Origin: Ptychodera flava
Lineage: Eukaryota; Hemichordata; Enteropneusta; Ptychoderidae
Reading direction: 5' to 3'
DNA length: 64,000 nucleotides
NCBI RefSeq assembly: GCF_041260155.1
Contig: NC_091928.1
Location: forward strand, 31,904,888-31,968,887
Part shown: positions 1-64,000 of the stretch, in pieces
How positions within the stretch are numbered: position 1 is the stretch's first letter
How the letters are laid out: each line of letters starts with the position of its first letter
The notes under the pieces: generated by a model
Databases searched by the model: none
The model's input: only the letters and a program-made list of their open reading frames with translations
Told to the model about the DNA's origin: nothing
Translations under genes and position numbers: made by a program

Positions 1-1800
1 CAATCAATCTATGGCTGAATGAGAAAATGTGGAAGCTTAAAATTAGAATGCTTATAGGCCTATGTGGTCACAATTTTCAAAGCATATTGATAATTATGTA
101 CAAAGTTCTGGATGGTAGCGTTGTTAAATTCGTATAAGAATTTCCCATTTATGTAATTTCATATTCTTTTCCACTTTATGTGTGATTTATGCTGAAAAAT
201 ATGTCTTCATATCTTAGTGTTATAGCTTTAAACTGAATCAGAAACTCAAACTCTGAAGTTTATATTGGATTTAAGATATGAACGAAAGTAGTTGCAAGAA
301 TTCGACATTGAGGGCGCTATACACCTGAGCCCAGAAGCACGGTCGATTGTAAATGTACCATCACATTGTTCAAACGCAAATTGATACACAAAGCTATTGC
401 CGCTATGGTTTTGCCGCTGAAGCCAATGAGGAAATCTTTATTGGACTTTAATACAATGCTGTAAGATTTAAAAAACACTATTTGAAACCAATACATGTTT
501 GGACAGCACGAGAACTGCAGCTGTCGGTCAACAAAAGAAAGAAAACGGAAAGACTTTGCACAGCTGATTTCGATACTGATTAAATCACAGTCCCTCAACA
601 CACGTGATTAAATCATATCTTTTGTCATCAGTACAAACACCACAATAAAAAAATATCAAGGAAATTTATTTCAACTGCGGACACTTAATATTCCAGCTGC
701 GGGACATTTCCAACCAATAGCAGTAGAAGGACCGTGTCTCAGTGGGCGCAAGTTCGGCGTACTTTCTGAACTCTCAAGATGAACCTATGAGCATTCGTTT
801 ATAGGGGAAGGGTTGGGGGGTCGGTTGAACTTAAACTACAAATGAAATGCAAAAAGCGACCCCTCCACATTATTTTTCTACAATATGCCCTCCCCTGTCT
901 CAAAAATTAGTTGCAAAACGTGCCACCGGTCACCTGCCGATGTCAGATATGGCTGCATGGTAAACATACCACTTATAAATAATTCCAAGATTAAGCGATT
1001 GAAGTCATCAGGAAAGAGTGGGAGTACACCAAAGTCTTGACAAATAATTGAGGAGAAATGATAGGCTTACTAAACCAGTTTCTTCAATCTTCAAACGATC
1101 TTTATTTTAAAACCGACGTTTCGGCAATGCACAGATTGCCTTCCTCAGGGTAAAAACTAATATGTCAAAACGGATAAAATTGAACGTGTCAAAAGAAAGT
1201 TGAACGGCTACAGAAAAGTAAATGCATGACAAAACACGAGAAAAACTTCACAATGTGGTAAAAAAAATCAACACTAAGATTAAAAGTATACAAAGATATG
1301 AAATTTGGATAAAATTGAAATCAGAGTGATCTTGGTTTATTTATCACGAATGAAAATTATATGACCTCGATTTCTCAAAAAGTAATTTTCACATTCTCTG
1401 GGAAAATTAAAGCTTAATATATGCACTGTGAATACCGGGATTCTAAACAACCCTACCCCTGAACATTTTGTTGTGGATATAGAGCTACCGTGTGTATTTA
1501 CCAAATTTTGCCATCCTCCTTCGAATCACAAAAAACAAAGTCAGGGAAAATATATGGTGCAGACGGACCCTCTCGGCGTCATGCCACAGGAAAAAAGTGT
1601 AAATTTGTACTTGTGAGTTGACTCATTACAGTCCCTCTACTAGATTTTATTTAGGCCTATCATGACAACGAAAAACACTGAACGGATAAATTATACTGGA
1701 AAGAAATGCTCTTGTGACGATACGAATGTCAACATATGAATTAAACAACCGTGGAAAGCTGACATGGAATCATTCTGTTCATCGGTAATACCTCCATGAT
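1..1800. other. Stretch without a recognisable gene
   Basis: I see no supported coding region. Open frames of 60-94 codons occur on both strands but resemble nothing I know. Around 1080-1165 there is a phrase (a CGACGTTTCGG-type core, then CTTCCTCAGG) that I recognise as typical of dispersed repeat tails in several animal genomes, so a short mobile-element remnant is possible there. Nothing else stands out. Confidence 0.5.
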
Positions 1801-1882
1801 GTGTATACTCGACTCGTCTCGGCTGGTCTCAGCTGAATGCAGCAGTGCCATAGCGCCCTCTGCGCAAGCTCTGTCATAGTTC

Positions 1883-2012
1883 ATGGCGATGGCGTCGGGT
1901 CAACATCGTGTCCGTACAAACGTTGGATATAATGACTTATGTCGGCGTAATTTTGGTTCATCGATTGAAAAACTTGAAACCATACATGACAGAGATAACA
2001 GAGGATATGCAG
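1883..2012 (+). CDS. Possible first coding exon, unknown protein
   Basis: An ATG in a fair initiation context opens a frame of 43 codons (start MAMASGQHRVRT) that runs into AG|GTAATT, a usable 5' splice site at 2012/2013. The codons before the donor are charged and unbiased, and the frame continues only about 28 codons past it. I do not recognise the protein and found no matching downstream exon on the plus strand, so this may be a chance frame. It lies just beyond the 3' end of the minus-strand NHL exon. Confidence 0.18.
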
Positions 2013-2627
2013 GTAATTTTTTAAAACATTATTTTGCACACACAACTGTTGATTCGCCATTCTCTACGAGTTGGGATGTGATGGGATCGGTTCTGTAATC
2101 AGTAAGATTGCATTGCAGAACACACCTCTTGACAAATTGACTCAAATATCTCAGTACAAATTCTACAAAACAACTCATTTTTGGTATATTTGTATCGACG
2201 ACATGAAGTGACAACTATGTTAAAAATTTCAGTTCAAAATTCTGTTTGGAAATGCAGAAAATAACCACCTTATTGATTTGTTGACATGACTCATGTGTTG
2301 TGATGTTTACAAATCACCGTCGATTGTCGTACACTTCTCGTCAAATTTCCTCGATTTTTTCAATGAAAATGTGTCTGAAATTATTAAATTTCATTACATT
2401 CAAACTCTAGAGATGTAGCGACAACAACTTTTAATATTTTGTCCCCAGAATATCGGTTCTAAATGCGAGAAATAACCGATTATTAGTTTGGAGGTTGATG
2501 TAAACAGTGCAGGCCGATCGTTTCGTCACGCTTGAGTGACGATTAAAATTAGCGCGTCAAAACTTTTGAACAAATTTCAACATTTTGATGAAATTTAGAC
2601 ATTTACACATCATCTTGGTGTTTCTGT

Positions 2628-3443
2628 CTACTTAGAAAATACTACGATTTCATCACGGGACTGGTACCATCCACTAACAACAGCAATTCTATCACCGTCG
2701 GCGGTCACTGCCATGTACCAGGGCAATCTCAATTCACGATGGAAAAGATGACGTAGCCACGTTGTATCTTCACTCCAAATCGAAATCCTAGCATTGCTGT
2801 GATCACAAACATAAACATTGTCAGCGCCATCAACGGCAATGCTGTATGGGTGGCACAGCTGAGCATTGCCGTGACCGAACTGACCGTATTTGTACAGGTA
2901 ATTGAACTGAGTGTCAAAACACTTGATGCAGTGATTGCCAGTCAGACACCATGATGACATCCCTACTGTTGACAGCGACAAAGCGGGGGTAGTTGAATTC
3001 TGTATCACCATCTCCTCGATGACCAAACTCTCCAATGTACATTCCGTCCAGGCTGTACTTCAGGACGCGATGACCGTTGACCTCTGTAACAATAACAAAC
3101 CCCTTCACAAGAGCTATGCACTGGGGATCTGAGTCTGCAGGTAGGTTAATTATTCTGATAACTTTATTATTTTGATCACAAACAACTATTTGCACATTAT
3201 TCTTATCAAGGATGAAGTAGAGGTTGTCTTGAGAGACAGCTATGGACCATGGCTTGAATGGCTTGGCAAACTGACCACTGAAACTGCCCAACTCCTTTTC
3301 ACAAGTGTAATCTTGGTTCAGTATGTGTACAATATTGTTGTCGCTGTCACACACCAAAAGTTTATCATTGTGGAATGCCAGACCATTTACATCTTTGAAC
3401 TTGTGTCCTTGATGACCCTTCAGAGTTCTTCTTGACCATCGCC
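2628..3443 (-). CDS. NHL beta-propeller exon, likely last exon of the GT-NHL gene
   Basis: This exon encodes about 270 residues of NHL-type repeats, the propeller found at the C-terminus of TRIM2/TRIM71-like proteins, where it binds RNA or protein. Repeats are seen in phrases such as VNGLAFHNDKLLVCDSDNN and HPYSIAVDGADNVYVCDHSN. It begins after a pyrimidine-rich acceptor ending TTTCAG at 3444 and enters in phase 1, matching the phase-1 donor of the repeat exon at 9690. It ends IVVFSK-stop (2628-2630), the same style of ending as the TRIM copy at 55.8 kb. One frame break lies near 2939: after VSDW the frame is lost, and the neighbouring frame resumes with NHCIKCFD, as if two bases were missing. 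It could be a sequence error, a polymorphism or real decay. Membership in the GT gene rests on phase and order only. Confidence 0.6.
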
Positions 3444-3455
3444 CTGAAAGGTTAA

Positions 3456-4694
3456 AGGTCAAAGGTCAAACAGGATAAGTAGAACTGAGATAGAAATGCA
3501 CTGACATAGTGACAATAGGCTGTACCAGAACTGATAGATATACACTGAAGCTGAAAGCAGATATGGATTCACATTAAACTAAATCACAAAGTCAATCATT
3601 TACCTAAACTTTTTAGTTTATTTATTATCATCATCTCATAAATAAAATTTTTACCATGGCAACACAATAAGTGAATGTTCTGTCGAAGATAGTCATTTCC
3701 AAATTTCATCAACAAGACAGCAAGTTTCATGTGTAGTTTATTGACCATATTTGATTATTAACATATTATTGTAACGAAGATTACTTTGTCTGGCGTACTT
3801 GAATAGATGACAACCTCGCTGCCATAGCAATACTTTTTATAGATTTTGGTTCAAAATTTGTCACTTGATCTTGTGTGTTTTGACCTGAAAGGTCAAAGGT
3901 CAAGGCAAGATCACAGAATAAGCAACAGAGATGTGTAGACAATCTGACTGTACAGTAATTCAAATACCTGTGAAATATGAACAAATATTGACACAAATTC
4001 AATTGCACCGTCATGATAATTACACAGCCAAGCTCCTCCCTTGATGTTTTAATGCCCTATTACCATGGCAACACAATGAATACAAGTTTTTGTCAACAAA
4101 TGACCTTTTCCGAATATTTTATAGTGTAAAACAATGCAGCTCGTAGATGTGTGTTGTTGATCATACTTGTGCTGCTGTATCCTAAACATACTTGAATGTT
4201 TAATTTAGTAAAAATTAATCAAGTAAAAGCCATGTTGCCATAGCAACACATTTGTAGACTATGATTTAAAAGTTCTCATCTTTTTATATCGGCTACGTGT
4301 AGGGTCACATCAAAAATTCTTTGAAAATGTATTTTGGATAAAGCAAGTGCACTGTTCTATAGGCCAAAATTGCTGACTCTACAAATGATAGATGATAATA
4401 AAATACTCTTTTGGTGAAAAAATGATATTTCTGCTATTATGCCATGAATCTTTCAAGTCACTCTCTATTCAATAATAATACATTTGTAAAATTATAGATC
4501 ATAAATTATAGTTTAATACTGGTTGTCACCAGTGTTTTCCAAAAATAATGTTCCCGTAATGCTGTGGTTGTCTCTCTGAAAGATACTGTTACCTTGGAAT
4601 CGGAGAACTTCATGTCGCCATGACAGTACTTTTGCAGTTTTAGTTCATTATTCTACAATATTTATTGACCAATGCCATGAAAGGTCAAAGGTCA
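3456..4694. promoter_or_regulatory. Three perfect DR1-type hexamer pairs
   Basis: AGGTCAAAGGTCA, a direct repeat of AGGTCA spaced by one base, occurs at 3456-3468, 3890-3902 and 4682-4694. DR1 is the classical site for HNF4, COUP-TF and RXR-type nuclear receptors. However, on the minus strand the first copy is also the pyrimidine tract of the acceptor of the NHL exon, and all three lie in related diverged repeats. They may therefore be copies of an acceptor-side intron sequence rather than selected receptor sites. Confidence 0.25.
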
Positions 4695-4953
4695 TAGATG
4701 AAGGCAGGATAAATATAAAAAATAACACCTATAGTAGCTCTTATACCTTGAAATGAGAACAGTTATTCACTACAAATTAAGTTGCATCAAAAAGTAAGAT
4801 GATAACTTAATTTTAATGCCTTTCACTGTGGTGATTAAAAAATTGTCTGCCTTTCAGCAAAATGAAACATTGGTGGACATGAAGAAAGTTTATTTGAATT
4901 GTTAGTAACCTAGTGTTAGGGTTATTTAGAGCCCCCTACAGCATCCCTTTTAT

Positions 4954-5144
4954 AGTTTGTAAGCAGTGTGCCCTCTAACTAACAGGATTATAGAAAACTT
5001 TTGAGTCAATTTGAAAATTTGCTAATTTTTCTTGAGTCACCATGTATTATTTCCTATTCAACTCAAAATTTTCTTGCGTCACAGAGAATTTTTTTTGCGT
5101 CATGGCGCATCATATTGGCTTAGAGGGCACACTGTTTACAACCT
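4954..5144. mobile_element. Short inverted-repeat element (MITE-like)
   Basis: The ends carry CAGTGTGCCCTCTAA at 4964-4978 and its complement at 5120-5134, and the similarity continues outward to about 24 bp. There is no coding capacity. The interior has four TTGAGTCA/TTGCGTCA-like octamers. The CAG...CTG ends suit a hAT-type non-autonomous element, but I see no clean 8-bp target duplication. Confidence 0.55.
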
Positions 5145-5589
5145 AAGGTGTGTCCACAAATCTTCAGTCATCCCTATCTTTCTAAAAAGTTAATTCCCAG
5201 AGGCCAGTAACATCATGAAATTTTTGTCTTTTATAAATTTTACTTGTTTATATCATGTCACTGTGGTAAACAGTTGGTGACATGCTCTGAATGATTGCTT
5301 TGGGACAAAGTTATGTTGCCATAGCAGCACTTTTTTGATATTGGTTCAAACTTCAAAAATTCTCATTTGTATTCTTTGTTGGTTCAGCCTGAGTGAAATT
5401 CTTTCAAAATACACATGTTTATCAGCAAGTACTGTGTTTCATCAGCAAACTGATTGATGGTCTCAGTTGATAACAAAGTACAGTTTGTCATTAAAAAATA
5501 TATTTTTGCAATTACTGAAAAAAAGTATATTGTTTCCCCGTCATTGTGCTCGTCATGTGAAGATATGCGCGTCACAACTTTTTTTAATT

Positions 5590-5818
5590 CTGAAAAATCA
5601 TGAAAATAAAACACGTACTGATATAAAACCAAATGTGAACTTGGACATGTCCTGATGTACATTGTACATTGAATCGTGAAAATGGAACTAGCAGAAACAT
5701 AACATCTACATGTGAAGTCATATTATGGATCATTTGGTATGTTCAACAAATGTTCTGAAATTCTGAAAAATCTTGAAAATAAAACACGTACTAACCAAAT
5801 GTGAACTTGGGCATGTCC
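5590..5818. repeat. Direct repeat of about 60 bp
   Basis: A block running from CTGAAAAATC to GGACATGTCC at 5590-5652 recurs at 5763-5818 with a short internal deletion and a few substitutions. It is a local duplication with no coding content. Confidence 0.7.
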
Positions 5819-5901
5819 AGATTTTGAATGCCAGGATAAAGTATCTGCACTAATGTTCTGAAATTTTCCTCATGTTTGTTTCTTTCTGTGGCAGCCATTT
5901 T

Positions 5902-7177
5902 TGCTCACGTGTTCACATGTCTGTCTGTTGGTCCAATATCTCAAAAACTGCTGATCAGATCAGAATTAAATCTTGTACATAGATTCAGTTAGGAAATGGC
6001 AAGAACTAATTAGTTTTTGGTGGGTGTGGCTTGCATACTTTTTTGCTCATTTGCATAATTAATGATTTTTGAAAAAAATGGATATACAATTTGATGAGAT
6101 TTGCTACAAATGTTGATCACACCAAGATATATCAGCAGTGAGAACCATTAACGGGTGACATGAAAGATAGTGTTTAATGAACTTTCTTAATTAGAGATAT
6201 ACCCGGTATATCTGATTTGACTTGTTCAAAATTGACCAAACTTGGTATATGTATTGAAGATTCTATGATTTAACATTATTAAAAGTCATTAAGCATTTTA
6301 ACTTCACCCAATTCCCAATTTACATATTTAATGAACTTTGCTAATTAGGGATATATATTTGAATTGACTGGATCAAAGTTGATGAAACTTGCTACATGTA
6401 TTGAAGCTACTATGATACAACATTCTTGAAAGTCATTAAGCATTTTTACATCAGCCAATTCCTAATTTGCATATTTAATGAACTTTCCTAATTAGGGTAT
6501 ATATCTGAATTAACTTGATTGTAGTTGTTGAAACTTGCTATATACATCAAAGATACTGTGATATAACATTATTGAAAGTCAAAAGACATTTTTACTTCAG
6601 CCAATTCCTAATTTGCATATATAATGAACTTTCCTAATTAGGGATATATATCTGAATTGACTTGACCAAAGTTGATGAAACTTGCTATATACATTAAAGA
6701 TACTATGATACAACATTATTGAAAGTCATTAAGCTTTTTCTTTTTCAGCCCATTCCTAATTTGCATTTTCAATGACCTTTTCTAATGACTGATATATACT
6801 TGGATTTTCCTGATCAAAGTTGGCAAAACATGCTATGTACATTGATGATTATACCAGGTTAAAACAATATCGAAAGTCATTTCACATTTTCATGTCAGCT
6901 AATTTATAATTTGCTTATCTAATGAGCTTTCACAGTTCAGCATATATGGCTTAAAGGACTTGGCCAAAGGTAATTACACTTGCTATGACAGCAGTCAAAG
7001 AACTTTAATATTTTTATTTCAGCTAATTACATATTTGTATACTTCATGACCTCTTAGAATTAATCGGCGGTGAATATTGATCATTATGTTGATCATATTA
7101 CTTTGAATGAAGTTGCAAACATGTGCCAAAGGTTCAAATTTACACATAACTACAATATATAATGAAACACGTGAGCA
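5902..7177 (+). mobile_element. Inverted-repeat element with internal array, copy A
   Basis: The ends are TGCTCACGTGTT (5902-5913) and AACACGTGAGCA (7166-7177). The interior is a degenerate tandem array of 6-7 units of about 147-154 bp, marked by AATGAACTTTCCTAATTA-like phrases near 6176, 6330, 6477, 6623, 6769 and 6920. A second copy lies inverted at 23.7-25.2 kb. Similarity to that copy continues about 20 bp beyond the right inverted repeat. TGGCAGCCAT occurs just outside both ends (5889-5898 and 7202-7211) and could be a 10-bp target duplication. No coding capacity is seen, so it would be non-autonomous. Confidence 0.7.
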
Positions 7178-7211
7178 TTTCAGTTCATATCTGGTACTTT
7201 ATGGCAGCCAT

Positions 7212-8169
7212 GTTTGAATGCCCCTAAAAAGTGCAGCCTGGCCATTTTAATACCCCCTAAAAAATAGAAAGAAATGAAAATGAAATTGGATGACTGCATC
7301 AGTTTTGAATCCACCCAAGGACGATACACATTTTCTTTTGTTTTTTTGGCCTTATGTAATGCCAGTGTCCAAAACAAACCCCTCAGACTATAAATTTTGT
7401 CAAATCCAAAATATTAATAATATTGTTACCATATATTGTATACTCATTTTGCAGCTGGATGTTTCCATTCCTATAAACTGCCGAAATTGTTTTGGTTATT
7501 GAAGATCACTTGAAATGATGTATTTCAATATATCAATTGTTTTATTACAATGATTCCTTTCTCTCTGTTACATGACAGTTTCAAGCAATTGTGATGGCAT
7601 GAGACTGCATATTGAGGTTGGATATTTTGTATATAATTGAATCATTTTACATACGTAAAATTCAAATTCTACTTTCGAGACCATGCAGAAGAAGAAGTGC
7701 CCGTGTTATGTGGTGATCCACTTAAAATCAGTGTGTTCTCAAATCAATATTTATCACAGTGGTCTTACTATTTTCAATGTGTTTTGACCGTCGCATGTAC
7801 CGTATACCCTTTGCTGTTACATTTCAGCATGTTTGAAATACAGTCCAGTTGTTCAAGTTGTTCGTCAAACTGTTTTCATTGTCGTACAATTCGAATTGGT
7901 GGTGTAAATTTATTGAATGGTGCATCGTATTTTGTAGTCAGTTTTTTTCATCAATCGAGTGCAGAAGTGAAATTACGCATGTAAATACAGCTATTACGCA
8001 ATTTTAGTAGACTAATGCGTATGCCATACGTGAGGAGAAAAAAGTTATAGTGAATACTTAGTGGTTCTCTGATTTGACATACTGTCACAACAGTTATATA
8101 TCACAGATATTTTTTATGTTTATACTGGCACTCTTTCATTAACATCATCATTTTGGTTTTGTCCCCCGC
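7212..8169. other. Intronic stretch without a gene
   Basis: A plus-strand open frame at 7637-7984 (115 codons, Cys/Ser-rich) has no family resemblance and no obvious splice context; I treat it as chance. Nothing else is seen. Confidence 0.5.
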
Positions 8170-8226
8170 AAACACACACACACACACATGCACACACACA
8201 CATATCATATATATACCATATATATA

Positions 8227-8294
<68 letters not shown>
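8170..8294. repeat. (CA)n-(TA)n microsatellite
   Basis: A run of CA dinucleotides is followed by a short CATATATAC block and then about 33 AT repeats ending at 8294. The Ile-Tyr open frames across it on both strands are artefacts. Confidence 0.95.
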
Positions 8295-8296
<2 letters not shown>

Positions 8297-8903
8297 AAAA
8301 TTCAGAAAAATATCTGGTATCTGAATGTAAAGGGAAAGAATTTTATTTTTCAATTTCTAGTGGTAATACCACTGGAAAGGAACCCAGGTGGCAATTCTGA
8401 AAAATCCAGTGGCAATGTGAAGTGGTCATTAATGGATACAGGGGATAACTGGGTGTATTTTGCAAGTATATTTTCAGCTGCATTCTGTCAGTGTTCACAG
8501 TACGATATAGCTTTTAATAAGCTGAGGCTTCTCATTTGCTAATTCATGTAAAATCTGTTAGCCATGAGTGGCCAAATTTTTTTAGCTTGTTGTTGTAACA
8601 TATAGTTCTCTGGCACCATCAAATGTAACGGTATGCCCACACTTTAAATGCTGTGAAGATTTAGTGTAGGAAATATCTTCAGTGCCACAGTATACCTTAA
8701 AACAACCTACAAAACCCATTATTACAATATTACCTCACATATAGATGAATAACTAAGTCATGTTGTACTGTATTTAGTATTAGTATTTAAAGCGTTGTTT
8801 GAAGACACTGCCTTGTAGGAAATCTTTAAATAGACTCTTATGTATCAAGCCTTGAAATATGAATGCAAGAACAGAAATCCTGTGTATAGGAAAAGATTAC
8901 TGG

Positions 8904-9559
8904 AGGGAGAAAGTGACGCTCTCTTGCAATTGGTGAGAACCCCTTGTTATTCTCACCACAATCAGTGAGAATTTTTTAATTTTCACTGAGTGGTGGAGAA
9001 ATGCACTCCTTGGTGAGAATCAAGTATGATAACAGATTCTCACTGGCAAGACTGGAAATTCTCACCAAGAACAGTTAGAATGGTAATTTTCACACTGATA
9101 ATGTATTATTCTCATCATTCACCAGTAATAATGAACTAGACTTGCCGTTCATTGGTAAGAATGACCAGATTTGCTGTTCATTGGTTGTTCTCGTGAGTGA
9201 ACTGAGAGTCTGGTTCACTCTTATTTTACCAACAAATAGAGAGTCTGGTTGATTCTCACCAGTGAATGGTGAGTCTGGCTGATTCTTACCAGTGAATGGA
9301 GAATCTGGCTGATTCTCAGCAGTGAACGGTGAGTCTGGTTGATTTTCACCAGTGAATGATGAGTATGATTCATTCTCACTGTAAAAATTACCATTCTGGT
9401 GAGAATTTCAAGTCTCACCGGTGAGAATCTGTTATCATACTTGATTGTCACCAAGGAGTGCATTTCTCACTGCTCACCAGTGAGAATTAAAATATTCTCA
9501 TCGATAGCAGTGAAAATAAACAAGAAATTCTCACCAATTGCGAGAAAGCTTCACTCTCT
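8904..9559. mobile_element. Foldback element of about 650 bp
   Basis: The left arm (about 8904-9100) and right arm (about 9370-9559) are inverted copies; both include GCAATTGGTGAGAA at the outer side and the ATCAAGTATGATAACAGATT phrase (complement in the right arm). Between the arms lies a run of roughly 30-bp repeats of the type GAGTCTGGTTGATTCTCACC. The minus-strand open frame over 9221-9463 is a product of these repeats and is not a gene. Confidence 0.75.
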
Positions 9560-9689
9560 AACTCAAGTCTTGCAATTTAAATATAACTGTATCTTTGGGC
9601 AATGCATATTGCACATAATCTGATCAAGATACTGCTTCTTAAGCAAATATGGTGCAAGTATTTTGTAACTGTAGTCTGTATATACTGAC

Positions 9690-10643
9690 CAGCTACACTA
9701 GTTGCTGGTCCACCAAAGATTGCCTTCTTAGACTCTGAACCACTGGCCTCTTTACCACTGACATCTGTACCACTTTGTCCCTTTTTACTACCAGGTATCA
9801 CCGTACCACCAGACATCACAGAGGAAGCTGGACCACTAGACAACTCTTTACTACCACTACCAGCAGTAACTGAACTCCTCTGTTCCATTTTACTTCCAGG
9901 TGACACTGGACCACTAGACAACTCTTTACTACCACTACCAGCAGTAACTGAACTCCTATGTTCCATTTTACTTCCAGGTGACACTGGACCACTAGACTTC
10001 TTCTCAGAGGACACTGGACCACTAGACTTCTTCTCAGAGGACACTGGACCACTAGACTTCTTCTCAGGTGACACTGGACCACTAGACTTCTTCTCAGAGG
10101 ACACTGGACCACTAGACTTCTTCTCAGGGGACACTGGACCACTAGACTTCTTCTCAGAGGACACTGGACCACTAGACTTCTTCTCAGGTGACACTGGACC
10201 ACTAGACTTCTTCTCGGAGGACACTGGACCACTAGACTTCTCAGATGACACTGGACCACTAGACTTCTTCTCAGAGGACACTGGACCACTAGACTTCTTC
10301 TCAGGTGACACTGGACCACTAGACTTCTTCTCAGGTGACACTGGACCACTAGACTTCTTCTCAGAGGACACTGGACCACTAGACTTCTTCTCAGGTGACA
10401 CTGGACCACTAGACTTCTTCTCGGAGGACACTGGACCACTAGACTTCTTCTCAGGTGACACTGGACCACTAGACTTCTTCTCAGAGGACATCGGACCACT
10501 GGGCGACTCTTCACTACCAGCAGTACCTGAACCATGCTGTTGCTTTTTACTTCTGGACATCACTGCACTGCCCCCTGTTTCATCTGAACCACCAGAGAAG
10601 AGTTTCACCATCCTGCTGATAATGCCACCAGTTTTTTTCTTCT
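9690..10643 (-). CDS. Exon with about 17 Ser/Pro/Glu/Lys decapeptide repeats
   Basis: The exon starts after acceptor CTCACAG (10644-10650), enters in phase 1 (KKKTGGIISRMVKLFSGGSD), and ends in phase 1 at a GTCAGT donor (9684-9689), giving about 318 residues. The core is about 17 tandem copies of SSGPVSPEKK or SSGPVSSEKK, one of them nine residues long, followed by looser copies with PGSKMEQRSSVTAGSGS. The composition is disordered, with many SP sites that could be phosphorylated. The two repeat versions partly alternate, so the DNA grew by 30- and 60-bp steps. It is placed in the GT-NHL gene by phase and order: the coiled-coil exon upstream ends in phase 1 and the NHL exon downstream starts in phase 1. 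It could be a spacer between coiled coil and propeller. The ATG at 10609-10611 could alternatively start a separate protein. Confidence 0.65.
9990..10495 (-). repeat. 30-bp coding minisatellite
   Basis: About 17 near-identical 30-bp units, each containing ACTGGACCACTAGACTTCTT on the plus strand. Units differ mainly in AGAGGAC versus AGGTGAC, which gives SSEKK or SPEKK. One unit lacks three bases and keeps frame. Such an array is expected to vary in length between individuals. Confidence 0.9.
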
Positions 10644-10912
10644 CTGTGAGTGAATAAAACCCTTGTCAATGGTAGGTAACCTCAGTGTTGTGGTTTTATT
10701 TTAAAACACACCAAACTGACACATACTTGCTCTGTAATTACCAGAATCACTCACCTCAACAGACTGAAATTGAATGTCTCACACAAATTAGAAAATTTCT
10801 ATCCAACTTATGTGAAACAGAAAGTACCAAAAGAGTGTGAGACTTTCCATTTCAGCTGATTGATATGTAGAAATAGTTTTCATCTCACTCCATCTCACTA
10901 CTGGCACTATAC

Positions 10913-12246
10913 CAGGGAAAGACACTAAGGGTTGTCAGATTGCCGGGGCAAGTGAAAGACGCATTCGGACAAGTGAAACGCCAATGCCACTTGCCCGATG
11001 GGACAAGTGAAAAAATAATTACCTAGAAATCAAATCCATGAGATCGATTTTCTGATGTGGGAACACCGACTTAACAACAAATAATAATCATTTCATGTCA
11101 TTGTGCAAACTAGCATAAAATTTTCACAAAATTGCGTGATCGTTTTCAATAAACAATACCATCGGTTAATTACCGTACGCTCGTTGAGTGTACGTCCACA
11201 AAGTTCCTTGCCCTCACAAGACAAGATTATGGTGTCTCATGTCTTTACGATCAAAAAGGAGACACAAGCAGTTGTTTACGACACTATAAAAATAAAATTA
11301 GGTAGCAAAAATTAGCACCAAAAATGTACTCTACAATGCAATGTTCAGTTCAATGACTGGCATTCACGGATGGCATTGTACCGGTAGAAAGACTGCATAC
11401 AAAGATGACAGCATGGTCACGAGCAAGGTTTGGTGTTAACTGGTCCATTCTTTGAATTTTCAATGAACACTGACTAATTTTCAGGTCAATAAGCCGAAAG
11501 TTACTTGTCCGTGGCAACCAACCTCTCTGTTTGTGAATTTTCCCATTCTAAAATGACTGTCAAGAAGCAATCAGACCGAATTTCACATCGAGAAATTCAG
11601 CTTTCAAAACAGATCGCAAACTCGCCGACACCCTTAGTTGTTGATTTAAAGTTACTGAATCTGGCATGAGCATTCAAAAGACCACCTAGGTCATCAGAAA
11701 AACAGAATACTGGTATACTCGGTAGTGTATGTAATGATAACTTCATAGTGGTGAGGGATGATATACGCTGTGTAAAACATGACAAAGAAGTACATTATTT
11801 TCAGAAGCTTCTAAACATTCCTTTATAACTTCTAAAGATTTTTTCTTTCTGTATAGTTCAGTTAAAACTGTAAAAAATACCTTGAGGTACCATGGAAATT
11901 GCCGTTATTATTTGTACATTATTATAACCCTAAGAAAGTTAACGTACAAGCATATAAAATATTATAAATTTTTAATGAATATTCATGATCATGAATATTA
12001 ATGGCTGTCCAGCACTCTTGGAAGTCTGGGGAGCATAGTGAGAGAGTAACTGACATTTTTCACTATATCATGAAGTTGATATATAACATGATAAAGTTTT
12101 GAAATAAAGTGTGTGAAATAAAAAATCACTGCCTTTGCTTTTTTCAAAACACATAATTTTACTGGGCAAGTAGTTTTCCAATTCGGGCAAGTGAACTTAA
12201 CCCCCACTTGCCCTTCGAGTGGATAAAAAATAAGTGTCTTTCCCTG
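10913..12246. mobile_element. CAGGG-ended non-autonomous element (hAT-like)
   Basis: The ends are CAGGGAAAGACACT (10913-10926) and its complement (12233-12246). Both end regions carry several GGGCAAGTG or CACTTGCCC motifs in either direction, as expected for subterminal transposase-binding repeats of hAT elements. The interior has no convincing coding region. The 8 bp on either side (CACTATAC and TATCCCTG) do not match, so the hAT assignment rests on end sequence only. Its right end lies 17 bp from the stop codon of the exon candidate at 12264. Confidence 0.6.
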
Positions 12247-12263
12247 TATCCCTGACAGTCATC

Positions 12264-12346
12264 TCATTGTTTTGGTTTTTTCTCCTCCTCAATCTCATTG
12301 ATTTTAGGTTTGATGTACACATTATCTGCTGAAGGCTCAGTCACTT
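12264..12346 (-). CDS. Possible alternative terminal exon of the GT gene
   Basis: After acceptor AAATTTAG (complement at 12347), a phase-1 frame encodes about 27 charged residues, including EVTEPSADNVYIKP and EIEEEKKPKQ, and then a TGA stop (12264-12266). Phase 1 fits the coiled-coil exon at 14775. If used, it would end the protein before the decapeptide and NHL exons. A CAGGG-ended element begins just past the stop, so an older donor or 3' UTR may have been disturbed by the insertion. It is short and may be chance. Confidence 0.35.
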
Positions 12347-12699
12347 CTAAATTTGAATAACAGAATTTCCCAACATAAATGAATTAATTTAACTTTTAAA
12401 TTGAACAATACTTATTTGATATGAGTGCAATAATACACTAAAAGGAATCTAAAACCACCAGCTTTTGATTTTGGTCAATTAAATGAAAATGCAATGGCAC
12501 TTCTGTACCGCAATTGTTTTACCTTTGCACTTTGAAAACAATTACAAGATTAAAGCTGCAAGCAGTGTTGGCGGGGCCCAAGCAGTTGCCATGGTTTAAA
12601 GTTCTTATGCTAATGATATTATGTCCAAAATTTAAGCTTGAAAAAGTCTTTAGGTTCTTGTAAGAAAGAATTTTTAACATCATCTCATGGCTACTATAG

Positions 12700-14620
12700 A
12701 TTTCAGTGATAATTGTATGTTTTACTCTCAATCCAATATGGCTGCCAAACTGTATGACCAATCCAAATGCCTTTCACAAACTTGAAAGTGCTCACAGTAA
12801 AAATGATATGGGTAACAGGTCAGTGGAATTGGTGTGTTCGTTCTGGAGAAGCAGATTTTTTAAGATTAAATTGCGATTTTCACAAAATCCAAGATGGTGG
12901 CCAAACCACAGGACCGATCCAAATGCTGTTTGCAAATTTTAAACAGATCACTCTAAGGATGACATGAGTAAAATTTCAGCTCAATCGGTGTGTTTGTTCT
13001 GGAGAAGAAGATTTTTAAAGATTAAATTGCGATTTTAGCAAAATCCAAGATGGCGGCCAAAACGCGTGACCGATCAAAACGTCTTTCGCAAACTTGAAAG
13101 AGATCACTCAAGGATGGCATGAGTAAAATTTCAGCTCAATCGGTGTGTTGGTTCTGGAGGTGAAGATTTTAAAGATTAATTGGTATTTTTCCTAAATCCA
13201 ATATGGCAGCCAAATCACGTGACCGATCCAAATGTGTTTTGCAAACTTGAAAGAGATCACTCTAAGGATGACATGAGTAAAATTTCAGCTCAATCGGTGT
13301 GTTAGTTCTGGAGAAGAAGATTTTTGAAGATTAAATTGGTATTTTTTGAAAATCCAATATGGCAGCCAAATCACGTGACCGATCCAAATGTCTTTTGCAA
13401 ACTTGAAAGAGATCACTCTAAGGATGACATGAGTAAAATTTCAGCTCAATCGGTGTGTTTGTTCTGGAGAAGAAGATTTTTAAGATTAAATTGCGATTTT
13501 CGAAAATCCAATATGGCGGCCAAATCACGTGACCGATCCAAATGTCATTTGCAAACTTGAAAGAGATCACTTTAAGGATGGCATGAGCAAAATTTCAGCC
13601 AAATCGGTGTGTTGGTTCTGGAGAAGAAGATTTTTAAAGATTAAATTGCGATTTTCGTAAAATCCAAGATGGCGGCCAAATCATGTGACCGATCCAAATG
13701 TCTTTTGCAAACTTGAAAGAAATTACTCTAAGGATGACATGAGTAAAATTTCAGCTCAAACGGTGTGTTAGTTCTGGAGAAGGAGATTTTTGAAGATTAA
13801 ATTCGTATTTTTCGAAAATCCAATATGGCGGCCAAATCACGTGACCGATCCAAATGTATTTTGCAAACTTGAAAGAGATCATTCCGAGGATGACATAAGT
13901 AAAATTTCAGCTCAATCGGTGTGTTAATAATAATAATAATAATAATATAGTAATAATAATATTTATTTCTTAAAAAACGCCTTCCATGTAAAAAACAACA
14001 CCTCAAGCGCAGAACATACCAAAGTAAAGTTTAAAAAGTTACAGATTTAAAATACTAATAAAAATAATCTTTAAAAAGGTAAGTTTTAACGTGAGATTTA
14101 AAAACATTATAGTCGTTAAAACAGCGGAACTCGGATGGAAGCTTATTCCACAACGTGGGTGCTGAAATAGCAAATGACCTGTTACCATAAAAGAGGTTTT
14201 ACCAATTGGTTGATGCAAACTTAGTGTACCCTCAGCAGTCGAACGAAGGGTGCGACCAGGAACACGGATATCAAAAAGTTCTTTCAAATACAGAGGAGCA
14301 ATGTCATGTAAAACTTTGTAAGTTAAACATAAAAGTTTAAACTCAATACGCTTATGAACGGGCAGCCAGTGTAAACTATACAACACAGGTTGAATATGAT
14401 CTGCTTTCTTTGTCACTGTGACCAAACGTGCAGCAGAATTTTGAACCAATTGTAATTTCTTGAGTTGATTATGTGGTAAGCCAAAAAGTAAGTAGTTCTG
14501 GAGAAGAAGATTTTTGAAGATTAAATTGGTATTTTTCAAAAATCCAATATGGCTGCCAAATCATGTGACCGATCCAAATGTCTTTCGCAAACTTGGAAGA
14601 GATCACTCTAAGGATGTAAA
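12700..14620. repeat. 155-bp tandem satellite, about nine units
   Basis: Units recur with their ATGGCGGCC-type core at about 12739, 12893, 13049, 13203, 13359, 13513, 13669, 13824 and 14549, spaced 154-156 bp except where a LINE fragment splits the array. A typical unit holds AAGATGGCGGCCAAATCACG, then TGACCGATCCAAATG, AACTTGAAAGAGATCACT and AAAATTTCAGCTCAATCGG. The outer units are more diverged, the usual sign of unequal exchange in the middle. Open frames here are artefacts of the period. Confidence 0.9.
13925..14493 (-). mobile_element. 5'-truncated LINE fragment, CR1/L2/Jockey-type RT end
   Basis: The minus strand encodes about 150 residues like the C-terminal end of a non-LTR reverse transcriptase ORF: GLPHNQLKKLQLVQNSAARL, then DHIQPVLYSLHWLPVHKRI and LTYKVLHDIAPLYLKEL. 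The 3' end is a (TTA)n tail, seen on the plus strand as TAATAATAA from 13925. The RT core is absent, so the copy is strongly 5'-truncated and cannot move on its own. Both edges fall inside one satellite unit: ...CGGTGTGTTA on the left and AGTTCTGGAGAAGAAG on the right. The array is therefore older than the insertion. Confidence 0.85.
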
Positions 14621-14774
14621 AGTTTTTACACTATGGTACACATACCTTAGTATGAAAATATAAAAGTAGTTTTCAGAAAACAGTCAATCTGTCATAATTG
14701 TCATTATGGAGGCACTTCTTATACGGTAAACAGAAAAACAAACAAATAAATAAATGAAATAAAGAAATACTCAC

Positions 14775-15284
14775 CCTTATGTACTATTTCAGAAGTGATT
14801 ATTTGTTCACCAAGCTGAAGACTCTCTTCAGTTTTCATCTGTGGTTCAATATCAGATTGTGCATCAGATAACTTAGATAGCTTTGCCTTCAGTTCAGTTA
14901 TAACTGTGTTTTGTTCTTTGAGCTGAGTTTGTAAATCTTCAATATTTTTGGGATCAACCTTTTTCAGTTTAGCTGTAAGTGCTACTTTTTCAGCACTATG
15001 ATAGCGCTGCTTGTATTCCTGACACTGCTTTTCCAGCTGTGATTTTTCCTCTAGTGCTTCAGCCAATTGCGTTTCCACAATTTGCTTTTCTGTGCAAGCT
15101 TTTTCAAGTTGACTTTGTAAAGACTGAACTTTAGACTCAGCTAGTGCCAAGTATCTGATGTCAGAATCTGTAAGTTGTTGTTCACTGGGTTTGATTGGTA
15201 GCAAACTTCTAGCCTGTGACTCTTGTGCTGCTGTGATTGGCTGAGTTAGTTCACCATGTTGAGCGACAAGTTTTTCCTCAAAGT
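14775..15284 (-). CDS. Coiled-coil exon of the GT-NHL gene
   Basis: The exon lies between acceptor TTTATTGCAG (at 15285) and donor GTGAGT (ending at 14774). It is phase 1 on both sides and encodes about 170 residues, starting FEEKLVAQHGELTQPITAAQ. A heptad-rich stretch (for example AESKVQSLQSQLEKACTEK, LAEALEEKSQLEKQCQEYK and DLQTQLKEQNTVITELKAKL) predicts a long coiled coil and hence oligomerisation. The end, EIVHKG, leads into the intron. The frame joins exactly to the short exon at 18646, which ends with one base of a Gly/Asp codon. No family can be named from a coiled coil alone. Confidence 0.75.
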
Positions 15285-16043
15285 CTGCAATAAAATATTG
15301 TATGACAACTGCTGTTCTATTACATCAGTTTTCTGTCAAATAATAATAATCTGCCCATAAAATTCAATTTTGTGTAGCATATATGTTAGGTTCACTACAA
15401 CACATCCTGCATAAAACAGATGGCATATTATGTTACAAATTGTTTGTCAAGTGTTTTTAAGGATTATTTCATGATGTAACAAATTTTATGATAATTTATG
15501 TTCATGCCGTTCTTTGATGTGAAGAATGTTTCATTTCTTATCAGTGAAGACCAAATTCTCATCCTTCCTACCAGAAAATCAGGTAATAGATATCTCATTC
15601 TGGCAAATGTGTAGACTTTTGATCCAATGGATAGAATATATTAACAGTGTCTTCATTTTCACTATCATCACTCCTTGAAGCATATTCCATTCCTTTCTGT
15701 CTGATATACATGTCTCAGCTTTGAACACTGAATGGACACACATGTCTCAGCTTTGAACACTGAATGGGCACAAATCTCAGTGAATGACTGGGTTTTAAGT
15801 TTGGCATCAAACAGCAACAATATTAGCTTTCAAAGTCTGTTAACCCATGAGGAAATATGGCAATAAAGAAGTGAATGAGGTAAAGTTTCTGGTATTATAC
15901 CTAATTAAAACACCCTGATACTTCTCCTGTTTAATATCAATAATTTGAACAATGACATGTTGATTTTAAAGCAAATTTCCACATGACCAATGTATACAAG
16001 AATAGCTCAGAAAACATATGATGTTAAGATAGTGATATGATAA
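15285..16043. other. Intron segment, short direct repeat
   Basis: No gene is seen. A 37-bp block containing CTCAGCTTTGAACACTGAAT is tandemly duplicated at about 15707-15770. The plus-strand hAT gene follows. Confidence 0.5.
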
Positions 16044-18212
16044 ATTTTCAATTTATGTGTCACACCTTCCGTCCGTTTGAGAAGGGAGGCAATTTTGGAG
16101 CATGTCAGCACAGAGCAACACAAAGATGCAGTACACAGAGAAATGTTGCAAAGAGTATCGGTCTTTCAAAAGCAGATTGATGAGAAAAAATGTGTCAGTG
16201 ATACTGTACTTGAGAAAACATTCACAGCAATCTACTGGCTTGCAAAGCAGGAAATTTCCAATGAGAAACTGGTTCCGCTTATTGAATTACTTGAATCACT
16301 AGGAGTTGATGAACTCAAGTATTTTAATCACAGGAGCAGGCCATCCATCAGGGAAATGTTTATTTCTCTCGGGGAAACAGTGAAAGAGATTGTCTTGGAC
16401 CAAATTAGGAAGTGTAAATCATATGGGGTTCTAGCCGACGAGGTGACAGACGTAGCAGTTATGCAACAGCTGATTATTTTTGTTAAGTACTTTGATGAGG
16501 ATGCCGGAATTGCTAAAACCGACTTTCTTGGCCTGGAATCTATTTTGGAATCAGAGGGTGCAAATGCCGAAATTGTCACTCAAAAACTAGTACACTGTTT
16601 AGAGGAGTGTCATTTACTCATAAACAATCTCAAAACTTTTGTTAGCGATGGTGCTAGCACCATGGTTGGTAAACATAATGGAGTGGCAGCAAGACTCCGC
16701 CGCTTAAATGCATTAATATTGAATTTTCATTGTATATGTCATAAATTGGCTTTAGCTTGTATGGACACTGAAAAGGATGTCAGTTACATCCGAGAGGTTG
16801 CAAACACCTTAACTCATGCCTGGAGCTTTTTTGAACATTCCCCAAAAAGAACAAACGTGTTTGTGAATGTTCAAACAGAATTGGCAAACATGAGTTTGTC
16901 TGAAAAGTGTAAAAAATATGTTGGTAAAAAAATTAAGAAAGCATGTGCAACAAGATGGTTATCCTTTGATAGTAGCGTAAAAAGTGCATATGAAAACTAT
17001 GTTGGTTTGTTGCATACTTTTAAAGCCCTTGATAGTGATCCTACAGCACTTGGGTTGTATAAAAAAATGAAGAAACCCAAGTTTCTGGGTGCACTCTACA
17101 TTTTAAACTCAGTTTTACCTGTTTTGAGTAACCTTAGCAGAACTTTTCAGACTGGGGCGTTAAACTTTTCTCATGTTTCACCTGCAATAAAGTATACACT
17201 AGCCAATCTATCCTCAATTTCATGTCCAGTACAAAAACTGGAGGAAGATTTAAAAGGCAGGTTGTCCTGTCTTGACATTGAGCTTCGTGACTTTGTCAAG
17301 AAGGAAATTTCTTCTCTACACACAAAATATATTGAGTGTATAAAGAAAAACATTGAACGCCGATTTAATGATAGTCTGAATATTCTCACCAGTTTCCACA
17401 TATTCAACCCACTTGAGCTGCCAAACCCTGATTCACTGTATGAGTTCAGAAATTATGGAATAAGTGACATTGAGACTTTGGCTGACCATTTCTACCAAGA
17501 AGAGCCAAACAAAGATGTTCTAGCCCAAGAACTTCAAGCTGAATGGGCAAAATTTAAGTTTGATATGCACAGTATGCAAAAACAGATACCAAGTGAGGTG
17601 AAAAACAAGTATGCAGTGAATCAAAATGACAGCAACAGTAAAGGGAAAAGAGTACTTGGTCCAGGTTCTAGCCAAGGTTTTGTTCCAACACCAATTGAAT
17701 GGACTTTAAAAAAAGTGTTCAACATGAAATCAGAGTATGGATACTTTTATCCAAAGTTAGTGGAAATAGTGGAAGTAGCTCTTTCTGCACCCATCACTAA
17801 TGCCTGGCCAGAACGTGGAGCTAGTGCTTTGAAAAGAATTAAAACCAGGTTGAGAAACAGACTTTCAAATAACATGGTGAATTCTTTGCTGCACATAACT
17901 GTCAATGGACCAGACTTGTATTCTAATGAAGCCAGAACTGTTGTGAAAAAAGCTGTTCAAAAGTGGCTAAGTATTAAGCCAAGGAAAAAACTAAAACAAT
18001 CAAAACTTCATAGGGAAGGAACAGAGACAAATGAAACAGACAAACAAAGCACAAGTACAACAATGGTAGATCAGAGTGTTCAGGTTGGGGAAGAGGATAT
18101 CCTAGAGAATTTGATTGATGAAATTCAACAGGCTAAAGCAGTATTTAATGATCTGTGCAATGTAGATTTAAGTGATGAGTCTGGATTTGAGGAAAGTGAG
18201 GGAGAATATTGA
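16044..18212 (+). mobile_element. hAT transposase gene, KIAA1586/ZNF862-like, in an intron
   Basis: One uninterrupted frame of about 711 codons (open from 16044, ending TGA at 18210-18212) encodes a hAT-superfamily DDE transposase. Visible landmarks are YGVLADEVTDVAVMQQL with the first acidic site, FVSDGASTMVGKHNGVAARL with the second, CHKLALACMD, ATRWLSFDSS, and the C-terminal dimerisation part NAWPERGASALKRIKTRLRN. Resemblance to vertebrate KIAA1586/ZNF862-type proteins is from memory. A BED zinc finger is not seen. The first codons lack an ATG, so the 5' end may be truncated or supplied by an upstream exon. An AAATAAA signal lies about 70 bp past the stop. I could not find matching terminal inverted repeats. 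It is antisense to the GT-NHL gene. An intact frame suggests recent arrival or domestication. Confidence 0.85.
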
Positions 18213-18645
18213 CACTTTTCTTCAATAATTCACAGCATAATCCCAATGAGTGTATCTGGCATGTCTGTAATAGATTCACTGTGAAATAAAAAATGTTACT
18301 CCATGATTGAATGGGTTGATAGTACTTTAAGTTAATTTTCTTACCCAAAATGATCAAAAAAAGCTTTAAAATGAATACAAATTTGATAAATACAGGGTTT
18401 AAAATAGTGTTATTTTCATTGGACAATTTCAAAAAATTCCGACAAAAAACACCCACACCCCGCGGCTGCTTCGCAGCCTCTCATGACCGCCTATAAATTT
18501 TCCTTGCCCACCTATCAGAAAACATATCTACATCACTGCTAGGGCTGCTACTTAAACAATACTGTAACATTATTTGGTAAAGACTAAGTGAGTTTTCAGA
18601 AGCCAGCTAGGTCAAAGATTTTATCTAATGCTAATGAATACTCAC
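18213..18645. other. 3' flank of the hAT gene
   Basis: No coding region. A GC-rich block at about 18462-18490 contains the small hairpin GGCTGCTTCGCAGCC and may belong to the hAT 3' end. No CCCTG-type terminus was found. Confidence 0.35.
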
Positions 18646-18721
18646 CTTGTTCCAGGTTGGTCTGGGATATTTGTTCAGCAGCTTGATCACTTGCTTGCTG
18701 TGACAAGGGAGGTTCTTCATC
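18646..18721 (-). CDS. Short exon of the GT-NHL gene (Gln/Glu-rich)
   Basis: A 76-bp exon between acceptor TTTTAG and donor GTGAG. It is phase 0 on entry and phase 1 on exit, encoding DEEPPLSQQASDQAAEQISQ and then TNLEQ. The reading frame joins the exon at 19765 (which ends in phase 0) and the coiled-coil exon at 14775 (which starts in phase 1). The acidic, Gln-rich sequence reads as a linker. Confidence comes from matching splice sites and phase, not homology. Confidence 0.6.
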
Positions 18722-19764
18722 CTAAAACACAAATCACATACCGGTATATCAGAAAAAACATGTATGCAAAACTCTCCTCCGTACTGATGAAACAGCAGTT
18801 TGCCATGGCTAAGCACATTTCCTATGAATCACTGTAACCATTGTTGCCATATGTCTGTCAGATAGCATATTGAAATGTATGATGAACATGATATGATGTG
18901 GTATTCAAAAGAACATGTCACCTCAGAATCCTTAATGATATTGGCATTTACACATCCTTGCTGATAGTCAGTAGCATATTAGGCCATGATATGATGCAGC
19001 ACAGCACAATTCATGAACAACATTTCCAGGTCTACATGCATTCTACTGAATGTATACATTCAAATAAATGGTAGTTTGTTGCAATTCATTCTGATCTTAC
19101 TGATTTGGTGACTTGAAGGAAAAAATCTCACCGTATTCCTTGAGCAAATAACCCTTAATTCAGACAAGTATGATATTTGAGCATGATGTGTATGGCAAGG
19201 TGTCCCAAAGAAGTGCTATATATGAAGAGAATTTACCAAAATTTTGTGTACTGGCATATTCACTTGTGGGGAATTTACAGCTGCTATAAATAATATCAAT
19301 ATGTGGGCTTCTGGCATTTTAAAATGGTTGTTTATATAAATTGAGCACCAAAAAATGAGAATGCAGATTTCAGCATATAGCAAGTGTCATTGAATGAAAA
19401 TTCATGCTTTGTATCAAGTATTCTGAACAGTGGGTATAAATATAAATCACATGTGTGCTCAGCCATGAGAGTAGCATTCAGGCAGACCACTAAGAGTTAG
19501 TTTTTGAATGGTGAAGCGCCTCATGTTCACACTGGGCATTTCTTAAAGTTTTTTTTTCTAACTCTTAATAGCATTACTTACAGCATCACCATATACCTTC
19601 AATAATAGTTTAGGTCCTTTTTAGCACTGCCAAATAAACTTTCATGACCAGCAATGGACACTTAGCATACATAGCCGACTAATTATAAACATTTAAAGTA
19701 CTTATTGTTTGGTCACATTATATTAGCTTTAACGGTCTGAGATCCATGATGTATTTTCTCTTAC
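18722..19764. other. Intron without a visible feature
   Basis: I see no exon, repeat or element in this stretch. Confidence 0.5.
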
Positions 19765-19841
19765 CATTGGATCTATGTTACAATGACCTTCGTCTTCTAT
19801 TTCATCATGAAAAGTAAGTGGCTGAACTCCTCCACCATCTC
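19765..19841 (-). CDS. Short acidic exon of the GT-NHL gene
   Basis: A 77-bp exon between acceptor TTTCAG and donor GTAAGAG. It enters in phase 1 and leaves in phase 0, encoding RDGGGVQPLTFHDEIEDEGH and then CNIDPM once joined to the single base left by the exon at 22650. The residues are acidic and linker-like. No known domain is visible. Its support is the splice sites and the frame continuity on both sides. Confidence 0.58.
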
Positions 19842-22649
19842 CTGAAAGGAGAAAAAATGAATTCTTTCAGCACGCAGTAAATTTGTTTGACATTGAACTT
19901 CATGTAGTGTATACAATTAGGAAGACAGCAAAAAATTTGTTTTTGGTCAAAGACATTTTTAAATATGCTAAGGTGATGTGATCTCACCTTAAATCATATG
20001 ACAGTTTTCAAAGTCAGGGCAGTTTTATCCTAATTTTAACAAAGTCTACAATAAGGGAGGTATACATGTACCTGGAATTTTACTATAACCCAAACTGGAG
20101 TCGAACCCCCACACACTCACGGCAACATCGCCTAGCTGATAGGCCTCACACAAAACCAGTCGGCCACTGTTTCCAACCAAAAGAGTTGGTCACAGTAACC
20201 GACTTAGATGTTGCAATTCTGTGCGCGACCGAGCAACGCGGTGTGCGTTGAGCAGACGACACACACACACAGTACACACACACACAGTACACACATATAG
20301 TAATCGGAAAAGCACGAAGCTTCAATAAAACTTTTTTCTGTTCATTGACTTTGCAAAGACATGACAGTGGCAGGTGACATTCAGAAGTTTCTTGTGAGCT
20401 GATGGCTAATTTCTATATTTCATACTATCACTTTAGGTGACGTTATATTTTAATTATGATGACGTGACCAAATAAAATTTGATGAAACTTGATACAGATA
20501 TTGCTAATAACAAGATATCCGTTGACTGAAAGACACTGCAGTTTCATGTCAAATACTTGGTTTTTGTGCATATTTAGCAAGCATTTATGAATTTGCTTTT
20601 AAATAAGTGTGCCAGAAGTGGCTCAGCAAATTCTATGATTTTTTGTCTGATCACAAGAATACGTATATGTATATTGTCAGAGAAATGAAAGTGTCATTTT
20701 ACAGACAATTTTGCTCACTGCATGTACATGAGCATTTTCTGTTCACATCTAGTTACACCATGGCAACTTTATGTCAGGCTTTAATTTGTGTGGAGTGGAC
20801 AGTTTTACAGTGTTTACTTTTTATCATAATGACAGTAGGTCATTATGTTATTAACATAATGACCGTAGGTCGTTATGTTATTATAAGATGGGGTTGAGTA
20901 CATGGGATGTCGGACAGTGGACATTTTCTGTAAACGACAAAAAGTCAAAAACTGCTGAACAGACTGTGTTGATATTTGGTACAGATGTTTATACTTAGTT
21001 CCGATTCCGAAAACTGGTGCCAAATGGATCAGCAGTTAGATAGATATGGGAAATTGTTGACCCCCTTTTTCAACTAATTGATTTTAGGGGCCTTCCATAT
21101 GTGTATTTTTGGAAGGTACACCAATCCTGCAGTTTGGACTGTTTTATGTCAGTTATGGAACAGAAATGTGCATTAGTTGAATGCTAGAAACATGGAGGAT
21201 GCACTGAATTGAAGTATCAGAGACAACTTTAGATTCTCACATTTGAGATGACCCTAGGCATTTGTATTAAAAGTAAACATCCTTGAGTCAACACACAGAC
21301 TTTGACATTCCAGAGATTAAGTATCCACACCTCACATGTTACAGTCTTTACTCTTGTGTAACCCTTTCACCACCATGGTATGGCCCAAACGCATTGTTAT
21401 CAATGGTGAGTGTGGACCTGTCTACAGGGAAATGGGGGTGAACAGGTTAGACAATGATGTTACAATTTTTAGGTTAGTTATCAAGCTAGCACCAGCATAG
21501 AGTCCTGAGCATCTGTCCGTGTGTTCTCACAGGAAATTACAGGGAAAAAAATTATTTGAGAAGTTTCTCTCCTTTAAATAGAAGTATATTACAATTTAAA
21601 TCTGTCATGGATGGATTGCTCTCAAATGATCTGAAACACAGTTATTGCCCATCTATAGCAAGATTTATGTAAAGTTCATGAACTTACACAAGGTATTAAA
21701 CAAAAAGATGACCATGACTTTGCTGCCCTACATGTACTAGATCATCTTGCCCCCTTGCAGTAACTCAGTTCATTCCTATCTTGGCTTCAATTACTACTTT
21801 CAATGTTTATTACATTCAGATTTCCTTAGCTTAGTGTATAATTTTGTAATCTTAATTACTGTCAACTTAGCTTTACTACACTTATTCTAACCTCATTATT
21901 CTTACACTACTGTCATACCTTATAACCACAAAATTTCAAGAGATGTATACATGATTGTCACTCAACAAACCATTTACAAATATGTCTTCTGCTTTTTCTC
22001 CATATACATATACATGTCTCTTTTCTCATAAAAATGGGCTTAAAATTGCAATGTGAAAAATAGTCTTTCAGCTATATGTTGCTCATTGACTTCATGGTCT
22101 GTCTAATTCACAGTGAGTGGGGTTGTGATAAATGCCGATAATACTAGGTATCCAAGCGCCATTGGCGGTATTTTTGTTTCTGATAGATAATGGCCATCCA
22201 GATTCAAAGGACAAGTACATATAGCTTTTCCGTGTCTAGGTAAACTGGGATGCTAGCTGTTCTATTTTTGAATTAAATGGTAGGTTTCTTGAGCAATCAG
22301 AATCATGTCATGTAATTATTTCTCTGTCATTATCAGTACGAAAGGTGTCTCATTAAAGTAAAAAAAACTGAAGATAAGCAAAAATACTGTTCACCAATGT
22401 CCTAGACTGCATTTACTAGGATATGGTATATTACCCCGGTATATGTAGGGGCTATGTGATTTATGATTAATAAACAATCACTCAAATTCTCTTACAAGTG
22501 TTTTATGACTTACAAAACGATCACATAAATTCTGTGGAAAAAGCTATAAAATTAAATTTAACAATTTAAAATTTAACAATTGGCAAATTGCCAAATAAAC
22601 ACGCTTTGTTATGATTTAAATGAACAAACTGTACCGTAGAACAACTTAC
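19842..22649. other. Long intron with small repeats
   Basis: No exon is seen. It contains a tRNA-like SINE remnant (20.1 kb), a CA-rich microsatellite at about 20256-20298, and a palindromic block at about 20826-20880 in which a unit with CATAATGAC and GTCATTATG is repeated in both directions. A phrase at 20935-20985 (GATATTTGGTACAGA-type) belongs to the same repeat family as the copies at 39.5-40.1 kb. Confidence 0.5.
20085..20175 (-). repeat. tRNA-derived SINE remnant
   Basis: Read on the minus strand it contains a B-box-like GGGGTTCGACTCC and an upstream A-box-like ATCAGCTAGGCGATG, with the spacing of a tRNA head. The arms do not pair well enough for a working tRNA. I see no clear tail. 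Confidence 0.45.
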
Positions 22650-23123
22650 TGTTGATGAAGAAATGTTCAATTTCTTCAAACTTCAAAGTGTCATATGTAG
22701 CCTTCAACTGCAGTGTTATTCCATGTTTGGCAGCTATCTCTCTCATTTCATCTGTTATCAGCAGTGGTTCCAGTGCTTTGGCCAGGTTTCTATATCTACA
22801 AGTCTGCTTCAACCTATAGAGATAATAAAGTGTTAAAATCTTCAGCAAGATTCCCAAAGACTCTGCTGTCACAGTTGTTGGATCCAGGCCAACTCTCTCT
22901 GTCCAGACTTTCTTTACTTCATTGCAACTGTCTTCATCTGCCAGCACAGCTTGCACTCTGCGTTTCATACAATGTTCACACTCTCCCCATGCAGCCTTCA
23001 CCTCAGTCTTTTTTGTTTCCTGCGGCCTTCTTAGTTGTACTGAAAGAGCTTTGGCTTGTTCTTCTAGTTCTCTGAGACTTTTGTAGAGCATGTCTTCATC
23101 CAGGGCTACTTTAACTAGGATAT
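22650..23123 (-). CDS. Helical exon of the GT-NHL gene, unknown family
   Basis: A 474-bp exon between acceptor TTATTCCAG (from 23124) and donor GTAAGTTG. It is phase 1 on both sides and encodes 158 residues starting DILVKVALDEDMLYKSLREL. Most of it should be alpha-helical: a Lys/Glu-rich N-terminal helix, a CEHCMKRRVQ segment, a hydrophobic helix SLGILLKILTLYYLYRLKQT, and ITDEMREIAAKHGITLQ. There is no zinc-binding set and no signal peptide. I considered a HEPN- or death-fold helical bundle but cannot support either. It joins in frame to the exons at 25456 and 19765. Confidence 0.72.
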
Positions 23124-23708
23124 CTGGAATAAGATAATAAAGCTTGCGTAAATAGTAAGTAGACACAGTGTGCTTGATAAAATTAACATGATGATTAAAT
23201 CAAAATTGTTGTTGGCCTATTTGTTTGTTATTTGTTCCTTAATTAAATGTTAATAAATTATGTGTAATTTGTACTGATGACCAATGCTAGCAATTTCTCG
23301 ACTAAAACTGCTGTTAGTAGTCCAACCGAAACATGTATACGGTAACTTTGAACATTCAACAGTTTGAATAATTGACATGTTTGATTCTTTTTACCTGAAG
23401 CTTTTGTGGCAAAGCGATGAAAGTAAACGATGAAAGAAATGATGTTATGGAAATAGTCTGCAAACATGTCCATGACTGACATCATACCTGTATAATCATT
23501 GATGTGGTTGTTCATTTAATGGTCATATAGTGTGCCAGAAGTCAAACCATTAAAATTGATCAACTGCTTCAACTTATTACGACAATTGCATTGTTACCAT
23601 ATATGTTTATAGACAGTCTTAATATTGTAGAATTTGTACAGCATTGAATGGTAACTACTTGATCGTGTGAGCCTGGAATTGTTTTAATACAATGATTACT
23701 ACTGTACA
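23124..23708. other. Intron without a visible feature
   Basis: No exon or repeat recognised before the inverted-repeat element that begins at about 23.71 kb. Confidence 0.5.
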
Positions 23709-23729
23709 ATACCAGATATGAACTGTAAA

Positions 23730-25145
23730 TGCTCACGTGTTTCATTATATATTGCAGTTATGTGTGATTTGAACCGTTGCCACATGTTTGCAACTTCACT
23801 GAAAGTATTATGATCAACGTTATGAACAATATTCACCACAGATTAACTGTATAGGTCATTAAGTATTCAAATACGCAATTAGCTGAAATAGAAATAATTA
23901 TTTTCTTTGACTGCTGTCATTTTATCACCTCTTTATATAGCAAGTGTAATTGCCTCTTGTCAAGTCCTTCAAACTATATATTCCAAACTTTGAAAGCACA
24001 TTAGATATGCAAACTATAAATTAGCTGACATGAAAACTTAAGTGCAAATGACTTCCAATATTGATATAACCTGGTATAATCATCAATATATTATGCCAAC
24101 TTTGATCAAATAAATCCAAGTATATATCCCTAATTAGGAAAGTTCATTAAATACACAAATTAGGAATTGGCTGAAGCAAAATGCTAAATGCCTTTCAATA
24201 ATGTTAGCCTACCAACTTTGGTCATGTAAATTCAAACATATATTCCTAATTTCAAAAATTCATTAAATATGCAAATTAGGAGCTGGATGAAGTAAAAATG
24301 CTTAATGACTTTCAATAACGTCGTATCATAGTATCTTTAATGTACATAGCAAGTTTCGTCAACTTTGGTCTAGTCAATACAGATAAATATCCCTGATTAT
24401 GAAAGTTCATTAAATATACAAATAAGGAATTGGCCAAAGTTCAAATGCTTAATGACTTTCAATAATGTTCTTCATAGTATCTTTAATGTACATAGCCAGT
24501 TTCGTCAACTTTGGTCTCGTCAATTCAGATAAATACCCCTAATTAGGAAAGTTCATTAAATATGCAAATTAGGAATTTGCCGAAGTAAAAATGCTTAATG
24601 ACATTTAAGAATGTTCTATCATAGTATCTTTAATGTACATAGCAAGTTTCATCAATTTTGGTTATGTAAATTCAAATATATATCCTTAATTTCGAAGGCG
24701 TTAAATATGCAAATTACGATTTGGATGAAGTAAAAATGCTTAATGACTTTCAATAATGTAAATCATAATGTCTTCAATATGCATACCAAGTTTCCTCAAT
24801 TTTGATCAAGTAAATTCAGATATATACCCCTAATTAGGAATTTCATTAAATATGCAAATTAGTAATTATCTTTCACGTCACCCCTTAATAACTTTCACAG
24901 CTGATTTATCTTGATGTGATCAACATTTGTAGCAAATCTCATCAAATTGTCTGAAGTCGTTCTCAATGTACCGGTATATCCCGTTTTCTAAAATCATTTA
25001 TTATGCAAATGAGCAAAAAGTAAGCAAGCCACATTCACTAAAAACTAATCAGTTCTTGCCATTTGCAAACTGAATCTATGTACCAGATTTGATTCTGATC
25101 TGATGAGCCGTTTTTGAGATATTGAGCACACAGACAGACAGACAC

Positions 25146-25181
<36 letters not shown>

Positions 25182-25222
25182 CATCGCTGCGACATATGCT
25201 GACGTGTGTGAACACGTGAGCA
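23730..25222 (-). mobile_element. Inverted-repeat element with internal array, copy B
   Basis: Inverted second copy of the element at 5902-7177. The ends are TGCTCACGTGTT (23730-23741) and AACACGTGAGCA (25211-25222). The interior again carries several units of about 147 bp with TTAATGACTTTCAATAATG- and AAATATGCAAATTAGGAA-type phrases. A (GACA)n microsatellite at about 25132-25181 replaces a short CTGTCTGTTGG stretch of copy A. Similarity to copy A extends through CCAGATATGAACTG outside the left inverted repeat (23711 onward). No coding capacity. Confidence 0.7.
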
Positions 25223-25455
25223 AAAAATGAACAGAACTCACACCTGAAATAACTGTAAAATGTTGGCTTGATTGTTGGAGCTCTAAATTTCAGGACTCAT
25301 GAATACGATGATGTATTAAGTAGAATGTTAGCTATGAACTGAAGCTGCCATCAAAGTGCTCATATTAACCTGTCTACTAACTACAGCATTGTATGATAAA
25401 CACTCTGTCCAGTTGCAAGGCAAGGTTCAGCTACTTGAATGTGGTGATAAACTAC

Positions 25456-25722
25456 CTTGTTGTTCATCATTTTGATTTCTGACCATTCCCTCCTCAGTAT
25501 TTGAGTTTTCATTTTCCATCTCTGACGGTGTGATCGTTGTTTGGCCATACTCTGTGTCTTCCTTATCTATCACATCATCACGTGTTTCTTCGATAGCTTG
25601 TCTACCAATACTGCCATCTCTAGTCACAGCTAGTGTTGATATTTTGCCATTTATTGATTCTGGAACTTGCTTTGTTGATTGTGTGCTCACTTCACAGTCG
25701 CTTGATGGTAAGCTTACATCAG
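25456..25722 (-). CDS. Ser/Thr-rich acidic exon of the GT-NHL gene
   Basis: A 267-bp exon between acceptor CTACACCAG (from 25723) and donor GTAGTTTATC (ending 25455). It is phase 1 on both sides and encodes about 89 residues including STQSTKQVPESINGKISTLA, EETRDDVIDKEDTEYGQTTI and EMENENSNTEEGMVRNQNDE. It is acidic, low in hydrophobics and probably disordered. The single base left by the GT exon plus CT makes an Ala codon, so the frame is continuous. No family is recognised. Confidence 0.68.
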
Positions 25723-25784
25723 CTGGTGTAGTGTAAGATTAAACAAGGGAAAACTGTCAGATGATGCTCTCGTAATTATGCTTT

Positions 25785-25985
25785 ACATTAATACTCACTG
25801 TATTAGCATGGATTATTGCCTGTATTTTAGCTGAAGAGTGCATATACAGATGAATACAGTCAAGAATCCTTTTTTTGTATTCAGCAAGCGTGTATTCATG
25901 TGGATTCATGTGAATTCACGTGTATTATACTATAATACAGGCAACTAAATGTGAATTTATCTGAATTATTGGGTTTTCATGCTTA
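25785..25985. repeat. 200-bp repeat, copy 1 (inverted mate at 55.3 kb)
   Basis: A block with TTGCCTGTATTTTAGCTGAA at one side and TTGCCTGTATTATAGT (complement) at the other. Inside it has alternating ATGAATACAG and GTGAATTCACGTGTATTA phrases. It matches 55318-55520 in reverse orientation with few differences. It is likely a MITE-like element, inserted in the first intron. Confidence 0.75.
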
Positions 25986-26592
25986 ACATTAATACAAACT
26001 TAGTTTTACCATATGCTACTTAGTGTAGCGTACTATTTTCAACAACTTACGTTAAAATTCATTACTGTCCACAAGTACAGTCACAATCTATGCCTTCCTT
26101 TTCCGTATTGCCCTTCATGGTTTACCTGACTTTTCACCATAACATTGTCATTAATATCAGCTGCAGAAGTGCCATAGAAGGCAAAATGAAAATGTTCTGG
26201 TTTCTTTGACTTCTGATACAAATGCAATATTGAATTTCAACATGCATTTAGGTTTCCAAAATTGACAAGTCTTTACAATGTAAAATTATGCTGATTTGTT
26301 TTCCTTTTATACAAAAATCATAACGACATTTCAAGTGACATTACTTTGTGAAGAATATGATATATGGATCGTTCGGGACATGGTACGTACAGTAGAGGAG
26401 AAAATGACTGAAGCAATTTTCTCTAAATGAAGTTCCTTAACTATGATAATCTTATATCTGCAAACAGGCAAAGAATCAAAAGCACTGCTTCTATATAATT
26501 TTCTGTTATCTGATTTACTACAATGATAGCAACAGCTATCCTGGTAAGATTTGCGTCTTTTTGGATATGTGATTTTAAACATAAATACATAC
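25986..26592. other. Intron 1 remainder
   Basis: No exon or repeat recognised between the 200-bp repeat and the donor of the GT exon. Confidence 0.5.
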
Positions 26593-28285
26593 CGCATGTA
26601 GCTACTTCCTGGCCTTTGCAGTCACCTTCATGTACTTTTTTTATTGGTTCCTGTAATAATGATGCAAATTTTGCAAAACTTTCAGTGATAGCTTCACACT
26701 TTGTCAGAGCTGCTTTCAGAGCGTTTGCCTTCTTGAAAGAGTCAGATGTCTTTTCTAAATGTTCCAATATTTTCTTTGACAGATTCACTTCACAGTCTCT
26801 GATGACACAGTAATCAGCACACATTTCTAAATGTTTCATTACAAAGTGAGCTAGGTGAGAATCATCATGGACTGAAGTAGGCAAACCGAAAGTCATCGCT
26901 TCCAAGCCATACAAGCTGTAATCCCAATAGCATGGTGAAGGTAGGCAGAGATGAGACTGTTGTAGAGATGTGAGTAGAGACTTTATTGAGTGCCCTGGCT
27001 TGAGTTTTGGGTACACATATGGACTTTCCGATGCATCAGCTAAAATCTTCTGTTCAGTCTTTCCCGCTTTTTTAGAAACTCCTTGTATCTTCCACTCTGG
27101 GTGGCTGCTGTAATGTTCTTTTCGACGATTAGCTACTGTACCAATGGAAGCTGCAATAGACTTGCACCTTTCTATGGCATTCTGTGTATCCATCTGACCG
27201 CATGATAGTATATGGTGTTGTGCGACCGGCTTTTCTTTTGGTTTTTTCACCCAGAAACACGTGTCTGGGCGTGGAAGAATCTCCTCATGTGGAATGCCTG
27301 ATAAGTCTCTACCCTGAACTTCTGCCCTGTATGCATTCTCAAAATAATCATGGATGTAAGGTCCTATGGAAAACAGGATGTCTGCCTCACTTGCCATTTG
27401 CAGCATCTTTTCTTCAAATTCCGACAGACCATGCTCTTCAGCTTGCAGACAGTTAGCTTCTGGACGAGCATGATTAATCAGAACTAGCTTTGCACCAGGA
27501 AAGAGTTTTCTCCTTATATCAGCTGCAGCACGTCCTGTCTTTGGAGCATAACCAATTACATATTGAACATTTTCTACTTCTCTCAGGTCTGGATAGTAGA
27601 TTTCATGATTCAGCAACCATTCTAACTTTTGAGGATCATCTCTGTGATCAGCTTTCTCTTTCCTCTGTGCTGGTATCAAGGTAACACCACAGCTCTCAGC
27701 ATCTTTCTTCTGGTCATCACTGATTTTGACATCAAGTACAGTAGAATACGCTTTCAGAGTTTCTCCTGCCTTGGCCTTCCTTTCACAAAAATCTTGGACA
27801 AGAGTTTTGTGAAATCCTGTAAGACCTAAGGCATCTTTGTTCCAGGCTTCGTTAATGAATACTGCTGCTGAGGGTTGATCAGGTGGTGGATGGAACTTGG
27901 CACCAGGGAAAACACTTTCTTGAAGTGCGGCTGCCGTCTTCTTGACATTTGAGGACAATGCAACAACATGGTTTATATTTTCTAATCGTCCAAGTCCTGG
28001 ATAGTAGGATTGATGAAAGAGAAGCCAGTTTGTTACTGGTGGATCTTCATCAGGATGAGATGATTTAGGTCTGGTAGCTGGAATCAAAGTTACTCCATAT
28101 CTTGCTGCATCTTCCTTTACTTCTTCACCCACATCAACATCAAGGACAGTGCAGTGAATTTTAGAAACTTCGGCTTGCTTCTTCTTCAGTGTATTTTCAC
28201 AGAAATCTGTGATCAGTTTCCAATTTGCTGGGCCATATGAATTTCTCTTCCATGATGTTATAAACAGTGCTGCAGATCCTTCCAT
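26593..28285 (-). CDS. GT-B/GT4-like glycosyltransferase exon with duplicated N-half
   Basis: An ATG at 28283-28285 opens 564 codons up to donor GTATGT (26587-26592). An acceptor TTTATTTCAG before 28332 makes this the first coding exon, behind a 5' UTR intron. Residues 4-130 and 139-267 are two copies of one Rossmann-like module: ALFITSW/AVFINEAW, TVLDV, GVTLIPA, W-LL-H--YYP, then FPGAK. After these comes EADILFSIGPYIHDYF, then ILSCGQMD, which sits where GT4 enzymes have their G-R-L-D strand. Next is YGLEAMTFGLPTSVHDD (459-475), the GT4 nucleotide-sugar motif. The first acidic residue of the usual E-x7-E is not conserved (DYSLYGLE instead), so activity is doubtful and a sensing role is possible. 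No signal peptide or membrane helix. It splices in frame to 25722. Confidence 0.85.
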
Positions 28286-28332
28286 TTTGTTTATTGCTAA
28301 GTTTCCAGATTGAATTGTTAGCTTCTTATCCT

Positions 28333-30158
28333 GAAATAAATTGAAAATTGTATCTACAATAAAAGGATTATTACTTCTCCGTCCATGTCCCTAACACTTG
28401 GCCAATAAGCTTCAAAGTTCAAGGAAAAAGACCTTTAGAAAATATGTTGCCATCATAGTTTGTAGAGTTGACAGTAAGGAACAACGTTTTGATTTCATTT
28501 TAAAGCAAGTTGTTGTCCATTAACATGGTAGATCTAATATCATATACGCAGACAGATTGCCTACAGGGCTCTCATTGCATGCAGTTTTACAGTTATTGTA
28601 CCGGTATAGCTTGGTCCAGGAAGGCATTTTTTATACACCTGATTTTGGCCCACATTGACTAGTTTCAATTTACTCTATATTTTATAATAAATGAAAAGAG
28701 TAAAGGTGAATTTCCTGACTGCAAAAGTGACTAGTAATGAGACCTTATACACTTTTTATTTCTTCTCCAAATAGTATATCAAGCCTTTGTTTTAGAATTA
28801 ACTCTCTCATTTTGGTCAACACAAGCTTACCCTAGTGTCTGAAACCACTTGTCTGATATGTACTGTTTGTTTTAGAAACAAGTCTCCCACATTTACATGT
28901 TAAAGTTACACATGGAGTGCATTCTGTTCAAATGGGAATGTTATTAACACTATTTTAGCAAAGCATGCTATTTCACAATGAAATTAGGAAAAGTTTGTGG
29001 CAGAATGCAATTCATTAAATTTCCTGATAATAGATTTCCTTCATATTGTCATTATTGACCTATACAAAAAAGTTTATTAAATATGTCTACCACTACCAGC
29101 CATAGTGCAAGAGGAAGATTACTTATAAGATAAATTTACTTTAAGATGAATTTAGTCATTGTGAACACAACTGCCGGAAAAAGGGTTAATACATATTAAT
29201 CTATTACTGCATGTGACATACTAAATCCCTATTTCCACTTCCATTTTGCTCTTGTGTCCCTGTTGTTATAGAAAGGTCATTTAAGGTCACACAGTTATTC
29301 AAGCTGAACAACCTTTGTACTTACGCTTCGTCATTACTCAGAGTGAATATTGCTGAAAATTATGGGCATATTTGGGTTAATTGTTAAACTTTTGATCTTG
29401 TTCTTTGATAGACTAACGTATATCATACTGAAATTGCTTGTTACATAAGTGTTCAAGTGAAAACACCCTTAACCTCTGCCCGTCAAAGATTCAGTGGCCA
29501 TTAGATATCAGAATTCCTGGTTGAGTTGAGCCAGAAATCATGGTAACTGATCTGAGCTTAAACTTGGAAACAAAGAAATAGTGTACCATACCTAAGTCTC
29601 TGGATAATTATCTGTACTTTCACCAACAGGTCCTCAAATTCACACCTGAGAAATTGATCTGAAATTAGTAAAACGCCAAAAGGAAATAGTGCAAGCTTGT
29701 TGTACATGTATGAACACAGCGTTACACCTCACGTGATAGGAATCAGATTAGGAATTTATTACCTGGCAGCTCGCTGACATGGTAAGTACAAAGTTCAGTT
29801 AAAATACTTAAAATTGCTAGAGGGCATTTTAATGGGTTATTTAATCGTAGCTCAATCAACTACGGTATACGGTAGTAATGTTCCTGTCAGTGTCCTTGTG
29901 TCAAGATTATATATTGTTTGACAATGACCTTGTTTTGATTTATAGTCGGAACAAGTAATTAAAATGTAATACTTTATATCAGTGTGATACATTGGTATAT
30001 ATCTAGGTATATTGTTACAATGGAAGCTGGGCTTGTTGAACCATACATAATCTGTATGGCTGCAAAGTTTATGTGACCTTCTATAGCTGTGGAAATGTAA
30101 AAGACATGATATTAAGTTAATAATCTCCACCTCACCCAGTAAAAGCCTTCAAAGACAA
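28333..30158. other. Upstream region of the GT gene, no exon found
   Basis: The 5' UTR exon(s) and promoter of the GT gene should lie upstream of the acceptor near 28332, but I cannot place them. On the plus strand, ATGGTAAGTAC at 29779 is a donor-like sequence without a supporting frame. No repeat is recognised. Confidence 0.4.
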
Positions 30159-30440
30159 CCCTTACGAAAAAATATGGCTTCTGGCACATAGTTGTGCATG
30201 CTAACCCACAATAGTTGTGGATACCAAGCTGCAACTGTTTGTGGCTTATAAGCAGGTTATTCATATTTTATCATGCAAAGATCTGTTCTGGCACAGTTTT
30301 GCGGCATACAGGCCGCTGTGATTGCAGACGATATGCCGCAAAAAATGGGAGGGGCTTTTAGCGGCATATAAGCCGCTGTGATTGCAGACAATATGCCACA
30401 AAAAATGGTGGGGTAAAAGGTTTCATGGTAAAATGCTGCT
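30159..30440. repeat. Repeat with 60-bp tandem duplication
   Basis: It begins with CCCTTACGAAAAAAT (30159-30173). Further in, GCGGCAT...GCCGCTGTGATTGCAG is present twice in tandem (30301 and 30361, period 60). A related block ends at 33617 in reverse orientation with the same terminal phrase, and both share GCTTATAAGC and CCACAAAAAA. These may be the two ends of one 3.46-kb element or two separate related insertions. A poly-C run follows at about 30460. Confidence 0.55.
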
Positions 30441-30853
30441 ATGCATGCTTCCTGCACTACCCCCCCCCTCCCCAACCATACCTGCATTTGTACCTACCAG
30501 TTTTATACTAGCCAGGAGATTACCATACACTTCACATCTTCATTTGTTTTAAGGGACAGTAGCTGTAACTTATGATGTTGCTCTTTTAACTTTTGTGCGT
30601 TGAGGTAACTTTTCACTTTACTCACTTGGCAAAATAGGCAAAAATCAAGACACAAACAGTATAAAAATACTGCATAAAAATTAAGTTACAGCTATTGCCT
30701 TTAAAACCGCCTACTCACATATGCAAACAAAAAAACACACTTACCACATATCTTCACGATAATACCCCATTGTTTATTTTGATATGTAAAACAATGATGT
30801 TGGTACACTAGGCTGGACACTAAGAAATTAAAATAAAATCAAAATTCAATAAT

Positions 30854-31033
30854 CTAATGAGGTTCATGTGAAAAACATAACAGAACACGTCTAAAAGTCT
30901 GCATTTGATTTTTCACATTATCCAAAGTTGTTTTCGATGCCATCCTAATGTTTACGATCTGGTTCTGAAACTTCAGATTGAATGTTCCTGTTGATCCATT
31001 GGTCTGTTCAGCTTCATGGCCTTTGCCCATACA
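30854..31033 (-). CDS. Possible exon, unknown protein
   Basis: After acceptor TTTTATTCTCAG (from 31034) a frame encodes CMGKGHEAEQTNGSTGTFNL, then KFQNQIVNIRMASKTTLDNV and about 20 more residues to a TAG stop at 30854-30856. The composition is protein-like and the acceptor is good, but there is no homology and no partner exon. It could be the last exon of another minus-strand gene, or non-coding sequence upstream of the GT gene. Confidence 0.28.
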   Translation of the reverse strand, partial: CMGKGHEAEQTNGSTGTFNLKFQNQIVNIRMASKTTLDNVKNQMQTFRRVLLCFSHEPH

Positions 31034-31662
31034 CTGAGAATAAAAATGATAAATAACAGACAAGGATATTATTACATGTGCAAAGTGAAATTGCTTGTAT
31101 TTTGTCGACTACCCTTATAATATATTAATACAAAAATTCACGGAAAAGAGCATTCATGTGCTTGAAAGAAATTATAATAATTAATATTAAATAATTTACC
31201 CAATGATACAAACTCATGACATATCTATACATTATGTTATTGTGATTACCAAATCATTGCTTTTCAGCCTCATTTTCACTATTTACTTGTGACACACCAC
31301 TCAAAACTACAACTATTGACCAGCGGTGATTGAGTTTCAGCACATCTCAAACAGAAGAATTGTAAATGGAAAACTGTCTCATAAATTGTTTTAAAACAAA
31401 AAGTATCCCTTTATAATAGCGCAGTGCACGGTTACAGGTTTGTTACTAAATATACCGTAGCTGTACGCGCGCAATATCGGACACGCAGCTTGAAATGCGG
31501 ACAAATTTTATCAATGTTGCATACATTGCTGTTTTTGCAGCTTGTACTCTGAGTCGTGGATATGCCTATTGGTATTCATTGTTACACTAGCAGTTAGCCC
31601 ACTAAGTTGTATTTTCGTCGTTCTTGCATTCGTAATTTTCAAAAGCGTAATCTAAAAATGCG

Positions 31663-31975
31663 GACGATGCTGTGTGTTGGCCGCTACAGCTAACACACAG
31701 CATCGTACGCAAGGCTAGCGAGAGTTGCCGACATCGACGGTTATTTACGAGAAGTGAATAAAAGACTGGCATTTTTGGAAGCGATCGAGTAGCTGAGGTA
31801 GGCAGGGATACGACTTGGCCCAAGAACGCTGAATTTCGGCAGTAATTTGGCTTTTTACATCAAGTCCCAAAATGGATTTGAAGTCACCGACCCTACCTAC
31901 GCTACGGGTCTTTGCAGGGCTGTGGTGAGCGGGGCGATTAACTGTAGCGGAACACACAGCATCGTACGCGTAGGG
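31663..31975. repeat. Palindromic ACGATGCTGTGTGTT repeats
   Basis: ACGATGCTGTGTGTT and its complement form a hairpin at about 31664-31712, with a GCTACAG spacer. A further inverted copy joined to CTGTAGCGGAACACACAGC lies at 31942-31975. The same sequence recurs as a longer palindrome at 33.03-33.15 kb. The adjacent DNA is richer in GC than its surroundings. No gene is seen. Confidence 0.8.
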
Positions 31976-32399
31976 CTACCAACCTCCATGATTAACTACC
32001 GGTATATTATTTTTGCCAATACCGTACGTTCATTTGGCATACTTGAACAGGGTTCGCCAAGAACAACATCAATATAGCACGACCAAAGACAGTGAAAACT
32101 GCGAAAATTATAGAGACAACTCGTGGTATTGAAAATTACTTACCGAATTTTTAAACGATCTGTAGCTCTTCGATCAAACTATGGGTGTGTCCGTGACCGT
32201 TGTTCTTCGGGACGATATCTCGGTCTCAGAATCGGTCATCCAAGGGCCATCAACGCATCGCAAACGCTGTTTGTTGGTTTTAAATTCATAGCTAACCTTT
32301 ACGTACCCTGAATGATAATGTCCTACGGTAATTTTACGCTAAACTGTACAAAAATCAGAGCGAAAAAACGGCGACGATATACTCCTCGCTCAAACGTCC

Positions 32400-32560
32400 T
32401 AACGGCCTACCAGTGCATATCAGATTTATTTGCCGCTCAGGATTTGACCCATGACCTTTTGGCAATCTGACCAATCATAAAGAAATGTTCACATGATCTA
32501 CAACAATCTGACCAATCATAAAGAAGTCTTCACATGATATATGACATCATCAGGCGTGAT
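32400..32560. repeat. Short tandem duplication
   Basis: CAATCTGACCAATCATAAAG is present twice in tandem (from about 32464 and 32507), each followed by a TTCACATGAT phrase. No coding region is supported from 31.98 to 33.03 kb. Confidence 0.7.
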
Positions 32561-33030
32561 TCTAGAGGTTCCGGGTTCAAAGTCTGTTCTGACCCACGCA
32601 TTGTTTCAGCAAGCAGCTTGATCCAAATCTCGCGAGCTTGCGTTTGAAAACCAAAACGACACAAATACATGGGAATAACCTTTCTAGATCAACACAAAAC
32701 TCTACAAAAACGGCTCCGACATAGCAGTCTCGTGACTTACAAACTTTGCCCGACGATGACTTTCATCGCGCACGTCCGTATTTTGAAGCCCAGCGTGATC
32801 AATATGAAACTATGCGTACATTATTATACGCTGGGAAAGCTTTACCGTACGTACCTCCATGCCGTACGTACGCTTTCAAGACCTACTCTGTACTTGCAGT
32901 TCATTTAAAACCCGCGTGTGAAAAGGGCGTAAGAAAACACAAAAGAACAAGATATACGTTATTTTTGAGTTGCAGTTCTTTGAAAGACTAGTCTTTTCAA
33001 GGGAGATATGCACGTGAAAGTTCATTATAC

Positions 33031-33149
33031 GTCGATATTAGCCCTGCGTACGATGCTGTGTGTTCCGATCCGCTACAGCCAATCGCCCCGCTCACCACAA
33101 TTAGCTGTAGCGGAACACACAGCATCGTACGCAGGGCTAACGTCGATAT
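33031..33149. repeat. Near-perfect palindrome with about 50-bp arms
   Basis: The left arm (33031-33080, GTCGATATTAGCCCTGCGTA onward) and the right arm (33100-33149) are complementary apart from two or three positions, with a loop of about 19 bp. The arms contain the same ACGATGCTGTGTGTT core as at 31.7 kb. It could form a strong cruciform or hairpin. Confidence 0.85.
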
Positions 33150-33482
33150 ATGGTTCGCCAGAGTTAATATTTTGCAAAGCTTTTTTTCTGTAGAAACAGT
33201 TACGCTGTCAGTGAGAACCAATCATTTGCAAAACGTACATAAAAAGTCAGTGATTGATTTATTGCACCGATCAAAGTCAAATGGTAGTTTTTCACACAAT
33301 TTGTTGAAAATCAAAGGTTTCCTGCTGTGCCAGCTGTAGTGTCACTGTCAATGGATATCTCATCTAAGATCAAGTGGAGTGTCAACTCAATGTTGTGGCT
33401 TATAGTGAGCAATATCTTGCTCAAACTGTGTTTATTTAAATATTTTAGCATATCTGCCACAAAAGATTTGACTGATTGTCTT

Positions 33483-33617
33483 TGTGTGCCTGTTAAGTGC
33501 CTCTAGTGGCACATATCGGCACATAATGAAAAATAAGTTCTGGCAGCCTTTTTTGTGTGTAGCTTATAAGCCGCAAGACAGTGGGACATATGCCACAAAA
33601 AAATTTTTTCGTAAGGG
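33483..33617. repeat. Repeat related to 30159-30440, inverted
   Basis: It ends ATTTTTTCGTAAGGG (33603-33617), the complement of the phrase at 30159. Shared internal words are GCTTATAAGC and GCCACAAAA. See the entry at 30159 for the two possible readings. Confidence 0.55.
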
Positions 33618-33849
33618 AAGTCATTGTCATAGTCCAAATGAAATATAAATTTGTCAATGTTCACTGGAGCGGGAGCAGTAAACCTGTACAAATGTGATTA
33701 TAACTGAAGTTTCCAGAAGTGCCAAATAGGCAAACAAATGTTTGCCTTTTCTCTTTGAATAGAAGTGATGACATTTGTTGAAAATGCCTGTGTTCATTAA
33801 AGTGGAATCTGTGTTTTATCACAGATGTGTTTTGTGATTACACCTAGCT

Positions 33850-36800
33850 ATCTGCCTTCCTTACATCTTCACTGTCATCCCCTTAGCCAATCGGCTCTCC
33901 TACCCATGACTGTTATCAATCATCCTTCCCAGCCAATCAGCCACGTTTGCACATGACACTTCATAATCAAGCCTTTGTCTCATCGCTCCCATTCATTCAT
34001 TCATTCATTCATTCAGCCGCTGGGTTCATGCCATACCAGCTCAGCCTATTACTCTCCGTCCGGATACGCTTACGATCCCTTCCGTCGAACAACTATGCCA
34101 GCCAGAGGACGTCCGAAGACAGCCAAAAAATCTCAACGTCCGAATGCTCAACCAGCTTCACGACCCCGCGCGCAGCCGTACACCAGGCCGGCCACTCGCT
34201 CCCTGTCTCGTTCCACTGCAAGTGCAACGTTGGATACTATAACTGCGAATACGGAACACGTCCATGGTACTACACGTATTACTCACAATCCTTCTAATCG
34301 GCCTCAGGCAAACGACGGTCCTGGCATTCAAACCGAGTTCGGACCCAGGTCTCCTCCAACAGTTCCATTGTCTGCAAGGGTTCCTTCGGCCAGCATTTCG
34401 GCGGGAAGCGTCCCAAGCCAAGAGTACCACCAAGAAGATAGTTATGTAACAACTTCCATGTTTACGCAGCTGCAAGACTCGGTCAACACGATATCCAATA
34501 TCCTGCAACAGCAACTTCGACCAGCGGCCACTGAGTCACCTATGAACCCTCTGACGTCACTTCCCGAAGTTCCACTCCAGAACGTAAACAACACAATCCA
34601 AGATGGCGGCGCCCAACGTTCTAACAACGTCGATGTCATCCCCTCCACATCGTCGTCCAACAACTTGCTACGGACCCGCGGAACGCCTTCAGAAAGCCTA
34701 CCACATATCGAAGTGGTGTCTCCAGCGATTCGCCGCGATATCCTGGCAGGTAAGGATGTGAATCTTGCCTGTTTACTCATCCCCGGCTATGGTTCAAGCG
34801 ACGGCCAACGTCACATCGTCATCGGCGACGAAGCCCTATCACTAAAACCGCTATACGATTCGCGAGTAGCCCGCTCGCTTACTATCCAGGAATTCATCCT
34901 AGCCTTCTCCATCTATAAAAACGTTATGTGCGAGGTTTTCCCGAACCGACGCGGAAAGTTAGATGCGTATCAACGTCAAATCGTGGGCATGTCCAGCCGT
35001 TTCAGTGGCCTAGCATTTTACGAGTACCACCGGCGCTTTTTCCGCGAGGGCGGCAGCTTTTCTACTCAACCACAATATCAAAGTCGATTGGGCCTATCGT
35101 GATAACGACCTCTTCTGCTCTATTTTTTCTGGTCTACGGGCGGTATTGTGTAACCTCTGCGGCAGCGTTTCCCATGCTACGGAAATCTGCCCTCAACTGG
35201 CCCCAGGCAGTAAGAAACCGGTTTCTTCAGCAGCGACCTCTCGATCATCGTCACAAGACAGAAAGGGACGACTTCGTGTATTCCATCAAGGTAGAGAACT
35301 TTGCAATAATTTCAATGCCTCCAGCGGCTGCACCAAGGCGAACTGTACATATGCGCACTACTGCTCTCAATGTTTCTCAGATAAGCACAGCAAAGCCCAG
35401 GGAAAATGCCCTAGCAATAACCCCACAACGAACTGACTACCATCGAAGGCCTCTACTCCAATAAATATTGCAAGTCTGATTGAACATTTAGCCCCTCATC
35501 CGGATCAGAACTTTGTCAACGCTCTAATTTCAGGCTTGCAAGATGGCTTCCACACAGGTGTTCGCAATGCACCCACGTCAACTTTCATCGGCCGTAACTT
35601 ACTTTCAGCCCGCTCTCAGCCACAAACTGTCTCAGAACTAATAGATTCCGAAGTACGCAAAGGGTATTTACTCGGCCCGTTTGAGCAGCCACCCTTTGCT
35701 AACTTCCGCTGTAGTCCTATCGGTCTCGCCGAAAAGAAATATTCTGCGAAAAAACGTCTCATCGTTGATCTATCCTCGCCACGTAACGACCCAGTCACTT
35801 CAAGCATTAACGAACTCATTGACAAGGAAGAATTCAGTCTATCTTACGTTAAACTGGATGACGCCATTGCCTCTATTCTCAGACTTGGAAAGGGTTCTTG
35901 GCTCTGCAAAACGGACATTGTTGATGCCTTCAAGTTGATCCCTATCCATCCATCGCTATGGCATCTATACGGTATCCAGTGGCAAGGCCGTTTTTACTTC
36001 TTCGTACGTCTCCCCTTCGGCTCTCGTTCTAGCCCAAAGATTTTCGATCAACTTTCAACCGCCATTTCTTGGATAGCAGAGAAGGTATACGGTATTGACA
36101 CCATTTTCCACCTCCTTGACGATTTCCTCACCGTCGACCCTCCATCCTTTGATGCCAACCGAACAATGGCCCTCCTGACCTTGATATTCCGTCGTCTCGC
36201 TATCCCGATTGCACCGCACAAAACCGTCGGCCCCACCAACTGCCTGGAATCCCCCGCATAGAATTAGACACCATAAAGATGCAAGCCCGCCTGCCACAAG
36301 AGAAACTCGACAGAATACTCGGTCTCGTCGCTTCTTTCCTACATCGCAAATCCTGCACGAAAAGACAACTTCTCAGTCTACTCGGTCACCTCACATTTGC
36401 GTGTCGCGTCGTGGTTCCAGGAAGAACTTTCATTTCTAGACTTATTGAATTGTCTAAGGCCACACAAAAACTAGACTTTCACATCACCATCTCATCAGAA
36501 AGCAGGCTCGATCTCACAATGTGGCACCATTTTCTCGCAAGCTGGAACGGCATTTCCATGTTCCTCGACACAAGTACAACAGCAGCATCAGACATGGAGC
36601 TTTATACAGATGCCAGTGGCATTGGTCACGGCGGCTACTTCATCGGCCACTGGTTCCAAGAACGCTGGGACAGCAACTTGCGCTTAGACTCCGACCCTGC
36701 ACTTTCTATAGCCTTCCAAGAACTGTATCCTATTGTCATTGCCGCTCTCCTGTGGGGCCATCTCTGGGCGCGCAAACGCATACTGTTCCACTGTGACAAT

Positions 36801-39160
36801 TCGGCTACCGTCCACATCATCAACAAAGGACGCTCCAAGTCACCCATCATCATGAAATTAATGAGGCGCCTTGTTCTTCTGGCAGCCACACATCACTTCA
36901 TGTTTCATGCCAAACACATCCCTGGGAAGTTGAACACTATTGCTGACTCTCTGTCTCATTTTCAGATGCAGCGCTTTCGGGACAAGGCACCACACGCGGA
37001 TCCAGCCCCCTGCCAAGTGCCCTCAGAAGTAATGTTCCACTGAACGAAGCTGTGGCAATCTTCCAACAAGCTTCACTAAGCAAGAGGACAATCGATTCCT
37101 ATTCATCGGGGGTTCGCGCATGGAAAACTTTCTGCTCGTTGTCAGGCGTTCCAGTGAGGTCAACGTCTCTGCCTGACGTGTCCGAAGAGCTTTTAGTCTA
37201 TTTTGTTTCCCACTGTGCCACCTTCCTTCACCTGAAATTGTCCACTATCAAACTGTATCTAGCGGGAATACGCTCCTATTACATTATGAATGGCCATCGC
37301 AATCCCCTCGTGTCGGAATACGGCCAACCTCACCCAAGCCTCAAGAATGTTCTCAGGGGATCCACCGTGTACAAGGCTCAAGCACAAGACCACGCCTCCC
37401 CATTACAGCCGACATTCTCCGGCGCATGTGCAACATCCTCAACGAAGGAGTATTCGGCCCATACGTAGACCTTCTGTTGCAATCGGCATTCCTCCTCGCC
37501 TTCTTCGGGTTTCTACGCTGTAGCGAGTTCACATCCACCACCCATAAGTTTGACCCCCAGCGTAACCTCTGCTTCGGGGACGTTACCACCACTGCATCCA
37601 ACGGACAAGTCTCCTGTCTGTCAGTACGACTGAAGTCATCAAAAACTGACCAATTTCGCCGCGGCTTCAACCTGCGCCTCTTCCCCACGGGTACCGCAAT
37701 CTGTCCTGTTTCCACACTACTTCGCTTCATGTCTGTCCGTCAAGCTATGTGTCCAAGTGCATCCGAACCCTTTTTCCTCCTGCCAGAAAGAACATCTTTA
37801 GACCGCAACACGTTCACAACATTTCTGCGGACTGTTTTATCACGTATCGGCCTTCCGACCGGATCTCTTCGCCGGCCATTCCTTCCGCATTGGAGCAGCC
37901 ACTTCAGCCGCAGCATCACAATTCCAGACCACCTGATCCAGACATTGGGCAGATGGTCCAGCAATTGCTATCGACTTTACATAAGAACATCAGAAACTTC
38001 CTTGCGTCATGCTTTTCAACGGCTGGCCTCCTAATTCTCATGGCACCACCCTGTTTATTTCTGGACTCACTGGGTGCCTAGTCGTCATTGCAGTCAGCCT
38101 CATTCCATTGCACTATGACTCAAACGTTACATGTCTCGTCGTGTTCCACGTCTGTGTTCTGTCACCTAACGTTCCTCCATGTTGTTTCCACCTGGGCTCG
38201 CACAGTTTACCTGTCCCCCAGGACCCCCTCCCCCCAAGCCGTATCATCACCACGATGATCCCTTGGGCGCGAGAACCTTGTCTTCGTTCAATGTTTCCAC
38301 CCGGGCTCGTACAGTTTACCTGTCCCCCGGGACCCCCTCCCCCCAAGCCGTATCACCACCGCGGTGATCCCTTGGGTGCGAGAACCTCGTCTTCATTACA
38401 TGTTTCCACCCGGGCTCGCACAGTTTACCTGTCCCCCGGGACCCCCTCCCCCCAAGCCGTATCACCACCACGGTGATCCCTTGGGTGCGAGAACCTCGTC
38501 TTCACTCATCATGTTTCCACCCGGGCTCGCACAGTTTACCTGTCCCCCGGGACCCCCTCCCCCCAAGCCGTATCACCACCGCGGTGATCCCTTGGGTGCG
38601 AGAACCTCGTCTCCATTCATCACGTTTCCACCTGGGCTCGTACAGTTTACCTGTCCCCCAGGACCCCCTCCCCCCAGGCCGTATCACCACCGCGGTGTTC
38701 CCCTGGGTGCGAGAACCCCTTTACTAACTCATTCTCAATTTCTTCCCTCCTTTTGGGGGTCACTTCAGTCATGCTTCCTTCGTTTGGGCTTTGGATTCCA
38801 TCCTGACCCCCATTTCTCAGGAATTCCACTCCTTTCCCACATTGCGGCCTCTCAGGATGGATTCATCATCAAGGTCATTCAGACCTTGACCCCAAGGTCA
38901 CCAATGACCGTTGCTCGGTTGCTTGACTGAAGGGGCCCTCTCCCATATATTTTGCTCATATTTTATTGTAGGTTAGTTTGCTACTTATATTTTGACTGTT
39001 TTGTATTGTAAGTTTTGACAGTACTTAGTTTGAGATCTGCGAGGGCACTAGTTCTATGCCCTTTACTGCTTTATTTTTGCCGTTTCATCTTTTGCTCTAT
39101 TATATACTTTGTTGGCGTTTACGTTCTCCTTTTTGCAATAAACCCTCCTGTCTTTCATCA
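33850..39160 (+). mobile_element. Broken Ngaro/DIRS-like tyrosine-recombinase retrotransposon
   Basis: A fossil retroelement on the plus strand. In order it holds a gag-like region with Cys/His zinc-knuckle-type sequence (about 34.0-35.4 kb), a reverse transcriptase (about 35.5-36.3 kb), an RNase H (about 36.3-37.0 kb) and a tyrosine recombinase (about 37.05-38.03 kb). A tandem array and an A/T-rich tail with AATAAA follow, to about 39.15 kb. A tyrosine recombinase in place of a DDE integrase is diagnostic for the DIRS/Ngaro order. No methyltransferase region is seen between RNase H and recombinase, which favours the Ngaro group. The element is broken, with roughly four or five interruptions, but the parts are complete and well preserved, so it looks fairly young. 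Its outer limits are uncertain; I did not identify the split terminal repeats. GC content is clearly higher than in the flanks. Confidence 0.85.
38175..38720. repeat. GC-rich 113-bp tandem array, about five units
   Basis: Five units start near 38180, 38290, 38400, 38511 and 38620. Each has GTTTCCACCCGGGCTCGCAC, a C-rich core, CCGTATCACCACCGCGGTGA and TGCGAGAACC. The array follows the tyrosine-recombinase region of the retrotransposon and probably belongs to its 3' part. Open frames across it are artefacts of the period. Confidence 0.9.
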
Positions 39161-40779
39161 ACTTAGCGGTGGTGTGTTCACAAACTACAAATGAGATCAG
39201 AACATGGAAAATACACAGGTGGCTGTTGAGAGTGCTTTCACATACATTCTTTAAAAGTCTTGTGAAAACTCCCTGTTGCAAAATAACAGAAATACTCTTG
39301 GTCCATAGAACAGTTATGTTCATTTCTGTTTTGTTTTAATAGCGCGTTATTATTAAATATGGCAAAGGGAAAATGCAATGAGGGCGCATGTCCCCCAACC
39401 CTATCTAGTCAACATTTTAGCTCAGCTGTCAACAACGCGGCGGTTATCAAATACATGTAGGCTGATTTTCTGTCTTGTCATCGTTGTCGCCGTCCATCAA
39501 CAATTGCCTTCTTTTCTGAAACTGCAAGTCCGATTGCTTTGAAATTTGACATGCAGTTCACTTGGGATGACCTCACATAAAGGTACTGGTATGTTGAAAT
39601 GCATGGTGAAATTTGCGTTTATTTTTAAGACAATTTTTGTCATTTTTGGTCATTTTTTTTTGCAAAAACCACGTCATCGCTTTGATATTTGGTATACAGA
39701 TTTAAAGGGATGATTAAAATATCATGTATTCAAATCATGATTAAATCTACAATTTTGTATTTATTGGACAATTTTTGCCATTTTTGTGAAACATTTGTTT
39801 CTCAAAAATTACTTGTCTGATTGCTTTGATATTTGGTATACAAGTTTCTATGCTTTATCTTAATGTGATATATAGATATTGAAATAATGATGGAATCTTC
39901 AGTTTTGTATTTTTGCAGCTATTTTTGCCATTTTTGGTCAGGCAATCCTGAAATGAATTAGCAAAGAAAGTAACCTTCTTCATCCACACATGCGTCACTA
40001 ATACGTTATTCTCTAAACAACAAAGCAGAGCTTTATTGGCTGTTAGGTTGCTTGTTTCTTCAAAACTGCTGGTCAGACAGCTTTGATATTTGGTATATAG
40101 GATGACCTTAGTGAAACAATTTCATATAGTTAGGAAATACTTCATTTTGTGTCTTGAGGGCAATTTTTGCCAGTTCTTATATGAACCATACTGAAACAAT
40201 TATTCTGCCATAAGAATATTGCAAATGGACCTCTGTACTTGCTATATCTGATATGTCTTCTACCGGTATACCATCCATGTCCATACTAGCTTCAGGGACA
40301 TTGTTTAATTTAGCTAAAGTGACATCTAAACTAAGGTAAATATAGGGATAAGTTTAAATTAGCATTGTCTTAAATTCGAAAATTGACTGACTTAACTAAA
40401 TTCACTAAAAGAAGATGCTTAGCTAAAAAGACATGTTTTACAGTATTTGTAGCATTGGCATGGTAATAACTGAAGGCATGTTACTACTTCCATTTAAATC
40501 AGCAATTCCAGTGTATCATCCTTGATGCTACAGAAAAAGAGCTGATTATGCTCCCATCACGGGATGTTGGAAAGTGAGGGGTGGTTAAAATACAATTGGA
40601 AGCCTGCACATCCCTGTAAAATTGAAGGCACTGTTGCTTGAATGTGTACACATCTGTACCCGTCCTGTGCAGCTACATGACACAGTACCAGATGCCAAGG
40701 TCCTCTGTGTATATATATTCTCAGAAAAAGTGCTGCAGCGTCACTGTGATAGATCAGCTGAGACAACTACAGATAAACC
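39161..40779. repeat. Diverged GATATTTGGTATACA-type repeats; no gene
   Basis: A phrase of the form CTTTGATATTTGGTATACA recurs near 39535 (diverged), 39680, 39820 and 40080, each followed by TTTTTGCCATTTTTG-like sequence. This indicates old tandem repeats of roughly 130-250 bp. The same phrase occurs at 20.96 kb. No coding region is supported. Confidence 0.55.
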
Positions 40780-41702
40780 GTGTAAATGGGATTTGCCTCG
40801 CCATACATCAAGACCAATGGAAATATTAGAAATAGACTTTCATCATCAATCCAGACAAGAAATCACTCCTGAACCCACACCACAATATTACTCCCCTGGG
40901 ACAAATCATCCTCTACTGTCAGATAGTGAAGTGAATTTTTAAATTTATAATTTATTTAAAAATGAAAGTTTGCATGCTGGTGTTTTAGAGATGATTGAGG
41001 ATCCACCTACTAGTCCTTGTACCTTTGATAATGATTCCACTGAAGCACAACCACTGACACTCATTCAAACTGTAGAAAAGTATAAAGAAACTGGAAATGG
41101 GGCGGATCTTGTGATGCATTCATAACTTACTTATGTGAAAATACATCAGAGACAGACATAAAGGAAGTATTTCATCTGACGTCTGAGCAGAGTAAAAGTA
41201 GTGAGTGGTTTGAATATAGAAAAGGAAGACTAACTGCATCTGTTTTTCTCAGGGCTGTTCATTATCATGGTGATGATCTGGATAATTATATAGTAAAAGC
41301 TGTTGTTGGGGAGGGTACTTTTAGTAAATGAAGCAACAGAATATGGAATAAATTGTGAACCAGTTGCGAGGTATTTTTACTACAATGAATACAAAAAGTC
41401 TCATCAGAATGCAGTGGTTGTGAACAGTGGACTCTTCATTAGTAAGGAGTATCTTTATTTGGGAGCTAGCCCAGATGGTATTGTTTTGTGTAAGTGTTGT
41501 GAAAAGGGTATTTTAGAAATTAAATGTCCATTTAAGTACAAGGATATGTCACCAGAAGATATATGCAGAGAAAATCCCCAGTATAATTGTTTTTTAGATG
41601 AACATAATAATGTGAAATTAAAAGAAACATGAACGTGGTACTCACAGATTCAAGGACAGTTGGCTATTTCACAGCATCATTGTTGTGATTTTGTCTTGTA
41701 CG
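40780..41702 (+). pseudogene. Broken YqaJ-type (PD-(D/E)XK) nuclease gene
   Basis: Pieces of one protein are readable in order: EVFHLTSEQSKSSEWFEYRK with GRLTAS, then LGASPDGIVLCKCCEKGILE followed by IKCPF, then YSQIQGQLAIS. The SPDG plus EIK pair is the active-site signature of the YqaJ / lambda-exonuclease group of restriction-like nucleases. In many invertebrate genomes such genes are numerous and linked with mobile DNA. An upstream part near 40.78-40.94 kb may be the N-terminal region. The gene is broken in several places and looks inactive. Its 3' end runs directly into the inverted end of the element at 41703. Confidence 0.7.
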
Positions 41703-43425
41703 AGGTATGTAAGGGTAGCTCAAACCCCCAACTGGGACGCCAACTGGGACTCCCAGTTGGCTTAAAATGCACTCTGGGACCGGTCCCAGTTCACTTCTGG
41801 GACCGGTCCCAGAAGCGAACTGGGACCGGTCCCAGTTGGCCTCTAGGACTGGTCCCAGAAGCGAACTGGGACCGGTCCCAGAAGCGTACTAGCTCGACGT
41901 AACTGGGACCATTATGATTGCGGGGAAACACACTTGTATCAAATGAACTGTACCATGGAGGTAAGGTACCTCCATGCTGTAATGACAAAACCATAATATT
42001 GATGGGAAAGAAGTTTCCCATCCCACTATATGCCTTTTGTAGCAATTGTATGCACTTGTTTTATTCATATTCTCTGTGCTGTTGTGAAAATTATGTATGT
42101 TTTTTTGTGTGGGAAAGCTAACATCTCCCAGTTTCATTCAAGGACAGTCAGGTCTCATTTCAATTCTGGGACTCGTAGCTCCATAGAGCTATGACAGACA
42201 TACAGACTGAAATAGAAAACACTGAGACAGCATATGCTACATTATTAGCTACTAGCTGTCAATGAAGTTTTGAAGCAGTGCATGTTGTTGACTTGTATAT
42301 TCAAAACCCTTTGTCTTAAAATGTAATGGGACTATTATCACCTCATTGATGTCTATTTTTCCTCGCATAACAATGAAATGATTCTGCTGTAACAGCACAT
42401 GCATGCACTAATGGTTGCCCCTCTCCTATTTGTGTCTATCTGTTCAGGTCCAAATTAAGATATCAGTCATATACTGCAAGTGAATTGCAATTCTATTAAA
42501 ACACAGCGGGTTTTCGTTAAAGGTTTTGCTTGCTGTTTTTAATGTAATGAAAGCCTTGATGAGTTAATTGCTAGTCTTGCACCGTTATTTTCATCTCCTT
42601 TTTCATCTGATTCAGTACACAGTCTCTCTATCAACATGATCCGTGCAGTAAGATTTCAACACACACCATAGCACAGGACTAATTACTAGTTCTAAGAATG
42701 AGTACATCGCAGTAAGGCCAAAGTAATCAAATTCTTTGTTTAGCGCGCCCACTCAAATGTTTCGAAACATGAGCGGGAAGGCAGTACTAAAACACATACA
42801 AGAAAATCAAAACACACCTTATATTTTCTTGATTATTTCCATGTAACAACATAAGTGTCTATACAAAAATCATCAGAAACTTCCTTTCATCGTGATCATC
42901 ATAAGTTATACCACAAGATGTGAAATTTTGTAAACAGGAAAGCTCAGTAAAATCCTATTCAACCATTGGCAGTAGAAAAAACCCTAGTATGTGCACACAG
43001 ACAAAACAAAGAATTAAATTACTTTTGCCTTTAATAGTTGGGATCTATTAAATGTCGCGTATACCTACGATTATGGCAGAGTAAAAAGATGAAAACATTA
43101 AGAGATTGTTAGTATTAAGTACCAGTAACTGGGTTTTTTCATAGTGGTCCAGTTCACAAATTGGATGTGTCCCTGAAGCGTACTGGAACTGATCCTGGAG
43201 GCCAACTAGGACCGCGGCCGCGGTCCTAGAGTTAATTTGAAGCCAACTGGGACTAGTCCTGGAAGCCAACTGGGACCAGTCCCAGTTCGCTTCTGGGACC
43301 GCCCCAGAAGTGAACTGGGACCGGTCCCAGAAGTGAACTGGGACCGGTCCCAGAGTGCATTTTAAGCCAACTGGGAGTCCCAGTTGGCGGTCCCAGTTAG
43401 GGGTTTGAGCTACCCTTACATACCT
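41703..43425. mobile_element. 1.7-kb element with ends made of a 16-bp palindrome
   Basis: Both ends start AGGTATGTAAGGGTAGCTCA and run inward through CCAACTGGGACTCCCAGTTG to repeated CTGGGACCGGTCCCAG, a perfect 16-bp palindrome. Perfect copies lie at 41774, 41797, 41820 and 41866 on the left and at 43315 and 43338 on the right, with several imperfect ones. The inverted ends are about 190-250 bp. The interior (41.9-43.1 kb) has no supported gene but more small hairpins, for example ATGGAGGTAAGGTACCTCCA near 41955. I see no target duplication. It looks like a non-autonomous foldback transposon. Confidence 0.75.
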
Positions 43426-43574
43426 GGGGGCCCGTCATCAAGATGATATCGATCTATTGAAGCTCAGACGGATGACTTCCACAATTGTGGTCGTCGTCTA
43501 AGATTGAAAAGAGACAGTTTTTGGTTTTGCAGGCTGTAAGATCAGTTCCCCAACATTCACTGTGCATTCCACTG

Positions 43575-43765
43575 GGCGTGCTGTGAGCTTTGTAGTTATA
43601 ATAGTGTACAGTTTATACTGTGAGTTTATGCTACGTTCCGACGTTCTCCGAAGTAGACTATTCTCATAGGATAGTCTACCTATGAGAACGTCGGAACGTA
43701 GCATAAACTCACAGTATAAACTCTACTACACTTAACTATTAAAACTTCCCAGCTCACAGCACGCC
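43575..43765. mobile_element. Foldback element of about 190 bp
   Basis: The left arm contains GTTTATACTGTGAGTTTATG followed by CTACGTTCCGACGTTCT (43611-43647). The complement lies at 43685-43721, with weaker pairing outward to GGCGTGCTGTGAGCT and its mate at about 43751-43765. No coding capacity. Confidence 0.85.
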
Positions 43766-43789
43766 TGTAGTGCATTCCCATCCCATACT

Positions 43790-46700
43790 AACACCTAACT
43801 TGAAGTACGAGGTGTTCAATGTCAGAATACAACACAGCCAAGAACTGCTTGATCGTTCGCTCAGTAGTTTTGCGTGTGTGGAAATGAACACAGTAATCTG
43901 TGAAATGCTATGCATCCTACTGTTGTTAGGCAAATGTATTGTACAAATATGTCAAGCCCATTCAAACACATGCAACTAGGAAATGATTACAATATGGTAC
44001 GTGTAGGCCCAGATATTTCAAACCAAAGACACTCAATGAGGAAATACTGGATGCCAAAAATATTGATACAGGATGTATATTATTTTTCAATAAACAAGAT
44101 ACATTTACTTAGATTTGTCGTGGGGTGTTCGTGGTGACTGTATAAATGTGCACTTGTGTCGCGTCAAGGACAACAGTCTGATTTCTGCAAAGGCTTCAAT
44201 ATCTTCTGTTGGAGTATATTTATCATTTTCGTAAAATACTTTCGTGCCAATAAAATCAAATATTCGAATGTTTTGAGTTGATTTATTTGTGCGTAACCGT
44301 TTTTTAAAAATTGCTATATGTCATTCATGTCCATGGTTTGAGACATTGTTCATTCAGTCACGTGTTGATTCTTATTTCACTGTGACAATACTTGCACACA
44401 TCCCTTACCGCTAACTACGACAACTTTGGCACACGGTATATCATCGGTCACACAGATACCTCGAGGATCATCCCCCTATTATCCTCGCTATCAATACGAC
44501 AGATAAATTTACCATTCGATTCATACTTCATCACTCTGTTATTACCATTGTCACACACAACACGTGTATCTCATCTGATTATTACCAGACCCTTCACTTC
44601 CAAAGCTATACAGATATTGACCCTCAGCATCAAACACTTGAATGCGGTGATTGTTCTGATCTGATACGAAGACTTTGCCTTCAGCATCAATAGCAATATC
44701 TGTAGGATGGTGCAGTTGCCTTCTCCCTTCACCATGACACCCGAATTTCTTACAAAAATCCAAGTTTCAGTCTGCTGTAGATATGTATGCAGTGACCTGA
44801 AAAATCAGCAATATACACCTTGCCATTGACAGGATTAATTGCAATTCCATAGGGAAATTCAATCACACCTTCTCCGAAACACCGTGACACATTACCACTC
44901 TCATCATGGACGATTAGTTGATTAACATTGACATCGGTTGTAATGATTCTACCATCATCTGATAACACCGACGAAAGGGGATTAACTGTAGTATGTATGT
45001 TACTGAACCCGGTCATACTTTTATATTGCCCAGTCAGTGTAAATGTCTGCAACCTACTGTTACCCCGATCACACACCACAATATTACCATCACTTGTTAT
45101 TCTGACTCCAAAGGCATTTTCAAAATTACCTTCACCCGTTCCTGACTGACCAAATTTACAAATCAAGCCTTTCTGAGGAATCACATTAATTGTAAATGGT
45201 GACCCTTTGACTGGTTTCTGAGATACTGATACCGTGGTTGTGTGATTTCCAACCGTTTTGGCATTGGTTTTCAACTCCATCTACCATTATTGTTATCTGT
45301 TACAGTAATGTTTTCTTGGCTTTTATCTAAATTTCACTACAACTGCTCTCACTTCGAGGCCACACAGTTTCCGTGTTGTCCCTGTATCTAGGGTGATGCT
45401 TATATTTTCATCAACCCTGACATGCTCAGGAACATCAACCAAAGTACAGCGTTCTGCAAGGTCGTTACACAATACACCCAGAGTTTTTGCTTGACAGAAA
45501 TCATCAGATGGTTTGAACTCCATGTAGTCAGTCTCAGTCGGGTCAAGTTTTGTTTCCACTCTCAGTAATTCTTCCATTTGAGATGAAATTCCTTTCTTGG
45601 CTGACATCAACTGTGCAGCGTTCCCATAATGCATCAGTTTCTCAGCATACTCCCTTGCATATGACATGTCACTCTCAACGCACTCCAATTCTTTCAACTG
45701 TGCGTTTAAGTTTACTTTTCTTTTGTTGTATTCGTCTTTCAATTGTCCGAGAAGCTTATCGCCATTTTCACGTATCATTCGAGTGACGTCATCGATTGTT
45801 TTCTGGATGTGTTGTTTCATTTTCTCTTCTTCCGCTTGGTAACAGTTTTGTAGTGATTTGACCGTTTCCATGACAACTGATTTGCTGTCAGTGGCTTCAA
45901 TTTCTTTCACTTTCACTTTGTCGATTTCTTCTTTCAGATCTTTGGAGTATTCTGCGGCTGCGTCTTTTAAGCCTTTATATTGGTGCTCTGTGATTGGATG
46001 ATCTAAGGTTGTGCATTTGTAACAGATTACGAAGTCACACGTTTCACAGTAGAATTCCACTTGATCGTCTGAATGACTGGTACAGTAAACGAGGAGGCTG
46101 TACTAAGGCGGGGGTCATCGGACTTTGCAGCTCATACTCTTTTAGGGTCATCACACGTTGAGATCGTGAGACGCGTAATCGTGAATGTGGAATAGCGCAG
46201 TCTGGCATTCTTATACCGCTCTGAGCAAATAACACAGGACAAAATTTTTTTCTCCAGGAACGTTGATTGTTTCTCCGCCATTGGTGCGCCACTCCCCACT
46301 GCTTCTGGTTCTGAGGCCGTTGACTTGCAGCTGCAAGTGCAATAATTGTAGCCAAACAAACTGACTAAAGCTATTGCAGCTAGGTGACTTGCAATCATCA
46401 TGTGACTATAAAGATAGTTTTTTTGAAAAAGATAAATTTATTTCAACATGGTCGCGAATAAAACAAATCTACCATGTGACTATAAAGTTTCCCCAAGGTC
46501 ACAAGAATCACGCCCTCTGCGTTCGTGTGCTGCACTACCAGGCATGGGCAATGGTTACGACGTATGAAGCGGCGAACTAACATGACTTTCATATAGGATG
46601 AGAGCAATTAAAGTTGGTCGAGCGAATAAAATTTTGGGTAATTGGAAGGGCCTTGAAAATACCAAAGAACAGCGAGTAGAGCCCACAAATGTTTTATCCT

Positions 46701-46860
46701 ATACAAATCACACAGTCATCGCACTGAAAAGGACGACTAACATTTATTTCATATCATACAACGAAAAACCTATATTTCAATGATTGACTATCATTGTTAT
46801 GCAATGACGGAGTGTCCCTTCATCTCTATATAGGTCACTATTAACATTTGCAACAAGTAG
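43790..46860. repeat. Segmental duplication, copy 1
   Basis: This segment matches 54.93-59.15 kb in the same orientation. It includes the 3' flank (GTCAGAATACAAC near 43819, GTGTGTGGAAAT near 43875), the TRIM gene, and the 5' flank (GATTGGAAGGGCCTTGAAAA-like sequence near 46645). The other copy is longer because of at least two inserted foldback or MITE elements. Confidence 0.8.
44390..46281 (-). pseudogene. Decayed TRIM-NHL gene copy (RING lost in part)
   Basis: Intronless relative of the copy at 55.8-58.1 kb. It starts MAEKQSTFLEKKILSCVICS (ATG at 46279-46281). The rest of the RING and all of B-box 1 are then missing: sequence jumps from ERYKNARL to HSRLRVSRSQRVMTLKEYE. B-box 2 (MEFYCETCDFVICYKCTTLD) and the coiled coil follow without a break to about 45.33 kb. 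The filamin domain is interrupted near 45.3 kb. NHL repeats continue in shifting frames (ICKFGQSGTGEGNF, DIAIDAEGKVFVSDQNNHRI) to about 44.4 kb, with at least one internal deletion near 44.56 kb. With no usable RING it could not act as a ubiquitin ligase. TRIM2/TRIM71-type proteins are cytoplasmic E3 ligases or RNA-binding repressors. Confidence 0.8.
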
Positions 46861-47608
46861 AATTGCGTTTGTGTGCACCATCTCTGACAGTCGGATGTTT
46901 TGGCATGACAAACTACAACTAAACCTGACTGTCAGGGGGATATGGGCGGTGAATTAATTACACTCAGACTAATTAAATTTTGTTCAAATGGTCGTGTAAT
47001 ACTATTCTTTATCAAAAAGATGAAAAGACCATACGCTTATTTATAGTAGAGCAGTCGTACTTGAAATTTAAGAGTTTGTAGGGCATTGGAGATTCAGTTT
47101 GTAAACTCTTATAGATGAAAACAAAATATTCCAACGCTCGGCTATAGATGTGTCGAATTAGCAATTATAAGTTTACCCTATTTGACTTTAACTCCTAGCA
47201 TTTTGCACTTGACTTTGTTTCAATTTAAAGGTCTACTCGATCCGGGAAAGAAATGTTGAAGTGAATCATATTATCCACACTGCCATAGGCATTATCACAG
47301 CCATGATAATAAACGTGTAAAAAAATATATACTACCGGTATTAATAAGTTTATGATGATGAATGTTATTGATTAAAATTTAATATTTGTGTCATTATTGT
47401 ATACTTATATAATTACAAATAGTCCTGGAATCCTGAATGATGATTATGAACACTGTTGATAAAAATTAAATATTTCTGTCATTATTGTATACTTACAAAA
47501 CTACCCTACTGCACTCAAATCCTGAATGATGACCAGTTTTCATACGAAATTCGCGTAGTTGTAGTCAGACACTCTTATTAATAAAATTGATTCTTCTTTA
47601 AAAAAATA
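46861..47608. other. No gene; A/T-rich with short tandem repeats at the end
   Basis: Near 47330-47600 a unit of about 125 bp with TGTCATTATTGTATACTTA and AATCCTGAATGATGA recurs two or three times and leads into the foldback that follows. Nothing else is seen. Confidence 0.5.
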
Positions 47609-48003
47609 ATTCTGCATTATTGTATACTTACAAAATTATCCTAATTTCCTAAAGCACTCGAATCCTAAATTATGATCAGTATTGATGCCAAATACCCTAA
47701 GTTTGTAGCACAGACCGGTCCCTTAGAAATATGGTCAGTATCGTTACACTGCAGCAGCATTGCTCAGTACCTTGTTGCGCAGTCACAGTACTGCCTCGAC
47801 AGACTCTCTAAACAGTAAATAGTAGGTTATTTACTGTTTAGAGAGTCTGCCAAGTCAGTACTGTGACTGCGCATCAAGTCACTGAGCAATGCTTCTGCTG
47901 TAACTGAGGGTCTGTGCTACAACTGAATTCGACATAAATACTGATCTTCATTTAGGATTTGAGTGCTTTAGTGTAAGCATACAATAATGACAGAAATATT
48001 AAT
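47609..48003. mobile_element. Foldback element of about 395 bp
   Basis: The arms meet near 47830 around GGTTATTTACTGTTTAGAGA. The inner arms contain GTCACAGTACTG and GCATTGCTCAGT with their complements, and the outer arms contain AAAGCACTCGAATCCTAAAT and ATTATTGTATACTTAC. Pairing is strong inside and weaker outward. No coding capacity. Confidence 0.8.
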
Positions 48004-48034
48004 TTTTTTCACGAATATTACGGTCATAAATTTA

Positions 48035-48217
48035 TTATTATATCATACCAGTATATATTGATGGCGGAAATGCTGCGATCTGATTGGTCGAGACGCGATA
48101 GCAACCATGGTATATTGGCGATATACCATGGCAGGCATGCGCGCGAGCTCTCAGCTTGAGTAAAAGTCCGTTTTTTGACGTTCCACGCCAGAATGTCAAT
48201 ATACTGTTATGATATAA
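48035..48217. mobile_element. Foldback element of about 180 bp
   Basis: The outer arms are ATATCATACCAGTATAT (left) and the complement-like ATATACTGTTATGATAT (right). At the centre is a hairpin, CATGGTATATTGGCGATATACCATG-like, at about 48107-48131. Confidence 0.7.
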
Positions 48218-48233
48218 TCACAAATCAATAAAT

Positions 48234-48355
48234 CACACCCAGCGACGGTAGACCACTCGATTTTGATTAGTTCACTTCATATATGCACTCGCTATCGCTC
48301 GTGCATATATGTCGTGAACTGGTCAAAATATCGTGGTATACCATCGCTGGGTGTG
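48234..48355. mobile_element. Foldback element of about 120 bp
   Basis: The left arm starts CACACCCAGCGACGGTAGAC and the right arm ends CCATCGCTGGGTGTG. The inner arms CATATATGCAC and GTGCATATATG enclose TCGCTATCGCTC. Arms are about 55 bp with a few mismatches. Confidence 0.8.
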
Positions 48356-48554
48356 CTTTAACAGCTGGTCTACACAACAACGGCGAATTTGGCATCAAAA
48401 CTTGTCATCACTCATGAAATGCAGTATGGCACTTTTGTAGGTATACAAAAATGACAAAAATATTTAATTTCTTCAACAGTATTCATTATCATAAATTTAT
48501 TATTTTTGACACGCTCGCTATGACTGATAATGCCTTGTGCCCCTCTACTTCCTC

Positions 48555-48695
48555 TACCAGTATTACAGGACATGGCTCGGAGAAGCTGTGAAGACACAGC
48601 CGCAGTTTTGCATTCTTATCGTGCTCTGAGCAGACAGTGCAGTAAAGAAAGTTGTCATCGACCTCCTCCAGGAACATTGTCTCCTTGGCAACCAT
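48555..48695 (-). pseudogene. RING-end fragment of a third TRIM copy
   Basis: The ATG at 48693-48695 opens MVAKETMFLEEVDDNFLYCT, then VCSEHDKNAKLRLCLHSFSE and PC. It aligns with the N-terminus of the copy at 58.07 kb (MAEKHSTFLEEMDGNFLSCV, ICLERYKNAKLLQCLHSFCE). Only the first half of the RING is left, and two of the zinc-binding positions are changed (SFSEPC). No B-box, coiled coil or NHL follows downstream, so this is a remnant. Confidence 0.75.
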
Positions 48696-48882
48696 TGCTA
48701 TGCCCTCAACGTAAGGTTCAGGTGACTGTAAATTCTGCGAAATCATTCACTATGCCCGAAGAATGACGCCCTCTGCGCAGAACCTGAGACACACAATACT
48801 TAGCGAAACAAATTGTCGTGTTCCTCCCTCCCCGCTCAGGCGTTCTAACAGATTTACTATATAAAAAAGACAACTAAGTGAA

Positions 48883-49397
48883 ACCCCGGCGATGGCAGTC
48901 TAGTCTCTGGATGGATGGGTACCCAGCTCGTTAGCAGAGTTTGAAATGTACCCCTTTTCCCAGAATTTTGTCTCTAAAAAACCCCCTGTTTTGGAAATAT
49001 CTGGGAGAAAATCACTGCTAAAAACACCCCGTTTTTCCGATATCTGGGAGATTTTACCTAAATGTACGCCAAGACATTTGAAAAGCTTAAACAGCCAGAA
49101 CATACTAGAGGTGGGCACGTAGTAGTTTACAATCACCTTGACGATGTATGTACGGTTCTCCCGGACAGTTCTGGATCATGGCTTGGGGACCGCTGCTGGG
49201 TTTTACTCTCTCGAGTGAGAAAGCGTTTTGGGAAAAGAACCAGACCTATTCTCGGAGGGTGATCTGAAAAAGTACCTTTTTTTCTCGATTTTACGGACCT
49301 AGATGTCTCCGTGATGTCCGACGAAATCACCCACTTTTCCGCGAAATTTCTAACGAGCGTGCGTACCCGGCTGCTCCGAGACTGTCACCACCGGGGT
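48883..49397. mobile_element. Inverted-repeat element, copy 1 (mate at 59.3 kb)
   Basis: The left end is ACCCCGGCGATGGCAGTC, followed by GATGGGTACCCA. The right end is GACTGTCACCACCGGGGT, preceded by GTGCGTACCC. The interior has several runs like AAACACCCCGTTTTTCCGAT and CTGGGAGA phrases. It is related to 59329-59811, which shares ends and interior style. No coding capacity. Confidence 0.7.
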
Positions 49398-51224
49398 GAA
49401 AACGCTTCTCCGACTGCACCAGACTGCAGCATTGCACACATCAATATCTCAAAATTTTCCATGCAATATAGCGGAAACCCCCTCTGACACTTTTCCTCTA
49501 AGCATATCGTGTGTTCTCTACCTGCACTTTCAAATTCTGCCCAGTCAGATGTGAAAATCCTGCCACGATACCCATCCAAATTAAACAATACTGCATGGTT
49601 GATACTTGTATAGCGTGAGCTTTTATATCTCTACTTTGTTGTGACTTTGAATTTAATTAAACTCACTGTCTGGTTTCATCTTTTTCAACCGTCATGAGAT
49701 AACCGATGATAATTTAGCAGCGTACAACAGGATTTCAAAAGTATTTAAAATTACTGTATTTTTGTAAATTTTACAAAAACATGACTGTATTAATTACTAT
49801 TGATATTAACTTTTCTAAGTGGTGGGGGCGTTATTCAAAATTTCTGTGTCAGAGAGGGTGGGTTACCCAATTTCATCATGGTTGGCAGGGAGTCACTAGA
49901 AATGAGTTTCCAATGAAATTCCTCCGACACCACCCCCCCCCCCCGGTAGCCCGTAAATAATGACGGCAGACATCAGGCAATTCCATAGCATAGATTTGTC
50001 GCTAGCTGTTGAGCTGCTGGCTTAAAGAGGCTTACGGTTTACAACTATGATCTTTGCCTATCTCTGGTATGTTTTCATGTCATTTACCCAATATTTTTAC
50101 GATTATTCATCTGCATCTCTCTCATCATATTTTGTTTTGTCTGGTAAAATATCTCGTTTGGCTATCTCAGATTCCGTCCACTTGAATTTTGATATGAGAA
50201 GAATGGGACACAGCCTAAAGCCCTAAGTGTGCAAAATAATGTAAAATTTTGTGATATCCAAGGTCCATTAACCTGACTTTGTCATTCCTTAAAAAAAATA
50301 AATGCGTGATTCAGCAGTTTACAATTGGTTACAATTGAGTATGAGTGGCAATTCTTTGTATATTGTTGACCTAAAGCACCTCCCAATTTTCTCATATACT
50401 AGCAGTATTCTTGTAATTATTGCAACCACCATCATGAAAATAAACTTGTACCGTGTTCCGACATTATCCATGGTAAGATTTCACTTTATTTTACATTTTC
50501 CGTCCTCATTGAAGAAAGATTGTATTGAAATGATGAAATAGAGTCACTGTGAATATTGTGCCATTTTCCCAAACTATGACACTATGTTGTTTGCGTCAAG
50601 ATTGCAATGCAGATATACACCATCTTCCTTATATTTCCCGTACTCGTATGAAGGCTGCAATAATCAATTGGACAATTGTGATTTACCTTACTTCGTTCAA
50701 TATTCAAAGGGTCAACAGTACCTGTATTTCCCTCTCTTAGTATTTCCCTCTTGAAAGTAAAATGAGAACAATACAAATTGCCGCTGAAAAATTGGAGTTT
50801 TGCAACAATGCTAAATTAACTGTCACGACTAGGTCAAATTGAAATGGATAAAAATCGAATTGCATCACGCAAAGGTACAGGCAGATTCCAAGTGGCCTGA
50901 AACTTTTGTCAATTATAGATGAGTCCAGGTATTTCGGCTGATAAAGAGGCTTTATTAAAATCATGAAGATAAAGTTAGTACAAGCTGCATCAACTAGCTT
51001 ACGTACAAAGATGTGCTATTCATAGTTCATTTAAAAACTGTAGTTATCGTTCAGCGCAATTGCAGTAATTATTTCAACAGAGTTAAAAAAGTCGGTATTT
51101 GAAATTCAGGACCTCATAATGAAGTAAAATTTCTTTACAAATCAGAATCTCTCTTATTTCGCAGAAATCTTACAAATAAGATTTTTGTGAGAATGAATTA
51201 TACATATATAATAACACAAATTAC
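49398..51224. other. No gene recognised
   Basis: Open frames of 60-80 codons are present but unsupported. A poly-C tract lies at about 49934-49952. No repeat or element is recognised otherwise. Confidence 0.5.
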
Positions 51225-51455
51225 TTGAAGTACATTATCTGTTACTTAAGTTTCACGCATCCTGCAATCTTCAGACAAAAGTGAAAGGATCCTTAGATCT
51301 ACATTCTCATTGATTTGTCTGGCGTACCATGCGATTTGTATAGGTAGTATGTCCAAAAATATATATGAGACTGTAGAGCTAAGAATCCTTTCACTTTTGT
51401 CTGAAGATTGCAGGATGCTTGAAATTTAAGAAACAGATATTATCACTTTATACTT
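51225..51455. mobile_element. Foldback element of about 230 bp
   Basis: GCATCCTGCAATCTTCAGAC with AAAAGTGAAAGGAT (51259-51292) is complementary to 51385-51420. Looser outer pairing (TACTTGAAGTA-type) extends to both edges. No coding capacity. Confidence 0.8.
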
Positions 51456-51480
51456 GAAGTAATTTGTGATATCATCCTGG

Positions 51481-51571
51481 CAAAATAGTGCCATTGTTCC
51501 ATCCTTTATACTATTTAGGCCCAGAATATAGGCCTAAATAGTATAAAGGATGGAACAATGGCACTATTTTG
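51481..51571. repeat. Perfect hairpin, 41-bp arms, 9-base loop
   Basis: The left arm 51481-51521 (starting CAAAATAGTGCCATTGTTCC) and the right arm 51531-51571 are exact complements, with loop CAGAATATA. There are no mismatches, which suggests recent origin or gene-conversion upkeep. Confidence 0.95.
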
Positions 51572-51884
51572 TCTCATGTTTTCATTTAAAGTAGTCTCTC
51601 GCGGTCACAAAGCACAAACAAACACAGCGGCACTGCCAGTGAGTGTTTCCCCTAAGGAATTGTCTGGGCCGTACATGTATGTACCGGTGTACACGTGACT
51701 TGATGCAACTTGAGTCCTAATGTATGTTCCAAACGCCGCATTTTGGAAGTGACAGTAATGCAGGCACGGCGTGTCAGTATTATTGCAATTCCCTAGCTAT
51801 ACTTGGTGTTTGACTTGTCCGGGCTGCATATAATCATATATTATAACCAAGATAAGGAACTATGAGCCCGAGGGTATGTGGCCA

Positions 51885-52020
51885 AATATGGTGACCATTT
51901 GCCAGACATCAGGAGGGCAAATGGTCTTCTGCTTCGATGGTCCCTTCTATAATGTTTCTGTTACATTCCTGTCTTGCTTTTCCCATAAACCTATGGTTCT
52001 GTGCTTATAGTGAGACCGTA
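51885..52020 (+). repeat. Repeat shared with 62246-62400
   Basis: GACCATTTGCCAGACATCAG is followed by GGGCAAATGGTC (together a small hairpin), then GTCCCTTCTATAATGTTTCT. The same order of phrases occurs at 62.25-62.33 kb. It is probably part of a dispersed element. Confidence 0.7.
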
Positions 52021-52056
52021 CCGTTGAGTTGGCTTTGCATGAAAACATGTTTAAAG

Positions 52057-52930
52057 AGGCACTCCCACTTGGTAACATTTTTAAAACACATTTTTTTAAT
52101 GCCAACAGTCGATATTTGACGTGGCGACTGCGTGCGGATCGCGAGATATCAATAAAAACATGTCATTTCCCGAGCATATTTTTCACATCCCGAAGTTTTA
52201 CAATCGTTTCTGATTTTGACCCGAAATCCCCGAAGGTTTGTTGTTGTGCTGATTGACGATATGCCAGGGAGTCTATAATAAGTTCGAACAACGCAATGAA
52301 TATACTTCCCACTGCAAAGACTTTATATACAGCATAATGCCTTTACCTCAGGTAAGTTTTTTAAAAATTCTCCTTAGTTTTTGTCGTTTTCATTATTCTA
52401 AATTAGCTGTATTATATTTTAACCAACACCACATAAACATCAGTTTTTACGTGTTAAATATTAGCCGCCTCCGATGACTACATTTTGTCGTCTGCCACAC
52501 ATTACGTGTGGTTCGCCGCGCGCGTGGTATGCATACCACGCGGCGGCCGCTATGTATCAACGGCACGTAACTGTGCTAGTCACCTATGCAAATTCTGGTG
52601 GAATCAGCAAAAATTGTTTTTCGTTTTTTCGCCAAGTTAGTAAGACTCAGCTTTCTCCTATGGGCATCACCGCTCACCGACGCGAGTAGTACTGTGGCGT
52701 ACAACAGCGTCAGCGTAGACTCGTACTCCATAGCTTAGTTGACAATGGCCCCAGTGCCGAACGTTCGATGTTCGGAAGCTGAATTTAGGTGGGCCACCGG
52801 AATTCAAACTTTTACTTTTTGAAGACATGCTTTTATCGATATCTCACGATCCGCGCGCAGTCGCCACGTCAAATATCAACCGTTGGCATTAAAAATGTGT
52901 TTTGAAAATGTTACCAAGTGAGAGTAAGAG
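52057..52930. mobile_element. Inverted-repeat element of about 870 bp
   Basis: The inverted ends are about 110 bp with some mismatches: CTCCCACTTGGTAACATTTT at left and its counterpart AAAATGTTACCAAGTGAGAG at right, both followed inward by GATATTTGACGTGGCGACTG. The interior contains a perfect 22-bp GC-rich palindrome at 52521-52542. A clear target duplication is not seen. No gene inside; frames there are short. Confidence 0.8.
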
Positions 52931-54929
52931 AAATGAGGGAAACATTAGATAAGGCGTTAACTCTTTTACAGAGATGTTTGGACGCCAAATGGTAGAGATT
53001 CATTAGGTGTAATTCATTAGCCTTTCACCTCAAAGGTGTCTGCAGTATCAGCAATACTTGTGTACAAAGGGATATTTTTAACTTCGCTACACCAGCGCAA
53101 GTCGCTTTTTAACATTAGCGCACGTCTACTTGGGAGCAAGAATGCTGTAATTCGTAGTTGTATTGATTGTGATGCTTTTCTGCATTCACCCTTTGGGCTC
53201 ACTTTAGAATTATGTATAAGCAAATTTTGATGTGTAAATTTATTTCTTGCTTTTTATATTGAAAAGGGGTCTATATTCTTCTATTAGTTTTAAAAAGGGA
53301 CAGAGAAAACTGAATTCTTACATACAGTATTGGTCTAAAATGTGTGTTTTATATTTTGAGACACACTACATTTGTGTCGTATTTTCAGAGCATAACTCAA
53401 AGTAAGACCCATTTGATGCCCTTTATTCTCCACAAGTGATGAATATTTGAGCAGTTGGTTCACAATTTTATATCATGAAACCCTGAAACGTACTGAAAGA
53501 GCGGCTGAAAAACTTGCCTTCGACTCCGCTTCGCCCTAAGGAGAGAAAATTCGGACAGTGAAGCGAGACTTGTGTTAATATTTTACAGAATTTGTTGTCG
53601 GGTGAACAACTGTCACACAGTCCTAAAAATCTACACAGCTTACTGAATAAGTTACAATGAAGTCACTTTTGGACAAGACAATAATTATATGTTCTGTCTG
53701 CGAAGGGGGCTTGCTCATCAACCTTGCAATTTTTTCATGTCAGAAATGGAGAAAGCCAGCCGTCGTGGGTGGCGCACTTCGTCCCACAAGTGTCGCATTG
53801 ACGGGTGTTCATTGGTAAGACTACTACAACGCCACATAGTATACCGTAGTTGTCTGAGATTGAAAAGAGACAGTTTGGGAGTACAGATTGAAATAAAGCT
53901 ACTGTTGCCCGCTTTCTTTCCGGTCGACAACTTATCAGTCGGGGAATTAGCTCAACGACAGTTACCTAGGATACTGCTACACAGGAAAACTGCAAAGTTG
54001 AAGTGAATGAAGTTTATTGATAAGCCGTCATGTGGGACCAACGAAAAGTCTGCCAAGGCCAGGGGACGCCTAGATTGACAAAAGTCAAAGCCTGTCCCAC
54101 AAAGTCTTGAGTCTAAAGTCTAAAGTCCGAAAGCCTCCAGAAGTCTCCAAGAGTCCCTTAAAGTCTCTGAAAGTCGCCCTACACACATCAAAACTTCGCA
54201 TTAAATAGACAAATTTTCAAGGCATATCTGAGCATGTAAAATGCATCACAGGAAGTACTCGTACATTGGCTGAAAAGTATGAAAAGTACATTGATTGGAC
54301 AATAAACGAAATTTCAGAAACTTGATGGTGAGAATGTTTTAAAGATATAAATATACATAATTATTCTGCTGACTCGGCATAGCAACCGATGCTTTCTAGT
54401 ATGTATGCTATTCGTTTGATAAAATGTCAGCTCCTAAGAATAGTGTTCACTAAAGTCACACGGTCAAGATTTGTGGCGCCAGACCCCGACTAAATATGTA
54501 TGAGCTATCGTTACATGAATTTCCAAAGTTCATCATGTGTTGACTAATTGACGTAACCATATCATTATCACAACGTATTGTTTTGACTGAAGAGTCCATT
54601 CGAGTACCAGTATCAATGTCAACAAATATCTTTCGTTCGTACTCAATGAAAAGTAAAGTTGTTGGTTGTTTTCCAGTTTCCCGTAATTGACCGATCGGTA
54701 TTTGCATTGTATATTCAATAACACATTGGCAATCATACTTGAGTTAACAAAAGAAACACCGGTAATGATACTAGAAAGAGCTTCCACGTTTGACCGACTG
54801 AAATTGTTCGTATTCCAACCCATCTAGTTGAATGTTCTTCTGAAAAGAATAATGGAATTAACAGAATTATAGATATAGCGTGTGCAATACTTTTACCTGT
54901 AAATTACAATTGTAACGCTAAACCAAATC
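52931..54929. other. No gene recognised
   Basis: The plus-strand frame at 53689-54006 (105 codons) and the minus-strand frames at 54456-54823 show no family. A short stretch near 54110-54180 repeats AAAGTCT- and CAAGAGTCC-type words. AGATTGAAAAGAGACAGTTT at about 53858 also occurs near 43502, so the segmental duplication may once have reached here. Confidence 0.45.
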
Positions 54930-55317
54930 CAACACCTGACTTGATATACAAGGTGGTCGAAGTCAGAATACAACCTTGCGCGACTTGCTCGCGCAGTCTA
55001 GTTTCACATGTGTGGAAATCATGTAGTTACTTGTTGGCTGCAATGCCGCTTTGCGCCTACGCGGCCCGTAGACTTTTGACGTGTATCAGTCTGTGGGTCG
55101 AGTAGGCGGAAAGAGGAATTGCAGCCAACAAGCTGTTGTGGTCAAAGTTCATACGTGTCAATTTGTTTTTAATTACGGTAGGTTTTGTTGTGCAGGTGAA
55201 GCTTTGACGATGACAGATCTAAAGACGATATACAGAAGTTTATAGCATTAAGATATACGATAACAGTAAGGTATAACGTTGATATGTTGAAATATTTACA
55301 AAGAAATTCACTGCATG

Positions 55318-55520
55318 AAAACCCAATAATTCAGATAAATTCACATTAATGAGTTGCCTGTATTATAGTGTAATACACGTGAATTCACATGAATCCACAT
55401 GAATACAGGCTTGCTGAATACAAAAAATGGATTCTTGACTGTATTCATCTGTATGTGCACTCTTCAGCTAAAATACAGGCAATAATCCATGTTAATACAG
55501 TAAGTATTATAGGGTTTTTA
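55318..55520. repeat. 200-bp repeat, copy 2 (inverted mate at 25.8 kb)
   Basis: Reverse-orientation match to 25785-25985, with the same TTGCCTGTATTATAG and CAGCTAAAATACAGGCAA phrases at the two sides. It is absent from the equivalent place in segmental copy 1, which supports an insertion after the duplication. Confidence 0.75.
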
Positions 55521-55846
55521 TGCAGTGAAAATATCGGAAATTTAACAGACAAAGTGACAAAAACATAAAGCACATAGGATTTACAATTCATAACCACTAT
55601 GGAACGTAAGTGGCATTTAGCGTCACAATTCTGGCAAGAGTGATGGGTAGATAAGAACACTTTTTATAGCATTATGTCGGCAATTATTCGTCCGATCTTC
55701 AAAGGTTTCTTATCTCTTGTCACAGTATAGCATTCCTTGTGGTCAAATACTTTACAGCTTCAAAATATTTTATGTTTGGAGTGATTGTGCGATTCTTCTT
55801 TTTAAAAATCGCTATGTGTCATTCACAATCAACAACTATTCTTATT

Positions 55847-58066
55847 TCACTGTGAGAACACCTTCACATATCCTTTACCACTTACTACGGCAACTTTACC
55901 AAACGGTTTGTCATCGGTCACACAGATACCTCGAGGATCATCTACCTTATTATCTCCACTGTCAATACGACAGATGAATTTACCATCAGACTCATACTTC
56001 ATCACTCTGTTATTACCACTGTCACACACATACACATTGCCATCAAAATCAAGTGCTAGCCCTTTTGGGTGTCTCATCTGATTATCACCAGACCCTTCTC
56101 TTCCAAAGCTGTACAAAAAACGTCCCTCAGCATCGAACACTTGAATACGATGATTCTTCTGGTCCGAGACAAAAACTTTGCCCTCAGCATCCACAGCAAC
56201 GTCAGTGGGATAGGACATATAGCCTTGTTTAGAACCTCTGCACCGAAAGTCTTCTCTAAAGCAAAGTCTCTGCTGTAGATACATACGTGGTCTTTGTGGT
56301 TATCAGCAACGTATACCTTGCCATTGACAGAATTAATCCCAATTCCATAGGGCAGTATATTTCACCGCTCCCAAAAATTCGTGAGACTCTACCATTTTCA
56401 TCATGGACGATTGCTTTGTTGACGGTGCAATCAGTTGTAACGATACTATCATCGTCTAATGCCACCGAAAATTGGGACTAACCAAATTGGACACATTACT
56501 AAATGTGGTTATACTTCTATGTTCTCCGTTTAATGTGAATGTCTGCAACCTCTTGTTTTCCTGATCACACACCCTTATATTGCCATTTTTGGTTACCATG
56601 ACACCCCAAGGCTCATCCAACTCTCCATCACCTGACCCTTTCTTGCCAAATTTACAAATGGCAAACCTTTCTGTGGAATGACTTTGATTGTCACTGGTGA
56701 GCCTGGGATCGGTTTCTTGGAGACAAACACTGTGGTTTCATGATTTCCAACCATTTTGGCAACGGTTTTCAAACTCCACCTACCGTCACCATCATCTGTT
56801 GCTGTGATGTTTTCTTGGCTTTTATCCGGTTTCGTCAGGACTGCGTCAACTTTAAACTCACACCGCTTGTTAACCCTCTGCAATGTCGCCACTTCAAGTG
56901 TAATGCTGATATTTTCATTCACTCTAACATATTTAGGAACGTTTTCCAACGTACAACGATCGGCTAGGTCACTACTATACAAAACACCCAAAGTTTTTGC
57001 TTGACATAAATCATCAGATGGTTTGAACTCCATGTAGTCAGTCTCAGTCGGGTCAAGTTTTGTTTCAACTCTCAGTAATTCTTCCATTTGAGATGAAATT
57101 CCTTTCTTGGCTGACATCAACTGTGCAGCGTTCCCATAATGCATCAGTTTCTCAGCATACTCCCTTGCATATGACATGTCACTCTCTAGGCACTCCAATT
57201 CTTTCAACTGTGCGTTTAAGTTTACTTTCCTTGTGTTATACTCGTCTTTCAATTCTTGAAGAAGTTTGTCACCATTTTCACGTATCATTTGAGTGACATC
57301 ATCGATTGTTTTCTGGATGTGTAGTTTAATTTTCACTTCTTCAGCTTGGTAACAGTTTTCTAGTGATGTGACAGTTTCCACAACAACTGCTTTGCTGTCA
57401 CTGGCTTCAATTTCTTTCACTTTCACTTTGTCGATTTCTTCTCTCAGATCTTTGGAGTATTCTGCGGCTGCGTCTTTTAAGCGTTTATATTGGTGCTCTG
57501 TGATTGGATGGTCTAAGGCTGCACATTTGTAACAAATTACTAAGTTACACGTATCACAATAGAATTCTACCTGGTCGTCTGAATGGCTGGTGCAATAGAC
57601 GGGAGGCTGTACTAAGGCGGGGTCATCGGACTTTGCAGCCTCGTACTCTTTTAAGGTCATCAATGTGAGATCTCAAAATGCGCAATCGTGAATGAGCAGT
57701 AGCACAAATATTACACAAGTTGACACCACACTCCAGACAATGTTTTACACTCTCTGCCTGTGCACATCCTTCACACATTCTCGCATCTGCAGAGCTAGCT
57801 TCTCGTTTTCTGACGATTTCAACCTGTTCGTTGATAAATGAATTGTCACCAATACCTGTCACGCCACTATCGGGCAACTGATGTGGACGCCGACATATTG
57901 GACAGGTTATCGTCTTCCCTTCCACTGCCAGCTTATCAAGACACAGCTCACAGAAGCTGTGCAGACACTGCAGCAGTTTGGCGTTCTTATAACGCTCCAA
58001 GCAAATAACGCAGGACAAAAAATTACCGTCCATTTCCTCCAGGAACGTTGAGTGTTTCTCCGCCAT
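55847..58066 (-). pseudogene. TRIM-NHL gene copy, all domains present but frame broken
   Basis: Intronless TRIM2/TRIM71-like E3-ligase type. The ATG (58064-58066) opens a C3HC4 RING (LSCVICLERYKNAKLLQCLH through TCPICRRPH), then B-box 1 (MCEGCAQAESVKHCLECGVN), B-box 2 (FYCDTCNLVICYKCAALDHP), a coiled coil (about 130 residues), a filamin repeat (VPKYVRVNENISITL to GSPVTIKVIPQKG) and NHL repeats ending YVKVFSQ-stop at 55847. The frame shifts near 57.66 kb (between B-box 1 and B-box 2), 56.66, 56.48, 56.35 and 56.27 kb. Across each shift the homologous sequence resumes at once, so these are small indels. They may be real decay or base-level errors in the sequence. Its sister at 44.4 kb has lost the RING. 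In vivo such proteins are cytoplasmic and act in post-transcriptional repression or ubiquitination. Confidence 0.75.
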
Positions 58067-58263
58067 TGCATTGGGGCTCTAATCCTTCTGCTTCCGGTAC
58101 TGAACCGGTCATCTCTGTAGACCAGTACGCGCGCACCCGGAGCATGTCATGTGGTTGCAAGCCTGTCACACGAGTACCAGTAGGACGTACGCCCTTTATG
58201 ACATATTTGCAACCGGATGACAGGACTCCCTAACGCGCGTACTCCCTCTATCTGTCATCTATT

Positions 58264-58741
58264 CACAGGGGCTCATAAATGGCTATTTAAGTCAATATTA
58301 CAGCGTTTTTCTTTCTTTTACAATGTTACAAATAAACTAGCTGAAGAGCACAACATTTGTGTAGCTGTCTTTTGTGTAGCTTGTATTGGCATGTATAGTG
58401 CGCCCTCAATGGGGAATGTGATCATATGTAAATACGACCTTTAGTTCAGTGACCTCCAGCCGATTCCTCTGGCCATGCCTACTAGCCATGCGAACAGACG
58501 TCGCTGTGTTTACTGTACTAATAGTACAGTAAGCATATCGAGGGCAGAGCAGGAAGTAGGCATGGCTAGAGGTCATGGAACTAAAGGTCACATTTACGAG
58601 GACGCACTATACATGCCAATATAAGCTACACAAAAGACAGCAACACAAGTGCTGTGCTCTTCAGCTGGTTCATTTGCAACATTGAAAAAGAAAGAAAAAC
58701 GCTGTAATATTGACTTAAATAGCCATTTATGAGCCCCTGTG
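58264..58741. mobile_element. 478-bp foldback element with CAGGGG ends (hAT-like MITE)
   Basis: The ends are CACAGGGGCTCATAAATGGC (58264-58283) and its complement (58722-58741). Pairing runs about 200 bp inward with interruptions. The imperfect direct words ATCTATT (before) and ATCTATC (after) flank it and may be the target duplication. Two short genomic motifs, ACTGTACTA and TAGTACAGT, form the centre. It is inserted just upstream of the TRIM ATG and is absent from segmental copy 1. Confidence 0.85.
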
Positions 58742-59328
58742 ATCTATCATGTCACGGAGGACAACAAAATCACGCCCTCTGCGTTTGTGTGCCGCTCGAC
58801 CTGGAATGGGAAGTGTGTCGTGTATATATTTACAATATATAGTACAAGTACTGTACATATTTTGCTTTGCGAAGTTTTAAGCGACGAACTAACATTAGTT
58901 TTAATATTGGATGAGAACAACTAAGCTGGTTCGAGCGCATAAAATATTGGGTGATTGGAAGGGCCTTGAAAATACCAAAGAACAGTGCGTTTATCCGACG
59001 CAAATCATATTGCCATCAAACTCAATTGGACGACAAATATTTATTTCACATCATTCGATGAAAAACCTGTATTTCAACGATTGGCTATCATTATCATACA
59101 ATACGAAGCGTAAATTCACTTCCACATGGGTTACCATTTTCATTAACAACAATTTAATTTGTGTGTACCATCTCTGACAGCGTGTTTGGCATGAGGAAGA
59201 ATGGCAAAACCTGGTCTTTCTCTAAATTTTATTTGTTTTGTCAGCGTTATTTACAATATCTCTTGATAAAGGTTGAAATCGAAATATGATTAATATAAAA
59301 AAATACCATTACTATTACTTGGTCTGAA

Positions 59329-59811
59329 ACCCGGTGGTGGCAGTCCCCGGGTTGGTGGGTACCCATGCGCGTTACCAAATTCACGGAAAAGGGGGTGTTT
59401 TTCTTCAGTCATCTCGGAGATTCTAGGTCCGTGAAATCGAGAAAAGGGGTACTTTTTCACTGTAACCTCCGAGATTAGGGGTAGTCCTTTCATAATCTCC
59501 CCAGGACACTAAATCTGGTCTAGTCTCACTCTAGATGATTGTGTATGAATGTGACTAAAATCAGGTGAGGACAGACATTTGTGATGTATGTACATGTATA
59601 CAAAGTCAACCTCCAGGGTCAACCCTGGAAGTCAACATATATACTAGCCTCCTAGATTTCGAAAATAAGGGTATGTTTTTACAGCTAATTTATCCCAGAT
59701 TTGCCTCAAATAGGGGTGTTTTCTCAGAAATATTCTAGGAAAGGGGATACTTTTCAAACTTGGGTAACAAGCATGGGTACCCACCAACCCGGGGACTGCC
59801 ACCGCCGGGGT
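59329..59811. mobile_element. Inverted-repeat element, copy 2 (mate at 48.9 kb)
   Basis: The ends are ACCCGGTGGTGGCAGTCCCC (left) and GGGGACTGCCACCGCCGGGG (right), each followed inward by GGTTGGTGGGTACCCATG or its complement. The interior has GGGGGTGTTTTTCTTC, CTCGGAGATT and AAAAGGGGTAC words, as in the 48.9-kb copy. No coding capacity. Confidence 0.8.
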
Positions 59812-60599
59812 CTGAAAATGATGGCAAAGTACAGCTGTCTCTGCAGTTCGTTGTCTAAAAGGTTGTAAGTCAAGGAGTCATGTGACAGCTGAGCTGTTTA
59901 CATGTAAGTGCTATAGCAGCAGCTTTTCTGCTGATTTAGTGGCATTCATAGGTTGTCGTAATTACAAAAGCCGTCCGCACCGCATCGCAGGCTTCATTTG
60001 GATTCTTTAAAATTTACTCACCGCCAATGACACAGTCAGAGTTGTTCAGTATGCTCTATCAAACATATGTTCTAATTCTGAAAAGTATCAAGAGAGGGCG
60101 ACTAATTCTAATTCTTAAAAGTAAGAAGAGAGGGCGACTGGCACCCTTCCACTGGAACATTATTCCAGTGGGGCAGTGCATGAGAAAGCACGATTACCTT
60201 AGGTTTTGCGGTTACTACTCCCCGATAGGTCATGTAGCATATTGTCATCATTAGATAGAAGAATTCACGATGAATCTTTGAGGTGCATCAGGTCCGATAT
60301 GTAAGCACTGTCAGGGGAATTGTTGCTCAGAGCTGTGTAGGTGATGAGCAGGAACTATGAATGAATACAGCAAAATCTAGCGCAGACCTGAGAAGACCAT
60401 AACATAAAGCAACTAAATCTCATCCAATACTCAGATTTGGACCTTTATTGTGAACTAACAGAACGTTGCAAAATATTGACCAAGACACATGAAACAAACA
60501 AGTTTTAGTTCTGGAAAATAACAAAATAAATTAGGAGCTCAAAATACATAGCCATAAAGACCCTTAGTGGGATTCAATGGCAGAAAAAAAAACAGTTTC
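59812..60599. other. No gene; small repeats
   Basis: AGAGAGGGCGACT occurs twice at about 60090 and 60128. A hairpin CCACTGGAA...TTCCAGTGG lies at about 60149-60170. No coding region is supported. Confidence 0.5.
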
Positions 60600-61015
60600 C
60601 TAATTGTAACAACTTATCTAGCTCGGTTATTGAAATATTTGTTAAGGGTGGGATTTAGCCGAGCGGGTTAGTTTTGACTGCGGTGTATTTGCTACATGAC
60701 TGGGCGCCGTAATTTGTGAGTTCGAATTCCGATCGAGACTTATCACCTGTTCATTTGTTTCGTGTGATAAAAAAATATTTTCTGATTCTACTCCCACAAT
60801 AATGTCGAAAGGTCCTGTCTTCACCTTAGTTTAAATAGTCTATATGAATGAAACAATGTATGAAATTCAATAGATTTTCGATCGGATTTGAACTCATGAC
60901 TTACAGCACCATGTGTACCACGTCACCTAGCAAAGACATTGCAGTGAAAACCGCTCGGCCAAATCCCCACCCTTAAAAAGAGTGATTCAATAACCGAGCT
61001 CTGTTGTTACAATTT
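60600..61015. repeat. Inverted pair of tRNA-derived SINE heads
   Basis: The left unit (plus strand, about 60646-60745) has the A-box-like TTAGCCGAGCGGGTTAG and B-box-like GAGTTCGAATTCC. The right unit (minus strand, about 60865-60975) reads GGCCGAGCGGTTTTCACTGC and GAGTTCAAATCCGATCG. The GCCGAGCGG start resembles Ser/Leu-type tRNAs. The DNA outside both units also pairs (AGCTCGGTTATTGAA and its complement; AATTGTAACAA and its complement), so the whole block is one 416-bp palindrome. Neither unit folds as a normal tRNA, as the loops are far too long. Confidence 0.75.
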
Positions 61016-61640
61016 TCCTGACTGCGACCCCTCCACACACACTGTAGAGTTCATGAAGTACTCGCACTCACACACTAGCTATCGAACATAGCACACAAAC
61101 TTTATCACGGCAATGAGTACATCACTTCTCGGGCGAAAGACGGCCCCGGAGACAGTTATGTTCACCGCAGAGCTATCAACCTAGGATTGAACAAGTCAGT
61201 AGATTTTAGATCGGAATCGAACTCACAACACGGTACACAGACACTCAGCTAAGACATGACAGTCAAAATGATGTTATTAGGATGATGATGCAGTTATGGA
61301 ACCTTGGCAATGTGGAAACAGGAAATGACAACGAACACGTTTTCAAATTGTGACCATTCTATTCACATAAACCTTAAATGCACAAAACAATTGGAAAATT
61401 TCTTTTTGACGGTTGTTATCTTATGTATTTATCTGTTGCAACCCTTTTCAAGCAGGGGCTCACTAAAAACAATAGGAGAAGCAAATTACAAGTAAAAACT
61501 TTCATTAGAGCTGGCTGAACAATCTAACAAAGAGCCATTATTATCAACCAAACCATATTGCTAGTACTAATTTAAAGCTGAAAAGGAAATGTTAATTAAA
61601 TTAAAAATTTCTTCCTACTATCTACTATATCTGTTAAGAC
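61016..61640. other. No gene; one more tRNA-like remnant
   Basis: At about 61195-61260 the minus strand shows GAGTTCGATTCCGATC, similar to the SINE B-box region in the palindrome before it, with a weak A-box. The rest is unremarkable A/T-rich DNA. Confidence 0.45.
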
Positions 61641-61682
61641 TATCAATTGACTGCAACTGACCCTGAAACTAATTCTACGAAG

Positions 61683-62243
61683 ATGGGTGTAAATGGTGAA
61701 ACGTGTAGGACAAAAATTGGAAACTTTGCTGGTGGCGACCCGACCCGTCAATCAAAACCACCAAAGATGGCCGCTCTACGCATTCCATTGGTGAACTGCA
61801 AGCTGTCAATCATGGTCAAGCTCTGCCTATTCAGCCTCTTGGTACTTTGCGGAAATACTGAAAGTAATCCAGGCCCGAATCTACGGTCAGATGATGCAAA
61901 AGCAGGACAAGAGGCTGCAACTAAGCGAGATATAGCAGGTATTGTAGAAAAACTTGATGTGCTGCTACGAGACACTGGTAAGATGAATACGAAACTTGAT
62001 AATCTACAAACCAGAATGAACAACGTGGAAGATGAAATGCACGAAATCAGAGAATTTGCAGAACAAAACCGATCCAAAATGGATGAGATTGAAACGAAAC
62101 AGAAATGTTTAGATGACATTAAGGAATCACCTATATAAGTCAAGAAGGAGAATGAAAAGTTGCAAAGAGAAAAAGACGACTTAGAAAAGACAAGTCGAAG
62201 GAACAACTTAATATTTTATGGAATAAAGCAAGAGAGTCCTAAT
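61683..62243 (+). mobile_element. LINE ORF1 fragment with a 2A-like peptide (CR1/L2-like)
   Basis: The frame opens before 61647; ATGs lie at 61683 and, in a better context (AAGATGG), at 61767. It encodes a hydrophobic stretch SIMVKLCLFSLLVLCG and then NTESNPGP (61854-61877), a 2A-like motif with the invariant N-P-G-P and the Glu kept but Asp and Val/Ile of the usual D-V/I-E-x-N-P-G-P changed. A coiled coil follows (VEKLDVLLRDTGKMNTKLDN onward), as in CR1/L2-type ORF1. An in-frame TAA at 62136-62138 interrupts it; the same frame then reopens (KKENEKLQREKDDLEKTSRR, NNLIFYGIKQESPNE) up to about 62243. There an unrelated repeat begins, and no RT follows. It is a dead 5' fragment. Confidence 0.8.
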
Positions 62244-62245
62244 GA

Positions 62246-62400
62246 GTAATGATGTGACCATTTGCTCGACGTCAGGCCGGTAAATGGTGTCCTGCCTCGA
62301 GGGTACATTGTCCCTTCTATAATGTCTCTGCTACGGGCTTCTCTTACACAGTTTTCACCCCAAATGTTTGGGTTTATTTGCAATCATATGCTTTAGTTCC
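62246..62400 (+). repeat. Repeat shared with 51885-52020
   Basis: GACCATTTGCTCGACGTCAG, GGTAAATGGTG and GTCCCTTCTATAATGTCTCT occur in the same order as at 51.89 kb. It starts exactly where the LINE ORF1 similarity stops. It may be the 3' part of the same internally deleted LINE or a separate insertion. Confidence 0.65.
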
Positions 62401-64000
62401 CCGTTAGACTAAAATCTATTATAAAATAGAACGATTTTCATCGTCGAATTCACTGCGCATTGATATATTTAAATTGCTGTTGTACAGTTTATCGATTTTG
62501 CACGCTTACTTTTCTAAAATCTGGATTTCCCATGTAAGATATATTATTTGAACATTTTTTTTCATTAAAACCGTTTGTATTGTTGCAATATACATAAAAT
62601 ACCCAGTTTCGAATCCTATAGAACATAGTGCAGTTCAATACTTCAAAATGATAACCTTTAACTCTAGAATGCAAAAAATAAGTAAATATTTTGCTAGCGA
62701 ATTTAGCAGTATATACTTAATCTACAGTGAATCTATCTATAACTGTCAACTAAATGCTAGAAGTGAGCATGTCGGTCGACAGTGGCGCACTGCACTGTAA
62801 CCCTGCCTACAACCACAGAGGAAAGAAATCAGTCCCCTGTAGTGGGGAGGGAGGTTTTTTGTGCAACGGTTTACCTTACTTGATTTTATTATTTTGACTG
62901 TGATATTTCAAATAAAGAGTTCAACTCCAAACTGTTTATAACATTTATTCATTTTATACTATACCAAGCTCTTAGGTCTGTATGCTTGGCTTGAGAATCC
63001 ATTTTCTATATCTGTCCAATCTTTATGATTCAATCAGGGTAATTTGCAGCAATGATTGCTCTGGTGGATCAGATTAATACTTTCTAACAGGCTCCTTATA
63101 GACAAAAACCATTGAAATAAACACAACTAGGGAGAAAGAAGATTAAAACATTGTCAAATATTTATAACGTATTGTCTGTAACTTTTTCAAGACAAGAGTA
63201 AACAGTCTGTTTGGTAGGATCACACAATAAGCAGCATCTGGTTTCTTTGTTTTGTATGACAAAAGTGAATTGAATATAGTGTCTTTCAAAACAATTTCAT
63301 AGATAAAAAATTATGTAAAATATAATTCATATCAGGTATAACCAAACATGCAGGTATACTATTTTGATGCAAATTTTGTCCACATCTAAAAAAGGCAACC
63401 AACATATGTTCAGCTTCCTATATGTTTATTATATTTTTGGTCTCGGCTATAGTAAAATTTGGTTCCGATTCATTTTGATGCAGGGGCACTTCTACCACAT
63501 ACTTCAGGCCCTGAACCCTTCCCCCAATCATAGTTGTGCTGTTTTTCTGCCAATCTGGTAGATATTATATCCATCGACTTGGATCAAGTTGGTGAAAAAG
63601 TGAAGTGGCTTGAATTCTTTCTACTTTAACACACAAAGAGAAGAAGAATAAAGTAAACTAGTTTTGAGAGAACAACTTGATGAAAATATTGAGAAAGGTG
63701 AACCTATTTCCTGACAAAATGTGTTGATCATTTCCCTATCTGCTGAGTCACGAAAAACAGTATTGATTGAGCCAAAGCCATACATTTACTTAGCCAAAGC
63801 CATACATATTTTCATCCACTTGCCTTGGTCTGTTATAGCAGCTTTAGTCTGTAAAAATAATGTTTACCGTGTTGTTTTCAGAGGGTCTTCAAATATTCAG
63901 TTTCTGGAAAAAATTCGACATACATGTATGGGATATGTTATGCTGCTGTACTTTTAAAGAACTTGACCTGATTGTGACGCAAAGCTATCATACCCTTGAG
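62401..64000. other. No gene recognised
   Basis: A/T-rich DNA with only short unsupported frames (60-78 codons). No repeat or element recognised up to the window edge. Confidence 0.5.

Follow-up and report, generated by a model that had tools for sequence, protein, structure and literature searches.

It has been reported that animal GT4 domains belong among conflict and immunity proteins, partly together with TRADD-N (Kaur et al. 2021, PMC8195603). In the accessible part of this paper, GT4-TRADD-N-LRR proteins are known from cnidarians, cephalochordates and hemichordates; GT4-NACHT/AP-ATPase fusions are described as bacterial, and the cnidarian pairing with NACHT/NB-ARC domains named in the original prediction stays putative; and Branchiostoma is given DED-TRADD-N-linker-WD40 proteins, in which the linker and the propeller lie behind TRADD-N (PMC8195603). 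Our literature search returned no paper with both TRADD-N and NHL, did not find the term GT4-conflict, and met no GT4-NHL protein named in titles or abstract starts. The window analysed here is the whole 64-kb stretch of Ptychodera flava DNA, in which exons E1 to E7 lie on the minus strand. Judged from its sequence, the locus belongs to the GT4-conflict kind of animal gene, with a bacterial-style glycosyltransferase domain whose family is already known. Two degenerate TRIM-NHL genes that look intronless are also present in the window, and the NHL genes seen there apart from that of the locus are degenerate; the introns of the locus contain a hAT transposase ORF, a TIR element and tandem repeats, and no tRNA was found within the window.

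E1 (26593..28330, minus; start codon at 28285, coding 28285-26593) matches the Pfam GT4-conflict model PF20706 at 119.2 bits (cut-off 26; E 2.7e-34) in two stretches covering profile positions 15-374 of 385, a model that is itself unspecific, since it scores above its cut-off in 14/14 control genomes and 11 of the 14 virus records, with 59.2 bits as the best match listed. E1 gave no match to any other glycosyltransferase family in Pfam at E up to 1. Self-alignment shows that the N-terminal half of the GT4 domain is duplicated, residues 4-130 aligning with 139-266 (52/130 identical, E 1e-31); the duplicated GT4-like domain of the original prediction is thus borne out as a GT4-type exon with a duplicated N-terminal half, but the whole domain is not duplicated. 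The EX7E motif is the signature of active GT4 glycosyltransferases. Its second glutamate can be placed at residue 462, where profile alignments set LEAM on LEAM (just 1.5-2.0 bits in hmmsearch; probability 67-77% in hhalign), while the first position falls in a gap in hhalign and an ungapped back-count gives Trp 454. The signature of active enzymes is therefore incomplete in E1, the first glutamate being absent; the 117 comparison proteins had been selected by a pattern that contains this glutamate and so give no measure of its conservation. Relatives of E1 were found neither in genome contigs (23 stretches matched the peptide patterns, 0 of them relatives; a DNA pattern likewise gave none) nor in viral contigs, plasmids, PDB sequences, PADLOC and NCBIfam, collections that are not eukaryote genomes.

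Downstream of E1, which carries an acceptor of 9.67 and a phase-1 donor of 7.41, follow three exons of phase 1-1: E2 (25456..25722, minus; splice scores 6.26 and 5.87), which looks like an acidic linker and matches no Pfam family at E up to 1; E3 (22650..23123, minus; ~158 aa; 8.52 and 6.57); and E4 (14775..15284, minus; 6.74 and 10.64), all scored with a splice-site matrix of approximate frequencies. Both the chain E1-E2-E3-E4 and the chain E4-E6-E7 are consistent in splice scores and phases; E1 to E4 each end in phase 1, and E5, E6 and E7 all have acceptors compatible with that phase. The phase list 1-1-1-0-1-1-1 proposed earlier for eight exons is not confirmed. When splice sites were scanned blind, the top-scoring acceptor and donor were both of phase 1 in 4/4 internal exons (E2, E3, E4 and E6); among 70 other ORFs of at least 90 residues, which include E1 and TRIM, hAT and retroelement ORFs, 13 had sites of like quality at either end, and phase 1-1 occurred in one of these 13, the antisense of E6. 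By our own arithmetic, the chance of this pattern is 5/2380 = 0.002, a figure to be read with the fact that the exons were first picked by a reader seeking phase consistency. Phase 1 on both sides of E2, E3, E4 and E6 favours a single gene from E1 to E6; for the E1 ORF, the best donor in the blind scan (8.4) differs from the one used in the model.

In-frame coding scores were 7.45 for E2, 9.84 for E3, 6.84 for E4, 15.75 for E6, and 2.89 and 3.42 for the two NHL parts, all above the 99.9th percentile of the null windows (0.85), which were drawn from the same sequence that trained the background; E1 scores as coding when excluded from training (2.51). The score is not specific, since a decoy repeat ORF between E6 and E7 (9090-9407) reaches 4.85. 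Outside its array, E6 gives near-equal scores in three frames at the 5' end (7.53, 5.87 and 5.76), and 11.46 against 9.36 on the opposite strand at the 3' end.

The hallmarks of TRADD-N domains are an alpha/beta fold and, between its strands 2 and 3, a uS motif. The second half of E3 resembles such a domain by eye, and we hold it evenly balanced whether it is a divergent TRADD-N-like domain. E3 and its pieces gave no match to PF20694 (TRADD-like_N) at E up to 10; human DEDD2 served as positive comparison and matched at 9.7e-10. The best ungapped segment between E3 and DEDD2 is a weak match (score 38, reached by 4/400 shuffles) on the diagonal where a serine of E3 faces the uS serine, the tiny residue being Glu in E3. 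Against human TRADD, a segment of like strength (40; 6/400 shuffles) lies off that diagonal, with no match in place, so such scores arise out of place too. Single-sequence structure models of E3 were all-helical and of low confidence (mean pLDDT 50.2 and 62.2), and a fold search with a low-confidence model against the PDB returned 55 hits with E up to 10, none of them at 0.001. Relatives of E3 were absent from PDB sequences, plasmids and PADLOC (not eukaryote genomes), and the best NCBIfam match (E 0.14) was to an unrelated model; a Pfam match to Flu_M2 (E between 0.028 and 0.11; no more than 15 bits against a cut-off of 25) was discarded as a chance hit to a hydrophobic segment. Searching 1 virus record and 2 plasmids for the TRADD-like_N family gave no match and is uninformative, as the 14 controls were silent too.

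The predicted coiled-coil segment corresponds to E4, which is coiled-coil-like, though all its matches in Pfam and NCBIfam lie below cut-off. E6 (9690..10643, minus; phase 1-1; acceptor 8.88, donor 7.13) carries the decapeptide minisatellite that had been noticed before: a 30-bp period at 9980-10500 with 17.5 copies and 92% matches (TRF), translated as SSGPVS(S/P)EKK. E7 begins with an acceptor of 9.06, and a stop interrupts its frame 22 bases ahead of this acceptor; an earlier exon ending in a phase-1 donor is thus required, and E6 offers one. Its NHL repeats (3443-2631) were confirmed by PF01436 in two frames: 48 bits (E 9.2e-13, three stretches) in the first (2938..3443, minus; blades 1 to part of 4) and 28.1 bits (E 1.9e-6) in the second (2628..2936, minus; the remainder of blade 4 to 6 and the stop), at a cut-off of 20. 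The two frames abut within one blade, the first running to 2938, with its stop at 2914, and the second starting from 2936. No intact frame over six blades was found, the frame changing in blade 4 by our own blade count. The second part aligns with a neighbouring TRIM-NHL copy at 34.6% identity over 107 columns, and since this match begins at its first residue, the blade sequence continues past the frame change; what had been predicted as an eighth exon is accordingly read as a frameshift within blade 4. As many as 209 GT-AG pairs at least 40 bases apart, with donors from 3243 downward and not scored as splice sites, could bring the sequence back into frame as far as the stop at 2628; from reading the sequence, we rejected such an intron within the NHL exon, since blade sequence would be lost. 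In our reading, the sequence as given encodes no intact propeller, and the frameshift suggests that the allele is damaged or misassembled.

The seven exons may be joined in more than one way. From phases and splice scores, E1-E7 as one gene is plausible, the NHL join being putative, and the path from the GT4-conflict exons E1-E4 through the repeat linker E6 to the NHL exon E7 is the likeliest main one, at somewhat short of an even chance. A real contender, leaning to the improbable side, is that of two genes, in which a GT4-conflict gene E1-E5 ends at 12.26 kb and the repeat and NHL exons form a separate decaying gene or relic. E5 (12264..12346, minus) would then be the 3'-terminal exon: it accepts E4 in phase 1, scores 6.71 as coding in frame (78 bases), and runs into an in-frame stop at 12.26 kb to give a 1,008-residue protein, with the variant poly(A) signal ATTAAA lying at 11976. 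An in-frame ATG at 10611 of E6 would allow E6-E7 to be a separate gene, and both the degenerate state of the other NHL genes in the window and the frameshift of E7 speak for this reading. However, E5 has a weak acceptor (3.52, where E6 has 8.88), the first AATAAA past the E5 stop on this strand comes only at 10700, and E6 shares its 1-1 phase with E2 to E4.

Because E5 meets a stop and the sole donor scored ahead of it is weak (0.31), a direct E4-to-E6 join would be the in-frame continuation. That E5 and E6 both accept E4 in phase 1 would also suit alternative splicing of one gene, the short form ending at E5 and the long one continuing via E6 to NHL, which we think unlikely, the weak E5 acceptor counting against it. 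Very unlikely, in our estimate, is a pseudogene or a set of fragments assembled by mobile elements: the elements and repeats in the introns and the NHL frameshift fit it, but E1 to E4, spliced in phase, form a single open frame of ~2.9 kb, E2 to E4 score as coding, and E1 does so outside training.

Under the single long gene, the product of E1 to E4 would consist of a GT4 module enlarged by an additional N-terminal half-lobe, followed by an acidic linker, perhaps a divergent TRADD-N-like adaptor, and a coiled coil, and E4 would lead through the flexible repeat linker of E6 to the C-terminal NHL beta-propeller of E7. At the far end of the linker, the propeller may bind a ligand that comes from an invader or signals stress; clustering of the protein may fall to the coiled coil and the TRADD-N-like part; and the GT4 module may act as effector or, because the first EX7E glutamate is absent, as a sugar-nucleotide or glycan binder that has lost catalysis rather than as an ordinary glycosyltransferase. 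That all these parts, with an expandable minisatellite linker and NHL in sensor position, make a tethered sugar-binding pseudoenzyme receptor whose reach varies with repeat number is a doubtful proposal. The suggested innate-sensor role fits the family, given the Pfam name GT4-conflict and the immunity setting in the accessible part of PMC8195603; the sensor function itself we infer. If the long transcript is real, NHL would join the domains known behind conflict-type GT4 in animals, a rapidly changing minisatellite linker would lead to the C-terminal propeller, in the vicinity of mobile elements and degenerate TRIM-NHL genes, and the locus would offer a handle on animal GT4-conflict domains as enzymes or binders.

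Compared with the GT4-TRADD-N-LRR proteins, as far as the accessible part of PMC8195603 describes them, the locus shares GT4-conflict in first place, a candidate TRADD-N-like part next, further domains and mobile elements nearby; it differs in having NHL and no LRR match (10 ORFs scanned, E up to 1), and its TRADD-N is putative. The lack of the first EX7E glutamate and the duplicated GT4 N-terminal half may set it apart as well. With TRIM-NHL E3 ligases it shares the NHL propeller, but no RING, B-box or filamin match occurs in the locus exons scanned, and E7 requires an upstream exon, whereas the TRIM-NHL neighbours look intronless. With the Branchiostoma DED-TRADD-N-linker-WD40 proteins, on the same partial source, it would share a layout in which an adaptor is followed by a low-complexity linker and then by a C-terminal beta-propeller, with NHL and GT4 in the locus in place of WD40 and DED.

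The proposed gene lies on the minus strand as an exon series E1, E2, E3, E4, E5, E6, E7 running from 28330 to 2628, in which E5 would be an alternative end with its own stop and the long form would join E1–E4 to E6 and E7. As for the first exon, E1 (26593–28330), its coding part comprises 1,693 bases, and E2 (25456–25722), E3 (22650–23123), and E4 (14775–15284) are shorter. E1 matches the Pfam GT4-conflict model at 119.2 bits (cut-off 26) over profile positions 15–374 of 385; this score is twice that of the best match listed (59.2 bits) among the control genomes and virus records, and no other glycosyltransferase family matches E1 at E ≤ 1. The model is general, being over its cut-off in 14/14 control genomes and 11/14 virus records as well, so the name by itself would not prove a conflict role. 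Residues 4–130 of E1 are repeated at 139–266 (identity 52/130 columns, E 1e-31); thus, of the duplicated GT4-like domain in the original prediction, the doubling holds for the N-terminal half and does not extend to the whole domain. The EX7E motif is a mark of GT4 enzymes. When E1 is aligned by profile with GT4 proteins, its LEAM motif supplies the second Glu of EX7E (residue 462), while no acid is found at the first position, which falls in a gap in hhalign and on Trp 454 when counted back ungapped, the comparison proteins having been chosen by a pattern that includes the first Glu.

Splice sites were scored with a matrix of approximate metazoan frequencies, for which the 95th percentile among the region's sites is 6.29 for AG and 5.73 for GT. 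Acceptors score 9.67 (E1), 6.26 (E2, slightly below the AG percentile), 8.52 (E3), 6.74 (E4), 8.88 (E6, 9690–10643, the decapeptide repeat exon), and 9.06 (E7, 3443–2628, the NHL exon); donors score 7.41 (E1), 5.87 (E2), 6.57 (E3), 10.64 (E4), and 7.13 (E6). Since an acceptor precedes the E1 start codon, a 5′ untranslated exon ahead of E1 is suggested by the sequence. Phase 1 follows each of E1, E2, E3, and E4. A blind scan took the best acceptor and donor of every stop-to-stop ORF of at least 90 residues, and these were phase 1 for all four of E2, E3, E4, and E6; among the 70 other ORFs (E1 and the frames of TRIM, hAT, and retroelements are counted here), 13 scored ≥5.8 at both sites, and the one phase 1-1 case in these 13 was the antisense of E6. 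This shared phase pattern speaks for E6 being internal to the gene of E2–E4. For the E1 ORF, the top donor in the scan (8.4) differs from that used in the model.

Coding scores are 7.45 for E2, 9.84 for E3, 6.84 for E4, 15.75 for E6, 2.89 and 3.42 for the two parts of E7, and 2.51 for E1 when held out from training; the 99.9th percentile of the null is 0.85 (2,000 windows, drawn from the same sequence on which the background was trained). The E6 score is raised by its repeat array, and its flanks discriminate frames poorly (5′ part 7.53, 5.87, and 5.76; 3′ part 11.46 vs. 9.36 on the opposite strand); a decoy repeat ORF at 9090–9407 scores 4.85. This minus-strand ORF, just downstream of E6, holds a second 30-base array (9241–9379, 4.6 copies), open in one frame and reading as decapeptides.

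On visual inspection E3 resembles a TRADD-N domain; the tests gave mixed results, and the chances that it is one are about evenly balanced. Human DEDD2 matches Pfam TRADD-like_N at E 9.7e-10; neither E3 nor its pieces match this model at E ≤ 10. With two gap settings, gapped local alignment of E3 with DEDD2 gives scores of 39 and 48, values reached by shuffled E3 in 157/5,000 and 52/5,000 cases, respectively; the scores of three other proteins of the model are 24 to 33. The top ungapped segment with DEDD2 (38; reached by 4/400 shuffles) lies on the conserved-serine diagonal; human TRADD gives an equally strong ungapped segment (40; 6/400 shuffles) off that diagonal, and its gapped alignments with E3 are not significant. 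Two single-sequence models of E3 are helical with low confidence (mean pLDDT 50.2 and 62.2), and a PDB fold search with the low-confidence model gave no match at E ≤ 0.001.

In E7, Pfam NHL matches of 48 and 28.1 bits lie in two reading frames that abut within one blade. The second part aligns with a neighbouring TRIM-NHL copy from its first residue, so the blade is continuous over the frame change. An intron within E7 was rejected by reading: 209 GT-AG pairs would restore the frame (donors from 3243 downward, at least 40 bases apart), as expected of such short motifs, and removal would cost blade sequence. Because the blade crosses the change and an intron would delete part of it, a frameshift, from sequencing error or a broken allele, is the most likely reading of this sequence, and it would replace the last junction, and with it the eighth exon, of the original prediction. 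As sequenced, the long form meets a stop at 2914 after about 3.5 blades, at 1,475 residues.

The main rival is a gene that stops at E5 (12264–12346). E5 takes E4 in phase, has a coding score of 6.71 over 78 bases, and runs into a stop at 12264; its acceptor is weak (3.52). An element bounded by TIRs (1,334 bases, 10913–12246; perfect 14-base arms at 10913–10926 and 12233–12246) starts 17 bases past this stop, and the first minus-strand poly(A) motifs downstream are ATTAAA at 11976 and AATAAA at 10700. The E4–E6 junction is likewise in phase, with a strong E6 acceptor. Since a stop lying 22 bases before the E7 acceptor shuts the E7 frame, E7 has to be preceded by an exon whose donor is phase 1, and the three minus-strand ORFs of at least 90 residues between E6 and E7 have coding scores of −1.33, −5.57, and, for the repeat ORF, 4.85. 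On these grounds the E4–E6–E7 path is preferred over an end at E5, with the entire chain given less than an even chance.

The minus strand also carries two TRIM-NHL genes that are degenerate, seem to lack introns, and show several frame changes, at 44377–46290 (B-box and NHL over cut-off, partial RING by tblastn) and 55847–58066 (RING, B-box, filamin, and NHL over cut-off); their identity is 82% across 257 columns in the B-box and coil part. On the plus strand, 16044–18212 inside the E3–E4 intron is an open frame of 722 residues that matches the hAT dimerisation model at 24.7 bits (cut-off 21.4); retroelement-like frames span 33957–38034, of which 35437–36261 matches reverse transcriptase at 27.6 bits, below the cut-off of 29.6; and a YqaJ-like viral recombinase domain (E 1.8e-13) is found at 41297–41632. 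The plus-strand frame 61638–62138 contains the string CGNTESNPGP, reminiscent of 2A-like peptides, followed by a coiled-coil-like part. Tandem arrays occur in the model introns at 12730–13926 (156-base units) and at 6207–6931 and 24213–24867 (147-base units).

It has been reported by Kaur et al. (2021, PMC8195603) that animal GT4 domains are nearest to bacterial conflict versions; that GT4-TRADD-N-LRR proteins occur in cephalochordates, hemichordates, and cnidarians; that Acropora digitifera has >500 GT4 paralogues; that Branchiostoma TRADD-N proteins carry a low-complexity linker and WD40 propellers; that TRADD-N is also fused to TRIM domains; and that there is an association with retrotransposons. 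The word NHL is absent from the main text of that paper, and none of the papers searched has TRADD-N together with NHL. The setting of the window is similar to that described there, with its degenerate TRIM-NHL genes and several mobile elements. If the long form is not real, the gene would belong as an ordinary case to the GT4-conflict group of animals and adjoin an NHL relic; if it is real, it would be a new variant of animal GT4-conflict proteins.
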